Shown: piece by piece, positions 1 to 64,000 of the stretch
Layout of the letters: every line of letters begins with the position of its first letter
How positions within the stretch are numbered: the first letter of the stretch is position 1
Assembly: GCA_963966185.1 (NCBI GenBank)
Contig: CAWZYM010000312.1
Coordinates: 62,001-126,000, forward strand
DNA from: Rhabditoides inermis
Taxonomy: Eukaryota > Nematoda > Chromadorea > Rhabditida > Rhabditidae
Length of the DNA stretch: 64,000 nucleotides
Direction: 5' to 3'
The notes under the pieces: generated by a model
Told to the model about the DNA's origin: nothing
The model's input: the letters and a program-made list of their open reading frames with translations, nothing else
The model's database searches: none
Position numbers and translations under genes: made by a program

Positions 1-1513
1 CGGACGGGGTGAGTTGGAATATGATATATGAACGAACCACTTTCTCACTCAGTTGGGACCACAACTGTATGTTTTTTAGCCGACCCTCCATCCTCCCGTT
101 CTTCCCGGCAGGCAGTGCGTGATCCATACGCCCTATGGGACACCCGACAGCCGGTACTATACACACTCGACAGGTCACTCGGTGAGGACAGTACATATAA
201 GTAGCCAGCTATGGTCGTTTTGTGTTTGACAAAGTTGATAAGTTAGTGATAAAGAAGAGGCAAAGTTTATCAATCGTAGAGATCAATCAGATAGGGTTGC
301 TAGTTGAGGATTCAGGGTTTATGATTCATGATTCATGATTCATGATTCAATATTGCTTCTTTCAGGCCCGGCCGCGCGTTCGCAGATCTCAGCTGCCATC
401 CACTTCTGGCAGCGATACTCCTGTCTGCAATTCAAGCAAGCGTGAGTATCTCTTTTCAACTTTTCAATGAAACCAGAGTCACATTGACCAACTTTTCAAT
501 ATGGATAGTTTTCATGACTGAAAAAACAGTTGATGTACGATTATAACGATACTCAGCTACCATTGACGATATGCATCATGTTCGATTCTTGAGATAGTTC
601 TGAAACGTAATCAAAAGAGCGCAAAATCGAAGCAATACGAAGTTTCAGCGACGATGTGACTCCATGGAACGCGCCGCGTATTCGGTTCTACAAGGGAAGA
701 GGGTGCTGGAGTATGATAGGAAGGTGAGTCGGAGACATATTCAAACAAACACTAATATTACTATACAAGACTCTCTCACTACAGTTTTTTTTCTGAAACT
801 TTAATTTTAATTGTTCGTTGTCGAAGTACGTTTCAAGTGTATTATGTTTTTGTTGTTCGTAGGCTATTGCTAATTTTTGATCAACCTTGTTTGTAAAAAT
901 TAACATTGTTCAATGTTTCAAGCACATAAATATATTGCAGACAGCCATTCGCTCGGAGTCAAGATCTCTCTCTGGGTGCGGGGTGTGAGGAGGTGGGGAG
1001 GGGGTGGAGGTGTTCAGTACATTCCAGTCACAAGTCACAAGAAAGTCAAAGAAGAATGTGTTGAAAAGTACTTAGTAGTTGGCTTTTGATCTCTTTCATC
1101 AGACCGACTGTGATTCGAGAACAGACAGAAAGTCGCGTTGAAGAGATTGTTTATTGCACAACATTGAAAGACATGTTTGCTCTTTCAAACATAGCTTTTG
1201 TGAAATGTATGAAATTTGTGTGTTGAATTTTGTAAAGTACATATATTATGTCGTGGATGTCGCCACAATTTTACAGCAACGATGACTGTTTTGGTATAAC
1301 TTTGATGTTTTGGTATAACTTTGAAATGTATTATCATGTATTTATTATTTCCTTATTCAGTTCGCAACGGCTTCTCACGAGCTGGCACACGCATTGGGGC
1401 TGTTTCACACACAGTCACGGCCAGACAGGTAGGAGGAAGAGGATCTCTCTCTCTCTCTCTCTTTCTCTATCTCTATCTCTCTCTATCTCTCTCCCTCTCT
1501 CTCCCCATCTCTC

Positions 1514-1566
<53 letters not shown>

Positions 1567-1591
1567 GTCCCTCTTTCTTTCCTCTCCTCTC

Positions 1592-1632
<41 letters not shown>

Positions 1633-2829
1633 ATCTCTATCTGTCTATCTACATATCTGTCTCCCCTTTCTCTCGCTACCTGTCTCATTCAGGGACGGTG
1701 CAGTTGTGATCAACCCCAGCAACGTCTACCCGAGTATGATGGGCAACTTTGTGAGAGTGAGAATTACATTTTTACTGTTTCAGTCAGATCGAACAAGACT
1801 TATCATTACCTACATTGAGACCATCTGGGATACAAAACGCCCTTAAAACGAATATAACTCATGTTTCGAAGAAATGAATTTGGGAAAAGAACAAACAACT
1901 ACATACAAAGAAAAAACTGTAATGCTGTATTCTGAACTTGTTTTAGATGCCGTGGTTCGTGGCTGACACTCACAACATGAGCTACGATGTTGGATCAGTC
2001 ATGCACTATAGTCCATGTGAGTGGATTGGATTGATATACTGTCCATATCAAGAATACAACAACGGAGATGAACCACGATGGGTTTGCGTGAAGTATCTGT
2101 CGATGAATTCTTCTCGTCGGGATCCGACATGAAGGAGGGGTGGTGTGCTTGGTCTGAGTGAGTGACAGGCTGTGATTATGATATATTCGTGATATTCGTG
2201 ACGTTATAAGTTATTTCAACTTGTTGTTATTACTTATGCGCATATAGTGGATGATATCAGATTCGTATTATCAATCAGTTGTGGTCATGTATTTTATGTC
2301 CTGACCGAAACTTACCACATGCGTAATACTAATGCATATAGCACTTTTTTTGATAAAGTGATATTTTTGCGCTCACAAGAATTATATCATTTTGTATCAT
2401 CCGTAACACTGTTCATGTTTGAGCTGAAACATATTCACTCTCCATTTGCAGACGCATTCGCGCGCGATCCCTCGAAGCCAACGATTCTCACAAAGGACTG
2501 GCGATATCAGACAGTAATGGGACAGAAGACAGGGCCCTCGTTTGGAGACGTCAAACTAATCAACAGGATGTACCAGTGTGCGGAAGGTGAGGAGAGAGAG
2601 GGAGAGAGAGGGAGAGAGATAGGGAGAGAGAGAGAGAGATAGGGAGAGAGAGAGAGAGGAGGGAGAGAGGGGGGAGAGAAAGAGAGAGGAGAAGTAGAGA
2701 TAGAGAGGTAAAGAGAAAGGAGGAGAGAGAGGAAGATTTTAATTGGAAATGTTCATCTCAAATGGTATGGTGTTTGAAGAGTTTGGAATTGATATCGTGT
2801 TATCGGGTAGTCGGTAGATGCCTTGGAAA

Positions 2830-2861
<32 letters not shown>

Positions 2862-2895
2862 GGAGAGAGGGGGAGAGAGGGAGAGAGAGAGAAAC

Positions 2896-2953
<58 letters not shown>

Positions 2954-4101
2954 GAGAGAGAGGGAGAGAAAGGGAGAGAGAGGAGGGAGTAGAGATAGAG
3001 GGAGTAAGGGAGAAAGAGAGAGAGAGGGGAGGGAGAGAGAGAGAGTTGCAGGCAACCCGTCCCTCTCCGCTGTACACTGTCTGAACACCGGCCTTCCTGA
3101 CTCGAAACACCCCGGCGCATGTATCTGCCCGGCTGTCTTTGAGGCAAGAACATACACCCAATTTCAAGGGTCATCTTTTATGTAAGAAATTCGATTAATA
3201 ACTGTAGCATTTCCGCAGATGTGTATTACATGATTAGGGGTTTTTACTTTATGACTACCTTATGAAACGTATTGCAGAATTAAGAGGACAATTATCGACA
3301 TATGTTTCTCTGGGCGCACATAGAAACCACATGTATAACTCAATTCCTTTGTTTCCATTTGATGATTACAAATAGTTAGTTTTCCAATACTGGTTGCAGG
3401 GCGCTGACTGTTCGCGGCGTCGCATCGGAGACGCGTCCGTGTGCAATGGGGAGGGTCTGGTGGTGAGAGGAGGGAGGTGGAAGACCTGCATAACTATCAC
3501 TATGACTACCTACCTAATACGTCTATACCTTCCTTCACATACGTCGACCTACTTATGACCTATGTACCTAAACTACCTGTAGCTATAACTATAACCTGAT
3601 ACCATGTTACCTTATAGCTGTAACTAAGTGTATTTTTGACCCGATTCACCCAGGCGACGTCTTCTGTGCAGAATCTGACTGGCGTGTATGGGAAGGCTGA
3701 CAACAAGTACTCGACAGATGCGGTCGACTGTGTCTGGCATATCACGGTGACATGAATCACACTTCTTATTCCAACTCCAACTTCTGAAATGTCAGGTCCC
3801 CTCGCCGCAAAAGATCGAAGTTCGTGTGCTGAACATGCCCGAAGAGGTGCGTTTCTCATACGTTTCCCACTAACAAGTTTAGACATCTTTTAAATATGGA
3901 ATACGTTAGAGGTAATGATTTACTTACTCTTCACTGGTTATGTTGTATGAGTGATTCGATAAATGGTTGAGTTACGGTTCTTGTAACAAAAATAATGATG
4001 ATGGAAATAAAACGAGGTGCATAGGTGTGTACGATTGGGTGCGACTATCGAGGAGTCGAGATCAACATAGGAGACTGGGATTCGGCCGGGATGTGGTGAG
4101 G

Positions 4102-4147
<46 letters not shown>

Positions 4148-4331
4148 CTCTCTCTCCCTCCCTCCCTCCCTCCCTCCCTCTCCCTCCCTCCCTCATGTAA
4201 CCTTTAGGTTCTGTTGTTCCGGTTCGGAGGACGCAGTGATCACCAGTCTCCATCAGCTCATCACCATTCGAGCTCTTTCGAGGATTGGACAGAGCAACTT
4301 CACAGTCAGCTACCAAGCAGTGGATGCCTAG
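1..4331 (+). CDS. Astacin metalloprotease, NAS type (astacin-EGF-CUB), 5' partial
   Basis: A secreted zinc endopeptidase of the astacin (M12A) family; the 5' end lies outside the window. Exons joined by phase: <1-8, 112-181, 366-441, 649-723, 941-992, 1361-1428, 1693-1750, 1947-2016, 2452-2586, 3052-3143, 3400-3462, 3654-3746, 3796-3846, 4025-4095, 4208-4331 (TAG). The zinc motif HELAHALGLFH is in exon 1361-1428, followed by TQSRPDRD across the splice. The Met-turn SVMHY is in exon 1947-2016. An EGF-like segment (C-N-G-C-x-CP, then EGADC) spans 3052-3462, and a CUB domain runs from 3654 to the stop. This order is the usual one for one nematode NAS subgroup. The intron 3144-3399 begins with GC. 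The residue after the third His is Thr rather than Glu, which I believe is common in nematode NAS proteins. The exon at 1-8 is the least certain. Introns carry long (CT)n and (GA)n tracts. Confidence 0.9.
1441..1668. repeat. (CT)n microsatellite in an astacin intron
   Basis: Almost pure CT dinucleotide with C- and T-run interruptions, filling most of the intron 1429-1692 directly after the donor site. It produces spurious Ser/Leu-rich open frames. Confidence 0.95.
2041..2157 (+). repeat. Dispersed repeat A, copy 1
   Basis: About 117 bp, lying in an astacin intron, that matches 62471-62602 with a few substitutions and small indels (shared cores ACAACAACGGAGATGAA and GCGTGAAGTATCTGTCG). Same orientation in both places. 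Probably a fragment of an interspersed element. Confidence 0.75.
2587..3050. repeat. (GA)n tracts in an astacin intron
   Basis: Two long GA-rich blocks, about 2590-2735 and 2826-3045, separated by about 90 bp of unique sequence. The second ends just before the acceptor of exon 3052-3143. Confidence 0.95.
4096..4197. repeat. (CT)n/(CCCT)n tract in an astacin intron
   Basis: Pyrimidine-only tract filling most of the last intron of the astacin gene (4096-4207). Confidence 0.95.
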
Positions 4332-4567
4332 AATGATTCGCATAAATGTTTTGTCACGTTTGTTTATAAGAAAACTGATTGGACTATACTGCGAGAATAC
4401 CAGTATGGTCACATGCCATACAATCGAGACGAAACCGCGCAAACTAGACACAAACAAACCTGCTAGATCAGACTTCCTTTCTCTCTCTTTCATTGGAATC
4501 GTATATAATCACACTAATCAGCTGATCTCGCGGGAGACAATAAACAATATCAACACACCAGGTAATG

Positions 4568-4577
4568 GATATATAAA
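4568..4577 (+). promoter_or_regulatory. TATA-like box
   Basis: TATATAAATAT lies about 30-40 bp before the ATG at 4607. Position and sequence suit a core promoter with a very short 5' UTR. Confidence 0.5.
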
Positions 4578-4606
4578 TATCTGGAAGAAGTGGGAAGACG
4601 AGAGCA

Positions 4607-5049
4607 ATGCTTCCGTTTCTGTGGACAGTTTTTGCGCTGCACTTATTCGCAGTGCAAGCTGCTCCAGCTAATTTGTCGGTATGATTTTCTTTTAAAGAAT
4701 ATAATTGATTGTTGAATTGATTTCACGTACATTGTTGATTTGAATTGAATAGATTTCAGGAAATCGATACCCTCTCTCGTTCGGATCTAGCTGATGTGAA
4801 GCGGCTGCTGTCTCGGATAGAAAAAAGAGCGGAGGGAGATGTGAGGATAGTAGCAGCCAGGAAGGGAGATGCACAAAAGAGACAGAAAGTGGGTTGAGAT
4901 TTGTGTATGTATAATACGTGATCTCCCTTCCCCGAGATCTCCCTTCCCCGCGCGGGCTCGCCTCACACACTCGCCACATGCGTACCGCTCTCTAATCTTG
5001 TTCACGCAGTGTGAGGATTTACCCGAGAAGTCACATGGGGTGGAGAAGT

Positions 5050-5051
<2 letters not shown>
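4607..5051 (+). CDS. Small secreted protein with dibasic sites, possible peptide precursor
   Basis: Exon 1 (4607-4678) encodes a clean signal peptide, MLPFLWTVFALHLFAVQA, then a GT donor. Exon 2 starts at 4754-4760 after TTTCAG (reading EIDTLSRSDLADVKRLLSRI). Two 3' ends are open. Reading straight on gives a TGA at 4895-4897 (about 69 aa). A GTGGGT donor at 4889 and an acceptor at 5009 would add exon 5010-5051 ending CEDLPEKSHGVEK (TAA). KR pairs occur three times, as expected for proprotein convertase sites. A neuropeptide or other processed peptide is possible, but I do not recognise the family. The nearby TATA-like box supports the start. Confidence 0.55.

Positions 5052-5054
<3 letters not shown>

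Positions 5055-5090
<36 letters not shown>
5055..5090. repeat. (GA)n microsatellite
   Basis: Pure GA tract just after the small secreted gene. Confidence 0.95.
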
Positions 5091-5095
<5 letters not shown>

Positions 5096-5097
5096 GT

Positions 5098-5172
5098 ACT
5101 TGCAAATGACCCTCAATTCATTAAAATCAGACCGCCAAGCGCGCGAATTGAGAGGTCGATTGATCTTGCCTC
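5098..5172 (+). repeat. Dispersed repeat C, copy 1
   Basis: About 75 bp matching the reverse complement of 56785-56865 (shared blocks ACTTGCAAATGAC, AAAATCAGACCGC and AAGCGCGCGAATTGA). The rest of 5173-5445 shows a poly-G run near 5241 and nothing gene-like. Confidence 0.65.
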
Positions 5173-5504
5173 GATAGAGCGGCTAAAAGCGACGAAATGA
5201 TGTCTGGAAAGTATGCGGCAATTGGTTGCCGTACCGTTAACCGGGGGGGGGGGATACCCTATATTAATTCACACATGCACACTTCCTCGAAATGACGCGC
5301 CTAGAAGATTAGTTATTTTTAGAGGATCCACCAATAACATTGACCTTCAAGATTACCTCCAAACCTCCGATATATGCAAAGCCCCCAAAAATTCTCCAAA
5401 ATCATAACGAACCCACATAATTGTCATGTGAAATGATACCAAGTGTTTATTATATCACCCCAAATATTTTGTGTATCCAGTTATGAAAAGTGTTATATGT
5501 ATGT

Positions 5505-6206
5505 TTAGTGTTTGTTGATAACGATAGGAGCAGCGCCGTTGCAAGATACGGTAGCACGGGCGATCTGGAGAGAGTGGAGGGAGTTAAGGAGAGAGGGGAG
5601 AGAGAGGAGAGAGAGGGGAGAGAGAGAGGGGGGGAGAGGGGAGAGAGAGAGAGTCTACCTCGTTGGCCTTGTTGACGGCAGTCTGTACGAACTGATGTAC
5701 GCGCTCGCAGTCTGCCACCACATTGTAGACGACGGCAAAGTGGCCGGCCACAGACCGAGCCTGTGCGATACTTGTGACGGTTGGTTGCATGTGGAGAGCT
5801 CACCTGTGCGTTGAGTCCATTCACCTGGGCGGCCTTTCCCTGCTGTGAGGCGAGTGTGGCGAGTCTCTGGTGGACGATGGAGAGACGGGCGGTGTTGGCA
5901 GATGCGGCGTAGGGAAGCACTGTCTCGATCACAACCTCCACTGGCGACACAGAGCGACGCTTGCGTTCTGCGTACATACAAAGTAGAGAAAGTATTGAGT
6001 CGAATGAGCGACTTCTCTTCTTTTTCTTAATCTGTTTGATTAATCTACTCATGACTGGAGATACAAGCTACAATGTGGTTACCAGAAGGGGTCTCAGCAG
6101 CGGGTGCTTGTGTGGGAGCCCCTCCAGCGGCGGGGGCAGGGGAGGGAGGGGCACAAGCCATGGAAACGGCACACAGGCAAGCGAGGAGAACGAGAGTAGA
6201 CTGCAT
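5505..6206 (-). CDS. Small secreted protein, inverted-repeat copy 1
   Basis: Four exons on the minus strand: 6083-6206, 5804-5967, 5659-5760, 5505-5564; 149 aa. The N-terminus is a signal peptide (MQSTLVLLACLCAVSMA) followed by a Pro/Ala-rich stretch, then RKRRS, a good furin-type site, and a mature part of about 105 residues predicted to be largely helical, with two cysteines (ADC and VSCNG). It differs from its twin at 6572-7275 by a one-codon deletion in the Pro/Ala stretch and a few substitutions, including Lys for Ser before ANE. The family is not recognised. It is divergently transcribed from its twin and each has its own TATA-like box inside the repeat arms. Confidence 0.85.
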
Positions 6207-6250
6207 GCTGGAGGGAACACCGATGGATGGAACACACTATCACATACCCC

Positions 6251-6259
6251 TTTATATAA
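6251..6259 (-). promoter_or_regulatory. TATA-like box of inverted-repeat copy 1
   Basis: TTATATAAAG read on the minus strand, about 45-50 bp before the ATG. The mirror-image copy is at 6524-6532. Confidence 0.55.
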
Positions 6260-6523
6260 CCGATATGCACTATTGTACACTGTAGAGTAACAATATTCGA
6301 AGGATGACTCATTTGGTTATTGCTTGTTGTGTTTGCTCAATAAAGTATGATGCGTAGAGATAGACCACCCTGCTTTTCACGAAAGCAAACACAACTCTCA
6401 CTTGATATAGCGTCATTCAAAAGCGCTATAAACTGTGTACATGTTGTAAGCAAAAAAGTTGCTAGATGTTGGGAAAGTGTTCACATAACCAAACCCATAA
6501 CTCGTACAATAGTGCATATCGGT

Positions 6524-6532
6524 TATATAAAG
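6524..6532 (+). promoter_or_regulatory. TATA-like box of inverted-repeat copy 2
   Basis: TATATAAAG about 40-48 bp before the ATG at 6572, conserved in both repeat arms. Confidence 0.55.
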
Positions 6533-6571
6533 GGGCATGTGATAGTGTGTCCCATCGGTGTTCCCTCCAGC

Positions 6572-7275
6572 ATGCAGTCTACTCTCGTTCTCCTCGCTTG
6601 CCTGTGTGCCGTTTCCATGGCGTGTGCCCCTCCCTCCCCAGCTCCCGGCGCCGCTGGAGGGGCTCCCACCCAAGCACCCGCTACTGAGACCCCTTCTGGT
6701 AACCACATTGTAGCTTGTATCTCCAGTCATGAGTAGATTAATCAAGCAGATTAAGAAAAAAGAAGAGCAGTCGCTCATTCGACTCAATACTTTCTGTACT
6801 TTCTATGTGCGCAGGTCGCAAGCGTCGCTCTGTTTCGCCAGTGGAGGTTGTGATCGAGACAGTGCTTCCCTACGCGGCATCTGCCAACACCGCCCGTCTC
6901 TCCATCGTCCACCAGAGACTCGCCACACTCGCCTCACAGCAGGGAAAGGCCGCCCAGGTGAATGGACTCAACGCACAGGTGAGCTCTGCCCATGCAACCA
7001 ACCGTCACAAGGATCGCACAGGCTCGGTCTGTCGCCGGCCACTTTGCCGTCGTCTACAATGTGGTGGCAGACTGCGAGCGCGTACATCAGTTCGTACAGA
7101 CTGCCGTCAACAGTGCCAACGAGGTAGACTCTCTCTCTCTCCCCTCTCTCTCTCCCCTCTCTCTCCCCTCTCTCTCCCTCTCCCCTCTCTCCCTAACTCC
7201 CTCCACTCTCTCCAGATCGCCCGTGCTACCGTATCTTGCAACGGCGCTGCTCCTATCGTTATCAACAAACACTAA
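6572..7275 (+). CDS. Small secreted protein, inverted-repeat copy 2
   Basis: Exons 6572-6698, 6815-6978, 7022-7123, 7216-7275; 150 aa, stop TAA. Signal peptide, Pro/Ala-rich linker, RKRR cleavage site and a mature domain almost identical to the minus-strand copy. Intron positions and phases (1, 0, 0) are the same in both, so the duplication was genomic, not by retroposition. The first intron starts GTAACC and the last is a CT-rich tract. No known domain is recognised. The high identity points to a recent inverted duplication or continuing gene conversion between the arms. Confidence 0.87.
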
Positions 7276-7551
7276 GCATACATACAACACTCTTCATAAC
7301 TGGATACACAAAATATTTGGGGTGATAAACGGTTGGGATTAGTCACATGCCGGTTGTGTGGGTTACATTCTTCACAGTGCTTTTCGTTTTGTAAAAAAAA
7401 AGATAAAAAAAAGCAAAAGCAATCTTTGAAAAAGCAATATTGGATGTCGAATGTCGATGTTCCGATGCGATTGGTGGAGGTGAATCCCCTCAGTTCGACG
7501 AATAGCATGGATTTTTGGAGGAGGATGATTGTGTTTCGAATTGACGTATGA

Positions 7552-7836
7552 GACACTTGGGAGACCACCTACCCGCTGGATAGATTCTATCCGTACCTTC
7601 TCGAGACAGTTCAATCGTGTCATCCACTTGAGGACCCTCCGTTGTACCTGGAGAAACGTGTAGAGTGGAGTAAACGCCCAAAGTCGACAGCAACCAGTAC
7701 ACCACGACCCACAGACGACTACCGCAGCCTCGTGAGTCGGATTGATTATTGATTTTTACTCGAACAGCTTTGTTTTTAGAAAATGAAGGGACGCCAGAGC
7801 AAGCAAAACGTGGGTTTGGTGGAGCAGAAGATCTGT
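7552..7836 (+). other. Possible exons of an unrecognised gene
   Basis: An open block 7552-7731 (reading YPLDRFYPYLLETV, later LEKRVEWSKRP and TPRPTDDYRSL) ends at a consensus GTGAGT donor. A second block 7780-7836 follows a TTTTTAG acceptor in phase 0 and ends at a GTAAAG donor. I could not find a convincing start or a 3' end, so this may be a broken or very short gene. Confidence 0.25.
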
Positions 7837-7845
7837 GTAAAGTGC

Positions 7846-7889
<44 letters not shown>

Positions 7890-8060
7890 TATCACCCGTG
7901 GTTTTGCCTAATGATCGCGTTGCATTTCGCATACCTCGCATTAGTCATTCTTCGGGTGATTTCGGCGACTCGTCGATTAGCATGTGTCGGGTGAGGGTAG
8001 AAAAGGGCGGCGGGGCGGCGTCCGAGCGTCACAGTCATTCGGACTCTCTCCCGTCGTGCG

Positions 8061-9382
8061 ATGCGTCTGCTCGTGCCGCTCCTCCCCCTCCTCCTCCTCG
8101 TCGGCGCCGCTCATTCCGCCGGCTACGTCCCGCCTTGGGAGCAAGTCTCCTTCCAGTCCAAGGCAGCGTCATACATCGATCGATATCCGATCGATCATCG
8201 ATTCGACATGCTTTCAGACCAAGCAGTTCAATACGAAACCGTGGTTCACGACTGATGTGGGCAACAGGTTCTGCCCGGGTGGAAATTGCAATGGAATTGC
8301 ACAACTAGTGAGTTGATTAGGAGATATGGTGCGCGTTTGAATCGCGCCTCACTCTCACTCAGACTTGTGTGCACATTGGATGCGGGTCGACTGGCAAATA
8401 CGAGGGCAGACGGATGGACGATATGAACTTGCGCTGGCTAGCCTATAATGTATGTCAAGTTTACGTTTTGTTACGTGAGCCTCGCATAACATATATGTTT
8501 AGTTCTACACTGTTGAACCTCTAGACAGCAAGAACAACGTGCTGCGAGTGATAAATGGTGGTAACAGCATAAGCCAGGTTTGTAAAACAAAAACTATTTC
8601 ATGCCATTCATTTTTTTTAAATCAGATTCGTGAAACGGATCAAAAAGATAATATGTTGTGGAAGTCTGACACATTTGCAATGCAGAAGCCTGGCTTCAAC
8701 ACTTTGATGTACAACTACTGGAAAAGTGTGAGTAGAATTATATTCATTTCTATTTCATAATATAATTACAGGCTTCGAATGCAAAATATAACAAACCGCC
8801 GGTAACAAGAACTTATTCAACTTTTGTGTTGGATTATTGTTGGTAAATGATCAATATTTAGACGGCAAAAGGCATCAACGCTGGCTACTTGTTCTTTGGC
8901 AAAAATAACTATTTTGGAGATGGATATGTCAACTTCCAGTATACTCCTGAGAAAGATAAGGTATTTCATTTCAATATTTTGATTAAATTAACAAGAGAAT
9001 TATAGAACCAAATGATGACACAACAAAGGGAGTTTCCTGTTTCTTACGCATCTGATATCACAATGCTGGATAAGGTTGTAGGAAACTTGTTCAAGTTACT
9101 TGACTTTTTTTAGGATCACCCTTTCTACATCAAAAAGTTCACTATGTCAGTGGATGGTCATGACAGTGTGGTGTACGTCGAACTGTTATGTGTGTTTTTG
9201 AATACGCTGTTTTCAGTGAGATTCCTATTGGCGTGGATAAAGGCTGTGAGAGCGACTACGACCGCTGGATCAACTCCTATGGCGCCTATGTGTACTACTA
9301 TTCCGGAAAGCCTTCTGAGGGCAGCGACTTCCGCCAGATCTACTACTTCCCAGACATCAATTCCTACCCCTTCCTCACTTAG
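8061..9382 (+). CDS. Secreted protein of unknown family, 10 exons
   Basis: Exon 1 encodes a Leu-rich signal peptide ([19 protein letters not shown]). Exons: 8061-8162 (or -8144), 8218-8307, 8363-8449, 8503-8577, 8626-8727, 8772-8801, 8862-8960, 9006-9074, 9114-9172, 9217-9382 (TAG). All junctions are phase 0 except the last. Introns are very short (about 40-60 bp), which supports the model. The first intron either uses a GC donor after AAG at 8162 or a weak GT (GTCTCC) after 8144. The mature protein has several Cys (FCPGGNC, CVHIGCG, GCESD) and many aromatic and Asn residues. A poly(A) signal lies at 9473-9478. I do not recognise the family; a secreted lectin-like or effector role is only a guess. 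Confidence 0.85.
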
Positions 9383-9472
9383 GGCCCTCGTATCCCCCCC
9401 CTCCCCGACACGTATTCTTGTCTAACTATCATATTCAAATGAACTAACTGCGTTCAGTTAGGGTTTGTGGGC

Positions 9473-9478
9473 AATAAA
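9473..9478 (+). promoter_or_regulatory. Poly(A) signal AATAAA
   Basis: Canonical hexamer about 90 bp after the stop codon at 9382. Confidence 0.75.
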
Positions 9479-9560
9479 GTGTTTGTCGATATCTTGTGTA
9501 ATGTGTGATAGAGGAAGGTCAAACTAGACACATGATATGTATACTCCAGTCATGAGTAAA

Positions 9561-9665
9561 TTGAAACTTCATCACTTCATCACTTCATCATTTTATCACT
9601 TCATCACTTCATCACGATGTGATGAAGTGATAAAATGATGAAGTGATGAAGTGATGAAGTTTCAA
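9561..9665. repeat. Perfect 47-bp hairpin of (TGATGAAG)n
   Basis: Arms 9561-9607 and 9619-9665 are exact reverse complements, including the non-repetitive ends TTGAAAC and GTTTCAA. The core is an 8-bp tandem repeat. It could extrude as a cruciform. Confidence 0.95.
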
Positions 9666-10294
9666 TTTTCGTTTTTTTCCGTAACAAACTTTTTAATTTG
9701 TAAAAAGTAATTTGTAAACTGTTTTTGTATACTTTCAATCGTTTTTATCAGTTTGAGCTTTTCTCTAAAGCAACATGACAGAAGCGGAAGATGCCAATTT
9801 ACATAGAAGAGAAGAGGAAGAGGACGATCGACGATGTTCCAGATGCAAAGTTTCTTCCTCTTGCTCTTTCATGTTCCTCATCCTCATCCGCGTTTGAGGG
9901 ACGCACTGATACTGGCGTTGTCGTATAGAGAGAACCTATTTGTTGGAATAATTACGCGCCGGGCACAAGCAAACTCTTATCCACCAACGTAACCTGACGT
10001 CGTCAATACGTCGCCATCTTTCGTTGGTATGACAAGGGCTCAGTTGGTTAAAAAAACGATCTTGTTGTAGCATTCTACAGTAACACATCATCATTGCAGT
10101 AGCACATCATCATTTGCATCCTACAAGTTTTCAAGTATGGAGCATCTTCATCTTGATCTTGTATATTATGATGTTGTTTATGAGTAAGCGGACAAACGAA
10201 CATCTGTTCTGTTGCCGTATTATGTTTCAACAAATTGACAACATTCGACAAACCACTGAATACACCTTGAAAATACGAAAATTAAAAAAAAGTT
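9666..10294. other. Non-coding stretch between two hairpins
   Basis: No convincing gene. The only open frame with a good start (about 9776-9895, 40 codons, acidic then hydrophobic) has no supporting splice or promoter context. The stretch is bounded by two hairpins with the same octamer repeat, so the whole 9561-10364 may be one mobile element. Confidence 0.5.
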
Positions 10295-10364
10295 GATCAC
10301 TTCATCACTTCATCATGTGATGAAGTGATGAAGTGATGAAGTGATGAAGTGATGAAGTGATGAA
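10295..10364. repeat. Second (TGATGAAG)n hairpin
   Basis: A short left arm (ATCACTTCATCACTTCATCA) followed by a longer direct array of TGATGAAG in the opposite sense; the same octamer unit as the hairpin at 9561. Confidence 0.9.
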
Positions 10365-10542
10365 TTTTTTAGGATGCCTCATATTGGTAGTGTAAAATAA
10401 CATATAGTGAGAAACGGGAAACACAAGTGTTCTTTACCAATCTTCTAGTTTCCCGCCGATTTTATTCTTACGTCACGTTTTCGTATTTTTACGTATTCTT
10501 TCTTTTTGACGTGTATTATTGTTCATTTACGTTAATGTTGAC

Positions 10543-10578
<36 letters not shown>

Positions 10579-10591
10579 ATATTCAGACATC

Positions 10592-13500
10592 ATGGAGGAT
10601 ACTAGCAAGAACATTTTGAACGAGTCTCTGGTGAAGGTGAAGTACTCGGAGCGGGGCGAGGACGGGCGATTCGCGGTTGTGGATAAGGGGGAGGACGAGG
10701 TCGACGTAGCCAGCTGCCACTCTTCATTCGAGTACGTTTGTCCCCTTCTATCTTCACATTTCATGTTTTTGTTTGCGTTTGTTTGACCTGTCAATGTAGT
10801 TTACAACTTTGTTGTTGTCGTCTATATATGTTTGTTGGTTACATCTACATTGTGTATCGGATATATCGGTAGCGTGCATGCTGCGTTTGCAGTTCGCTTC
10901 CTCCACCTCCGATTCCGAGCAATCAGCCGGTGGTCGGCAGAAGGGCCGACACCAGGGTGAGTGCAGAGTGGTTATCACCCAAAAATATATCTCAATCTCA
11001 GTTAAATTAATATAAATCACAACTAATCTTTACACGATTTTGTTTCAGTCATTCATGTTTCCGTTAGACGAAGCGTTTGTCTTTGAAGAGTAGACGTTGT
11101 TGGTATCGGAATCTGATATGCGTTGCAGATCTGTGTGACGGACTCTGCGTGCGCCCTTGTCGGCAGTCGAGCCACCCTGCCTGCCCCTCCCCGACCGCCC
11201 CTCGCGCCTCCAAAGCCCAACAGAAAACACTTCCTCGAGAAGACCGACGACAGGTTGGTGACATGCTGTAGCTCTTCACACTTCACTCTTCACATACTGT
11301 TCAAAATAACATCAACGACCTGCTTCCTACAATCAATGATGTGATTCCGATTGCAACCGTGGTAAATTGCGAACTGCCCCGGTAACTCCTGGTTAACAAT
11401 TTCAACGATTTCATGTGTGACGTGAGGAGAGTGGGTAGAGGGTAGTGGTTTGGAACCTTGGAACCTGGCCATGGTCATGTGCGGTGCTGCCTGGATGAAC
11501 CTGGTCATGTGCGCAGATTGTCCACACTCGTTTCAAACTCTCGCTTGTGACTCGAATGTGCGCAGACCTGCTTCCTGAATCTCTCTCTCCAAAAAAACGC
11601 AGAGTGTGATATAGGGTTGGTTGCAGCATGGTGCGCCACCCGCGCTTCCGGTGCGCGCAGCTCATCTGCGTGTGCGTGTTCGTCTGCCTCATGCTCGGCG
11701 GACTCGCCACGCTCGGATACTACTACTGGATGACACACACCTGCGCCGGTGAGTCGGCGGCGCATACGCCACGGCTATTCGCCTTTTACAAAGCCTTTTT
11801 AATGTTCCACGGTTCCTTGAAACTCTTTGAAATTGATGTGTTAGCATTTGCGGTATTGCTTTTGGTTGTAGGCGTTCTGTCGTCTGTCGCTTTCTCGGCG
11901 CCAGTGTTGTACGAGCCAGCGATGGCCGGGGTGGTGGAGGAGGAGGGCGCGAGGGACAAGCTCATCCACAGATTCACCACCATCGTCTGTCGGTGAGTGG
12001 TTTTGATTTGTTCGTACGTTCGTAGTTTCGTACATTACTTCATTCATTTACGTTTCATGTTTTCGTGGCGAGGTTGTAGATGTGTACCATGGCTACAAGT
12101 GTGCTTCAGATCGTCTAAACAATCGAACGATCATCGAACAATTTCACACGATGATGAGGAATTGGCAAATAAAAGAGACTAGTTCACAAGTAAAGAAGAA
12201 ACAGAATCCGTGTTTCGGACCCTAATCCGCAAACATGATGTATGTAGTACTGTGTTGCAGTAACTTCTCGTCTTCGCGAGGCCGGGAGAGACACTCGGCA
12301 GTGGCGAGGTACAGCAAGCTGTTCCGGCAGTACGTCGACAACTACAACCACATACACAAGGTGAGCTGGGGAATCACGTAGAACACGAAGGGGAGTAAGG
12401 TGTAGGTGAGCGGGCATGGTGAGGGAGGTATACGGTAAACACAAGGTGAGCGGGCAGGGGCAGATGTGTGGAGCAGGAATACTATCCATCTGTACACGGT
12501 AGGGTAAAACTAGCTTGTCTCACGACGGTCTAAACCCAGCACCCAGCTCACGTTCCCTATCCTTATTAGAGGGGGAACGCTTGCGCAGAACACGAAGTAG
12601 TAGAGGAGTAAGGTGTAGGGAAAGAATACAATGGAGTGGGATCTTGTTGTATCTTGTAACCATCTCACATTATTGTATTTCACGTGTTCTTCGTATTAAC
12701 TATAGTCTGCGCCAGAGCGATAGTTTTCGATCTACCTCTCTTGCAGTTCGAAATACGGTGCCATAACCATCTGCTTCTCTTGTTTTGCGCGCTATTGCCG
12801 CGAGCTGACTCTCCGTCTTCCTCTGATCTACTCCACCGCGCGTATTGAGAGAATATTGAGAGAATAGGACTATATTACATTTCGTGTTTCAGTCTGCCAC
12901 GTCGTGGGACGAATGGGCGCGCTTCGATCTCGACCGCATACCCGCGCACGCCACCATGGGAACGGACGACATGCAGGATGTGGGTCGCGCATCTGCCTAG
13001 TCTTCACTTCAGTCGTATTGTTTCTTCTGAACGTGCCGCGGGCGTGCAACTTCTAAATCTGAACATCCGCGGTCGCATAGATTATATGCTATTCAGAATT
13101 CAGATGCCATGCCAAGTCAGATTTCAGCCGGTCCTCCCACTTTCAGCCGGTCTCAAGTTTCAATTTTCAAAATGATTGAGGCGTTTGTCATGCGAATTTC
13201 CTGATGAGCATTGTGAAATTGTAATGCCAATTGTAAAACGTGTTGCAGTTGATTGACGTGTTTCAGATGCTGGGCTATCCCGTCGCCGAGGAGGCTGGTG
13301 AGGTGGCGGCAGTGGAGAGTGCGCGGTACGAGATGGACAGGGCACCGCCCGTCAGCAAGGAGTACAATGGCACCAAGGCTGTCGGCAAGCAGGGTATGAG
13401 GGGGGGGGGGAGGAAGGCAGGGAGGACATTCCCGCTGTCTTATGGCGAAAACGGACTTTCGCGCGACTTTGAAATCTCCTTCCCCTTCCACTTCGGGACT

Positions 13501-15326
13501 GTCCGAGAGAGAGAGAGAGGGAGAGAGGAAGGGAGAGAGATTTAGGAAGCAGGTGTGGTTCCGGCTGGGCGATGGCGACTGCCGCGGCTGTGAGCAATGA
13601 CGATGTAAGCAGTGTTTTGTGTGTTTTTGATAGGATTGACACTTTCAGGATTGGCTCTATGTGGCGGATCGACTGATCGCTGACAAGGAGTACAATCACG
13701 GATGCGGGGGCGGACACGCAAGCAAGGCGCTGCAGTGAGTTGCATTGATTGATTTATTGATTGGTTGTTTATCAGTCTGATTCCGGCCGACAATATTAGT
13801 GATGGGTAGATCAGCACACTGCACACACAAGATGAGGACATGATTGATGTACATTGCAGGTACATTTTGGAGTCGTCGCAGCGAAGCTTGGATTCGGTGC
13901 TGTCTGCTGCTGCCGTGTCGGGGTACGGCCGGCTCGTGTCGAACGGCTCGTCGACTGTGGAAGAGGAGATGGTCAAGTGGATGAAGAACGGACAGGGGGT
14001 CATAGTCGGTGGGTGCACTTATGTCATCTCTGGATTAATAATACGTTTATTACGGGAGGAAACAGTACTAGACAGCATAATCAACAATAAGCCATTTTAT
14101 ACGGAATGGATTGATTGAATGGAGAATCTAGAGGTGATGATCCCTGTTTCCTTGTTCTTCTATGTGAATATGATGTGACTTTTTTTTACGAGAACGAAAG
14201 CGACCCTAAATGCCTAAATCTGACCTGAGCCTGAACACTGAAATTCTGAAGAACAGGCAAGATTTTGTCCAGACATATTTATCGCATCGGAATATGAATA
14301 TATGAAAGTCGAAAGCGGTTCCCTTTCAGAGGTGCTGATCCCTCCTTCGCTGTTTTTCTATGTGGATGGCCTGCTGCGTCCGATGCCCGGAGTGTGCAGT
14401 GGAGAGACGGCTCTCGGCAGGCACACCATGCTCGTCGTGGGGTGAGTTTCTAATGTTTTTCCAAGTAGATTAATGTAATGTTTGGTATTTGATGTTTCAC
14501 GTATCTTGTAAAAAGTCTTTTCGTGTTGTTTTGTTTGGCATACTATCAGAACGTAATTACTTTGGAAAACTCAATGTACATTCAATCAATCAATCAATCG
14601 TTTATCCGGAATCGTTATATCTGAATATGACAACACAATCATAATGATATGGAGCATACAGTAGTGTCTAAGATACTAGATACAAAGGCTAACGCCGGGG
14701 AAAGACAGGTAGGCTGACGAGGTTAGTGGTGGGAAAACGATACTTGATCGATTCCTGGATTATTAGAGTACCATAATCATTCCTGGACCATTAGAAGACC
14801 ATTCTTGACGTGTAGAGCTCCGGGGTTTCCTTGGCTTCCATGCCAACTATGTAGTATCTCCTCGCGCCATAGCTGCTTCCACATGAGGGTACTTCCCGCC
14901 GCCTCACTGGTTACTCGGGAAGGATTCTTGTCGATGACCGAACAGTCGGCGGCGGTGGGGCAAAAATGAGGACCCGACCGCACGCCGTGGGGAAAAGAAT
15001 AAGAATACATTATATCGTTTTAATTCAAAATACCAAAAATATCACTGATTGATTGATTGATTGATCATTGATTTCCAGCTACGGCCGCAGGAAAGGCGTC
15101 GCCTACTGGATGATTCGCAACTCATGGGGAGAGGGTGGGTGTTTATTAGTTGTACACGGACACAAATCATATTAATGGTAATAATTAATTAATAAACAGC
15201 CTTTTGTTGTCAACGTAATGTGTGAGATATTGAGTTTCAGAGTGGGGCGAGTCTGGCTACCTGTTCCTCGAGCGCGACGTCAACGCGTGCGGCATCGCCC
15301 ACAACCCCATCGTCTGGTGGAAGTAG
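10592..15326 (+). CDS. Type II membrane protein with a catalytically dead papain-family (C1A) domain
   Basis: Fourteen exons, 483 aa: 10592-10731, 10893-10956, 11129-11253, 11627-11748, 11872-11992, 12261-12360, 12893-12979, 13249-13393, 13546-13604, 13649-13734, 13860-14008, 14330-14441, 15079-15134, 15241-15326. All phases fit. Residues 1-117 are an acidic then Pro-rich cytosolic part. About residues 119-142 form one membrane helix (CAQLICVCVFVCLMLGGLAT). An I29-like helical region follows (about 190-260), then a C1A domain. The active-site motif QGxCGSCW reads KQGSRCGSGW, so the nucleophile is Gly308. His431 (GRHTMLVVGYG) and Asn451 (IRNSWGEEWGESG) are kept, as is GCGGGHA. Exon 9 is placed by phase and homology. 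A pseudoenzyme is the natural reading: perhaps an inhibitor, binding or scaffold protein. A second in-frame acceptor for exon 8 lies at 13266. Confidence 0.87.
12713..12870 (+). repeat. Dispersed repeat B, copy 1
   Basis: About 130-155 bp in an intron of the C1A-like gene, matching 38022-38180 in the same orientation (shared blocks AGTTTTCGATCTACCTC and TTGTTTTGCGCGCTATTGCC). Confidence 0.8.
14127..14175 (+). pseudogene. Relic duplicate of exon 12 of the C1A-like gene
   Basis: About 45 bp before an early TGA resembles the start of exon 14330-14441: both have an AG acceptor, then read EV(M/L)IP and SLFFYV in the same frame. It sits in the intron just upstream of the true exon and is no longer open. 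Confidence 0.6.
14583..15010 (-). mobile_element. Possible retrotransposon 3' fragment in an intron
   Basis: On the minus strand the end of this block reads CGATTCCGGATAAACG followed by an ATTG-rich tail. That resembles the end of the RTE-like element at 59865 (CGATTCTGGATAAATA, then ATTTG repeats). An open minus-strand frame spans 14777-15010. The intron 14442-15078 is much longer than its neighbours. The link to a specific element is inferred. Confidence 0.3.
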
Positions 15327-15568
15327 ATGTAGTAGTGTTATTAGTTATATTCTAATTCAGTTGTCTCCTTTACACTGCCTAAAAGGTCTCATTTACGGTT
15401 TTTAGCGTTGTCAACGGTTTTACTTGTTGGATTGTTGTTTTGTTATATGTAATAAATAGTTTTTGATGTCTCATTTTCATATTGATCGGTTTTGAGGGCT
15501 TGGTTGTGAATAGGAATAGGAATAGGTAAATGTAAAAGAATAGAAGTGAAAAGGAATGAATAGCTCGG
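15327..15568. other. 3' flank of the C1A-like gene
   Basis: Contains an AATAAA poly(A) signal at 15451-15456, about 125 bp after the stop. Otherwise A/T-rich with no gene seen. Confidence 0.6.
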
Positions 15569-15775
15569 CTCCACCACGGCTAGTAGGAAACTAGTCGGAA
15601 AACTACTAGGAAGCGAGCTAGTTTTCTACTAGTGAGGTGGTAAATTAGTCGGCGGCTAGTTACGATAGTGACTAGTTGACTAGTAGTTTTTTGTTGAAAA
15701 AAATAGTAGGAAAAATAGTGAACTAGTTTGCTAGTAGTTTTTCGTTGAAAAAATAGTAGGAAAATAAACTAGCAT
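15569..15775. repeat. CTAGTAGGAAA hairpin cluster, left
   Basis: Several inverted copies of CTAGTAGGAAACTAG with arms that include CCACC; folds on itself repeatedly. A sister cluster is at 17325-17449. Confidence 0.8.
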
Positions 15776-15967
15776 ACCAAATCGAAAATTAGGGCTCGTT
15801 TCGTCATTTGTATGAAATCGGACCATAATAACAACTTTGAATGAAGAAACAAATTTATTATGTCACCAACAGAGCACAACGAGTGAGCAATTCGAACTGA
15901 TATTAAACACTTTACAGTAATAAAGAAACATCGCAGGTCATAAAAAACAGTATCATAACAACGTAGA

Positions 15968-16610
15968 TCATCGCTGCTTGACGAGTTGCTTGAGAACAAT
16001 TAAGAGAAGTTCCAAATGGGGTGGGTTGTCTTGAAAGAGGAGTTCCAGAAGTTCTTCCTCGTCTAGCGCACGACGGCCGCCTTCTCAGTGAAGACTAAGC
16101 TCTCGAGCATGATTCGGGTCACCGTTCACATACGACCTGAAACACGTTATGTAAACATCATTCAACACTACGTTACATAAACGAAACTGAGACGTATTCA
16201 AGACGTATTAAAATGAATTCACATCACCGCACACTGAATGAGTTCTTTACCCCTTATCTGAGATGGAGCTTGGCGTGCGCCTCAGACAAGCCGATCTCCG
16301 TTGATCCACGCCACCGAGCAAGTCGCCTCAAAGAGAACATTCAAAACCAATAAGCAATCATCAATAACTTCATTGTTTGCAATTACCTCTAACCTACCAA
16401 ACTAGCAACCTTATGACAGCCTCATTTGGTTGTCACGCTGTCAATACAATACTCGATATCATGACTCTCGCTAACCGTATGCAGGTGTCAGATCCACAGG
16501 CGACGCTCTACCACACACGGCCACTATAGTTCTCACCTTGCTCAGTGAGACGACACAGCTAAGCCGTGCCGGTGTCCGCTCTCCACATTGCGGCACGTTA
16601 CCTGAAATTG
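15968..16610 (-). other. Exon-like blocks of an unrecognised, possibly broken gene
   Basis: Read on the minus strand, three blocks look protein-coding. About 16471-16610 reads VPQCGERTPARLSCVVSLSK on into a TAG. About 16258-16335 reads LARWRGSTEIGLSEAHAKLH. About 15968-16150 reads SYVNGDPNHARELSLH, an in-frame TGA, then RRALDEEELLELLFQDNPPH to a stop at 15968-15970. An AATAAA on the minus strand (complement of 15853-15858) follows the last stop. I could not join the blocks without breaking phase, so this may be a pseudogene or a transposon remnant between the two CTAGTAGG clusters. Confidence 0.35.
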
Positions 16611-16770
16611 TAACAATACAATGATACAATGTGTATACAGAACCTATACATTTGCATACTATCGCTATTATCTATAAACGTTTTCACTAAAAGTATTTGA
16701 TAGGAATCGAACTTTCGCGAAAATCGAAAATCGAAAAGCGGGTAAGCGGAGTGAAATACAATCAAAATCC

Positions 16771-17741
16771 TCACTTCGCCTGCTTGAAGTCGTATCCCCG
16801 TGCACAAAAATGGGCGAACACGCGCGACACATGTTCGACACGCTCGCGGAACACCTGTAATCATTAATTTGTGGAAAATTTGACTGATAAACAATTATTT
16901 CGGAGCTATATATTTTGAGTGAAAAGTGAGCAAGGGCAAGCGAACAATGGAACAATATGGCGAATCGGTAAAAATCGGATCGGGAATGATTACGAATCAA
17001 CAGATACCGGGAAATATAAGTTTAAAAATAAGATGATGAACGTGAAGATGAATAAGAAGAAGATGGAAGAGAAATATGATGATGTAAAAGATAAAGTGCG
17101 CTTTCATCTGATAGGTTGGCAACAACAAATCGGAAATGCTGATTAGGTCGACTAGAATGAGCACGCATGCTCTGCTATCACGATAAACGCTAACAATGAG
17201 AAAAACATTCAAAAACAACAACAAAACACAATAAAAAACAAAACAATTACTTTTTCGTCAAACAATACGAAATTGTTGCTCTTACAGTATATTTACAAAT
17301 CGTGGTGGGACCATTTTAAAAAGACTACTAGGAAACTAGTAGGAAATTTTCCTACTAGTTTTTGAACTAGTTTACTAGTAGTCAAAAATTTAGCTAGTTT
17401 CCTAGTAGGAAAAATTCGTGCGAGCTAGTTTCCTACTAGTCACCCACAGGCCAGAGGCTTGGCCAATGTTCCAGTTTGAACATTAATTTTTCGCGCTGTG
17501 AATCATTTAGTCCCGACGCGAATTGCCGGCGCGATGGACAGCTGTTTGTAGAATTTTTGAATTCCCTGGAATGTTCGAGAGGATTCGAGAACCTTGAGAA
17601 CTTTACACCACCTGAAAGAGCTATTTCTGTTGTTTTCTTGATTTCCGCTTGTTTGTTGAATTGTTGTTCTATTTGGTATACTGCTTGATCATTGATAAAG
17701 TTAAGATCGCTTTCCTTTCGCGATGTATTCGTTTCGGACAT
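16771..17741 (-). CDS. Hypothetical two-exon protein
   Basis: Exon 17448-17741 (98 codons from ATG, Lys/Glu/Asn-rich N-terminus MSETNTSRKESDLNF, ending LEHWPSLWP) has a GTGGGT donor. Exon 16771-16854 follows a TTACAG acceptor in the same phase, reads VFRERVEHVSRVFAHFCARG and ends at TGA; total 125 aa. The joined reading looks like protein, but no family is recognised. The intron contains the right CTAGTAGG hairpin cluster. The 5' end lies about 110 bp from the start of the divergent CCT1 gene, so a shared promoter region is possible. The blocks at 15968-16610 could be further exons. Confidence 0.35.
17325..17449. repeat. CTAGTAGGAAA hairpin cluster, right
   Basis: Multiple inverted copies of CTAGTAGGAAA/TTTCCTACTAG, partner to 15569-15775. 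Confidence 0.8.
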
Positions 17742-17850
17742 AGACGTTAGCCTTTTGATCATACGATCATTGTTTGTGTTGTATCGTTCTAAAGCTATTC
17801 CTGTAACGATTATCAACGATCATCTTCTAACTGGTTTCTCTCAGGTAGCA

Positions 17851-20800
17851 ATGGCCCAAGCCGGAGAGTCGATGCTCGCCCTCACGGGTAAGCGTACCAC
17901 TGGACAGTCGATCCGCTCCCAGAACGGTCAGTTTTCATTCTTGCTCTCGTTCCGCGATGAATTACGAATAACTTGATTCTGTTCAGTGACGGCTGCGGTG
18001 GCTATCGCCAACATCGTCAAGTCGTCGCTCGGCCCCGTCGGACTCGACAAGATGCTCGTTGACGACGTCGGAGTGAGTCATTGTTCCACCGTATGCCATG
18101 GATCATTAGTGTTCATTGCATGACAACCACCTTGCAGGACGTGATTGTGACGAACGACGGAGCGACTATCCTGAAGCAGCTGGAGGTGGAGCACCCGGCC
18201 GGCAAGGTGCTCGTCGAGCTCGCCCAGCTGCAGGACGAGGAGGTGAGTGGGGGATTGGTGAATCAGTGAATGACTTTTGATTGATAGCCAAGTTGCTATG
18301 ATTACCTTTTTTGTGTTTCGTTTACTATCACCATCTACTATCTTTTTTATATACTCTTATCATCCGGAATGCGGCTCTGGCTACATGTGTTTGCGTTGAT
18401 TCAATTTGAATGAGTCTTGTTGTGGATGATTGTATGTGAAATGTATTTGTAGGTCGGAGACGGAACCACTTCCGTGGTGATCATCGCCGCTGAGCTGCTG
18501 AAGGCGGCCGACGAGCTGGTGAAGAACAAGCTGCACCCCACGACCGTCATCAACGGATACAGGCTCGCCTGCAAGGAGGCCGTCAAGTACCTCCAGGTGT
18601 GTGCTAATTTCGTTTAAGTATTACCCCTATTTGATTGATTGCTTGTAGGACAACCTGTCGTTCTCGATCGACGAGCTCGGCCGCCAGTCGATGATCAACG
18701 CCGCCAAGACCAGCATGTCGTCCAAGATCATTGGCCCGTGAGTGTTAATATGTGTTCTTGTGATAATTGATGTCGAGTAGTCGAGTTGACATTATGGTTT
18801 TCAGATTGTTACATTTTAAGCATCTTGTTGTTACATATATTTACCAGAACTTCATGTTGTTTGTTTGCAGCGACTCTGACTTCTTCGCCGAGATGTGCGT
18901 GGACGCGGCGGAGCTGGTGAAGGTGACGGACTCGCAGGGAAGGGTCACCTACCCCATCAAGGCCGTCAACGTCCTCAAGGTGAGAGTAACAGACACTTGT
19001 CCGGCGTAATTTACGAATTACGATTTGTAACGATTGGCATAATAATATTCCATTTTGTTTAGGCTCATGGAAAGTCTGCTCGCGAATCTATGCTCATCAA
19101 GGGATACGCCCTCAACTGCACCATTGCTAGCCAGGGTGAGTGATACTGAGGCGCTTGGACGAAGTGGTGGAGGCTTTATTCAATTATACTATTTTGTTTA
19201 GCTATGCCTCTGCGCGTTGAGAACGCCAAAATTGCTTGCCTGGACTTCTCGCTGAACAAGGCCAAGATGCACCTGGGTATCTCGGTCGTCGTCGAGGACC
19301 CCGCCAAGCTCGAGGCTATCCGCAGGGAGTGAGTACTATCGCGCTTGTTCACCAATCAATATTAATTTTTGTGGGCACTATCAAATTTTTTATACGTGAC
19401 GTGAAACTTATGTCCTCTTTTTCATATTTGTGTTATTCAGGGAGTACGACATCACGAAGCGCCGCATTGAGAAGATTCTGAACGCTGGCGCGAACGTGGT
19501 GCTGACGACGGGAGGCATCGACGACCTGTGTCTGAAGCAGTTCATCGAGTCGGGGGCCATGGCCGTGCGCAGGTGCAAGAAGAGCGACCTGAAGAGAATC
19601 GCCAAGGCGTGCGGAGGTCAGTCACCACACAGGGCACAGAGGAACATGTGTGTGAGAGTGGTATCTATGTAATCCTTGAAACATAATGTATGCTGATCCG
19701 CTGATTGTGAGAAAGAACACTACTGTTGCAGCGACGCTGACGTCTTCTCTGGCCACCCTGGAGGGAGACGAGGCGTTTGACGCGTCGATGCTTGGAGCGG
19801 CCGACGAGGTGCGTAGTCTTTGAATCTCTTGTGATAGCAGATGCCGACTCCCTCCTCTTTCAGGTGGTGCAGACTCGCATCTCGGACGACGAGTTGATCC
19901 TGATCAAGGGCACCAAGGCCCGCACCGCCAGCAGCATCATTCTCCGGTCAGTTTTGTATTTCATTGGAACCGGCGGTCGGATATAAGCGAATTAATTTAG
20001 ATGAAAAGAAACGAAAAAGGAATTGCATAGTGACACTGTCTGTGTTTTGCAGTGGCGCGAACGACGTGATGCTGGACGAGATGGAGCGTTCGATGCACGA
20101 CGCGCTGTGTGTGGTGCGCCGCGTGCTCGAGTCGAAGAGGCTCGTGGCGGGCGGAGGAGCCGTCGAGGCCGCCCTCAACGTGTGGCTCGAGTCGTTCGCC
20201 ACCACACTGGTACGTCAGCAGTATCCATCTGTACACAATCAATCATCCTGATCAAGGGAACCAAGGCCACATCTGTACACTTTGAGGTTTAATTGCCACT
20301 GGATTTTGTTAGTTTTTTTTCTATTGTAGCATATGTAGCAATATAGCAACACTGTAGTATTTAGCAACACTAATGAAGGAATGTAGCAACATTTAGTGTT
20401 TTGTCGGTCCCCAGTATTCGTTTTGGTCATGTCGCGCAGCTAGTTTCTCATTTGTTGCCGGGTGGGGTCGTTGGCTACTAATTAGGTATGCTAATGTGGC
20501 CCGGGGGTGGGAGGGAGAGAGGGGGAGAGAGCAGCCGGCATGGGTGCGCGAGTGGAGATATGTGATGCGCGCACGCGATATGAGACATAGATAGAGGGGA
20601 GATGTAATCGAGAGAGATGAGCAGAGAAGAATGACTGAATGCCGAACACATGTGGTTGTGACTGTGACAATTTCATTATTTTGGCTATAATAGGTTTCAA
20701 ATGTGAGAGATATTCAAACATGTTGTTCGATACATTAATTCACACAATGGACATGGATGTTGTTCCAATAATTTCCTCAAAGCATAAAATACATGTTGTT

Positions 20801-21158
20801 GTTTCAGTCTTCTCGCGAGCAGCTGTCTGTGGCGGAGTTCGCGCAGGCTCTGCTGGTGATCCCGAAGACGCTGTCTGCCAACGCAGCCAAGGACTCGACG
20901 GAGCTGGTGGCCAAGCTGCGCGCCTTCCACAACAAGGCACAGAGCAACAAGCAGCTGACGCACCTCAAGTGGGCCGGCCTCGACCTGGAGTCGGGAGACA
21001 TCCGCGACAACAAGGAGGCCGGAGTGCTCGAGCCCCTCATGTCCAAGGTCAAGTCGCTCAAGTTCGCCACAGAGGCGGCCATCACCATCCTGCGCATCGA
21101 CGACCTCATCAAGCTAGACAAGAACGAGGTGCCCCAGGGAGACCAGTGCGGCATGTAA
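17851..21158 (+). CDS. cct-1: T-complex protein 1 subunit alpha (CCT1)
   Basis: Alpha subunit of the cytosolic chaperonin CCT/TRiC, which folds actin, tubulin and other proteins using ATP. Thirteen exons, 550 aa: 17851-17926, 17987-18072, 18138-18242, 18453-18596, 18649-18737, 18871-18979, 19063-19135, 19202-19328, 19441-19616, 19732-19808, 19864-19946, 20053-20209, 20808-21158. Group II chaperonin motifs are intact: TNDGATI (about 59-65), GDGTTS (91-96), GGGAVE (415-420) and the conserved NLKW/GLDL-like C-terminal region. The subunit call rests on alpha-type stretches such as [30 protein letters not shown] and [17 protein letters not shown]. The start is the first ATG after a CAG at 17844. 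Codon use is strongly GC-rich at third positions, as expected of a highly expressed gene. Confidence 0.97.
20242..20270 (+). pseudogene. Fragment of CCT1 exon 11 inside intron 12
   Basis: Matches about 24 bp of exon 19864-19946 (CCTGATCAAGGG-ACCAAGGCC with one change). It is not flanked by splice sites that would keep frame. Confidence 0.5.
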
Positions 21159-21498
21159 GCATCCACTCATCCACACGGGCAGCACTCCTCTTTCAATATC
21201 TCTCTCTCACACGCTAATAAGCCGTCCCACCCACACGCGATGATCCTCATAACACTATAAGCAGTCTGATTGATACGTTTTGTACCTTTACAATGATACC
21301 GAGAGCCCGCCGTTGTAGTCGTCGCATAGCCCCGTTGCTTCTTGTTGGATCTGTTGTCTCTTTGTTAAGTTTTCATATGAATATGATAATAACGCTTTTT
21401 TATAAGTGTGTGGAGAGTATCGTGGTATTGTTCATAAGTTAAAACACGTATGCATGAAAGCGGACATGGTAATGGGTGGTCTGGACTAGTTGAGCAGA
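21159..21498. other. Convergent 3' flanks
   Basis: Between the stops of CCT1 (+) and the 28-exon minus-strand gene. No AATAAA is obvious on either strand; nothing coding seen. Confidence 0.5.
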
Positions 21499-22992
21499 CT
21501 AGAGCAGTGTGAGAAGAGTGCCTAGGAGGGGGAGGAGGAGGAGCAGGTGAGTGGAGGAGGAGGAGATCTGCGAAGGTGCGGACAGGTGGGGAGAGTGGCC
21601 CTCTCGGATGAGGGGGTCGTAGTCCTCGTCGTAGGAGTAGTCTTCCTCTGCTCCGTTGTACACTGCCAGCAGCTCGGGCGGATGGTCGTTCTCAGAGGGG
21701 ATATCGTATCTGGAAGACATAGGGTACTGTGGAAACAGGTATACGGTAGATACCTGTGTTTCAGTGAGTTGTCGATGATTGGGTGTAGGTGGACGACGGA
21801 TGGCGTGAGTAGCGGCTCTCCCTTCTTGCCCGGTCGACGCTTCGGAGCCTTGTGAAGAGTGGGCACGCGGTTGGAAGAAGAGGGCTTCTGGAATAGGGTG
21901 TTAGGTTTTCTGGGTTTCTATAATATGTTCCTTGGAAGAAAACTGAACTGATCAGAAGTCACCTTTGCCTTTCCATCGACTGTCTCTCCACTAGCCGGGA
22001 TGGTAGTGAGTGTGGCGTCGACATGCCAGTTGCCTCCTCCACCGCGGCCCGAGCCTCCTCCCGCTCCTCCTCCTCCTCCTCTTCCTTCTCCTTCTGCTCC
22101 TCCTGCTCCTCTTCCTCCTCCTCCTCCTTCCGCTCCTCCTGCTCCCCCTTCTGCCCCATGAAGGTGCGGCACGTTGGTGGGAGGGACCTGGATGATTATG
22201 AATGATGACAATGGATTGACTGATTGAGGGATCACCTTCTTTCCCTTTGGCTCTTTGTGCGGTCGAATGGTGGAGATCTTCTTTCGGTCGAACGGACGAG
22301 CGGGCGGAGGACGGAAGGTCGAGACGTCCTGAAAGTGATTCCACAGATTTACAATATGGTTTTCTGAAGCTCACCGTTCCAGCATCTGAATCTGTATCCT
22401 CGTGGCTGATATTGTCGAACAGTCCCTCCTCAAGGTAGTCGTCGTCGTCGTCGGACTGCGAGTCTTCGTGGGTGGTCCTGGGTGAGTCGAAGTGGGGCAC
22501 GTTCTTGGGAGGCAGCTGGAAATGGATTCTTTGTACTTTGTATATTGTGTTTTCACACACATATGTCTTGCTAAGTGAACGGTCGCTGGTTCGATTCCCC
22601 TCGCGAGCAATTGTTCTACCGAATTCCACTACCTCCCGGTGGGCCGCGTGAACCCACTCTCACCCTCTGAGAGCCCTACCATCGGCGGCGGCAGTCTTTC
22701 AAGATCTTCTACCACGCCTCGCATCCGGAACTGGTCACTTCGCGATGTTCACGCCCATCTACCATGAACAGTCAGGACTGGCGCCGCACTGTTCCAGCCA
22801 AGGAGCCCCAATACCCCGTTGTAGGATTGTGTGTGCTTCCAGATAACCCATCATGCTACCATTGTATGTACATGTCGGAATCAGGCTGATAAACAACACA
22901 CATATGTCACATGCATTTCACCCCTCGCTCATTAGCGTATTAGGATGTAGAGAGACGATTCGTCTAGGTAATTCAGTGGCATTGACTAGGAT

Positions 22993-23044
<52 letters not shown>

Positions 23045-23208
23045 GGGGGGGGAGCTCACCTTTGCCCTGCCCGGTTCAAGGTGTGGCTGAACAGTGGCTA
23101 TCTTGGCCTTGTCGAATGGTCTCTTGGGGGGAACGGGGGAGAAGGTGGCCGCCGCGTCGGAGAGGTCATCGAAGTACTCGTCCTGAAGGAGGAAAGACTC
23201 TCCTCTCT

Positions 23209-23250
<42 letters not shown>

Positions 23251-25148
23251 CTTCACATATGCCATCTCGTCACTGCCCGGCTGTCCTCGCGGCGACAGAG
23301 TCGGCACGGTCTTGGGAGGCAGCTGAAAATGGAAGTGGAAGGAAAAACATGTACATACAAATATATTAGATCGAGGAACAATTGTATGAGATTAGTTCCA
23401 GTTTGTTAAAACTCTGATGTGAAACGTAACATTACACCAATGTACATACCTTCTGTCTGTGCGGGCCTTCTCCTGGCTGGACCAATGGGATCTTGTTCTT
23501 GTCGAATGGCTTCCTGGGGGGCACTGGACTGAACGTAGCAGAGGAAGAATCGGGGTCGATCTCGTCGAAGTACTCGTCCTATAAGAACATGTCTATGAAA
23601 CATGTCTCCTTTCTCTCCTTCTCTCTTCTCCTCCCCACCTTGACAAAAATCTCATCGCTACTCGACGTTGGCAGCGGGCGCGCCTTGCCGGGCTCGTTCT
23701 TGGCAGGCAGCTGGAATCGTACTACTTACTTTTCTGAAGTCTTCTTTTCAAAATAAACACTGTTAATGCGCATGTATGTTTCACGGCGCAGATATTACAG
23801 AAAGTCAGTAATTGCTGCAATTTCTCAATGCCACTGTCTGCAAACCCCAACCTTTCCCCTTCCCGGCTGCCCTACTGGCTTGACCGCTGGTATCTTCTCC
23901 TTATCAAACGGTTTTTTCGGGGGCACTGGACTGAACGTGGCAGAAGGGGAGTCGGGATCGATCTCGTCGAAGTACTCGTCCTGTAAAGGAATCGATTGTA
24001 TGATAGTTCCAGATTGTCAAAACTCTGTTAAAAAATTGTATGTTAGTTCCAGTTTGTTGGAAGAAAAGAATCGAACCTCGACGAATATCTCGTTGCTCTC
24101 GTCGGAAGGGGTGGGCAGCGGGCGCGCCTGCTCCGTATCCTGCTCCTTCTCCTTCCCTGCCTTTCCACCGTGACCGGGCGCGTTCTTGGGTGGCAGCTGA
24201 AATGATGTTTGATTAATTGATACTGATAATTTATAATATAAGTGATTCCAACCTTGCCTCTTCCCGGTTGCTTTTCCGGCTTGACCGCTGGGATCTTGTT
24301 CTTGTCGAATGGCTTCTTCGGGGGCACTGGACTGAACGTGGCAGAAGGGGAGTGGGGATCGATCTCGTCGAAATATTCGTCCTGTAAACACTTTTCTTGA
24401 TGTATTTCGGAATTTATACCACAAGTGATGGTGCCACGAGTGATGTTGCGTAATGATGTCTAGTTCCGAGAACCCCTAAGCCTTGAAACACATAGAACAC
24501 CTGATACCTTGATGAAGTCCTCCTCGGATGAGGTGACTCCTTCCCCGGTGGGCAGTGGTACAGCGTGGTCGAGGTGCGGCTCGTTGGTGGGTGGGAGCTG
24601 GAGGAGGGCTGTCTCTTTGTTGTCACTTCTTTCTACTTCTCTCTGGGAGTTTCAAGAGAAAAAAATTCAATAAGTTTCATGATAATAACTTAGAAAACGT
24701 GTACTATACCCTTACAGTATCGATTCGTCGTAATATTGTGAAACCACTAGTTTTAGCAACATCAACTACGTTTCATCAACTATTCATATTACGGAGCAAT
24801 ACAGAGGTGGCAATGCTCCCATTTGACAAGTTTGCCCATTTTACTACAGCCCATTTTATATGTTAGCCTTCTAAAAGGCGTGGTCAGTCTTTTCGGAAAT
24901 CGTAGGGAGGCATTTGGGAGGCATCTTGGCAGTAGTTTTGAGAGACTGACCGCTACTAAAACGATTAACATCTAGCCTTGTGTCTGTCACTAACCTTGTG
25001 TCTGTGCAATCCGACCACGGGCTCGATCGTGGATATCTTGTTTCTGTTGAACGCCTTGGCCTTGCCGGGTCGGGAGGTGAAGCCCTTCTTGCGGTCCTTG
25101 TGCTTGCGCTTCTGATCCTTATCCTCCCTCTTCTGGAACACGATATGA

Positions 25149-25184
<36 letters not shown>

Positions 25185-26986
25185 GTGGGAGAGAGAGCAC
25201 CTCCTCGAAGTAGTCGTCGGCCACGAATCCCAGCCCGGCTCCCCAGCTGCCTCCTCCACCTTCGTCTTTGTGCGATGGCAGGGTGGGAGCGGGCTGGAAT
25301 CGATCGATATCGATTCAGCGTATGCCATACGTTTCATATCGCAAACATTCGCCGTGGGCCTTGGGCTATGCATGAGAGCAATGTGCACTCGTTCTACGTT
25401 TCACCGAGCAAACAACTGCGCCGAGTTCTACAAGTGAGCAACCCCCATGTTCGCGTCGGTTCGCACAACATGATGTCCTTCTCCTCCCCCACCTTGCCCC
25501 CCTTCTCGGCAGTGGTGACGTGTGTGGCCGTCTGCTCTGTCCGCGCGTCTTCCTCGTAGTCGTCGCTGTCCTCGCCGATTCGGTCGAAGTAATCGCCCTG
25601 TCGATATCGCATATATGATGTGAGACTTCTCTTTTGGATTCGAACAGAGCTAGCGCGAGAATGTTCATCTAGCGACGTGATTACTCATCTCGCTTGTAGC
25701 TCGTAGAAGCTACCCCAACCGACTGTGCCTATGGCCAGAGCTTTCTCGTTTGCTTGTAGCTTGATATACGTTGTCTTTACCGTTTCCCTTTTATTTTGCA
25801 CGTCTTGTCTTACTATAATTTACCCTACAGCGCGCAGCTAAGAATGTACTTCTATTACATACGTTTCACGCTGCGAATATATTTCATGTGATGAGCTTAC
25901 AAGTAATGCGTTGCATTTTTCGTGTGCGTGAATTCATCATTTATTTCTCTCTTGTTTGAAAGTAATGTATACTATTTTATTATTCTAAACCGTACTATAA
26001 TACTATTCCACCACCCTGCCTATCTCCTCACCCTTCTCTCTATCTCTTTATTTCCCCCCTCTCCTCTCTCCTTCTCTCCCCCCTTCTCACCTCTCCCTCC
26101 CCCTCTCTATATCCCCCCTCTCCCTCTCTCCCCTCCCCACTCTCACTCTCTCCCCCTCTCTCTCTCCCTCTCTCCTGCTCACCTCTCCCTCTCCCTCGTC
26201 CATCCCTGGCAGTTCATTCGACATCTCCCACTCCTTCCTTCCCCTCCCGGAGGCGATCGAATCTGCGATCGACGTGTGGTGGGGCGAGTGGTCTGAGGGA
26301 AGTGGACAAGGTATTTATCAATATCTATGTTTCCAATATGACAACATAATCTTGAAAACGCTTTCGCAACACGCTGTTTGGTATTTCGAAGGCATTTCGT
26401 CTTTCGAAGTCAGTATCGGAGTGAATTTCGAAGATTCTGACCTCTACTTTTGTGAAATCGTAAGATGTAAAATCATGACAGAATTGGCAAGAGGAATTGC
26501 CACTAAATCACTTATTCATCTTTTGCATGGCTGTGAAACGCAAGGCACGTGAACGTAAAGTGTTTTTGAGTTTATACTGGATTCACATTGAATGCGAAAC
26601 TTACGCCGGCACTTGTAGGAGCAGTGAAACGTATCAGTATCCAAAAGAGGCAGGAAAGTGAGAGAGATGCTTATATCCCACACAAACAAATCTAATCATA
26701 GCTCAAACAAATTTCGGAGGAAAGGAATCGAGGGAGAGTCATAAGGACGTAGGGATTTTTGCTCACACCCTGCCCTCTCCACCCACCTCCCTTCTTCTTC
26801 CTCTCCTGTCGCAGCTCATCCAGCTGCTGCGGGGTCATGTACACCGCCTCGATGTCGTCGATCGAAGGCTTCACGGAAGGCCATAGAGAGCCTCAAGGTG
26901 TACAAGTCTCAACAGGAAGTAGTAATCTGCGCGAAAGTGAAGAAAAGAAAAGAAAGAAAGGAAGGATTGTAGAGTGAGAGAGTGTG

Positions 26987-27026
<40 letters not shown>

Positions 27027-28450
27027 TACCCATGTCGTGCTGCATTGCCAGCTGTCCCTGCTGGATGCGCTGCTTCCTCTCGCGGTCGGGAGGAGTGAGG
27101 GCACAAGCTGCAGTCGTTGTCTGAAAGGATCTCTCTCCCTCTCTCCCTCCCCCCCTCTCCCTCTCTCCTTCTCTCCTTTCTTTAACCCTCTCCTCCCTTT
27201 CTTACTACCTCTCTCTCTCCCTTTCCTTCTCTCCCTTTCCCTCTTTCTTTCCCCCTTCCCTCCATCTCTCACCTTCCCAGTCGACACCAGTACCCCATCG
27301 AGTATGGAAGTGCAGTAGAACGCTTGCACGTCCTGAGATCGTCACTCATTACTGTACTATGAACATGCAAATGAGTGGTTATCAACCGTTTATATCAATA
27401 ATGACATCATGCTACAGTATTCAGCTTTTCTGATAACCCCGATATCAAAGTGATAACGTGTGGTTGTGCGTATGGACCTTGACGGATAGCTTCTCCTTGA
27501 CCTGCTCGGCGACAAAGTCTCGCAGTTTCGACGAGGAGGGGGAGAAGCCGCGCGAGCGGAGCGAGTAGTACCTGTGAAGGCGGTCAGTCTCTTCAAAACC
27601 CGAATTGCCTTTCGAATTGACCCCAGAACAATACCGAATTGCCTTCGGAATACTCCCCCCTGAACACTTCGGAATGCCTTGCTATTCCTTCGCAAAATTT
27701 CGGAAATGCTTTCGAAGAGACTGACCGCAAATGACTTGAAGGGTAGACATGTTTTAGGTTTTAGCGGGTTGAAATTGAAACCCGTTCCATCGAGCTACAA
27801 GCGGAGAACAGTATTTTGATACAATGGTTCGTGAAATAGGATGATAGGTCCACAAAAAAAATTCGACCGCATGTGAAACGTATCGCGCGCACTCTCGCGC
27901 AAACGAAGAGAGTAGTAGCTGGCAAGTGACAAGTAACTACATGTTCCTCTAGATAGATGTAGTTCATCTACAGTCATTAGAACATAGCGAAAAGGACGAT
28001 TCCCACATTACCATGGAGTTTCACGTATGTAATATCGATAGCCATTTGTTTGATTCTTGAGAAATATTGTTATTTAATGTTAGTTGTGATGAGAGTCGAT
28101 GCTCGCATTAAATCGATTGTTTGGTGCGGTTGCCCTTATCCATACTGTCGGAATGTATGCGCGCACTCTCGCGCAAAGGGCAATTATATTCCGCGAGTCA
28201 GTGAGTAATCGGTAATCGTCGCTATCATCGGACAAAAAGAGAGCAAACTACTGTTTGCAGACCGTTGCGTTGAGGTTTTGTACGACTTTTTTGGGAGACA
28301 ATGCATAACGATAGGTAATCGGTAATAATCGTTGCCAATCGAAAAATAATTGCATGGCTAGGCTAAGGGAACTGTCCGATAGAGAAGAGAGGGATAGAGA
28401 CAGAGAGAGGAAAGAAGAAAGAACCAGAAAAGTACAAAAAAGAGAGGAGA

Positions 28451-28495
<45 letters not shown>

Positions 28496-30845
28496 GGAAC
28501 TCACTCGAGCAGCTTGTCCATGCCCTCCTCAGCCCACTCCTTCCAGTCTGTCTCCTCTACCGGAGGATGGATGCGTCTCTCACACGTGTCCCCATAGCCC
28601 CGCCCGAGAACGTCGATCAGGTACTGTAAGTGGTGGTCGGGGGTACTGTACATTAGAAGTACTGTATGTAGTTGTACTGTACTTACTTTTGGTTCCCTAT
28701 TCCTGTTATAGTGTTATTGTTCATTATCTGTTGTGGGGATGTGATACGTTTCACAAGTCACATACTACTTGAAATGATGAAACTGCATTATATGTGAAGT
28801 CTGTGGATTATTCGTCATCTAACCGGATCTGAACAGTTATTCCAACTCGGTCACCTGTTCATCGACTACAAATAACACTTCACAACGACTTCCCACTGAC
28901 CACTTCGCCGTCATCCCGTCCCACCTCATATTGTATGACGTCATCACGTCTTCCCACTCACCACCTCCCCGGCCTGGTTGTCGAATATGCTCATCGTGTT
29001 GACAGTGTAGTCCCACTGCCGCGGATCCAGGCCGGACAGTCGCCCGAGGGGTTGCAGACGCAGCGGCTGCGCGCGGATCGAGGGAGGGCTAGAGAGGATT
29101 GTTGTAATAGTAGTAGTTGTATAATAGTATTCAATACTTATGTTGTAGTAGTTTGTTATAAGAACCACTCACAACTCGCTGAGTGGGTCTCCGATGAGGA
29201 GTGTGTTCGTGTGGTTGTGCTCGTTCGGCTCGAAGCCGCACGCAGGTTCACCGAACTTCTCCAGACACGCTGTCCGGATCTGGAAGTGGGTGTGGCTATG
29301 TTCACAGTATAGCTCACAGTATGTGTATGTATTGGCTTGTTCGTATCATATACCTATACACAGCCTGTGAGCCCAGTTCTGATTTGTAAGAGACATGTAC
29401 GTTTCACTGCACACAATTCATGTTAAATGCGTTTTATAGACATTTTTTTGGTTATCACTTTGAATGTATGTAATATTAGTTATTTTACCTTTTCCAACGG
29501 GCAGCTGACTTCTCCGGTGACTTCCGTGGGCTTGCGTCGCATCACTGTCTCTCTCACCACCGATCCAAACGGGATGAACGAACAGTTCATATGATCCAGA
29601 AACCTCATGACGTCATCGATCTATGATGACGTCATTTATTACGTCATAATTGTTCTATATTAGCCCTCGCTGTGTTCGCCAATACGCGTTCGGGTTATGC
29701 ACACGGTTTCGGTTGCCCGATTCCCCGCGCCGCCAGCCACGTGGTCAGATGGCCGAGCGGTCTAAGGCGCTGGTTTTAGGCACCAGTCTCTCCGGAGGCG
29801 TGGGTTCGAATCCCACTCTGATCAACATTTTTGCAAAATAGCAGATGTTAGTTGCTAATAGATTTATGACATTGAAACATAATAGAAACGTTTTTAGATA
29901 AAAAAATTTATTATTTTAAAAACTTACGGTGTGAGGCGCAATGCCCCTGACAGTGAGACTCTTCACCCAGGTCCACTGATAACGCAAGCCGTCCGAAATG
30001 TAGGCCTAAAATGCAGTTAACCGTTCGTTTACTTTGTTTGTTTATTGTGTTTGTTTGTTTACCTTGGGCTGAATGAGCCCGCGTGGTTGCTGTAGCCATG
30101 GCAGTGAGAGCTGTCCGAATCTCGCCGAGAAATGGACGGATGGGAGGTAGGAAATCTGAAAAAGAGCGAGCGCGTGTACATTTCCTATTCTCTTTCCTAG
30201 CTCGTATTTCATCTCACAGAGGAAAACGAAATTATTCGAGAGATTCGTACGTGGGTTTTTTCTTCCTCATACATTGTCAGCGCGCGTGAAGTCTCCCATC
30301 AAAAAGTGACCTGTCTCGAAAAGGTGACATGCGACATGTCCTTCCGCTTCCTTCAACACTGCCTGATTGCGTATGCACCAGCTGTTTGTTGTTTACTTGT
30401 TTACTCGAGGCTGGTGCGAGTGAATGCGGGGTGGTTGGAAGCGGAAAGCGAGTTTTCCGGCAGCGCAGCCAAAACGAAAGCGACCCGCACTGACCATCTC
30501 TCGAATAACAAAGAAGGCTGGAGGAAATTGAGATTGAGAGGTGCACTATTTGCTGGTCATTCAACAGGAATCAGAGAGAGTGGAACACGGGAGGGTATAT
30601 TTTATGGTTGTCTTGCCCTAGACCATAGGCCCATAGGACAAGCGTGTTTTGCGGTGCACTGTTATGGTCTCCCTCCAGCCAATGAAATGTGGCGATGAGG
30701 GCTAACGATGTCCGCCGTTCCCTTGAACGCAAATTCAGTTGTCGACTGCGCGACGACAGACGACTTTTGCTCCCAGCCAGCCAGTCCCGAACTGCCCTAA
30801 TATGGTGTCGGTGGCGTGTTTTATCGCTTTATGGGGTTGGCTGGA

Positions 30846-30885
<40 letters not shown>

Positions 30886-31751
30886 TAGAGGGATAGAGGG
30901 AGAAGGCTCATTGTCCCTCGCCATCCTTCTTGCCCTCCTTTTTCGGCGGCGGCTCGTCTCCCGCTCTCACAAAGTCGTTATCGTTGTCAGCTCGGCGCCT
31001 GTTTTTGCAGTTCCTCCCAAACTTGGCTCACCACACTTTTTTCGAAGGTATATGTGATCGACTGGCAAGACAGGGAATAGAGCGGCGAGTTCTGACATCT
31101 CACGTCTGTACGAAGTTGTGGATAAGAAAGAGAGAAGGAGGGAGGGATAGAGGGAGAGAGAGAGGTAGAGCGGAGAAGGGGAGAAAGAGAGAGAGAGGGG
31201 AAGAGAGAGAGAGGGAGGGAGGGAGCCTGGCAATAGTGCATGCATTGCCGGCTGCATACCCCCAGGGAACAGTGGGTATATAGAGATCCACGCGGAAAAC
31301 AAAGATGCGCGAGGAGTTTTGCCAACGCGCAGTGATGAGAGGGAGAGAGAGAGAATGATTGGTGGATGAGTAGGAGAATAGGGAGATGTAGTGAGGTGAT
31401 AAGCGTAACGGAAATGCACTGCACATTCCTCCACCTTTTTTCAGATTACTTAGAAGCAGAGAACAACAAAAAAGTGGAAAAGGTAAAGCCCTCAAAAAAA
31501 CTTATGAATGCTTTGTGAGAGTATAAAGTGTATAAAGATATGACACGAATATGGCACGAATAAATGAGTGTACATGAAAAAAAGTTGTATAAAAAGGTAA
31601 ACAAATAACAACCCACCTCCTCAGCATCTAAACAGGGGTCGTCCTCCAGCATGTTCCTCTTGGCTCTCTCATCGTGGAGGTGTGAGGAGTTGACAGTAGA
31701 GAAGAGGAGGAGAAGGAGAAGGAGGGGGATGGAGAAGAGAGCAAGCGGCAT
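21499..31751 (-). CDS. Large secreted or GPI-type surface protein built of repeated two-exon modules
   Basis: Twenty-eight exons join in frame to 1,089 aa. From the 5' end: 31617-31751, 30063-30155, 29928-30005, 29489-29620, 29173-29279, 28965-29088, 28505-28623, 27478-27571, 27273-27332, 27030-27120, 26769-26891, 26183-26292, 25493-25597, 25201-25293, 24995-25132, 24508-24597, 24253-24381, 24077-24196, 23852-23980, 23639-23710, 23450-23578, 23251-23322, 23060-23182, 22375-22515, 22236-22328, 21963-22187, 21754-21887, 21499-21709. It opens with a signal peptide (MPLALFSIPLLLLLLLFSTV). Residues 40-315 hold about nine Cys. From about 425 to 975 come alternating modules: DEYFDEIDP..ATFSPVPPKKPFDK and LPPKN..P..EIFVK. 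The tail HLLLLLPLLGTLLTLL at the very C-terminus fits a GPI signal. The family is unknown. The ATG at 21718-21720 is not a start; it lies beside the last acceptor. Confidence 0.85.
22560..22830 (+). mobile_element. tRNA-derived (SINE-like) fragment in an intron
   Basis: Contains a perfect tRNA B-box, GGTTCGATTCC, near 22587, followed by about 230 bp of unique, non-coding sequence, inside the intron 22516-23059. A clear A-box half is missing, so it is at best a relic. Confidence 0.35.
22998..23049. repeat. (GA)n microsatellite
   Basis: Pure GA tract beside the donor of exon 23060-23182 (minus strand). Confidence 0.95.
25329..25868 (+). promoter_or_regulatory. Three intronic ACGTTTCA motifs
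   Basis: Exact copies at 25329-25336, 25396-25403 and 25861-25868, in introns of the minus-strand surface-protein gene and antisense to it. They are members of a window-wide set resembling the nematode piRNA upstream motif; function is inferred only from resemblance and enrichment. Confidence 0.4.
26010..26182. repeat. Pyrimidine (CT/CCCT) tract
   Basis: Long C/T-only stretch in an intron of the surface-protein gene, ending at exon 26183-26292. Confidence 0.9.
27125..27268. repeat. Pyrimidine (CT)n tract
   Basis: Fills nearly the whole intron 27121-27272. Confidence 0.9.
29743..29824 (+). tRNA. tRNA-Leu (anticodon UAG)
   Basis: An 82-nt sequence folds as a class II tRNA: acceptor GGTCAGA pairs with TCTGATC, the D-arm TGGCCGAGCGGTCTAAGGCGC is the typical eukaryotic tRNA-Leu form, anticodon stem CTGGT/ACCAG with loop TTTAGGC (anticodon TAG), a long variable arm, and T-arm GTGGGTTCGAATCCCAC. 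A run of T follows within 10 nt as a Pol III terminator. It lies antisense in the intron between exons 29928-30005 and 29489-29620 of the surface-protein gene. Confidence 0.96.
30156..31616. other. Long first intron of the surface-protein gene
   Basis: About 1.46 kb, rich in (GA)n (30847-30890; 31128-31225). A 130-codon open plus-strand frame at 30306-30698 has no supporting features and is probably chance. Confidence 0.5.
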
Positions 31752-32498
31752 CTGGAACAGGTTGATTCATATTCTTTTTTTTATTTTATAAATTAGCGTT
31801 ATGAACTGTCGTTATATTGGGTTCGGGAGAGAATGTATGTAGTATGTAGTTTTGTAGTTCTGCAGAAAAAGAAGCACGCAATGCAATGTGGTTCTGAGAG
31901 ACGTCAGAGTTCTCGTTGTAATCTAATCATAGTGTCATAGTTTATGACAATCACATCTGGTTTCTAATAGTTTCCTCTTAGAACAGAAGTTGAAGCAAGG
32001 GTCTTTTCTTCGTTGTCGTATACTGCTGTTGTTTTGAATCCATCATATATCTCCACTCATAGCCTACCTTGACAGCTGGGAGATGCATGGGCGTCCGTCC
32101 GTTGCCTTCAAGTCGTCATACGCACATTCTCATAAAACGGAATAGCTCAGCTCTCTGGAAATGGCTTTCAGAGTAGTCGCGCTGTTGCACGCGAGTCCGA
32201 TTTCAAAAGAGTAATACAATAGCCCTGAGGCGTTTTCTTGCCTTTGCTTTATGGGGAGAGGATTATATGTAGAGGAGAGGGGGAGATTGGTCAAAGGAAC
32301 ACAACAAGAAAAGGAGCATAACTCAGGGGAATAGAAGGGACGCGTGACAGCGAGAAAATAGGAACGGATAGCGAGAGAGTGATTCTTGGCAGCTCCAAAC
32401 AAATTGGCAAGATGTATAAGGTAAAGAAGTAGTACTAGTAGAGTCTAATGTCTGGAGTCTGGAGCCTATATATTTACATGGTCAGTTTGGCAGATAGG

Positions 32499-32534
<36 letters not shown>

Positions 32535-33148
32535 GCTGAAAGTAAACGCATTGCGATTGGCAGGCTCGGAAGCAAGAGGAGACGAACACAACACAAAAAA
32601 CACAATCCCTCGCCCAGCGCTTCTCTAACTGCCCGAGAGGACAAAGACAGAGAAAGTGGATTGGATGCACCGCGCATAAAAAGAGGCGGAGCGAAAGAGG
32701 GCGGTGCCTACGTGAGAACAATGTTGCAATAACGAAACATGACTCTTGAACTGAAATATTGGCTGGCATAAGAGAGAGACTGCGCGCGGCGATAGATGGA
32801 GGGAGTAAAAAGTCGAGGGGGCGGGGTCAGAGTGGCACGCGAATGGGCGAGGAAGAGTGAGTGATACTTGTATGGTCGAGGGGAGGGGTGAGTGAGGAAG
32901 AAGAATCGAGTGTTGAGAGGGGGCTGTGAAAAACGAGCTGTTGTCGAGAGTGTTCATGTGGTGAAGAACGCACATCATCGCTTTTCCTCACCCCGCCTCG
33001 CCCCGCGCAGTAGAAGGGGTTATAAATATGCGCGGCACGCAATGAAATGGGATTTATAATAGTATTTCGTATTGTTTATTGTGTGTTCGGTGATAGACTT
33101 ATGCTATAAAATTTATAGGAGCAAGACAATACTATAATTTTCTTGTCG
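31752..33148. other. Intergenic region upstream of the surface-protein gene
   Basis: About 1.4 kb with no convincing gene. Contains a GA tract at 32503-32530 and a TATAAATAT at 33020-33028. Open frames here are GA-derived or lack splice context. Confidence 0.4.
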
Positions 33149-34054
33149 ACCTACCGCACCCTGTAAAGTTCGACACTTCGACAGTTCGACAGTTCGACAT
33201 GTCGAACTTTTAAAATTCGACATGTCGAACTTTCTCCGATTTCGAATTCCGGTCATGTTCGCTGCGCGCTGGGGCCCGTATTTTTGTTCGGGGGTGCGAT
33301 TCACTGTTCTGGCCATGACATCATTATTCGGATGTTACGCTCGTTTTTACAATTAATTTATCTTACTTATAATAGACAATTGTTCATATAATTGAAGCAG
33401 GCGGTCGTAACAGTAATCTGAGTGAGTTGTTCTGCATTCCGAAATAAGGGGAGACCGATGGTGAGGCGAGAGACGGGACCGGGTAAAACGCGGCCCTGGC
33501 CCTGGCCCTGGCCCGTGGCCCTTGAGTGGTAAAATGCGGCCCGTGGCCCTGTGGCCCTGATATTGTGTTATTGTTATTTATGTGTCTTATCTTCTGTTTC
33601 AAAGCACAACTGATATGTAACTGATATTCTAGACATGAAAACACTTAAAAACTATTATAATTCACAATTATGTTTGTGTACGATACTCTAGTTCACTTTC
33701 AAACAGTGACAACAACTCTGAATCCGATGCGTCCCGGCCATTCTTTCTACCTTCCAATCAGAAATATCTATTCTATTGAAGCATACCTATCAATAAGACA
33801 CCTATCTACCAGAAAACACTAACGACAGCTCAATAGACACTCTCACTGGCCCGGTATACCGTGCGTAGCCCTCTCTTTCCACTGATTTCAAAACTATGAA
33901 TCGTACCCCCGAACAAAAATACAGGCCCCAGCGCGCAACTAACATATGACCGGAATTCGAAATCTGAGAAAGTTCGACATGTCGAATTTTAAAAGTTCGA
34001 CATGTCGAACTGTCGAACTGTCGAAGTGTCGAACTTTACAGGATACCTACCGCA
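33149..34054. mobile_element. Long-TIR DNA element, Mutator-like and non-autonomous
   Basis: Terminal inverted repeats of about 150 bp (about 33159-33305 and 33890-34044) begin CCTGTAAAGTTCGACA and contain several GTTCGACATGTCGAAC palindromes. A 10-bp direct repeat ACCTACCGCA flanks the element (33149-33158 and 34045-34054), a plausible target-site duplication. The 9-11 bp duplication and long TIRs fit Mutator-like elements. The interior has a CCCTGG repeat near 33490-33550 and no transposase. Confidence 0.75.
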
Positions 34055-34252
34055 GAGCTATTGATAGTGCCGCGTGGTGCAGTGGTAAAAGCAATCCGAG
34101 AACCGCAAATAGAACGCAAACGTCAGCTGATTTGTACTTTTATTTCTTTTTGTTATTGTTTCTATCGGTTTGAACAGTTTTTTTTGGTATTTTGTTGTTG
34201 TAAATGTTACAAACAAGCATTTTGTAACATTCTTTGTTGATTTTCAGGAGAC

Positions 34253-34781
34253 ATGGTGTGCGTGCCGTGCATTTTTCTGCCGATTCTGCTGGCCATCTAC
34301 CTCAAGTTCATCCAGCCCTTCATTCTCAAGTACCTGCCCGAAAGGTGAGCTGGTTTTATGATATGGGCACCCCGTGTATTAAAAGGTTCAAAGTATACAT
34401 CCAACCAACTTGAAATCCCGTGCGTCGTGCGTCATGAACACTCCATGTTCGTTATCCAATATACATGAAACATTGTTCTTCAAATTATGTAAATTGACCT
34501 TCTAGGTGGATCCACTTCCTCGATCCCATCCTCTACCCGACCTGCCCCGTACAGGTAAGCATGCCGATTGATTGTCCAGTGTTTTGCTTTTGCAATATTG
34601 TCATGTTTATGTTTCACTTTCACACAACGTTAATGTGCGATAGTTGATTTTAATTATCGTTTTATGTACCATATACAAACTTGAGATGCCTCCGGATGCG
34701 CCTGCCGAGGCGAAGGAGGAAGAGAATGCCACGAAGGCAGAGTGCTGCTCCGCCGGAGGAGACAGCAAGAAGGACGATTAG
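34253..34781 (+). CDS. UPF0729 family small membrane-associated protein (C18orf32-like)
   Basis: Exons 34253-34344, 34506-34554, 34686-34781; 78 aa. The N-terminus MVCVPCIFLPILLAIYLKFI matches the conserved MVCIPC-type start and hydrophobic segment of the UPF0729 family; the middle WIHFLDPILYP aligns with its second conserved stretch; the C-terminus is charged and ends SKKDD. In animals these small proteins are linked to the ER and lipid droplets; the exact biochemical role is unclear. A 3' splice site (TTTTCAG at 34241-34247) six bases before the ATG suggests a 5' UTR intron or a trans-splice acceptor. It converges with the CRAL-TRIO/GOLD gene, 114 bp apart. Confidence 0.85.
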
Positions 34782-34895
34782 GGTGACGCATTCCATGGCT
34801 TCGTATTTTTATACATATTTATAACTTGTAATCTCGCTGTGGCATGCGTAGTTGCGGGGGCGTGAGCAGTGCGATCAATTAATCAATAAGTAGAT

Positions 34896-36110
34896 CTATT
34901 CGATGTGCTTGACGTCTTCTTTGCCGTCTCCCTTGATGTGGTGAATCTTGTACTGCACGGCAACCGAGAGGAACCACGCCTTCTCGTTGCCGAAGCGCAG
35001 GTAGTAGTAGCCTAAGTTATCGATTGGTTATTGATTAATTTATCGATTGGCTACCTCTGAGCGGCGCGGTCCATCGCCACTTGTCCACAGTCTGCACGGC
35101 GGGCCGTTCGCATCCCGCGTAGATCTCCCTCCATAGAGAGTCCTCGGGCTGGAAAGTAGATCTATTGATTGATTGGTAGATCAGGAAATGACGTCATGCA
35201 CTTGACTGATTCAAAACTATTCAAGTACTCTATCGAAAACACTTGACTCGCACTGCCCGCGTGCCCGCTCTTTTTGTGTTGTTTGGTGGCTGTGATACGT
35301 TTCGTAATGGTTTCATAAAGGTTTTTGTTAATGAAATTGCAATCACATGTGCTTACGATTACGAATACACAACAAAATCATATGAATACCGTACTACCCT
35401 ACCGTATCATGCTCGCAGTGATAGAGGAAGAGGGTGAACTCGGAGTCGTGTTGCATATGGAACTCGAGAGGAGTGTCCGCCTCGAAGTAATACTTACGAA
35501 CGAGACATGAGCCTGGATGGATGTATTGATTGATTATCGATTCGCGTTCTTTCCTCACCAGCGGGAATGGAGATGGTGTCCATGTCGATTTCAATGGGTT
35601 CCGCAGCAGGAAACGGTGACTTTGGGATCTGCGGAGAGGATACGGTATACTGAATTTGGATTACGGCACCTGAAGCGGCTCGCTGCACAGTTCGAAGTCG
35701 TCGGCGGTGGTCTCGGTAGGAATGCGGGAGCCGCCCAGCTCGGGAGGGAGACAGTCCTGAAGAGGTTAGTGGTACTGTAGGTGGAATTAGGGATTCTGTA
35801 GGTGGAATTGGGATACTGTACCTCGTCGATGTACTTGAGCAGCGTCTCGCGCGCCTCTGACGAGATGACGATCTTCTCCTGAACAGTTTGAGGTGGAGTT
35901 GAACTCATATAGAGACAAAGATAAGAGCACTGTAGTTGCGAGCGACTCTTCGCAAAGATCAACACTTATTAGGCTTATTCGCTCCGAAGAGTCTGTTCAT
36001 TATGAAGAAATTCATAACATAAGTATACGACAGATGATATTGTATTATATTACATACATGACTCATATCATGATTGTGTTGTCATATTCAGTTATAACGA
36101 TTCCGAATAA

Positions 36111-36155
<45 letters not shown>

Positions 36156-36774
36156 GACTCATACATGACCGACCCACCTTGTAGTCACTGGGGATGAAGG
36201 GAATGCATGTCTGGTAGAGGAGGTTGACGAACTTAGGCGCATTGACGATGACGATCTGCTGGATCAGCTGCGGGTACTGCTCGAACAGCGTGCCCCACAT
36301 GATACGGTACGGGCCTGGTCAGTACGGTAGGTGGAAATAGGGGTACGGTATATTGATTTTACGGGCCTGGACAGTACGGTATGTTAAATAGGGGTACGGT
36401 ATATTGGATTTCGGTACCTGCGAGTACGGAAAGGAGGGATGGCTGGAAGGAGAGACCGTGGAGATCCATCACAAGCAGGCCTCCCGATTGACGCCCGGTC
36501 CTGCAAAGGTGAGGGTTCTGGATTTCTGGACTATCGATTCCTTTGCTCACATTATCTCACTCACTACATTATCATGTCATTGTCTGTGTGAGACGTGTCT
36601 AGCCAGGACAGTCGACCCGCTCCCTCCATCCGTGCCTGTGTCATTTGCTACTCTCTCTCCAGCGGGGGCTGCGGCGCGAGGGCCTTCACTATGGGCACTC
36701 CGCTGCCCGACCCCAAGATCAGCATAGGCGATCTCATCGGAAACAGGTGCGGCGTGGGTGGTCCGCGCGCGCGC

Positions 36775-36821
<47 letters not shown>

Positions 36822-36919
36822 CACGGTCCTTACACTTAGTATAGATTCGTTGTCAAAAAGAAGCTCGGCGAGGGTTCGTGCGGGATGGTTTACTTAATGG
36901 ACGACACAAAGAACAAGGT

Positions 36920-36973
<54 letters not shown>

Positions 36974-38387
36974 CTCTCTCTCATTCTTTCCGATTCAGAC
37001 TCGATGCGCGATGAAGGTTGAGCCTCACATGAAGAACAAGGAGGAGGAGGTGCTCAAGATGGAGATCTACGTCCTCAAGAAGCTACAGAAGAGCAAGGTA
37101 TACGGTGGACACCGTATACCTAATAGTAACGCATCGTATTCCAGCACGTGTGTCGTTTCTTTGACGCCGGCGCGCGGAACAATTACAAGTGAGTGTCTAA
37201 GATGGGTTACTGTATTTGAAATTCTGTGGGTAGGAGGATTTCTGTACTTTGAATTCAGCTACGTGGTGATGTCGCTGCTTGGAAAAGACGTGACCGACTT
37301 GCGGAAGAAGTGCAAGGAAAAGCGAATGAGCGCGGCGAGCTGTCTCCGCATCGGACTGCAAGTCATCGCGGTGGGACCCCCAGCATACAGTAATCCAGAT
37401 ACTGTAACCCAATCGTTTCAGGGCGTGCAGGACATGCACGAGGCGGGCTTCATTCACAGGGACATCAAGCCAACAAACATTGCGACCGGCGCCGTGAATA
37501 AGGTATACGGTAGCGACAATATGAGTGTTGTACCGTATACCTAGCACGTGATCTTTGTGTTCGACTTTGGTCTGTCGCGGCAGGTGTTCGAGATGAATGC
37601 CACGACGGGACAGATGGAGCTGCGACCGCCCAGAAATAAGGTAGAGAGAGAGAGGGGAGAGAGAGAGAGAGGGGGGGGAGAGGGAGAGAGAGGGGGGGGA
37701 GAGGGAGAGAGAGAGGGGGGGAGAGGGAGAGAGAGAGAGGGGGAGAGAGAGGGGGGAGAGAGAGAGGGAGAGAGGGGGAGAGAGAGGGAGAGAGACTCTT
37801 CTCACAGGTCTCATTCCGCGGCACGGTGCGCTACTGCTCTCCGAATGTGCACGCGTGCAAGGAGCAGGGTAAGGATTACTGTATATTTTGTATGCCAGAT
37901 TACTGTATCTACCGTATGTCTAGGCCGTCACGATGACTTGTGGTCGGTGCTGTACACGATGGTCGAGCTGGTGACGGCGACCCTGCCGTGGAAGGGAACC
38001 AGCAGGTACGCAGGAGGGAGGCGCTAGAGGTAGTTTTCGATCTACCTCGCTTGCAGTTCAAAATACGGTGCCATAACCGTCTGCCTATCTTGTTTTGCGC
38101 GCTATTGCCGAGACCTGACTCTTCGTCTTCCTCTGATCTACCCGATCGTGCGCATTGCGAGCATAGAATTATAGTACGAATCAAAATTAAAAAAAACTTC
38201 CTACCCTCCATGTGGTAGATCACAATCACTTGATTTCGAAACATGTATTTCATTCACAGTTGCTTTTACTCGAGTAACCGATGTCTTTGAGGAAAGAGGC
38301 GGAGGCGCTCAAGTCATCGGTGAAAGACGAGGAGCTGGTCAAGGGACAACCGCCCTCGTTCGCGTTCCTCGCCGCGGAGGTGAGAGA

Positions 38388-38447
<60 letters not shown>

Positions 38448-39411
38448 AAGGAGGGAGAGAGAGGAAGGGAGGGAGAGGGGGGAGAGAGATCTGAGATAGA
38501 TGGATCTGAAATGCTACCAGAGGGTAGATCATTTTTCTAAAAAGACTCGGCGAACTGTCCTAGTGAATAAAAGTGCCCTTCTACTATGAGAAAAGGCAGC
38601 TGATAGTTAAAGATAGACGATTCTAGGTGCGACAGGGCGAGTACCGTCGCACTCCCCTGTACAAGGAGATCAAGGAGGCCATGGCAAAGGACATTATCGC
38701 ACTCGGAGTCAAGATGTACGCAAGGGGGCCGTCTATCTTCCTCGTCTTTCTCGTTCTACTCGCTCAGCTATAATAACAAAAGGATTGGAAACCATATCAT
38801 CATCTTCTTTTTTTAGGACGGACGAGTTCGAGTGGGAGAAGAAGAAGAAGTCGCCCTCGCCAGCCATCTCCCCTGCCACCTCCGAATCAGCCACTGTCAA
38901 GGTGAGGGGGAGGGAGGGAGAGGGAGGAAGGGAGAGAGAGGAAGGGAGAGAGAGGATGGGAGAAAGAGAGAGAGAGGGAGGGAAGGGAGGAGGGAGGGGG
39001 GGGGAAGAGGGAGAGATGGAGGGGAAGAGGGAGGGAGAGACAGAGGTACGGGAAGATACCGACACAGGACACGACTTCGGGTGTTCTGCCACTGCAGGTG
39101 ACGCCCAAGGGATCGCCACCCAAGGGATCGCAGAGGGATCCGCCCATCAGCTCCGAGGATAAAGTGACCGAGGTGAGGAGAGAGAGAGAGGGGGGGGTGG
39201 GAGAGAGGGAGAAAGAGAAAGAGAGAGAGAGAAAGAGAAAGAGAGAGAGAGAGTTCTTCAGGATGAGGCGTCTCACAAGGTCGCCGAGATGGAGTCCGCG
39301 CACTCTCGCGACTCGTCTCACAAAAAGGACAGCGGCAGCAACTACGACGACGAAAACACGCTCGACAACGCTGTGGATTAGGTGGGGGAGATTCTCTCTC
39401 TCTCTCCCTCT

Positions 39412-39451
<40 letters not shown>

Positions 39452-40221
39452 CACTTCCTTCCAGAACGGACCCTCGCGTCTCTCGTCGACCAGATCTTAC
39501 CACTTAGATAGAATACAGAGATTACATGTGTACATTGAGTGTTGGATAAATATGTGCTGTTTGCGTGGAGTCGTTGAATTGGGGGAACGTAATCTTGTCA
39601 CGTACCGGAATGATGGAACATACAGTCATCAGAGTGGAACTCACCTCCTCTCCTCCTCCTCGACCCGCCTCTGTATGCGCTCCATGGCTCGGAACTTTGC
39701 GCGCATGAACGGAGTGACCTGGAAAGGGATGATCAGGGTGAAAATTGAAATTGGAGATGAGACCAAGCTAGTTTTGAATATCTCAACGTTATGTGGGGGA
39801 GGGTGAGCGGGATAGTATAAGGGGGATTGTTCGTAGTAATAACGAGTCCGAATAAATCTCTGTCCGACTCGGATCAGCGTGGACAGGGTAGATGCTCACC
39901 CTCAGGTTGTCGACCAGACCGTAGATGTCGGCGCGGCCGCTCAGTTCAATCACCAGTACCTGAACATCATCTTATATACTGCTATTTTCTCGTTGTTGGT
40001 TTTCTAGAACCATAACCTCTAGTACTCTTTTGCTGCCTCTCCATTGTCATTGTTCACAGCATTTTCATGTGTGACGCATCATTGTGGTGTCATAAACTTA
40101 ATTTTATTCTTCGACTTCCGCTAACCTTGTTGTCGTCTTTCTTGTTTCTTCCCAGCACAGAAAGAGGAGCATGGGTGTCGACGAGAGGACCTAAAAGAGG
40201 GGGTGAGAGAGGGTGAGAGAG

Positions 40222-40273
<52 letters not shown>

Positions 40274-40593
40274 CACAGACTCCGTCTCCCTCCTCCGGCA
40301 GCTGAGTGAGCCGCATCACCGAGCGGATGTTGACGTGGCGCGCGAGAACCTAGCGATACGGTATGATTAGGTATACGGTAAGTGTGTACCGTACCTTGGC
40401 GGCCTCGGCCTCGTCGCCGCCGTACGCGGTGATCCAGCGGTGCACGTTGAAGTCGTGCCTGAAGCAGGACACTCAGACACGTGAAACGAGGAGATATGAT
40501 GGAATAATTACAAACCCACCTAGTGTACTCTGTGTCGCATCCGGACAGCTCGCGCACCCTCTCGATGGCGGCGAGTTGCTCGGAGGTGAGCAT
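34896..40593 (-). CDS. CRAL-TRIO and GOLD domain protein (SEC14-like)
   Basis: A cytosolic lipid-binding/transfer protein of the SEC14-like type with a C-terminal GOLD domain. Fourteen exons, 387 aa, from the 5' end: 40520-40593, 40395-40458, 40277-40349, 40126-40190, 39900-39959, 39645-39718, 36418-36500, 36178-36314, 35822-35878, 35670-35756, 35559-35628, 35403-35512, 35055-35148, 34896-35011. CRAL-TRIO N region about 1-60 (HDFNVHRWITAYGGDEAEAA). CRAL-TRIO lipid pocket about 75-258, including LLVMDLHGLSF, PQLIQQIVIVNAPKF and DCLPPELGG. GOLD about 275-387 (KYYFEADTPLEFHM, YYYLRFGNEKAWF). The phase-2 junction across the 3.1-kb intron (39644 to 36501) is exact and gives the expected family sequence; a whole kinase gene lies in that intron on the other strand. 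Confidence 0.92.
36112..36154. repeat. (GATT)n microsatellite
   Basis: About ten tandem GATT units in an intron of the CRAL-TRIO/GOLD gene. Confidence 0.95.
36691..39381 (+). CDS. CK1-group (TTBK-like) protein kinase
   Basis: Fourteen exons, 386 aa: 36691-36746, 36845-36917, 36999-37097, 37145-37188, 37259-37370, 37422-37502, 37545-37640, 37808-37868, 37924-38005, 38292-38379, 38627-38715, 38817-38901, 39098-39172, 39262-39381. A complete and apparently active kinase: Gly loop LGEGSCGMV (26-34), Lys49 (CAMKVE), HRDIKPTN (140-147), DFG (162-164). FRGTVRYCSPNVH with HDDLWSVLYTMVEL is the CK1/TTBK signature in place of APE. A Ser/Lys/Asp-rich tail follows the kinase domain. Worms have a large expansion of this group, many germline-expressed; the substrate cannot be read from sequence. 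It is nested in an intron of the opposite-strand CRAL-TRIO/GOLD gene. Several introns are almost pure CT or GA, and two contain GTATACGGTA-type inverted repeats. Confidence 0.93.
36773..36985. repeat. (CT)n tracts in two kinase introns
   Basis: 36775-36822 and 36925-36985, on either side of exon 36845-36917. Confidence 0.95.
37641..37798. repeat. (GA)n/(GGGGA)n intron
   Basis: The whole kinase intron 37641-37807 is a purine repeat apart from its last 10 bp. Confidence 0.95.
38022..38180 (+). repeat. Dispersed repeat B, copy 2
   Basis: Matches 12713-12870, in an intron of the kinase gene, same orientation. Confidence 0.8.
38902..39045. repeat. (GA)n purine tract
   Basis: Purine-only stretch filling most of kinase intron 38902-39097. 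Confidence 0.95.
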
Positions 40594-41468
40594 GCCTGAA
40601 AAGTGATCACGGTAAAAGCTTCTGAATCCAGGTGAATCATTATCAATATCAATGAATCAATGTAAACGAACAAAAGGCATGTCAAAGGAATCAATTGTCG
40701 CATTCTGGATGCCGTGTAGGAAGGAGTGGATCCGCCGGCATGTGGCGCTTATCTCGCACGACAATCGGGTCCGTCTCACACGGATTCACTTTCTCCTCCT
40801 CTCCTTTCTCTACCCATTCCTGAATCGGTGGGACAATAAGATGGCCACGGTGATAGCGTGTCGGTCGCGGCTGCAAGCAACAAGACGCCGGGGAACTGTT
40901 GGCGATCAGCACGGTTGAGATATCGAAGGGTGTGTGGGGTTCTGCTCGAGCAGAAGGTAGCCATCCTCGGTAATGGAGAATTATTTTATCTAACCACACC
41001 AATCTGAGTGATATGATAAACTTCTATACGTTCAATGAATTTCACCATTGTGTGACATTCGTATTTGAATATTCGGGATATTGCAACCACCTGTCGATAT
41101 TGCGTCAGAGGTCATCCTAGGCGGGTAAATACCGGAGGCGCAATTCAAATCTCGCGCGCGCGCGCCTGTTTGCGGGAAAACGGGCGCGAACGCCCCGTGC
41201 GGAGCGCTATTCGATTTCTCGCTCGGATTTCTCAAGGGTTTTGCTGCGTTGTATGTTGAAAGTTGTAATCGTTTACTTTGTATAGTTTCTATCCACTACA
41301 GGTACGCTATTTGCAGGTAGTTCACTCTCGTGGACTGCTGAATCGATTGTGCGCGGCGCGTTTTCTGAGGTCAGCGGAAAACTCGACGTCCTTCGATTCC
41401 TCCCTTGCTATTCACTCACCACTCACGACCAAAGGCTAAATTGCTAACCTAAACCAACACTCGTCAAA
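40594..41468. other. Divergent promoter region of the CRAL-TRIO/GOLD and TOP2 genes
   Basis: About 875 bp with no gene. The part near TOP2 is G/C-rich, with a (CG)n run at 41151-41165 and GGGCGCGAACGCC at 41189-41201, and could bind general promoter factors. No clear TATA box. Confidence 0.4.
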
Positions 41469-43211
41469 ATGAGCGACTTCTCGGACGACGATGACGTAAG
41501 TGTTTCTGTTTACCAAGTTTGGCGTATGTACATTATAACACGACTTGTTGCAGTTCTTTGTCGACGACAGCCCGAAGAAGAAGCCGGCGGCGAAGAAGGC
41601 TCCCGCCAAGCCCAAAGCCGACAAGGCCACGCCCAAGAAGAAGAAGGGCGAGGATGGTGGGTTCACAACTGAACAAACTGTTTTAATTAGTAAACACTGA
41701 GAAATTGTACAACCAGAGAGAGAGAGAGAGAGAGAGTAGTTCAAAAGTAAATACACTACAAATGAAAACAAACAACATATTCCAGCGGACACGTCGTGCG
41801 TGATGTCGCAGGAGGACGCGAACGTGTTCACGAACGTGGACAAGGCGAAGAAGCCGATGTCGATCGAGGACATGTACCAGAAGAAGTCGCAGTTGGAGCA
41901 CATCCTCCTCCGCCCCGACACCTACATCGGATCCGTCGAGTACACCGACAAGGCGGTCAGTCACGATTTCTATGTGTTTGTTGCGTACACAGTACACTGA
42001 TTTTGTTTTATTGTATAACTTCTTCGAGATATTTCCAAGAATTCGATTATCTATTGCATTGCTCGAATGGCGAAAGACTGTTTCGAAACATATTGTCAAT
42101 GGCAACATGTTCATATCGTGTCGTTTCTAGCCGATGTGGGTGTACGATGCTGAGGCGGAGCGGCTGGTGCAGCGCGACATCTCGTACGTGCCCGGCCTGT
42201 ACAAGATCTTCGACGAGATCCTCGTCAACGCAGCCGACAACAAGCAGCGCGACCCCAAGATGAACCTCATCAAGATCGACATCAACAAGTGGGCGTTTGG
42301 GGATTACTGTATTTTAATCAGATATTGATGTTTTCTTCGCTGGTATAGTGGTTAATATCCGCGTATGTCTGGATTCTGATTGAAGATACGGTACCATATC
42401 ACTTATAAGTGTTAGTCTGAAACGTATATACGTCTGTATGTTGCAGGGAGCAGAACAAGATCTCTGTGTACAACAACGGCCGCGGTATTCCCGTCGTTCA
42501 GCATAAGGTGAGTTGAGGAAGAGACAGTACACGATTTCTAGACGCCTATCCTGATATGAGCCTCTCACTCATGTGTGACATAAATGGAAGGCTAAGGACT
42601 AATCATAACTGATATGTGTTCAGGTGGAGAAGATGTACGTTCCGGAGATGATCTTCGGAACGCTGCTCACCTCGTCCAACTATGACGATAGCGAGAAGAA
42701 GGTGATCGCGGTGTTTTTTTTTGTTTGCCTGGGATGTTTACGTTGACAAGAGTTGCCAGAAAACACATTGTCTGTGTGAATGTTTATTGGACATGACTAC
42801 GCCTTGAAAAACATATTTGATATGTAATATTACTTTAGGTTACCGGAGGTCGCAACGGTTACGGAGCGAAGCTGTGCAACATCTTCTCGACTTCGTTCAC
42901 GCTGGAGACGAGCTCGCACGAGTACAAGAAGCAGTTCAAGCAGACATGGATCAACAACATGACCAAAGACCAGGACGCGGTCGTCACGAAGAGCGAGGGC
43001 AGCGACTTCACCAAGGTATGGGCAAGCGGAGGGGGTAGATGGACGCTATTGTGTTTCAGGTGACGTTCAAGCCGGACCTGAAGAAGTTCAAGATGAAGGA
43101 GCTGGACGATGACATCATTGGTCTGATGATGCGCCGCGCGTTTGATATCGCCGGATGCAGCAAGGGCGTCAAGGTCTACCTCAACGGAAAGCTCATCCCT
43201 GTGAGTGAGCC

Positions 43212-43290
<79 letters not shown>

Positions 43291-46200
43291 CTGTCCTGTA
43301 TGTGCCTGTCTATCGCTTGCTCGCTTACACTCTGCTCTGCAATATGCAGAAGAATTTGGAAATTGACTTTTCACTTTCTCATTCAGGTGTCGAGCTTTGC
43401 CGACTACGTGAACCTCTACACGAAGGACCTCAAGGACAACGACGGCAACGCGATCAAGGTACGGTAGTATCTGTTGTGATTACGGTATCGTGTACTGTAC
43501 CCTTTTGATTTGAGGTTGCGTACGAGAAGCCGAACGACCGCTGGGAGGTTGCGCTGTGCGCGTCGGAGAAGGGCTTCCAGAATGTGTCGTTCGCCAATAG
43601 TATCGCCACCACAAAGGTATGAGGGCAGGGGGAGGAGATATTTGTGATTTGGGATGGATCCTCACTGCGTTGGAGAAGGCTGTTTTGGATTCATGCCATG
43701 TGGTTGAAGCGTATTGCGCATGTTTTTATTTTGCTATTTGCTATAAGGGTGAGGTTATTAGTTGTATGATAACAAAACCAGGCACGCATTGGAAACGAAA
43801 GTTCTTTTTGGTTCATGTTACATGTGTGAAGCGTATTCTGCGTATTGTGTATGTGTTTCTATGCCATGTCTATCTCTACAGGGCGGTCGCCACGTGGACT
43901 ATGTGGCGGATCAGATTGTGTCGAAGCTGATCGAGGGAATCAAGAAGAAGGCGGGCAAGACGAGCGTCAATGTAAAGCCCTTCCAGGTATGAGAGGAGGA
44001 GGCAGACACTGTACTGTAGTGGGGTGGGGGATTAGGTGTGCATTCCCTTTCTGGTATGATTGAACGACTGTGGTGGGGATGTTTATCATATATTTGGACA
44101 TATTGACACGTTAGATTGTTTGTGAAGGTATTGAACTTGTATAACGTATCGTGTTTGGCTTCCAATTTCATGAGAGCACACTGACGTGTTTGTGTGTGTT
44201 TCAGGTGAAGAACCACATGTGGGTGTTTGTCAACTCGCTGATCGAGAACCCCACGTTCGACTCGCAGACGAAGGAGACGATGACCCTGCAGAGCAAGAGC
44301 TTCGGGTCCAAGTGCGAGTTCAGCGACAAGTTCACTAAGGCGGTCAGTGGAAGGAGGGGAGGGGAAAGGGTGACAGGCGAAAGGTTGAATAGGATATAGA
44401 CGATTGATATTTCCCGTCATATTGATTTGGCTTTTTGTGTCGTTTGCCATTACAAATTAACGTTTTGACCTTACTCATCATGAGTAGAAATGTTGAAGCG
44501 TACATGTGCTGTTTACTGACAAGATTACAAGTTGCATTGTTTTCAGGCGGAGAAGTGTGGTGTGGTGGACGCTGTGCTGTCGTGGGTGCGCTTCAAGCAG
44601 ATGGAGCAGCTGGACAAGAAGTGCTCGTCCAAGAAGACGAGCAAGCTCAAGGTGAGTCGAGGGGTTGAGAAGTTGAGATATAGGTTGTACGCCATGCGCC
44701 GGTTTCATTGTTCACCGGTTGACTGGATTGTTGGATGATGATTGAGTGAAACTTATTTTTATTGATATTGAAGTCTTCAATATCAATCGTGGTATGCCAC
44801 GCGGGTTCTTCCATCGTCACCTAGTATTCCACTCACTATCGTGTGTGTTGCAGGGTATTCCGAAGCTGGAGGACGCGAACGACGCGGGCACCAAGAACTC
44901 TGCCCTGTGCACCCTGATCCTCACTGAGGGAGACTCGGCCAAGTCGCTCGCCGTCTCCGGACTAGGAGTCGTCGGAAGGGATCGGTCAGTGGGGGGAGTA
45001 CTGTAGATGAGGCTGCGGTATGTTGACAGATATGGTGTTTTATGGTTATGGGGTGCTGTAGGTGATTACGATGTGTTGTCAGGTACGGTGTGTTCCCGCT
45101 GCGCGGAAAGCTGATCAACGTGCGCGAGGGCAACATGAAGCAGGTGGCGGACAATGCCGAGATCAACGCCCTACTCAAGGTGGGGATGAGGGGGAGGGGG
45201 AATGCAGATTTAAAAATATGTTTCGTATGGGAATGATATGTTTGATAAGGAGCAGAGTGTCAATTGAGAGAATCGAGTGAAGACGGAATGAATATTCCAG
45301 ATGTGTAACATGTTTTCAATTCAAACAGACTCTTCGTAAATTACAGTTTGAATATATTTCTAGACGGAGTCTTGATATCTGCTCGTATTGTTTTTCCCAA
45401 TGAGACTTCAATATGCGTTTTTCGATTAACACTCCTCTCTGGTTGCAGATCCTGGGTCTGCAGTACAAGCTGAAGTACGACAAGGACGACGACATGAAGA
45501 CACTGCGGTACGGGAAGGTGATGGTGATGGCAGATCAGGATCAGGACGGATCACACATCAAGGTACGCAGTACGGTAGAGGGGGAGAATACTGTATCTGG
45601 ATACTGTATCGTACTCTTTTAGGGTCTGGTGATCAACTTTATCCACGCCAACTGGCCGAATTTGATCAAGCGCAACTTTGTCGAGGAGTTTATCACTCCT
45701 ATTGTCAAGGCCACCAAGGTGAGAAGGAAAGGGATGATTTTTATGTGAACGGAAACTTGTATGTTTCAATGAGGACACTAATGTGTTGCATAGTTTTATC
45801 GTCAATCGGCGAAAAGGCTAAGACATTTAGTTTCCAATTATCAAATCGTTTGTTGTTCAGGGCAAAGAGGAGATTTCGTTCTTCTCTCTTCCCGAGTACA
45901 ATGAGTGGCGCAACAACACGGACAACTTCAAGACGTACCGGATCAAGTACTACAAGGGACTGGGTGAGCGGAGGGCTGAGGGACTTGGGATTGGGTAGCT
46001 GTAGTGTTTGCGTTGCCTGTTGCTGTTACCGTACCCTTTGTGGTGGGAAATGATTAGATGTGATAGTGTGAATGCAGGAACATCCACGTCGAAGGAGGCC
46101 AAGGAGTACTTCTCGGATATGCAGAGGCACAGGATCAGGCGAGTAGTCGAGAACAACTATATATGTTCGAGAACAATATATTTAAACTAGCTCACCAGAA

Positions 46201-49200
46201 AGGTTTTGTTTGAATTTGAAAGCGTAATGTACACTTTTTTCTGAAATGTTATTAATACGTTTCATTCACTTTTCATTTTGAAGAAATGATGTTTTCGATA
46301 ATGGGTTGATAGCTGACACTGTAATCTTTTAATTGTTTGGTTACGCGTTTCTCTCCAGGTTCAAGTACGGCGGCGCGGACGACGACACTGCCGTGGAGAT
46401 GGCGTTCTCGAAGAAGAAGGTGGAGGAGAGGAAGGACTGGCTGACCAAGTGGATGGCCGAGAAGAAGGAGCGGAAGCAGAGGGGACTCGAGGAGGACTAC
46501 CTATACAACAAGGTGCGCGAGGAAGGGGTACTGTAGGTATGACTGCTTATGATTATCTCTGTTCAGGACACGAAGGCGGTAACGTTTGCCGAGTTTGTGA
46601 ACAAGGAGCTGGTGCTGTTCTCTAATATGGACAATGAGCGCTCGATTCCCTCGCTCGTCGATGGATTCAAGCCGGGACAGAGGAAGGCGAGTGCTGGTTG
46701 GGAAATCGGCATTGATATCGTTGTTATTGATATAGTATCACGATGGCTAATAATATGTATGGGGTGAAACGTGTAGTATTGTGCTCCAACAAAGTTGGGC
46801 GAGTGGAGGGGAGGAGAATTCGATAGAGGCATAGAGGAAACAAATTGATATTTTCATGGTATTTTCAACGATCTTCAAATTGACATGGTTTCACTTTGGT
46901 CTGCTATATGTACAACATGAAACGTATTATGTTGGGCTATGAAAACAATTGTGTATGATTGTAATGTAACCCTGTGTGTGTTGCAGGTGATCTTCACGTG
47001 TTTCAAGCGGGCGGACAAGCGTGAGGTGAAGGTGGCGCAGCTGGCGGGAGCCGTCGGAGAGCTGTCCGCCTACCACCACGGAGAACAGTCTCTCATGGGA
47101 ACCATTGTCAACCTCGCACAGGTACTGTAGCCGAATGGAGTACAAGGATGCTTCACACATGAAAATGAAATGTCTGGGAACAATGACAATGGAGGGGCAG
47201 CAGTACAGTACTAGATGTTATGGTTCTAGAAAATCCACGATGACGTTGTGTCTTCCGAATACTGTAGTCATATGTATTGATTGCAGGACTTTGTCGGCTC
47301 GAACAACGTGAACGTGCTGCTGCCTATTGGACAGTTTGGAACGCGTCTGCAGGGAGGCAAGGACAGCGCCAGCCCCCGTTATATCTTCACTCAGTTGAAG
47401 TGAGTTGTGACTGCCTGTTTGAGTGGTATTGTAGTCTACAACTGTGCCTTCCAGCCCGGTGACCCGCGCCCTGTTCCCTTCGGCCGACGACAATGTGCTG
47501 CGCTTCCTGTTTGAGGACAACCAGAGGATCGAACCCGAGTGGTGAGCGGGGTAAAGACTATGAAGATTATTAAGAGTTGTCCTCATCATCAATTAGCACC
47601 AGAAACATGAGGGATTGCGTAGTAATGATGGTGAAGCATGCAATTTGTGGCTACGTCTGAGTGGTGAGTGGGAGATGAAAACTGGAATTAACATTTGAAA
47701 ATGAGCTATTGCATAGTATTGATAGTGGAACGTACAATTTGTGAATACCCATGTATTTGTTCAGGTACTGTCCGATCATTCCTCTCGTGTTGGTGAACGG
47801 AGCGTCTGGCATCGGCACAGGCTGGTCGACGGCCATCCCCAACTACAACCCCCGCGAGATCACCGAGAACATCCGACGACTGGTCAAGGGACAGGAGCAG
47901 AAGAAGCTGGTCGGTGGGGTAGTACTGGGGTATGGTTTAGGCGGGGGAGTGGAACGTATTTGATAGTGTTTTGTCGTTCGACGATCCTGTAGTAATTGAG
48001 ATGTGGAGCAGAAGAAGCTGGTCGGTGGGGTGGAAGTTCCGAGAGAGAGGGTCAGAGAGAATTGGTTGATGGTAGTGTGAGCCAAGTTTATGTGGAGAAT
48101 GGAACGTATTTGACGATCATGTATTAATTGATCGTTCGATTTGGAGCAGAAAAAGCTGATCGGTGGGGTGAAGTACAGAAGAAGAGAAACGATTCGACGA
48201 TTGGTGGATGTTTATTTTGGGCATGGTTTAGGTAGGAAGTGGAACGTATATGATCGTGTTTTGTCGTTCGACGGAATTAATTGGTGTGTTATTGAAGTTC
48301 ATTACAAGAACTGAAGACTGAAGTGAATGATTAGGCGGTGCTCGCAATTGTTGAATGTGATTATCATTGCTGTTGTTGCGATCTGTATCTGGAACATGAC
48401 TAGGGGTGAAGCTTATTGTTTCACATTCTGTGTTCTGTGTCTGATTTCATATTTGTTGATTTGAGGCTCCGTGGTTCAAGCACTTCCGCGGACAGGTGGA
48501 CAGGATCGACGATATGCGCTTCTGCGTGTCCGGAGAGGTATAGTAACTCTCCATACAGTACTGTATTACCGTACCCGTGTCATTTTAGATTGCGGTGCTG
48601 TCGGACGACACGATCGAGATCACGGAGCTTCCGGTGAAGACGTGGACGCAGCAGTACAAGGAGAGTGTGATCGAGCCGATGATGGAGGGAAGCGACAAGC
48701 GGCCGGCTGTTATCAGGTAAGGAGAGAGGGGGAGGGGAGAGAGAGAGAGAGAGAAGGACAATTCACTGCATTTGTCCATTTTGTCTTGTAGGCTAGGTTG
48801 ATGAAATTTCGCTGATGAACATTACTGATTACCAATGATTGGTTGTTGCAGGGGATATCAATAGTTTGAAACGTATAAAAAGTAAGCGTTGTGTTGTTTG
48901 CAGCGACTTCAAGGAGTACCACACGGACACGACTGTTCGGTTCGTGGTGAAGCTGGCTGGGGGGAAGCTGCGGGAGCTGGAGAGGGAGGGGCTGTACAAG
49001 GTGTTCAAGCTGCAGAACGTCATCGGAACCACCTCCATGGTATGTGGGCGGGAGAAGTGGACTGTCTTGACGGCATGTTGTTGTTTTTTTATTGGTAAGG
49101 GTCACGCAGAACAATTTGGGTGTATATTTGCGAAGTCGCGTATATGGAATGAGTGAAACGTAGTTTGAGTGTTTCTACACCATTGGTCCATTGGTACTGG

Positions 49201-51907
49201 TATTATAGGTGTGGATACAGTTGATTTTGGAGTAGTGCAACTGTATCTCTGTAACACTGGAACAATTGATGGTTGATATTCGTAGGCAGGTTATGATATT
49301 GGTGAAACATTTCGCTTCGTTCAGGTTCTGTTCGACGCTGCCGGCTGTCTGCGCAAGTTTGACACTCCCGAGCAGATCTGCGCCGAGTTCTACGGAACCA
49401 GGTACGGTATTGGTGTACTATAAAGTACTGTAGGTGGCATTGCTCCCTGCATGGTGGTGACGTGTCTCCTCTTTAGGAAGCAGAAGTACGTGGAGAGGAA
49501 GGCGTTCCTGGAGGGTATGCTGCGCGCGCAGAGCGAGCGCCTCTCTGCCCAGGCACGCTTCATCCTCATGAAGATCAAGGGAGAGATTGTGATGGAGAAC
49601 AAGAGGAAGGCCGCCATCGTCGACCAGCTCGTCAAGAAGGTACGCCAATGGACATATTACGGGGACTTGTATGTTTCACTCTGGTCATGTTATTTGCTTA
49701 GGATAAGCTGCTGTAATAGAGCGTTTCGATGAGCTTTCAAATTATTATTATTTTGTTTTACTATTTTGTTTGCTTTGCAGGGCTTCGAGCCGGACCCGGT
49801 GAAGAAGTGGAAGGAGATTCAGAAGAAGAAGGAGCTGGCGGAGGGCGGGGAGGTGTCGGACAACGAGGAGGAGGAGGAAGAGGTGGGTAGACTGAGGGAG
49901 TCATAGACGTGGGCACAGCACTGATTGGATTGTGTGAATGGCTGTAACCTAGAGAGATCTTAGGCAAGGGTGCAGGTGTTTGTTCACAGGACAGTCTGGA
50001 AGTTGGAATGTTCAGATTGTATGAATTCATGTAATCCGGTCGCTTGCAGGACGCTTCGGCTGCTCAGAAGAGTCTGGACACGAAACTGTCTGACTACGAC
50101 TATCTGGTGGGCATGGCCCTCATCAAGTTGTCCGAGGAGGAGAAGGACAAGCTGCTGCGCGAGAGCGAGCAGAAGCTCACTGAGCTCAAGACTCTGGAGG
50201 GAAAGAGCTGGAGCGACCTGTGGACGGAAGACCTCGACAACTTTATCGTGGAGCTTGACAAGCAGGTACGGAGAGGAGCTGACATGTTCCAATACCGTAA
50301 TCAATGTTTCAGGAGGCGAAGGAGCGCGCGGACATGGAGTCGAACATCAAGACGCAGGCGAAGAAGATGGCCAGTATGCCGGTCAAGGGAGGCAAGAAGA
50401 ACGCCGCGTTCACTGCCGTCAGTCCACACTCCGTTCTTCCATTCATTAACCTGTCTTCCCCTTTCAGGAGGTGTTCCCGGCCAAGGACGGAATCCGCGTC
50501 GTCCCCGAGATGGACAAGGCGATGAAGGACAAGTACGAGAAGATGAACCAGCCCAAGAAGGTACGGGGGGAAGGCGTTTTCGCTTCTGCACTGTCAATTG
50601 GTCCGCTGAGTTTGTCCAGTTGATAACGTGAAACGCATTGGTTTCATGGAATCACTTTTTTCAGGAGCGCAAGCCGAAGGAGCCCAAGGAACCGAAGGAG
50701 GTGAAACCGAAGAAGGAGAAGAAGGAGGGCGCCGATATGCGCTCGTTCCTCTCATCGGTAAGCAGGGAGGGAGGGGTACGGTAGACTGGGGGTACTGTAC
50801 GTTGCGAAACTATTTCTATGTTCAGAACGGAAAGGAGGAGAAGAAACAGAAGAAGGACGAGTGGAACTCGGATGCGAGCAGCGACGAGGACGAGGTACGG
50901 TGGGAGGGGAGGGTACTGTAGTCAATGTGGGATACTGTAGTTGTCAGGATTACTGTATTTATTCTGTTTTTTTCTTAGGTTGTCATCGATGACGACTCGG
51001 ACGATAGCGGCTCTGACATTGAGGAGGTGATTCCGACCAAGTCGAGCAGGAAGGTACGGTAGGGTTACTGTAGTTTGAAAATGGTACTGTACATGCAATA
51101 TACTATGTATTGTTTACAGCGCGTGTCGGATGGTTCGACGAAGGAGAACAATGACGACGCGATCATGTTGGATGACGACGAGCCGACTCCGAAGCCGACT
51201 CCCAAGAAGGCTGCTCCCAAGGCAGCTCCCGCCAAGAAGGCGTCGCCCAAGAAGAAGAAGGTCGTGGAAAGCGACGACGACGACTTCTTTGTCGACGAGG
51301 ACGAGAAGCCGAAGAAGGCCGCCCCGGCCAAGAAGGTAAGAGATGGTAGTTGTGAGTAATTGGACGTAACAGTGTTGGTTGCAGGCTGCTCCGAAGAAGA
51401 AGGTTGTGGAGAGTGACGACGACGACGAGGATGCATTCGATGCGTTGACCAAGAAGAAGGCGCCCGCCAAGAAACCGGCAGAGAAGAAGGAGAAGGAAGA
51501 GCCCAAGAAGAATGGAGCCGGAAAGATGACCGACTTCTTCAACAAGAAGGTGGGTGAAAAAGGGATGGGATACTGAGTTATTGTATGATAGTGCTTCACT
51601 TATTAATTTCAGCCGGCTGCGTCTAAGAAGAAGGCTGGATCTGACTCAGATGACGACATTCTGATCGACGACAGCCCGGTGCAGAAGAGGGATGCGCCCA
51701 AGAGGGCGAGGGTTACGGTGAGTGGGAGGAGAGAGAGAGAGAGAGAGAGAGAGTAGAGATAGTGGAGGGAGGGGGGAGAGGGAGAGAGATGAGCTTCGCC
51801 TCTTTCAGAAGGTGAACTACGGTGGCGACTCTGGCTCCGACTCGGATGAGCCCAAGCAGAAGGCCAAGAAGAAGAAGACCAACATTATCGACTCTGACTC
51901 GGACTAA
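41469..51907 (+). CDS. top-2: DNA topoisomerase II
   Basis: Type IIA topoisomerase that passes one DNA duplex through another with ATP; nuclear, needed for chromosome condensation and segregation. Forty-one exons join in frame to 1,568 aa (41469-41495, 41554-41656, 41786-41955, 42131-42288, 42447-42507 ... 51385-51549, 51613-51717, 51809-51907). GHKL ATPase: [14 protein letters not shown] (125-138) and GGRNGYGAK (202-210). TOPRIM: EGDSA (504-508) and DQDQDGSH (Asp584, 586, 588). Active-site Arg847-Tyr848 in SPRYIFT (exon 47287-47399). An acidic/Lys-rich C-terminal tail of about 450 residues (exons from 49781) carries probable nuclear signals and a Lys-rich N-terminal extension precedes the ATPase. 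Two introns use GC donors: 46139-46358 and 46687-46986, fixed by the conserved readings RHRIRFKYG and [19 protein letters not shown] at 52191. Confidence 0.98.
42330..42365 (+). other. tRNA-like 5' half in a TOP2 intron
   Basis: TTCGCTGGTATAGTGGTTA followed by ATCCGCGTATGTC resembles the first half of a tRNA-Asp (A-box TGGTATAGTGGTTA). No 3' half or B-box follows, so it is a fragment. Confidence 0.3.
43201..43292. repeat. (CT)n microsatellite
   Basis: Starts near the donor of TOP2 intron 43201-43386. Confidence 0.95.
46257..46925. promoter_or_regulatory. Three intronic ACGTTTCA motifs in TOP2
   Basis: Copies at 46257-46264 (+), 46765-46772 (-) and 46918-46925 (-), in the two GC-AG introns. 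Part of the window-wide set described in the findings. Confidence 0.4.
47880..48290 (+). repeat. Degenerate tandem duplication spanning a TOP2 exon-intron junction
   Basis: The end of exon 47765-47909 and its donor (GAGCAGAAGAAGCTG|GTCGGTGGGGT) recur at about 48006 and again, more diverged, at about 48147. Each is followed by related intron sequence (GTGGAACGTAT, TCGTTCGAC). Unit length is about 120-150 bp. Confidence 0.75.
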
Positions 51908-52776
51908 CGGACCACCACGTCTCCCGTTGTGAGGGTCCGTCACCTGATCTCTATACTCGTATCATTACTCACTGTTTATTCGCGTTTACCCCCCATTTTA
52001 TCCCAATGATTAGTGTGAATTGATCTGTTTGATTTGATACTCATATGAGGTGTTGTCATCGTCTCTACCGGTTGTCTCTCTTCTCTCTTGGATTGACGAG
52101 TGCTGACCTCATTCTGTTGATTCGAGAGGAAAGAAGCTGACATATGAATGCATGCAATCTGATTGTATCTCGCTAATCCGGTACTCTGTGAATAAACTAG
52201 CACTTGGACTTTGATGATCTTCTAATGACACTTCACGGTAGAAGGCGTGTGAACCGTAGTTGACAGGCATTTTTTCGAGCATTTCACCAAAACCGTAAGT
52301 AGATCCCTCACCGGAATCCAGAACATAAAACTAAAGTCCTCTCCAATTCTCCAGGAGCACAAATTGTGCGCAAGTATATTGTAGACAATGTGGCAAACAA
52401 TTTACGAGATTTGGATCATGTTGGATGACTAGGACATCGATCAAGGATTGCTTTCGTTTATTCCAAATTGCTTGACCGGTGCAAAATCGCCCTCGCGCAC
52501 GATTGGTGCGGGGTTATTTGAACTGGAGAATTGACGGGAACTTTAAGATAAAAATCAGTGCTTACTAAAAACTACTTATAACACTGGCATTACAAATCAC
52601 AAGAAACGAGGCCTTTTAAAGATAGGTAAAGAAGCGAGGCTGGGAGTTAGAGGAGGGAGTGTTTAAAGAGGGTCCTGCAGTGACCAGAGAATAGACTAGA
52701 TACTACGACTCCCCTAAAACCCTATCCCCCTACAGTAAGACAACAGACTTCAACAGACATAGATCTTATGGTTTAT
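51908..52776. other. 3' flank of TOP2
   Basis: Contains the AATAAA at 52191-52196, about 285 bp after the stop. The rest (52200-52776) is unremarkable and shows no gene. Confidence 0.6.
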
Positions 52777-53495
52777 CTACAGACAAGAGGTTATTGGGCT
52801 AGTTTCGGGCGTCAGCGGGCCAGGAGGGATGTCAGTCGGATGACCGGCCTCGATCCATCCACAGACGAGGTTCTTATAGTGCTCTTGGGTGGGGGCGAGG
52901 CGGACGCCGAGCGATCTGGAATGTAAACACCATTGTCCAGAGTGGTTATCTCCGAGAGCTTGGGAGAGAATATGTTGTGAGAGGATCTGCGGGTGACTCG
53001 TGGAATGTGAAGGGAATCCGCACATTATATCTCACAAAAATAGAATAGGGAGAATAGGGACCATCCAGTATATGTCTATCCCTTACAGTATGTGTACAGC
53101 TCCGATGACGATATTTATATGCACTTTTAATTGATGAAATTATAAAACAATAAGTATGATTGACATGTTGAGAATGTAGGTCTGAAACGTAGAAGTGATG
53201 TGAGTCGATCTTTTCCTACCACCCTCACCTGTTCTTTCGTTCTCCTCTTGTCGCGGATACAGATGTGTTTCCTGGTTGCTGTCGTGCAGTCGCTGCAGAT
53301 TCACGATCTGGCCTGGCTCTTCGAGTTTCTCTCGCCTGAAAGAGTATCGTGAGACACAATGTACATGGACAATGTACTCATAGATGCAAGGCTTCCACCA
53401 CCTTTCTCTTCCACGAGCAGATCGTAGGTGTGTAGATCGATACCAGCGTGTCCACTTCGTGCTGGGATCGACATCACACGATACTCAAATGCGTT
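52777..53495 (-). other. Exon-like blocks of an uncertain gene
   Basis: Three minus-strand blocks with good splice signals: 53402-53495 (TTTATCAG acceptor, GTGGTG donor), 53229-53335 (TTTCAG acceptor, GTGAGG donor), 52777-52915 (TTCCAG acceptor, TAG stop). More than one frame stays open. One phase-consistent chain ends with SLGVRLAPTQEHYKNLVCGW and GPLTPETSPITSCL. Which frame is used cannot be settled by eye, so no product is assigned. Confidence 0.35.
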
Positions 53496-53644
53496 CTGAT
53501 AAACAAGACTGATAAACTAATGAACAAAAAAATGAATTACGTACGGATACGGTACGTATATAGTTTCTTTGTGTTCTCCTTGTTTGAGGCGAGTAGTTTA
53601 TAGAAACCATTGTGTGAACATCAAGCGTTCATTTTGTTTTGTGG

Positions 53645-54144
53645 TCAATAGTCGATTTTCTCTCTGCACAAATTGAGTGCTGGCTGTGTGTAGGACGGAG
53701 TGATGAGAGTGTAGGTCTGAAAGGCATGTCGTAGTCCTGTGAGTGGTTCACCGCATAACCTTGCAAACACGAACGATCCGGTCGTCACAATGTTGTATCC
53801 CTGAATCCGGCTCCACAAATTCAGACGCTGCGCGATCAATGGCCTGACAATAATCAAATATGATACATGGCTGCGTGAAAAAATACATGTTTGATTGCTA
53901 GACGACTTGCTGGATGTTCACACAAGGTGCAAAACGATATCATGTTTTATGTTATAATTAGTGAACACTCGAACGTTGCTTATATACAACACAAACAAAC
54001 GCATGATAAGAGAATCAAAGTAGGAAAAGAGAGTGAAAATAGGATAGGAGCGGGAAATAGGAAAAAAATAAATTAATAATCACTCACGGTCTCAATCTGC
54101 TTCTTCTTGTTCTTTTCCCTCCCGGTGTGAGAAGCGCGCTTCAT
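53645..54144 (-). CDS. Hypothetical 70-aa basic protein
   Basis: Three exons join in phase 0: 54088-54144 (MKRASHTGREKNKKKQIET, strongly basic), 53760-53843 (AIDRAASEFVEPDSGIQHCD onward) and 53645-53716 (TYTLITPSYTQPALNLCREK to TGA). Donors GTGAGT and GTTATG, acceptors TTGTCAG and CTTTCAG. An alternative uninterrupted frame over 53645-53857 is also open, so the model is uncertain. Blocks at 52777-53495 may belong to the same gene. No family recognised. Confidence 0.4.
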
Positions 54145-54174
54145 GACAGAGTGTAGTTACTGGAATATGAATAC

Positions 54175-54175
<1 letters not shown>

Positions 54176-54213
<38 letters not shown>

Positions 54214-54214
54214 T
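54176..54214. repeat. (TAA)n tail
   Basis: About 13 TAA units at the 3' boundary of the minus-strand retrotransposon; typical of a LINE 3' end. Confidence 0.85.
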
Positions 54215-56330
54215 TTATTACCGCGTATACTATATAGATGAACACAGGACAAACACATAATTAAAGTGAATACGGCATTGGAAAATAAATAAACACAAAA
54301 ATAGGATAAAACAGATAACACAGGTTCCCAAATGAGCACTCATCTAATTTTGGACGGAGGGAACAAATGGGGGTTATCTAGAAGGTACGATTTCACTGTT
54401 TGATGTTTCGCAGATAAAATGATGTTGTTGGGGAGTGTGTTCCATAGTGCAAAAACCCTACTGAAAAACGTGCTGCTCTTTAAAGTTGTGTCAAAGCAAG
54501 GAATCAGGCGCCACCCATGAGAAACGCGAGACCGGGAAGGTACAATGTTGAAGAGGCCAGAATACTCTAGACTAGTGCGATTAGTCATAACCTTATGAAT
54601 ATACGCAATATCGTTTATTAAGCGTCGCTCTTCGAGCGTTTGGAGTTTGGAGATCTAATAGCTGGGGATAAGTGAGCGAGAAAAAGCCGGCACGGTGACA
54701 TATTCGGCGCGTAAAATGTCTCTGTACCGACTCAATCAGATTCACCGATCCCACATATTTAGGATTCCATAATTCTGTACAATACTCAAGTTTGCACCGA
54801 AAATAGGTTACGTATGCGACTTTAAGAACAGTGAGATTGCGAGTACGATATACGCGCAGAAAGTCGTTTATGGAGTGAAGCGTATTTTGAACAATGTTGG
54901 AATAGTGATCGTCAAAGACAAGAGAACTGCTGATAGAGACGCCTAAATCCCTGACAGTATCGGCAGGGGCGAGAGTTGTGCCGTGTGCGGAATACTCATG
55001 CCTGGGATTACGACGATACGACGTCCTATATGCAATATCTGTGTTTTCTGAGTAGATATTTGTAAACCCCACTGAAGGGACCACCATGCGACTAAATCAA
55101 TTGCCACTTGAAATTTATGCTGGGCGGAAGGATCATTCGCATCAAATGCGAAGGAAATTTTCAAATCATCGGCGTAAAGCGCACACTCAACATAGTCGGG
55201 AAGATTGGAGATGATATTGAACAGTATGGGACCTAGGCAGGACCCCTGTGGTACACCACAGTTGACAAGCCGTGGAGAGGAAAGCTCATCACCGACCATT
55301 ACTTGTTGGCGACGGTCGGTCAAGAAACTTCTAATCCATCCCAATACGTTACCGCGAATTCCCAGCGAATGCAACTTTTTGTATAGCAAGTTGTGATTAA
55401 TAGTATCGAATGCCTTCTTGAAATCAAAGTATATACAATCGATAACCATTCCATTAGATAGGTGTTTCAACCAGTGACTATGACACTCAATAAGTTGAGC
55501 GTTTGTGGATCTATTCTTGCGAAAGCCAAATTGTCTAGATGTAAGAAGCGAATTCCTCTCAAGAAATTCCGTAATTTGCTTGACGCATATGCGTTCCAGA
55601 ACTTTCGCAACACTACTTATAAGGCTGATAGGCCGGTAGTTGAGTATCAACCGTATTTTTCAAAAAGGCATGCGAAATATTGTCAGGGCTCGTGTTCATT
55701 TTAGATGCTAGTTTGGAAATAGTTTTGTGTACATGTGCATACGAAATCTCAATGGTGGAGAGCTGACTGACAGCACAAAGAAGGGGCGCACCCGCAGGGA
55801 TAGGACCTCGCTGCGAAAAAATCGCATCAAAGCATTCTCCGAACAGCTCCGCCTTCTCCCTCGACCCATGAATCAACTCACCCTCACGAGAGAGCGAGGC
55901 GACACCATCACCAGGAAACAGTTTGGCGCGTACATCCCGAAATAGCGCGCGCTTGTTGCTACCATTGATTAATCTCGCCTCGCGTTTGCAGTTCCAAGAG
56001 AATAAAGCCTTACGTATGTAGTTTATTTTGTGCTCTGTCCGAAGCACGGCTGGAAGGCTGTCTAATCGAATACTTAAGAGCTGAGCGTTTTAATTTGAGA
56101 ATATGACCGGGAAGGTTAGTATTTTTATATGGGGGCAGAACGGGAACGTGAGTGTGGATGAGGTGTTGCATTCGCTGGTTAGAAAGCGCGGTAGCCTGTT
56201 CTAATGTCAGTCCTATAAAGGCAAATGTCCAATCAGTACAAGCAATGGTTTTGTTTATCTCATTCCAATTCGCCCTCCGATATGATTGCTCGCAGTGAGA
56301 ACATCTCACTATTCTACAAATACGATATAC
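54176..56330 (-). mobile_element. Non-LTR retrotransposon (CR1/Jockey-like), 5'-truncated and frameshifted
   Basis: Minus-strand reverse transcriptase with NYRPISLISSVAKVLE, FDFKKAFDTINH, GVPQGSCLGPILF and an intact YADD box (complement 55165-55176). Coding runs in pieces: about 56309-56010, 56047-55613, 55650-54943, 55087-54593, 54588-54340, so at least two or three frameshifts or stops have accumulated. No endonuclease domain remains. The 3' end is the TAA tail at 54176. An old, inactive copy. Confidence 0.88.
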
Positions 56331-58258
56331 GATCGAGAATCTGACTCTTACCTTACAGCAATTTCCTTTTTTTAAAGATAATATCTGTTGTCATTATATG
56401 ATTATATATAACACAACTGTTGATAATGTAGGTAGGTCTGAAACATTGTCATGATTGTGTTTCTACCTGCTCCTCTACCTACTTCATGATGTTTCTCTTG
56501 GCGCATTCGGAGCAGAAGTGCAGAGTTTAGGTATTCATGGCTCTCTCTCTCTCACTCTCACTCTCTCCCTCCGCCTCTCTCTCTCTCAATTGCGGATGCT
56601 TTTGTTTTGTCAAGAGTCTGAAAGGGGATTTGAATTGACAATTCATGTGCTTTGACATTGATTGCTGTCTGTTTGTCTGTTTGTCAGTACAAACTACACA
56701 TTCAAAATAACACAATCAAACTGATGTTCATATTTTGATTAGTGGTTCAGTATTACGTTCAGTTCTGTTACCAAGGTCGCGCTATCGGCCCGCGCGGGAT
56801 CATTCGACCGCGCAATTCAATTCGCGCGCTTTGCGGTCTGATTTTAGGAAAATGAGAGTCATTTGCAAGTCAAATGAAGCAGTTCGGAGCACTTTCCAGA
56901 GTTAATAACTTTATTCAGAAATTTTCTATTTTTGTCCTGAACAGAGGCATGCTGTCACTGTTCGCTAGCTATTGTCGGCTCTTTTTGTTGGTATAGCTAA
57001 TCCAAATTTTATAAATCATGAAAAACTTCTAAAATGCATAGTTTCAATCGGTGATTCAATGTTTATTTAATAACTTTTTGTTTCGGGAGGGTGAACCTCT
57101 GGGTCCTACCTACAAATTGTCGGCTCGATAATTGTGTTTTTCTCTCGGGAAGTGCTTATTTGAGCTCAAAAACATCAAAAAGTGCTTCTTTTCGACGTCA
57201 TTTTGAATAGACTCACGTGTTGTTGAGCAAAATTTTCCAATATATGTGAATAGTTGAGAATGTTTGTCTGAAAAACACCTATGAATTTTATAGGTGAACT
57301 TGACATATGTAACGTATTTAGAGTTTATGTTATTAGAGTTGGATACTACATAGGATCTAATTGACACAGTGACATTTTTACATAAGAACCCGCATCGAAA
57401 TTAGGTCGATGGAATAAACTTAAAAGGATTCATGTATGTGCACATACCTCGCACTGTAGTTCTTGGTTTGTCGGAGAGACGTCGTGGGTTACTGAGGTAG
57501 TACATAGCTAGCACATTTTGATCTTAAAAGCGTTATTTTCGCATGCATTCGAAGACCGGCAAGCAGTAGACATGCCTCCTATTTTATATGACCTAGTGGT
57601 TCGCGTTCCATAGAACATATACCTGCAAACTCTTTGATAGTATGAGCGAAAGAAATTCCAAAACAACTTACATTGTGGATATTTCCACGTTGTAGTATCT
57701 GATCACGAGTATTCCAGTAAGACAGATTTCTGCATTTAGACCAATTAAATAACACACTTATATGTGATGTACTGATTACTAATTTGAATCGAATAATTGA
57801 ATTTTTTTTAACAAGTTTTGAAATAAAAAAGGAAACATGACATAGTGACATTACCACATTACCTACATTCGCATTTATGAAGAGTCCGATTTTTGACGAT
57901 CATAAGATAGACAGTGTGTATGACTGCGATATTAAATATAGGAAAATAATGATTAGCGAAAACTTTCTAGGCAGCTCGAATTGCAGTCACAAAGGGCACA
58001 TGTGGGGTGTAGACTGTGCATTCCACAAATGAAACAGAAATAGAGTGAAGGAAAGGAGGAATGACAGAATCTATCACACTTGCTACTTACACTTTTGCGC
58101 TTGTATATAAGTATAGGCAAGGGAATAGGACAAGAGAAAGGAGAAGAACAGAAAAACATGGAGAAGAGCGACATAATTTACATGATAAGTAATAGCTTCC
58201 GAAATCATTTCACAGATGTTGTCACTCGTCGTTCGAGAGGCGACAACGCGCGGTCGGC
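56331..58258. other. Gene-poor A/T-rich stretch
   Basis: About 1.9 kb with no supported gene. Holds dispersed repeat C copy 2 (56785-56865) and a short CT tract near 56541-56590. A Cys-rich minus-strand open frame (57953-58174) lacks support. Confidence 0.4.
56785..56865 (-). repeat. Dispersed repeat C, copy 2
   Basis: Reverse-complement match to 5098-5172. Confidence 0.65.
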
Positions 58259-61200
58259 ATGTCCCGCATACACATCAGAGAGTGCGTCTCTCTCTCTCTC
58301 CCTCTCTTCTCCCCCCTCTCTCTCCCTCCCTCCCTCCCACTCTCTCTCTCTTCCCATTCTCTTCTCGGGTTTTCTCTCTCATCCCTCTCTCCTCCCTCTC
58401 TCTCCCTCCCTCCCACTCTCTCTCTCTCTCACTCCCTTCTTCCAGCCTCTTCGGAATCCCACGCCGTCACCGCCGCCGTTACGAAGAGGAAGAGGACAAC
58501 TGCTCCGTCTACTGCGTGGGTATACTGTACCTACCGTAACCCTAGGAATACCGTACTCTTACCGTAATTCTAGTACGAAGACAACGCGCCTCGCTCTGAG
58601 TACGAGATGGAGAAGGAGAAGAAGAGGAGTCTGCTGGGTCGGGTGAAGAAGAGGGTGAAGGCGGTGTTCAAGGGAAAGGAGAGGGAGGAGGAGGAGGTGG
58701 GAAAGGGGCATCGATTGATATTGATAGATAGTTTATGTATCACGTAGCATGATTCTCATTAGCGGTAAATTAAACTGTTCCATTTGCCCATCTTCTGAAA
58801 CGTACCTGTTCTTGTAGAATTGAAACGACATATATAGCACATAGACAAAGAGCAAAATATTTTCTATATTTCACAATAAAAAGTTTTTGAAGTAGCGTAC
58901 CTAGACTTGCATTAATTTCTCAAACCACTTTCTCTACCAGTCGCCGTTGTGAAACGTACTTGACGATATGATTATATGATTATATATATTTATATATATA
59001 TATAATATGTATGATATATAATATATATATGATATACAATATATGTAAGATGATATATATGATATGAATGATATATAAGATTATATTATATATAATATAT
59101 CGTGTTTGTTTTGAGATGGAGCAGCCTCGGACGACGCACTCTGGCCGAGTCGTGCACATTCTGCCCACACTCGCACCCGAGTGGCATGAGATGGAGAAGG
59201 TCGGAGAGAGAGAGAGGGAGAGAGAGAGAATGAGGGAGATGAGTGAAGGAGGGAGGTGAGAGAGGGAGAGGGAGGGAAGGAGTGATAAGGGGAGAGAGAG
59301 AAGGAGAGGGAGGGAGGGAGGGAGAGAGAGAGAGGAAGAGGGGGAGAGAAGAAGAGGGGTAGAGAGAAGGAGAGAGGGAGGGAGGGGTGAGAGAGAGGAG
59401 AGAAGGAAAGAGAAAGAGGTAGAGATAGGGGGGAGAAGGAGAGAGAAAGATGGAGAGAGAGAGGGTGAGAGAGAGGGAGAGAGAGAGGGAGAAAGAGGGA
59501 GAAAGAGGGTAAGGGGGAGAAAGGGAGAGAGATGAAGAGAAGAGAAGAAGAGAAAGAAAAAAATGAAATAGAGGGAGAGAAAGAAAGTTAAAGAGGAGAG
59601 AGGAGGAAGGAGGGAGAGAGAGAACAAATGAAGAAAGAGCGACATTCAGAAAATGACGTTCTTCCGCCGTTGTCTTCTGCCTTCCGATGAGAAGCTGCTT
59701 GCTATGATCAACGAGAAATATCCATTCAACGACGAACTGTGGGTGACTGTTTTCAAATTACGGTAACTTACCGCACACCGCGCTTTCCAGCATGCCGACT
59801 GACGGCGAACCGGGAAGTGGATGCACGTGGCAGGTTACTATCGTTTAATTTTCGATTTGTTGATTCAAATCAAATCAAATATTTATCCAGAATCGCTTAT
59901 TCATGTACATATTGTGGTCGTCCAGGTCGTCCAGTCTTCTTGGGGGTCCAATTGACTGTAGCCTTTGCCCATCGATGGCCGTCCGCATTGTAGAGTCGTT
60001 CCGTGAACTTCCATTTCCGGTGTCGTACTTCTTGCAGAACGTCTCGTAGCCGAGTCATCTGCCGAATAGTGCTGCTCCGGATTCGGTCTCGTAGGGTGAC
60101 TCCCAGCAGCTGGCGCTCCATCTTCCGCTGCGCAGTCCGTAGTCGCATCAGTTCGGTTTGGGGGAGACTCCATGTCTCTTATCCGTACGTCAAACAGGGA
60201 AGTACTCCGGCGCGAAAGACCTTCCTGCGGTGTCGCATCGGAGCTCGTCGTATTGTCAAGAAATGCTTGTGTCGTTGGAACGCGGCCCAGCCACTCTGGA
60301 TGCGGCGGGTGATCTCGTCCACGTCGTTCTTCTGGCAGCTCAGCAGCCTCCCAAGATAGATGAACTCGTCCACGTATTCAATCCTCGTTCCGTTGAAAGT
60401 GATCTTCGTCTTGTTTGCATTCGTCATCACCATCGTTTTTTTTCCTGTTTACCTCCAGTCCGTACTTCTTGCTTTCCTCGGCAATGTCCTTGAGCATCCT
60501 TTCTGCCGCCGGTGCAGATTTCGCAAAGACGAGGTGTGTCAGCGAGCCGAGGTGTGTCAGCTGTTTTCCGTCGATGTCGAAGCCGGCGCTGTTGTACTTG
60601 AAGTCCAAGCCCTTGTACACCTTCGCGAGAACGCTGTTGAAGATGTAAGGTGAGAGGGGGCAGCCTTGCCGAGCTCCTTTTCCGATAGAGATGTCAGCCT
60701 TCGAATGTCGTAGTGCCACTCGCGTCTTTCCAGTAGAGTAGATCGCCTGCATCAGCCGTGTGTAGCTCGCATCCATTCCGTCTTCTGCCAGAGAGGTCCA
60801 TGCGTCGTCGAACTCCACACTGTCGTACGCCTTCTTGTAGTCGACGAATATGACGTAGAGTTGTAGGTTGTAGCGGTGCGCACGGTAGATCATCTCTCGG
60901 CAGGCCAGGATTTGATCAGCACACGAGTATCCTTTGCGGAATCCCGCTTGCTCCGGCGGTTGATGGTCTTCCAGGGTCTTCTGTGTTTGTGCGAGTATGC
61001 ATTTGACGAGCAGCGTGCGAGTATTATTGATTGATTATCAGAAACCACTGTGCTGGATGTACGCTGGAGACGAGCGCAAGAGTGGAAGAAAGCCAGACGG
61101 AGCATACATGTGAGGGTTACGGTACTTTCAATTTACTACGGTAACCAGTAACCAGGTTCTTCTCTCACCTCGGTTTTCTCGCGTCGACCGAGCCGGAGCC

Positions 61201-61384
61201 GGTTCCCGAATACACGGGAGTTCGCACAATGGACGAATTCCGGGAGGAGGTACTGTCTACTGTACTCGGACATCGGGTTACTGTACTTTCAATTTCCGTG
61301 TCACGATGGTTTCGCTCTCTTCCACGAGATTCACAAGGAGTGGCAGGGAGGGAAGAGGACGAAGGTAATGGTTCTCTCCCCCTC

Positions 61385-61436
<52 letters not shown>

Positions 61437-61886
61437 CTCTCTCTCTCCCTCCCTCCTTCCCCCCTCCCTCCCTCCCTCTTTCTAGCTCACTGCCCGTCTC
61501 CGCATAGCCCATGAGGACTGGTCGAATCCCGATCCCTCCAAGCGCACGGACATCGTGTGGGTTCTGGGTGAAACAATCAAATACGTTTCACGAAACCATG
61601 AAATACACTATTTATTTGTGACTATATTAACCGCACAGCTTATACCGCTGACGTAAACAATATGAACAAAGATCATTTATCGATTATCTTACCTACTTTC
61701 TAACTGTAGTGCGACCCGCGTCTTCTATGGTCCTTCCTGTCGGCCGATGGTCGATCCGCCTGATACGGTACAGGTACTGTAGGGGTACTGTAGTGGGATA
61801 CGGTATTGTGAATTGCAGATCGCGTACGGGCAGTTTCTGGCCGAGTTCAGCAGCGTCGCGGAAATGGCCAAGGTGTTCAGGGTAAG

Positions 61887-61933
<47 letters not shown>

Positions 61934-62204
61934 ACCTGACTATACCAGTAATTCCGAACTACATACTTTCACCTACTCCTACTTCGAACTACTCTGTTTC
62001 GCAAAACTATGACACTTCATTTTGAGTCACTGACTTCCTACCATCGAGATCCGAAGCTTCACTCGTTATTTGCAGGCCAACATCCGTTCGTCTCCCATTT
62101 CGATCTTCAAGATAGGCGATTTCATCATCCGCCCGAATGTGGAGAGTATGGAGGAGAACATGTGGGAGAACCTGATGGAGGAGGAGGATGTGATGGACGA
62201 ATAG
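58259..62204 (+). CDS. Protein of unknown family, 12 exons
   Basis: Exons joined by phase: 58259-58281, 58446-58515, 58574-58696, 59116-59199, 59650-59742, 61042-61109, 61156-61249, 61329-61364, 61486-61556, 61710-61773, 61819-61881, 62076-62204 (TAG); 305 aa. The first 70 residues are basic and charged (RRHRRRYEEEEDN, KKRSLLGRVKKRVKAVFKGK), which would suit a nuclear or RNA/DNA-binding protein. The rest is globular-looking (FRRCLLPSDEKLLAMINEKY, KPLCWMYAGDERKSG, RLRIAHEDWSNPDPSKR, IAYGQFLAEFSSVAEMAKVF) and ends very acidic. No signal peptide or membrane helix. The acceptor of exon 61329 is weak (CACGAG) and the first exon is short, so the 5' end is least sure. Poly(A) signal AATAAA at 62365. 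A dead RTE-like element sits in the intron 59743-61041. Family not recognised. Confidence 0.75.
58282..58440. repeat. (CT)n pyrimidine intron
   Basis: The whole intron 58282-58445 is a pyrimidine repeat. Confidence 0.95.
58970..59100. repeat. (TA)n-rich tract
   Basis: Mixed TATATA/GATATA repeats next to exon 59116-59199. Confidence 0.9.
59200..59635. repeat. Long (GA)n purine tract
   Basis: About 435 bp of nearly pure purine on the plus strand, filling the intron 59200-59649. The longest such tract in the window. Confidence 0.95.
59865..61025 (-). mobile_element. RTE-like non-LTR retrotransposon fragment, inactive
   Basis: Minus-strand reverse transcriptase pieces: IFVDYKKAYDSV, GARQGCPLSPYIFN, KYGLEVNRKK, then after a frameshift in an A8 run (plus 60437-60444) TKITFNGTRIEYVDEFIYLG and a C-terminal DEITRRIQSGWAAF region. 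The catalytic (F/Y)ADD box reads FAKS (complement 60516-60527). 5'-truncated near 61025; the 3' end carries an ATTTG-repeat tail near 59865. Lies antisense in an intron of the 58259-62204 gene. Confidence 0.85.
61376..61484. repeat. (CT)n/(CCCT)n tract
   Basis: Pyrimidine tract filling the intron before exon 61486-61556. Confidence 0.95.
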
Positions 62205-63088
62205 AGAGGGAGAGAGGGAGAGAGGAAGAGAGAGAGGAAGAGAGTGAGAGAGAGAGAGAGTGAGAGAGAGAGAAAGAGAGGGAGGAGATATACTTACGAC
62301 TTATTACTTAATACTTACATGTTCATACTGTATTTCTTTTGTCAACTGAATGTATTGGTATTACAATAAACTCTGTCAGCTATCAAACGTCAATGTTCTC
62401 ATTCTCACTCACAAGAACTAGTGTTGGTTTTGGTTACAACAACGTCCTTATTTTTTTGAATTGATTTACTGCCGATATCAAGAGTACAACAACGGAGATG
62501 AAACACAAAGGGTTTAGTCTGCGTGAAGTATCTGTCGGTGGTTCCTTCTTGTCGGCATCCGACTTGTAGGAGGGGTGGTGTCCTTGGTCTCACGCTTAGG
62601 TCGACGTCGCGACAGCCATTGTAGAAAGTGTACTCGGCGGGTTCAACTCCGTGCTCCGAGGATTCCTCAAAATCCAAAGCCAGCAGCGAACATGTAGCGG
62701 GTACCGTTGATCCAGCAATTCTCCACGTAGACCGGGCTTGGCGGGTTTGACGGGGAAAATAAACTGGGGGACCGACCACTCGTGGGCAGGGGAAGATGAT
62801 GGAATCTGTCCTTATTTTGTCTGTGTTTTAATAGCTATTTCACATTTCAAAAAAAAGTTTTATTACAACTGAAATGTCAAGAAAGAACACTGCACACACA
62901 AAAATTATTAAGATTATTAGGGGCGGAATTCGAAAAATTATTATATCATACGCTAACGCACAATCTACACAAACAAGTCACAAAAACTGCGCAGAGAGTT
63001 TGTACTTTGTACAACGACGGAGTGAGTTCACTGGAAGAGAGGCAAACGGTTGGGGTGAAGTAGATCGACAATCAATCGATAATCGATA
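62205..63088. other. Intergenic stretch with dispersed repeat A
   Basis: GA tract 62206-62285, AATAAA at 62365-62370 for the upstream gene, repeat A copy 2 at 62471-62602. A minus-strand frame of about 100 codons around 62480-62779 reads like decayed coding sequence (TWRIAGSTVPATCSLLALDF) and may be part of the same repeat element. No intact gene. Confidence 0.5.
62471..62602 (+). repeat. Dispersed repeat A, copy 2
   Basis: Matches 2041-2157. Confidence 0.75.
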
Positions 63089-63318
63089 TCACTGCTCGTG
63101 CTGCTGTCTGGCGAGTTCGGCCCGGTATTGCTGCACCTGCGACCTCAGCTGAGCCAATTCGCTCTTCAAGTCGTCGTTTTCGTTCTCCAGAATCTGGAAG
63201 AGCATTGATGAGAGAGATATAGAGGGAGATAGAAAGTGAGATAGAGAAGGAAGAGAGAGGGGGGGAAGAGAGAGAGGGGGGGGAAGAGAGAGAGGGGGGA
63301 GAAAGGGAGGTAGGTAGG

Positions 63319-63375
<57 letters not shown>

Positions 63376-63419
63376 AAGGGAGGGAGAGAGAGAGAGGGGA
63401 GAGAGAGAGGGAGGGGGGA

Positions 63420-63462
<43 letters not shown>

Positions 63463-63805
63463 AGAGAGAGAGAGGTGTCCATACCTGCACTCGCCGACTC
63501 CTATACTCGAACACTGCCCGTCTGTTGGCCCGGCATCTCTTGGCCGCTTCGTTGTTCCGCCGCCGCCGCTCGCAGTACGTGGGCTGGAAAGGAAACAGTT
63601 GTTAATTGATTAGAAATCGATCGATTGATTAATTGTTTTCTTGATTGAGTGATATATCGATTGATTGATTGATCGATCGATCGATTGCTTCCCCACCCAC
63701 CGTGCCCTCCTCTCCACTAGCAGTGGGCGAGTGGCTGTCGTATGACATGCTGTCGGAATCCGACCGAGAGGAAGTGGACATGGTGGACGAGGAACACGGC
63801 TCTTG
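63089..63805 (-). CDS. bZIP transcription factor, PAR/CES-2-like basic region, 5' partial
   Basis: Three 3' exons, all phase 0: 63701-63805 (Ser/Asp-rich, SSRSDSDSMSYDSHSPTASG), 63485-63583 and 63089-63193 (TGA). The basic region ERRRRNNEAAKRCRANRRA has the NxxAAxxCR DNA-contact pattern. The leucine zipper (QILENENDDLKSELAQLRSQ) runs directly on for about five heptads to the C-terminus, the usual place for the PAR/CES-2 and related ZIP groups. It should bind DNA as a dimer in the nucleus. The conserved Ser in many PAR-type basic regions (KRSR) is Cys here. The N-terminal part lies beyond 63805, probably past the window end. Confidence 0.85.
63205..63478. repeat. (GA)n purine tract
   Basis: Fills the intron between the two bZIP-coding exons. 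Confidence 0.95.
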
Positions 63806-64000
63806 CTGGAAGAGAACAAGATTAGATTATCGATTTATCGATTAATTGACTATCATGTATCGTCTTTTCTGCTCTACGTTTCAGTTGTTGCTTCTAGAGA
63901 ATCATGGCTCTTGCGGCAATAATCAAACTGTCATATGTTTTTATTCTATCACATCATTTGTGTACATTATGGTCAAGAAGCCCGCGACAACTGTAAAATT
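63806..64000. other. Intron of the bZIP gene up to the window edge
   Basis: A/T-rich, with one ACGTTTCA copy at 63876-63883 (antisense to the gene). No further exon is visible. Confidence 0.5.

What the first reader, a model, noticed from the sequence alone, without database searches (positions are those of the whole stretch)
601..63883. ACGTTTCA is strongly enriched in introns: candidate piRNA (21U-RNA) promoter motif
Seen: exact ACGTTTCA/TGAAACGT octamers at 601(-), 3263(-), 12050(+), 23420(-), 25329(+), 25396(+), 25861(+), 26625(-), 27874(-), 28746(+), 29399(+), 42418(-), 46257(+), 46765(-), 46918(-), 48867(-), 49154(-), 53183(-), 58796(-), 58950(-), 61583(+), 63876(+): about 22, where random sequence of this length would give about two. 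All lie in introns or between exon-like blocks, none in a coding exon, and roughly two thirds are antisense to the host gene. Several one-base variants (e.g. ATGTTTCA at 23774, ACGTTTCG at 35294) are also present. Established knowledge: Caenorhabditis type-1 piRNA genes carry the upstream core CTGTTTCA. Inference: this genome may host many single piRNA transcription units inside introns of active genes. I did not establish the downstream start sites.
Basis: partly seen in the sequence, partly recalled or inferred. Interest (0 to 1): 0.88.

Follow-up and report, generated by a model that had tools for sequence, protein, structure and literature searches.

The report
Intronic piRNA promoters with TATA-like box
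In this roundworm genome the eight-letter word ACGTTTCA is scattered through predicted introns and most copies examined around this window are followed at a fixed distance by a start-site signal, so these copies likely each switch on one tiny piRNA gene that would help silence foreign DNA in the germline, an arrangement already known from other roundworms, here with a sharply placed TATA-like box.

Summary
All 24 window sites, and 59 of 59 in the surrounding 154 kb, fall in introns predicted by my own gene model. The missing start sites can be read from sequence: a YRNT initiator, its T 46±1 nt after the first core base, follows 44 of 59 local cores and 45 of 60 sites from other contigs; other distances average about 15. 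A low-stability patch lies 24-39 nt after the predicted start, where precursors would end. The genome encodes a PRG-1-like PIWI. These are sequence hallmarks of Pristionchus-type piRNA loci (Beltran 2019), here in an unnamed, likely Clade V nematode. The core is AYGTTTCA (the C. elegans core CTGTTTCA is not enriched), and a TATA-like YATAT sits 25-29 nt before the start (422 genome-wide, 66 when shifted 6 nt), where some U6 genes carry TATA. C. elegans needs AT-rich sequence downstream of its core (ATTF-6 paper, 2025), so this box may be a sharper form of a known element. Not every octamer is a promoter: 53 sites on low-density contigs lacked the signature. Expression and PIWI loading are inferred.

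The parts
542..608 (-). core 608-601, predicted start CAAT, predicted 21U 562-542
3205..3270 (-). core, start TAAT, predicted 21U 3225-3205
12050..12057 (+). core only; no start signature, likely a chance or dead site
23361..23427 (-). core, start CAAT, predicted 21U 23381-23361
25329..25336 (+). core; ACAT at +16..+19 but no YRNT
25396..25403 (+). core; no YRNT at the right distance
25861..25927 (+). core, ATAT, start TAAT, predicted 21U 25907-25927
26567..26632 (-). core, start CAAT, predicted 21U 26587-26567
27815..27881 (-). core, weak start TATT, predicted 21U 27835-27815
28746..28753 (+). core; ATAC, no YRNT
29399..29464 (+). core, weak start CATT, predicted 21U 29444-29464
42359..42425 (-). 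core, start CAAT, predicted 21U 42379-42359 (TOP2 intron, antisense)
46257..46322 (+). core, TCAT, start TAAT, predicted 21U 46302-46322 (TOP2 intron, sense)
46706..46772 (-). core, CATAT, start CAAT, predicted 21U 46726-46706; second-best score in the window
46859..46925 (-). core, CATAT, start CAAT, predicted 21U 46879-46859; best score in the window
48808..48874 (-). core, GATAT, start TAAT, predicted 21U 48828-48808
49154..49161 (-). core with CATAT box; start AAAT (not strict YRNT)
53183..53190 (-). core only; no YRNT
58738..58803 (-). core, start TAAT, predicted 21U 58758-58738
58891..58957 (-). core, start TAAT, predicted 21U 58911-58891
61583..61648 (+). core, start TATT, predicted 21U 61628-61648
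63876..63943 (+). core, start TAAT, predicted 21U 63923-63943
41469..51907 (+). host gene: DNA topoisomerase II, 41 predicted exons, 6 core sites in introns
   Evidence: ab initio model; Pfam DNA_gyraseB and HATPase_c
21499..31751 (-). host gene: 27 predicted exons, 1,024 aa, no Pfam match in the 375 aa tested, 9 core sites in introns
17851..21158 (+). neighbouring gene: chaperonin CCT alpha, 13 exons, no core site
10592..15326 (+). host gene: papain-family protease, 1 core site (12050) in an intron

Best explanation
ACGTTTCA is the core of small promoters that lie in predicted introns and that likely each drive one piRNA (21U-RNA) gene of the Pristionchus type, in an unnamed, likely Clade V nematode. 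Shown by sequence, counted from the first A of the core as 0: the extended core AT-ACGTTTCA-C; a TATA-like YATAT at +15 to +19; a YRNT initiator (mostly YAAT) with its T at +46±1; and a low-stability, A-rich patch at about +68 to +83. Inferred: a SNAPc/PRDE-1-type complex (USTC) would bind the core, TBP (or an AT-hook protein such as ATTF-6) the TATA-like box, and RNA polymerase II would start on the purine at +44, make a capped RNA of about 28 nt, and pause and be released at the weak patch. Trimming of two 5' nucleotides and of the 3' end would then leave a 21-nt RNA with 5' U, loaded on the PRG-1-like PIWI encoded on contig C52.
For: Enrichment. Introns: 59 of 59 under the gene model; 6,593 sites of other octamers of the same composition are 69% intronic, 10% exonic, 21% intergenic, so 59 of 59 has probability about 3e-10. 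Start site: seen first in 63 non-tandem sites, most of them on C312, and written down before testing; in 60 sites from other contigs, chosen only by core plus AYAT, the free positions show A44 0.72, A45 0.62, T46 0.60; YRNT with T at 45-47 in 45 of 60 and 44 of 59, elsewhere mean 14.2 and 15.1, largest 25 and 21 (binomial 7e-17 and 5e-15). Window sites scored with weights trained outside the window: 15 of 24 above the 95th percentile of random window positions. Spacer from core to 21U 38 nt, inside the 35-42 nt of C. elegans (Billi 2013, passages). Weak patch: local minimum at start+30 in both sets and none in the low-density set (further dips lie at the start and at the TATA-like box); paired tests in the 60 sites p=7e-6 and 3e-6. 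TATA-like box: 251 against 47 and 422 against 66 genome-wide. PIWI: C-terminal exons score 180 bits with Siwi and 77 with human AGO2; joined exons are 54% identical to P. entomophagus and 51% to C. elegans PRG-1.
Against: No small-RNA, CAGE or ChIP data. The first planned validation failed: 53 non-tandem sites of 58 from contigs C1-C6 showed no flanking signature, not even T at -1, and only 4 of 61 sites there passed the score cut. Those contigs have background density (about 55 per Mb against 137 genome-wide), so many octamers are not promoters. Six of 24 window sites lack YRNT at the right distance. USTC genes were not searched. Intron status rests on my own gene finder, not on transcripts; 7 of the 24 window sites lie in short predicted genes not checked by homology.
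Confidence: 0.9

Rival explanations
1. ACGTTTCA is an intronic binding site for a transcription factor, insulator or chromatin protein of active genes, with no transcript of its own.
For: Intronic location on both strands with no significant orientation bias is what a DNA-level element would show.
Against: Would not explain YRNT at one distance in 45 of 60 sites from other contigs, the stability dip at start+30 or the positioned YATAT, all on one side of the motif only.
Confidence: 0.05
2. The copies are carried by a dispersed transposon or by tandem repeats, so the fixed spacing is shared ancestry.
For: Some octamers are repeat-borne: a repeat with ACGTTTCATTGCGATTCTTG[CT]CATAT makes up 21 of the 66 shifted-control hits, and tandem clusters exist (C6:415954-416152). 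Two of the 60 sites (L151, L152) are near copies, seen by eye.
Against: All 60 downstream sequences are distinct, and most positions between the elements show no strong preference. The 44 predicted 21U sequences are 43 distinct ones.
Confidence: 0.02
3. The piRNA-like units are made by RNA polymerase III, as in U6 genes, because a SNAPc-type motif and a TATA box together specify polymerase III at snRNA genes (recalled).
For: YATAT at start-29 to -25, beside TATAT starting at -30 in 3 of 6 U6 genes read.
Against: No T-run terminator: TTTT in 5 of 60 sites at +66 to +84 against 6 and 7 in the neighbouring windows, while AAAA rises to 16 from 2 and 6. The U6 PSE GCAAACCCGGCGC occupies start-69 to -57, i.e. 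core-25 to -13, where the profiles show no conserved base. C. elegans piRNAs are polymerase II products.
Confidence: 0.03

Closest known systems
Pristionchus-type (P-type) piRNA loci, Beltran et al. 2019, PMC6436959
   Same: Single units dispersed in introns; GTTTC core about 42 nt before the 21U; start two nt upstream of it; strong low-Tm region at the precursor 3' end; depletion of part of the genome (X there; contigs C1-C88 here, identity unknown).
   Different: Different species (PRG-1 54% identical to P. entomophagus). Positioned TATA-like box; the paper states that no TATA box was found at piRNA loci, in a passage on Plectus sambesii. Its motif logos are figures that I could not see, so a similar box in P. 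pacificus cannot be excluded.
C. elegans type-I 21U-RNA genes (Ruby motif CTGTTTCA, YRNT)
   Same: GTTTCA core, 38-nt spacer (35-42 in C. elegans), YRNT initiator. C. elegans promoters carry AT-rich sequence up- and downstream of the core; changing the downstream part of one locus cut its piRNA more than 21-fold (PMC11822377, passages).
   Different: Core AYGTTTCA; CTGTTTCA is not enriched here (9,977 against 9,103 reversed); intronic and dispersed, not in two clusters. Here the AT-rich element is a discrete YATAT at one place (422 against 66 six nt further).
Nematode snRNA (SNAPc) promoters
   Same: TATA position as in three U6 genes; GTTTC regarded as descended from a SNAPc motif (Beltran).
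   Different: The PSE word of those U6 genes, GCAAACCCGGCGC at -69 to -57, shows no trace in the piRNA-site profiles.

Membership tests
Type-I (motif-dependent) nematode piRNA loci | GTTTC-containing upstream core | tested here: met
   ACGTTTCA top of 1,680 same-composition octamers in 154 kb; 3.6 times the reversed word genome-wide
Type-I (motif-dependent) nematode piRNA loci | core to 21U spacer of 35-42 nt and YRNT at the start | tested here: met
   38-nt spacer; YRNT in 44 of 59 and 45 of 60 sites, 18 of 24 in the window; not met at 53 sites of C1-C6
Type-I (motif-dependent) nematode piRNA loci | low-stability (pausing) region at the precursor 3' end | tested here: met
   local minimum at start+30, p=7e-6 and 3e-6
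Type-I (motif-dependent) nematode piRNA loci | genome encodes a PRG-1-type PIWI | tested here: met
   about C52:104541-107120 minus strand, N-terminus not covered
Type-I (motif-dependent) nematode piRNA loci | 21-nt 5'-U RNA bound by PRG-1 | not testable with these tools
   no small-RNA data
Type-I (motif-dependent) nematode piRNA loci | USTC factors PRDE-1, SNPC-4, TOFU-4/5 | not tested
P-type organisation | within introns | tested here: met
   59 of 59 predicted intronic in 154 kb, gene model ab initio; not tested elsewhere in the genome
P-type organisation | about equal sense and antisense | tested here: inconclusive
   36 antisense, 23 sense, p=0.12
P-type organisation | host genes germline-active, H3K36me3 | not testable with these tools
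   no expression or chromatin data; hosts include TOP2
P-type organisation | depletion from the X chromosome | tested here: inconclusive
   contigs C1-C88 hold 0 of 251 and 6 of 422 strong sites; whether they are X is unknown
C. elegans (C-type) loci | CTGTTTCA core in dense clusters | tested here: not met
   CTGTTTCA 9,977 against 9,103 reversed; the first 100 of 251 strong sites are spread over many contigs
SNAPc/PSE snRNA promoters | PSE at start-69 to -57 | tested here: not met
   no conserved base at core-25 to -13

The most novel reading that the evidence does not exclude
In this nematode lineage the AT-rich stretch downstream of the piRNA core has become a true TATA box at start-29 to -25, so that TBP is positioned by DNA as well as by the upstream complex: an snRNA-like core plus a polymerase II TATA promoter inside introns, possibly what lets each unit fire independently of the transcription passing through its host gene.
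Probability: 0.38. Interest if true: 0.65.

Novelty: new member of a known kind. Interest (0 to 1): 0.48.

Why it matters
It shows that nematode piRNA genes can be proposed from bare genome sequence: core, TATA-like box, initiator and pause patch at fixed spacing, with about 17,000 exact-core copies above background (23,671 minus 6,586). It adds a lineage with intronic piRNA loci, and it offers a direct question: does a TATA box help short piRNA transcripts start inside genes that are themselves transcribed?

Tried and rejected
Random-site validation on contigs C1-C6 gave no signature; I kept that as a negative and took a second set from contigs C89-C185. 18S search for the species failed twice; species left open: the PRG-1 tree puts the query beside Pristionchus outside the Caenorhabditis-strongylid group, unresolved, while CCT alpha is 89% identical to Diploscapter and Necator and 85% to P. 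entomophagus. The strongest Piwi-domain hit (C245) proved to be an AGO-clade gene and was dropped as PIWI evidence. A mixed assembly was considered because C1-C6 differed, but C1, C6 and C52 have window-like 3-mer composition. Splicing element considered and rejected: sites occur in both orientations and G follows the core in only 14% of sites. Antisense bias is not significant overall; in the three genes with most sites it is 28 of 39 (counted), a post-hoc choice, left as a lead. The early AYAT element was later recognised as the 3' part of YATAT.
Full report
What was checked. The window is part of contig C312 of a 172.6 Mb assembly in 599 contigs; the genome holds 23,671 copies against 6,586 of the reversed word. 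In 154 kb of C312 including the window the octamer has 59 copies, first of 1,680 words of the same composition, the next having 26.

Where the sites lie. I wrote a small gene finder (codon usage trained on 3,618 bases of recognised coding exons, then self-trained; GT-AG introns) and ran it on the 154 kb. It recovers, among others, a CCT alpha of 550 aa, topoisomerase II with 41 exons, a protein kinase, a papain-family protease and, in the left flank, a Patched-type gene, supported in part by Pfam or homologues. All 24 window sites and all 59 sites of the 154 kb are in predicted introns; introns are 56% and 62% of bases. Of the 24, 17 are in long predicted genes and 7 in short ones of 54-212 aa without a homology check. 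Other words of the same composition (6,593 sites) are 69% intronic, 10% exonic and 21% intergenic. Orientation is 16 antisense of 24 in the window and 36 of 59 overall, neither significant.

Start sites. Profiles of 63 non-tandem sites, most of them on C312 and including the window, showed T at -1, A-Y-A-T at +16 to +19, A at +44 and +45, and A-rich positions around +74 to +77 (sites in tandem clusters dropped). I wrote these down as hypotheses. A first validation set on contigs C1-C6 (58 sites read, 53 non-tandem) showed none of it. These contigs have only background density: the first 100 listed sites end within C6, about 55 per Mb, against 137 per Mb genome-wide. A second set of 60 sites is 60 of the first 65 of the 251 genome-wide matches to ATACGTTTCAC-N7-AYAT; five were skipped by eye as duplicate-looking, repeat-like or near a contig end. 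They lie on C89-C185. There the unconstrained positions give A44 0.72, A45 0.62, T46 0.60. YRNT with its T at +45 to +47 occurs in 45 of 60, against a mean of 14.2 and a maximum of 25 at other distances; in the C312 set 44 of 59, against 15.1 and 21; in the window 18 of 24, against 5.8 and 12. With weights trained outside the window 15 of 24 window sites exceed the 95th percentile of random window positions, but only 4 of 61 C1-C6 sites do.

Spacing and pausing. Core end to T is 38 nt; C. elegans has 35-42 nt (Billi 2013, passages), and Beltran 2019 gives a motif peak 42 nt from the 21U and a start two nt upstream of it. Nearest-neighbour duplex stability has a local minimum at start+30 in both the C312 and the 60-site sets and none there in the C1-C6 set; other dips lie at the start site and at the TATA-like box. 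In the 60 sites the 14-mer at +68 to +81 is weaker than that at +50 to +63 (p=7e-6) and at +86 to +99 (p=3e-6). Beltran reports the same feature, stronger in P-type species, at the 3' ends of precursors.

The TATA-like box. The element at +15 to +19 is YATAT: 18 of 59 C312 sites match at least 4 of 5 positions, against a mean of 2.6 and a maximum of 6 at offsets 22-59; offset +17 also rises to 12. Genome-wide, core-N7-YATAT has 422 matches, and 66 when moved 6 nt downstream, 21 of these from one repeat. The earlier form gave 251 against 47. Counted from the predicted start it lies at -29 to -25. Three of six U6 genes read in this genome share a PSE word, GCAAACCCGGCGC, at -69 to -57 and TATAT starting at -30; the other three lack that PSE. 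The piRNA sites show no PSE trace and no T-run terminator, so polymerase II is the likelier enzyme. TBP-1 is reported to interact with the C. elegans USTC and to be needed for TOFU-5 foci (Weng 2019, passages; PMC11262695, passages). In C. elegans the core is flanked by AT-rich sequence; replacing the downstream part at one locus lowered its piRNA more than 21-fold, and the AT-hook protein ATTF-6 is proposed to bind there (PMC11822377, passages). So the box here may be a sharper form of that element, read by TBP, by an AT-hook protein, or both. I saw no description of a positioned TATA box at piRNA promoters in the listings or in the passages read; not all listed papers were opened, and figure logos could not be read.

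Core variants. ATGTTTCA is enriched genome-wide (18,191 against 8,089 reversed) and its 27 sites in the 154 kb show a weaker start signature (p=0.009); CTGTTTCA, the C. elegans core, is not enriched (9,977 against 9,103). The working core is therefore AYGTTTCA with C preferred. ACATTTCA and ACGTTTCG also show some signature in the 154 kb (17 sites, p=7.5e-4; 9 sites, p=0.0015).

The pathway. A PIWI-clade gene lies at about C52:104541-107120, minus strand. Its C-terminal exons score 179.7 bits with Siwi and 77.3 with human AGO2. The joined exons (670 aa, N-terminus missing) match P. entomophagus at 54% and C. elegans PRG-1 at 51%. The C245 gene that best matches the Piwi domain is of the AGO clade. 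The tree leaves the species next to Pristionchus but unresolved, so 'Clade V' is an inference.

Distribution. None of the 251 strong sites and six of the 422 lie on contigs C1-C88. The 11 of these contigs whose length I know hold 5.6 Mb, where about 8 and 14 would be expected by length (arithmetic); they hold 0 and 1. In P. pacificus piRNA loci are absent from X; whether C1-C88 are X here is untested.

Reading. Shown: enrichment, predicted intronic location, fixed downstream architecture, weak patch, PIWI gene. Inferred: factors, polymerase, precursor length, processing, PIWI loading, silencing. The system fits the published P-type piRNA organisation in a lineage of its own, with a sharply placed TATA-like box as the feature that differs most from the published description.

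Noticed in passing
L041 5940-6157 and 7974-7994 (C6:415940-416157 and 417974-417994): Tandem clusters of gaatACGTTTCA-like units (periods 11-27); similar close spacings are listed at C2:159287-159319 and C6:398612-398723. Whether they carry start signatures was not examined separately.
   Followed up: partly
window-wide (12.8 per 10 kb); also C143-C145, C205, C245: TACNGTA words (CTACAGTA, CTACCGTA, GTACTGTA) are strongly enriched in the window and vary from 0 to 23 per 10 kb between the stretches read; probably a repeat family.
   Followed up: no
C10, C60, C114, C148, C174, C216, C232, C240, C242, C261, C318, C402: A dispersed repeat carries ACGTTTCATTGCGATTCTTG[CT]CATAT (21 copies listed), often in opposite-strand pairs 586-633 bases apart, like terminal inverted repeats.
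   Followed up: no
C109:503-10788: At least eight head-to-tail U2 snRNA copies with a 1,442-base unit and a U2 start unlike the U2 copies read on C193; true locus or contaminant not settled.
   Followed up: no
window 54943-55659 (-) and 60378-61034 (-): Reverse-transcriptase reading frames of LINE-type elements; the first matches Pfam RVT_1, the second was judged by eye.
   Followed up: partly
window 29742-29826 (+): tRNA-Leu gene inside a predicted intron of the minus-strand gene 21499-31751.
   Followed up: no
C143:31712-32236 and C144:95894-96418: AGO-like matches with the same score and length on two contigs, possibly uncollapsed haplotypes.
   Followed up: no
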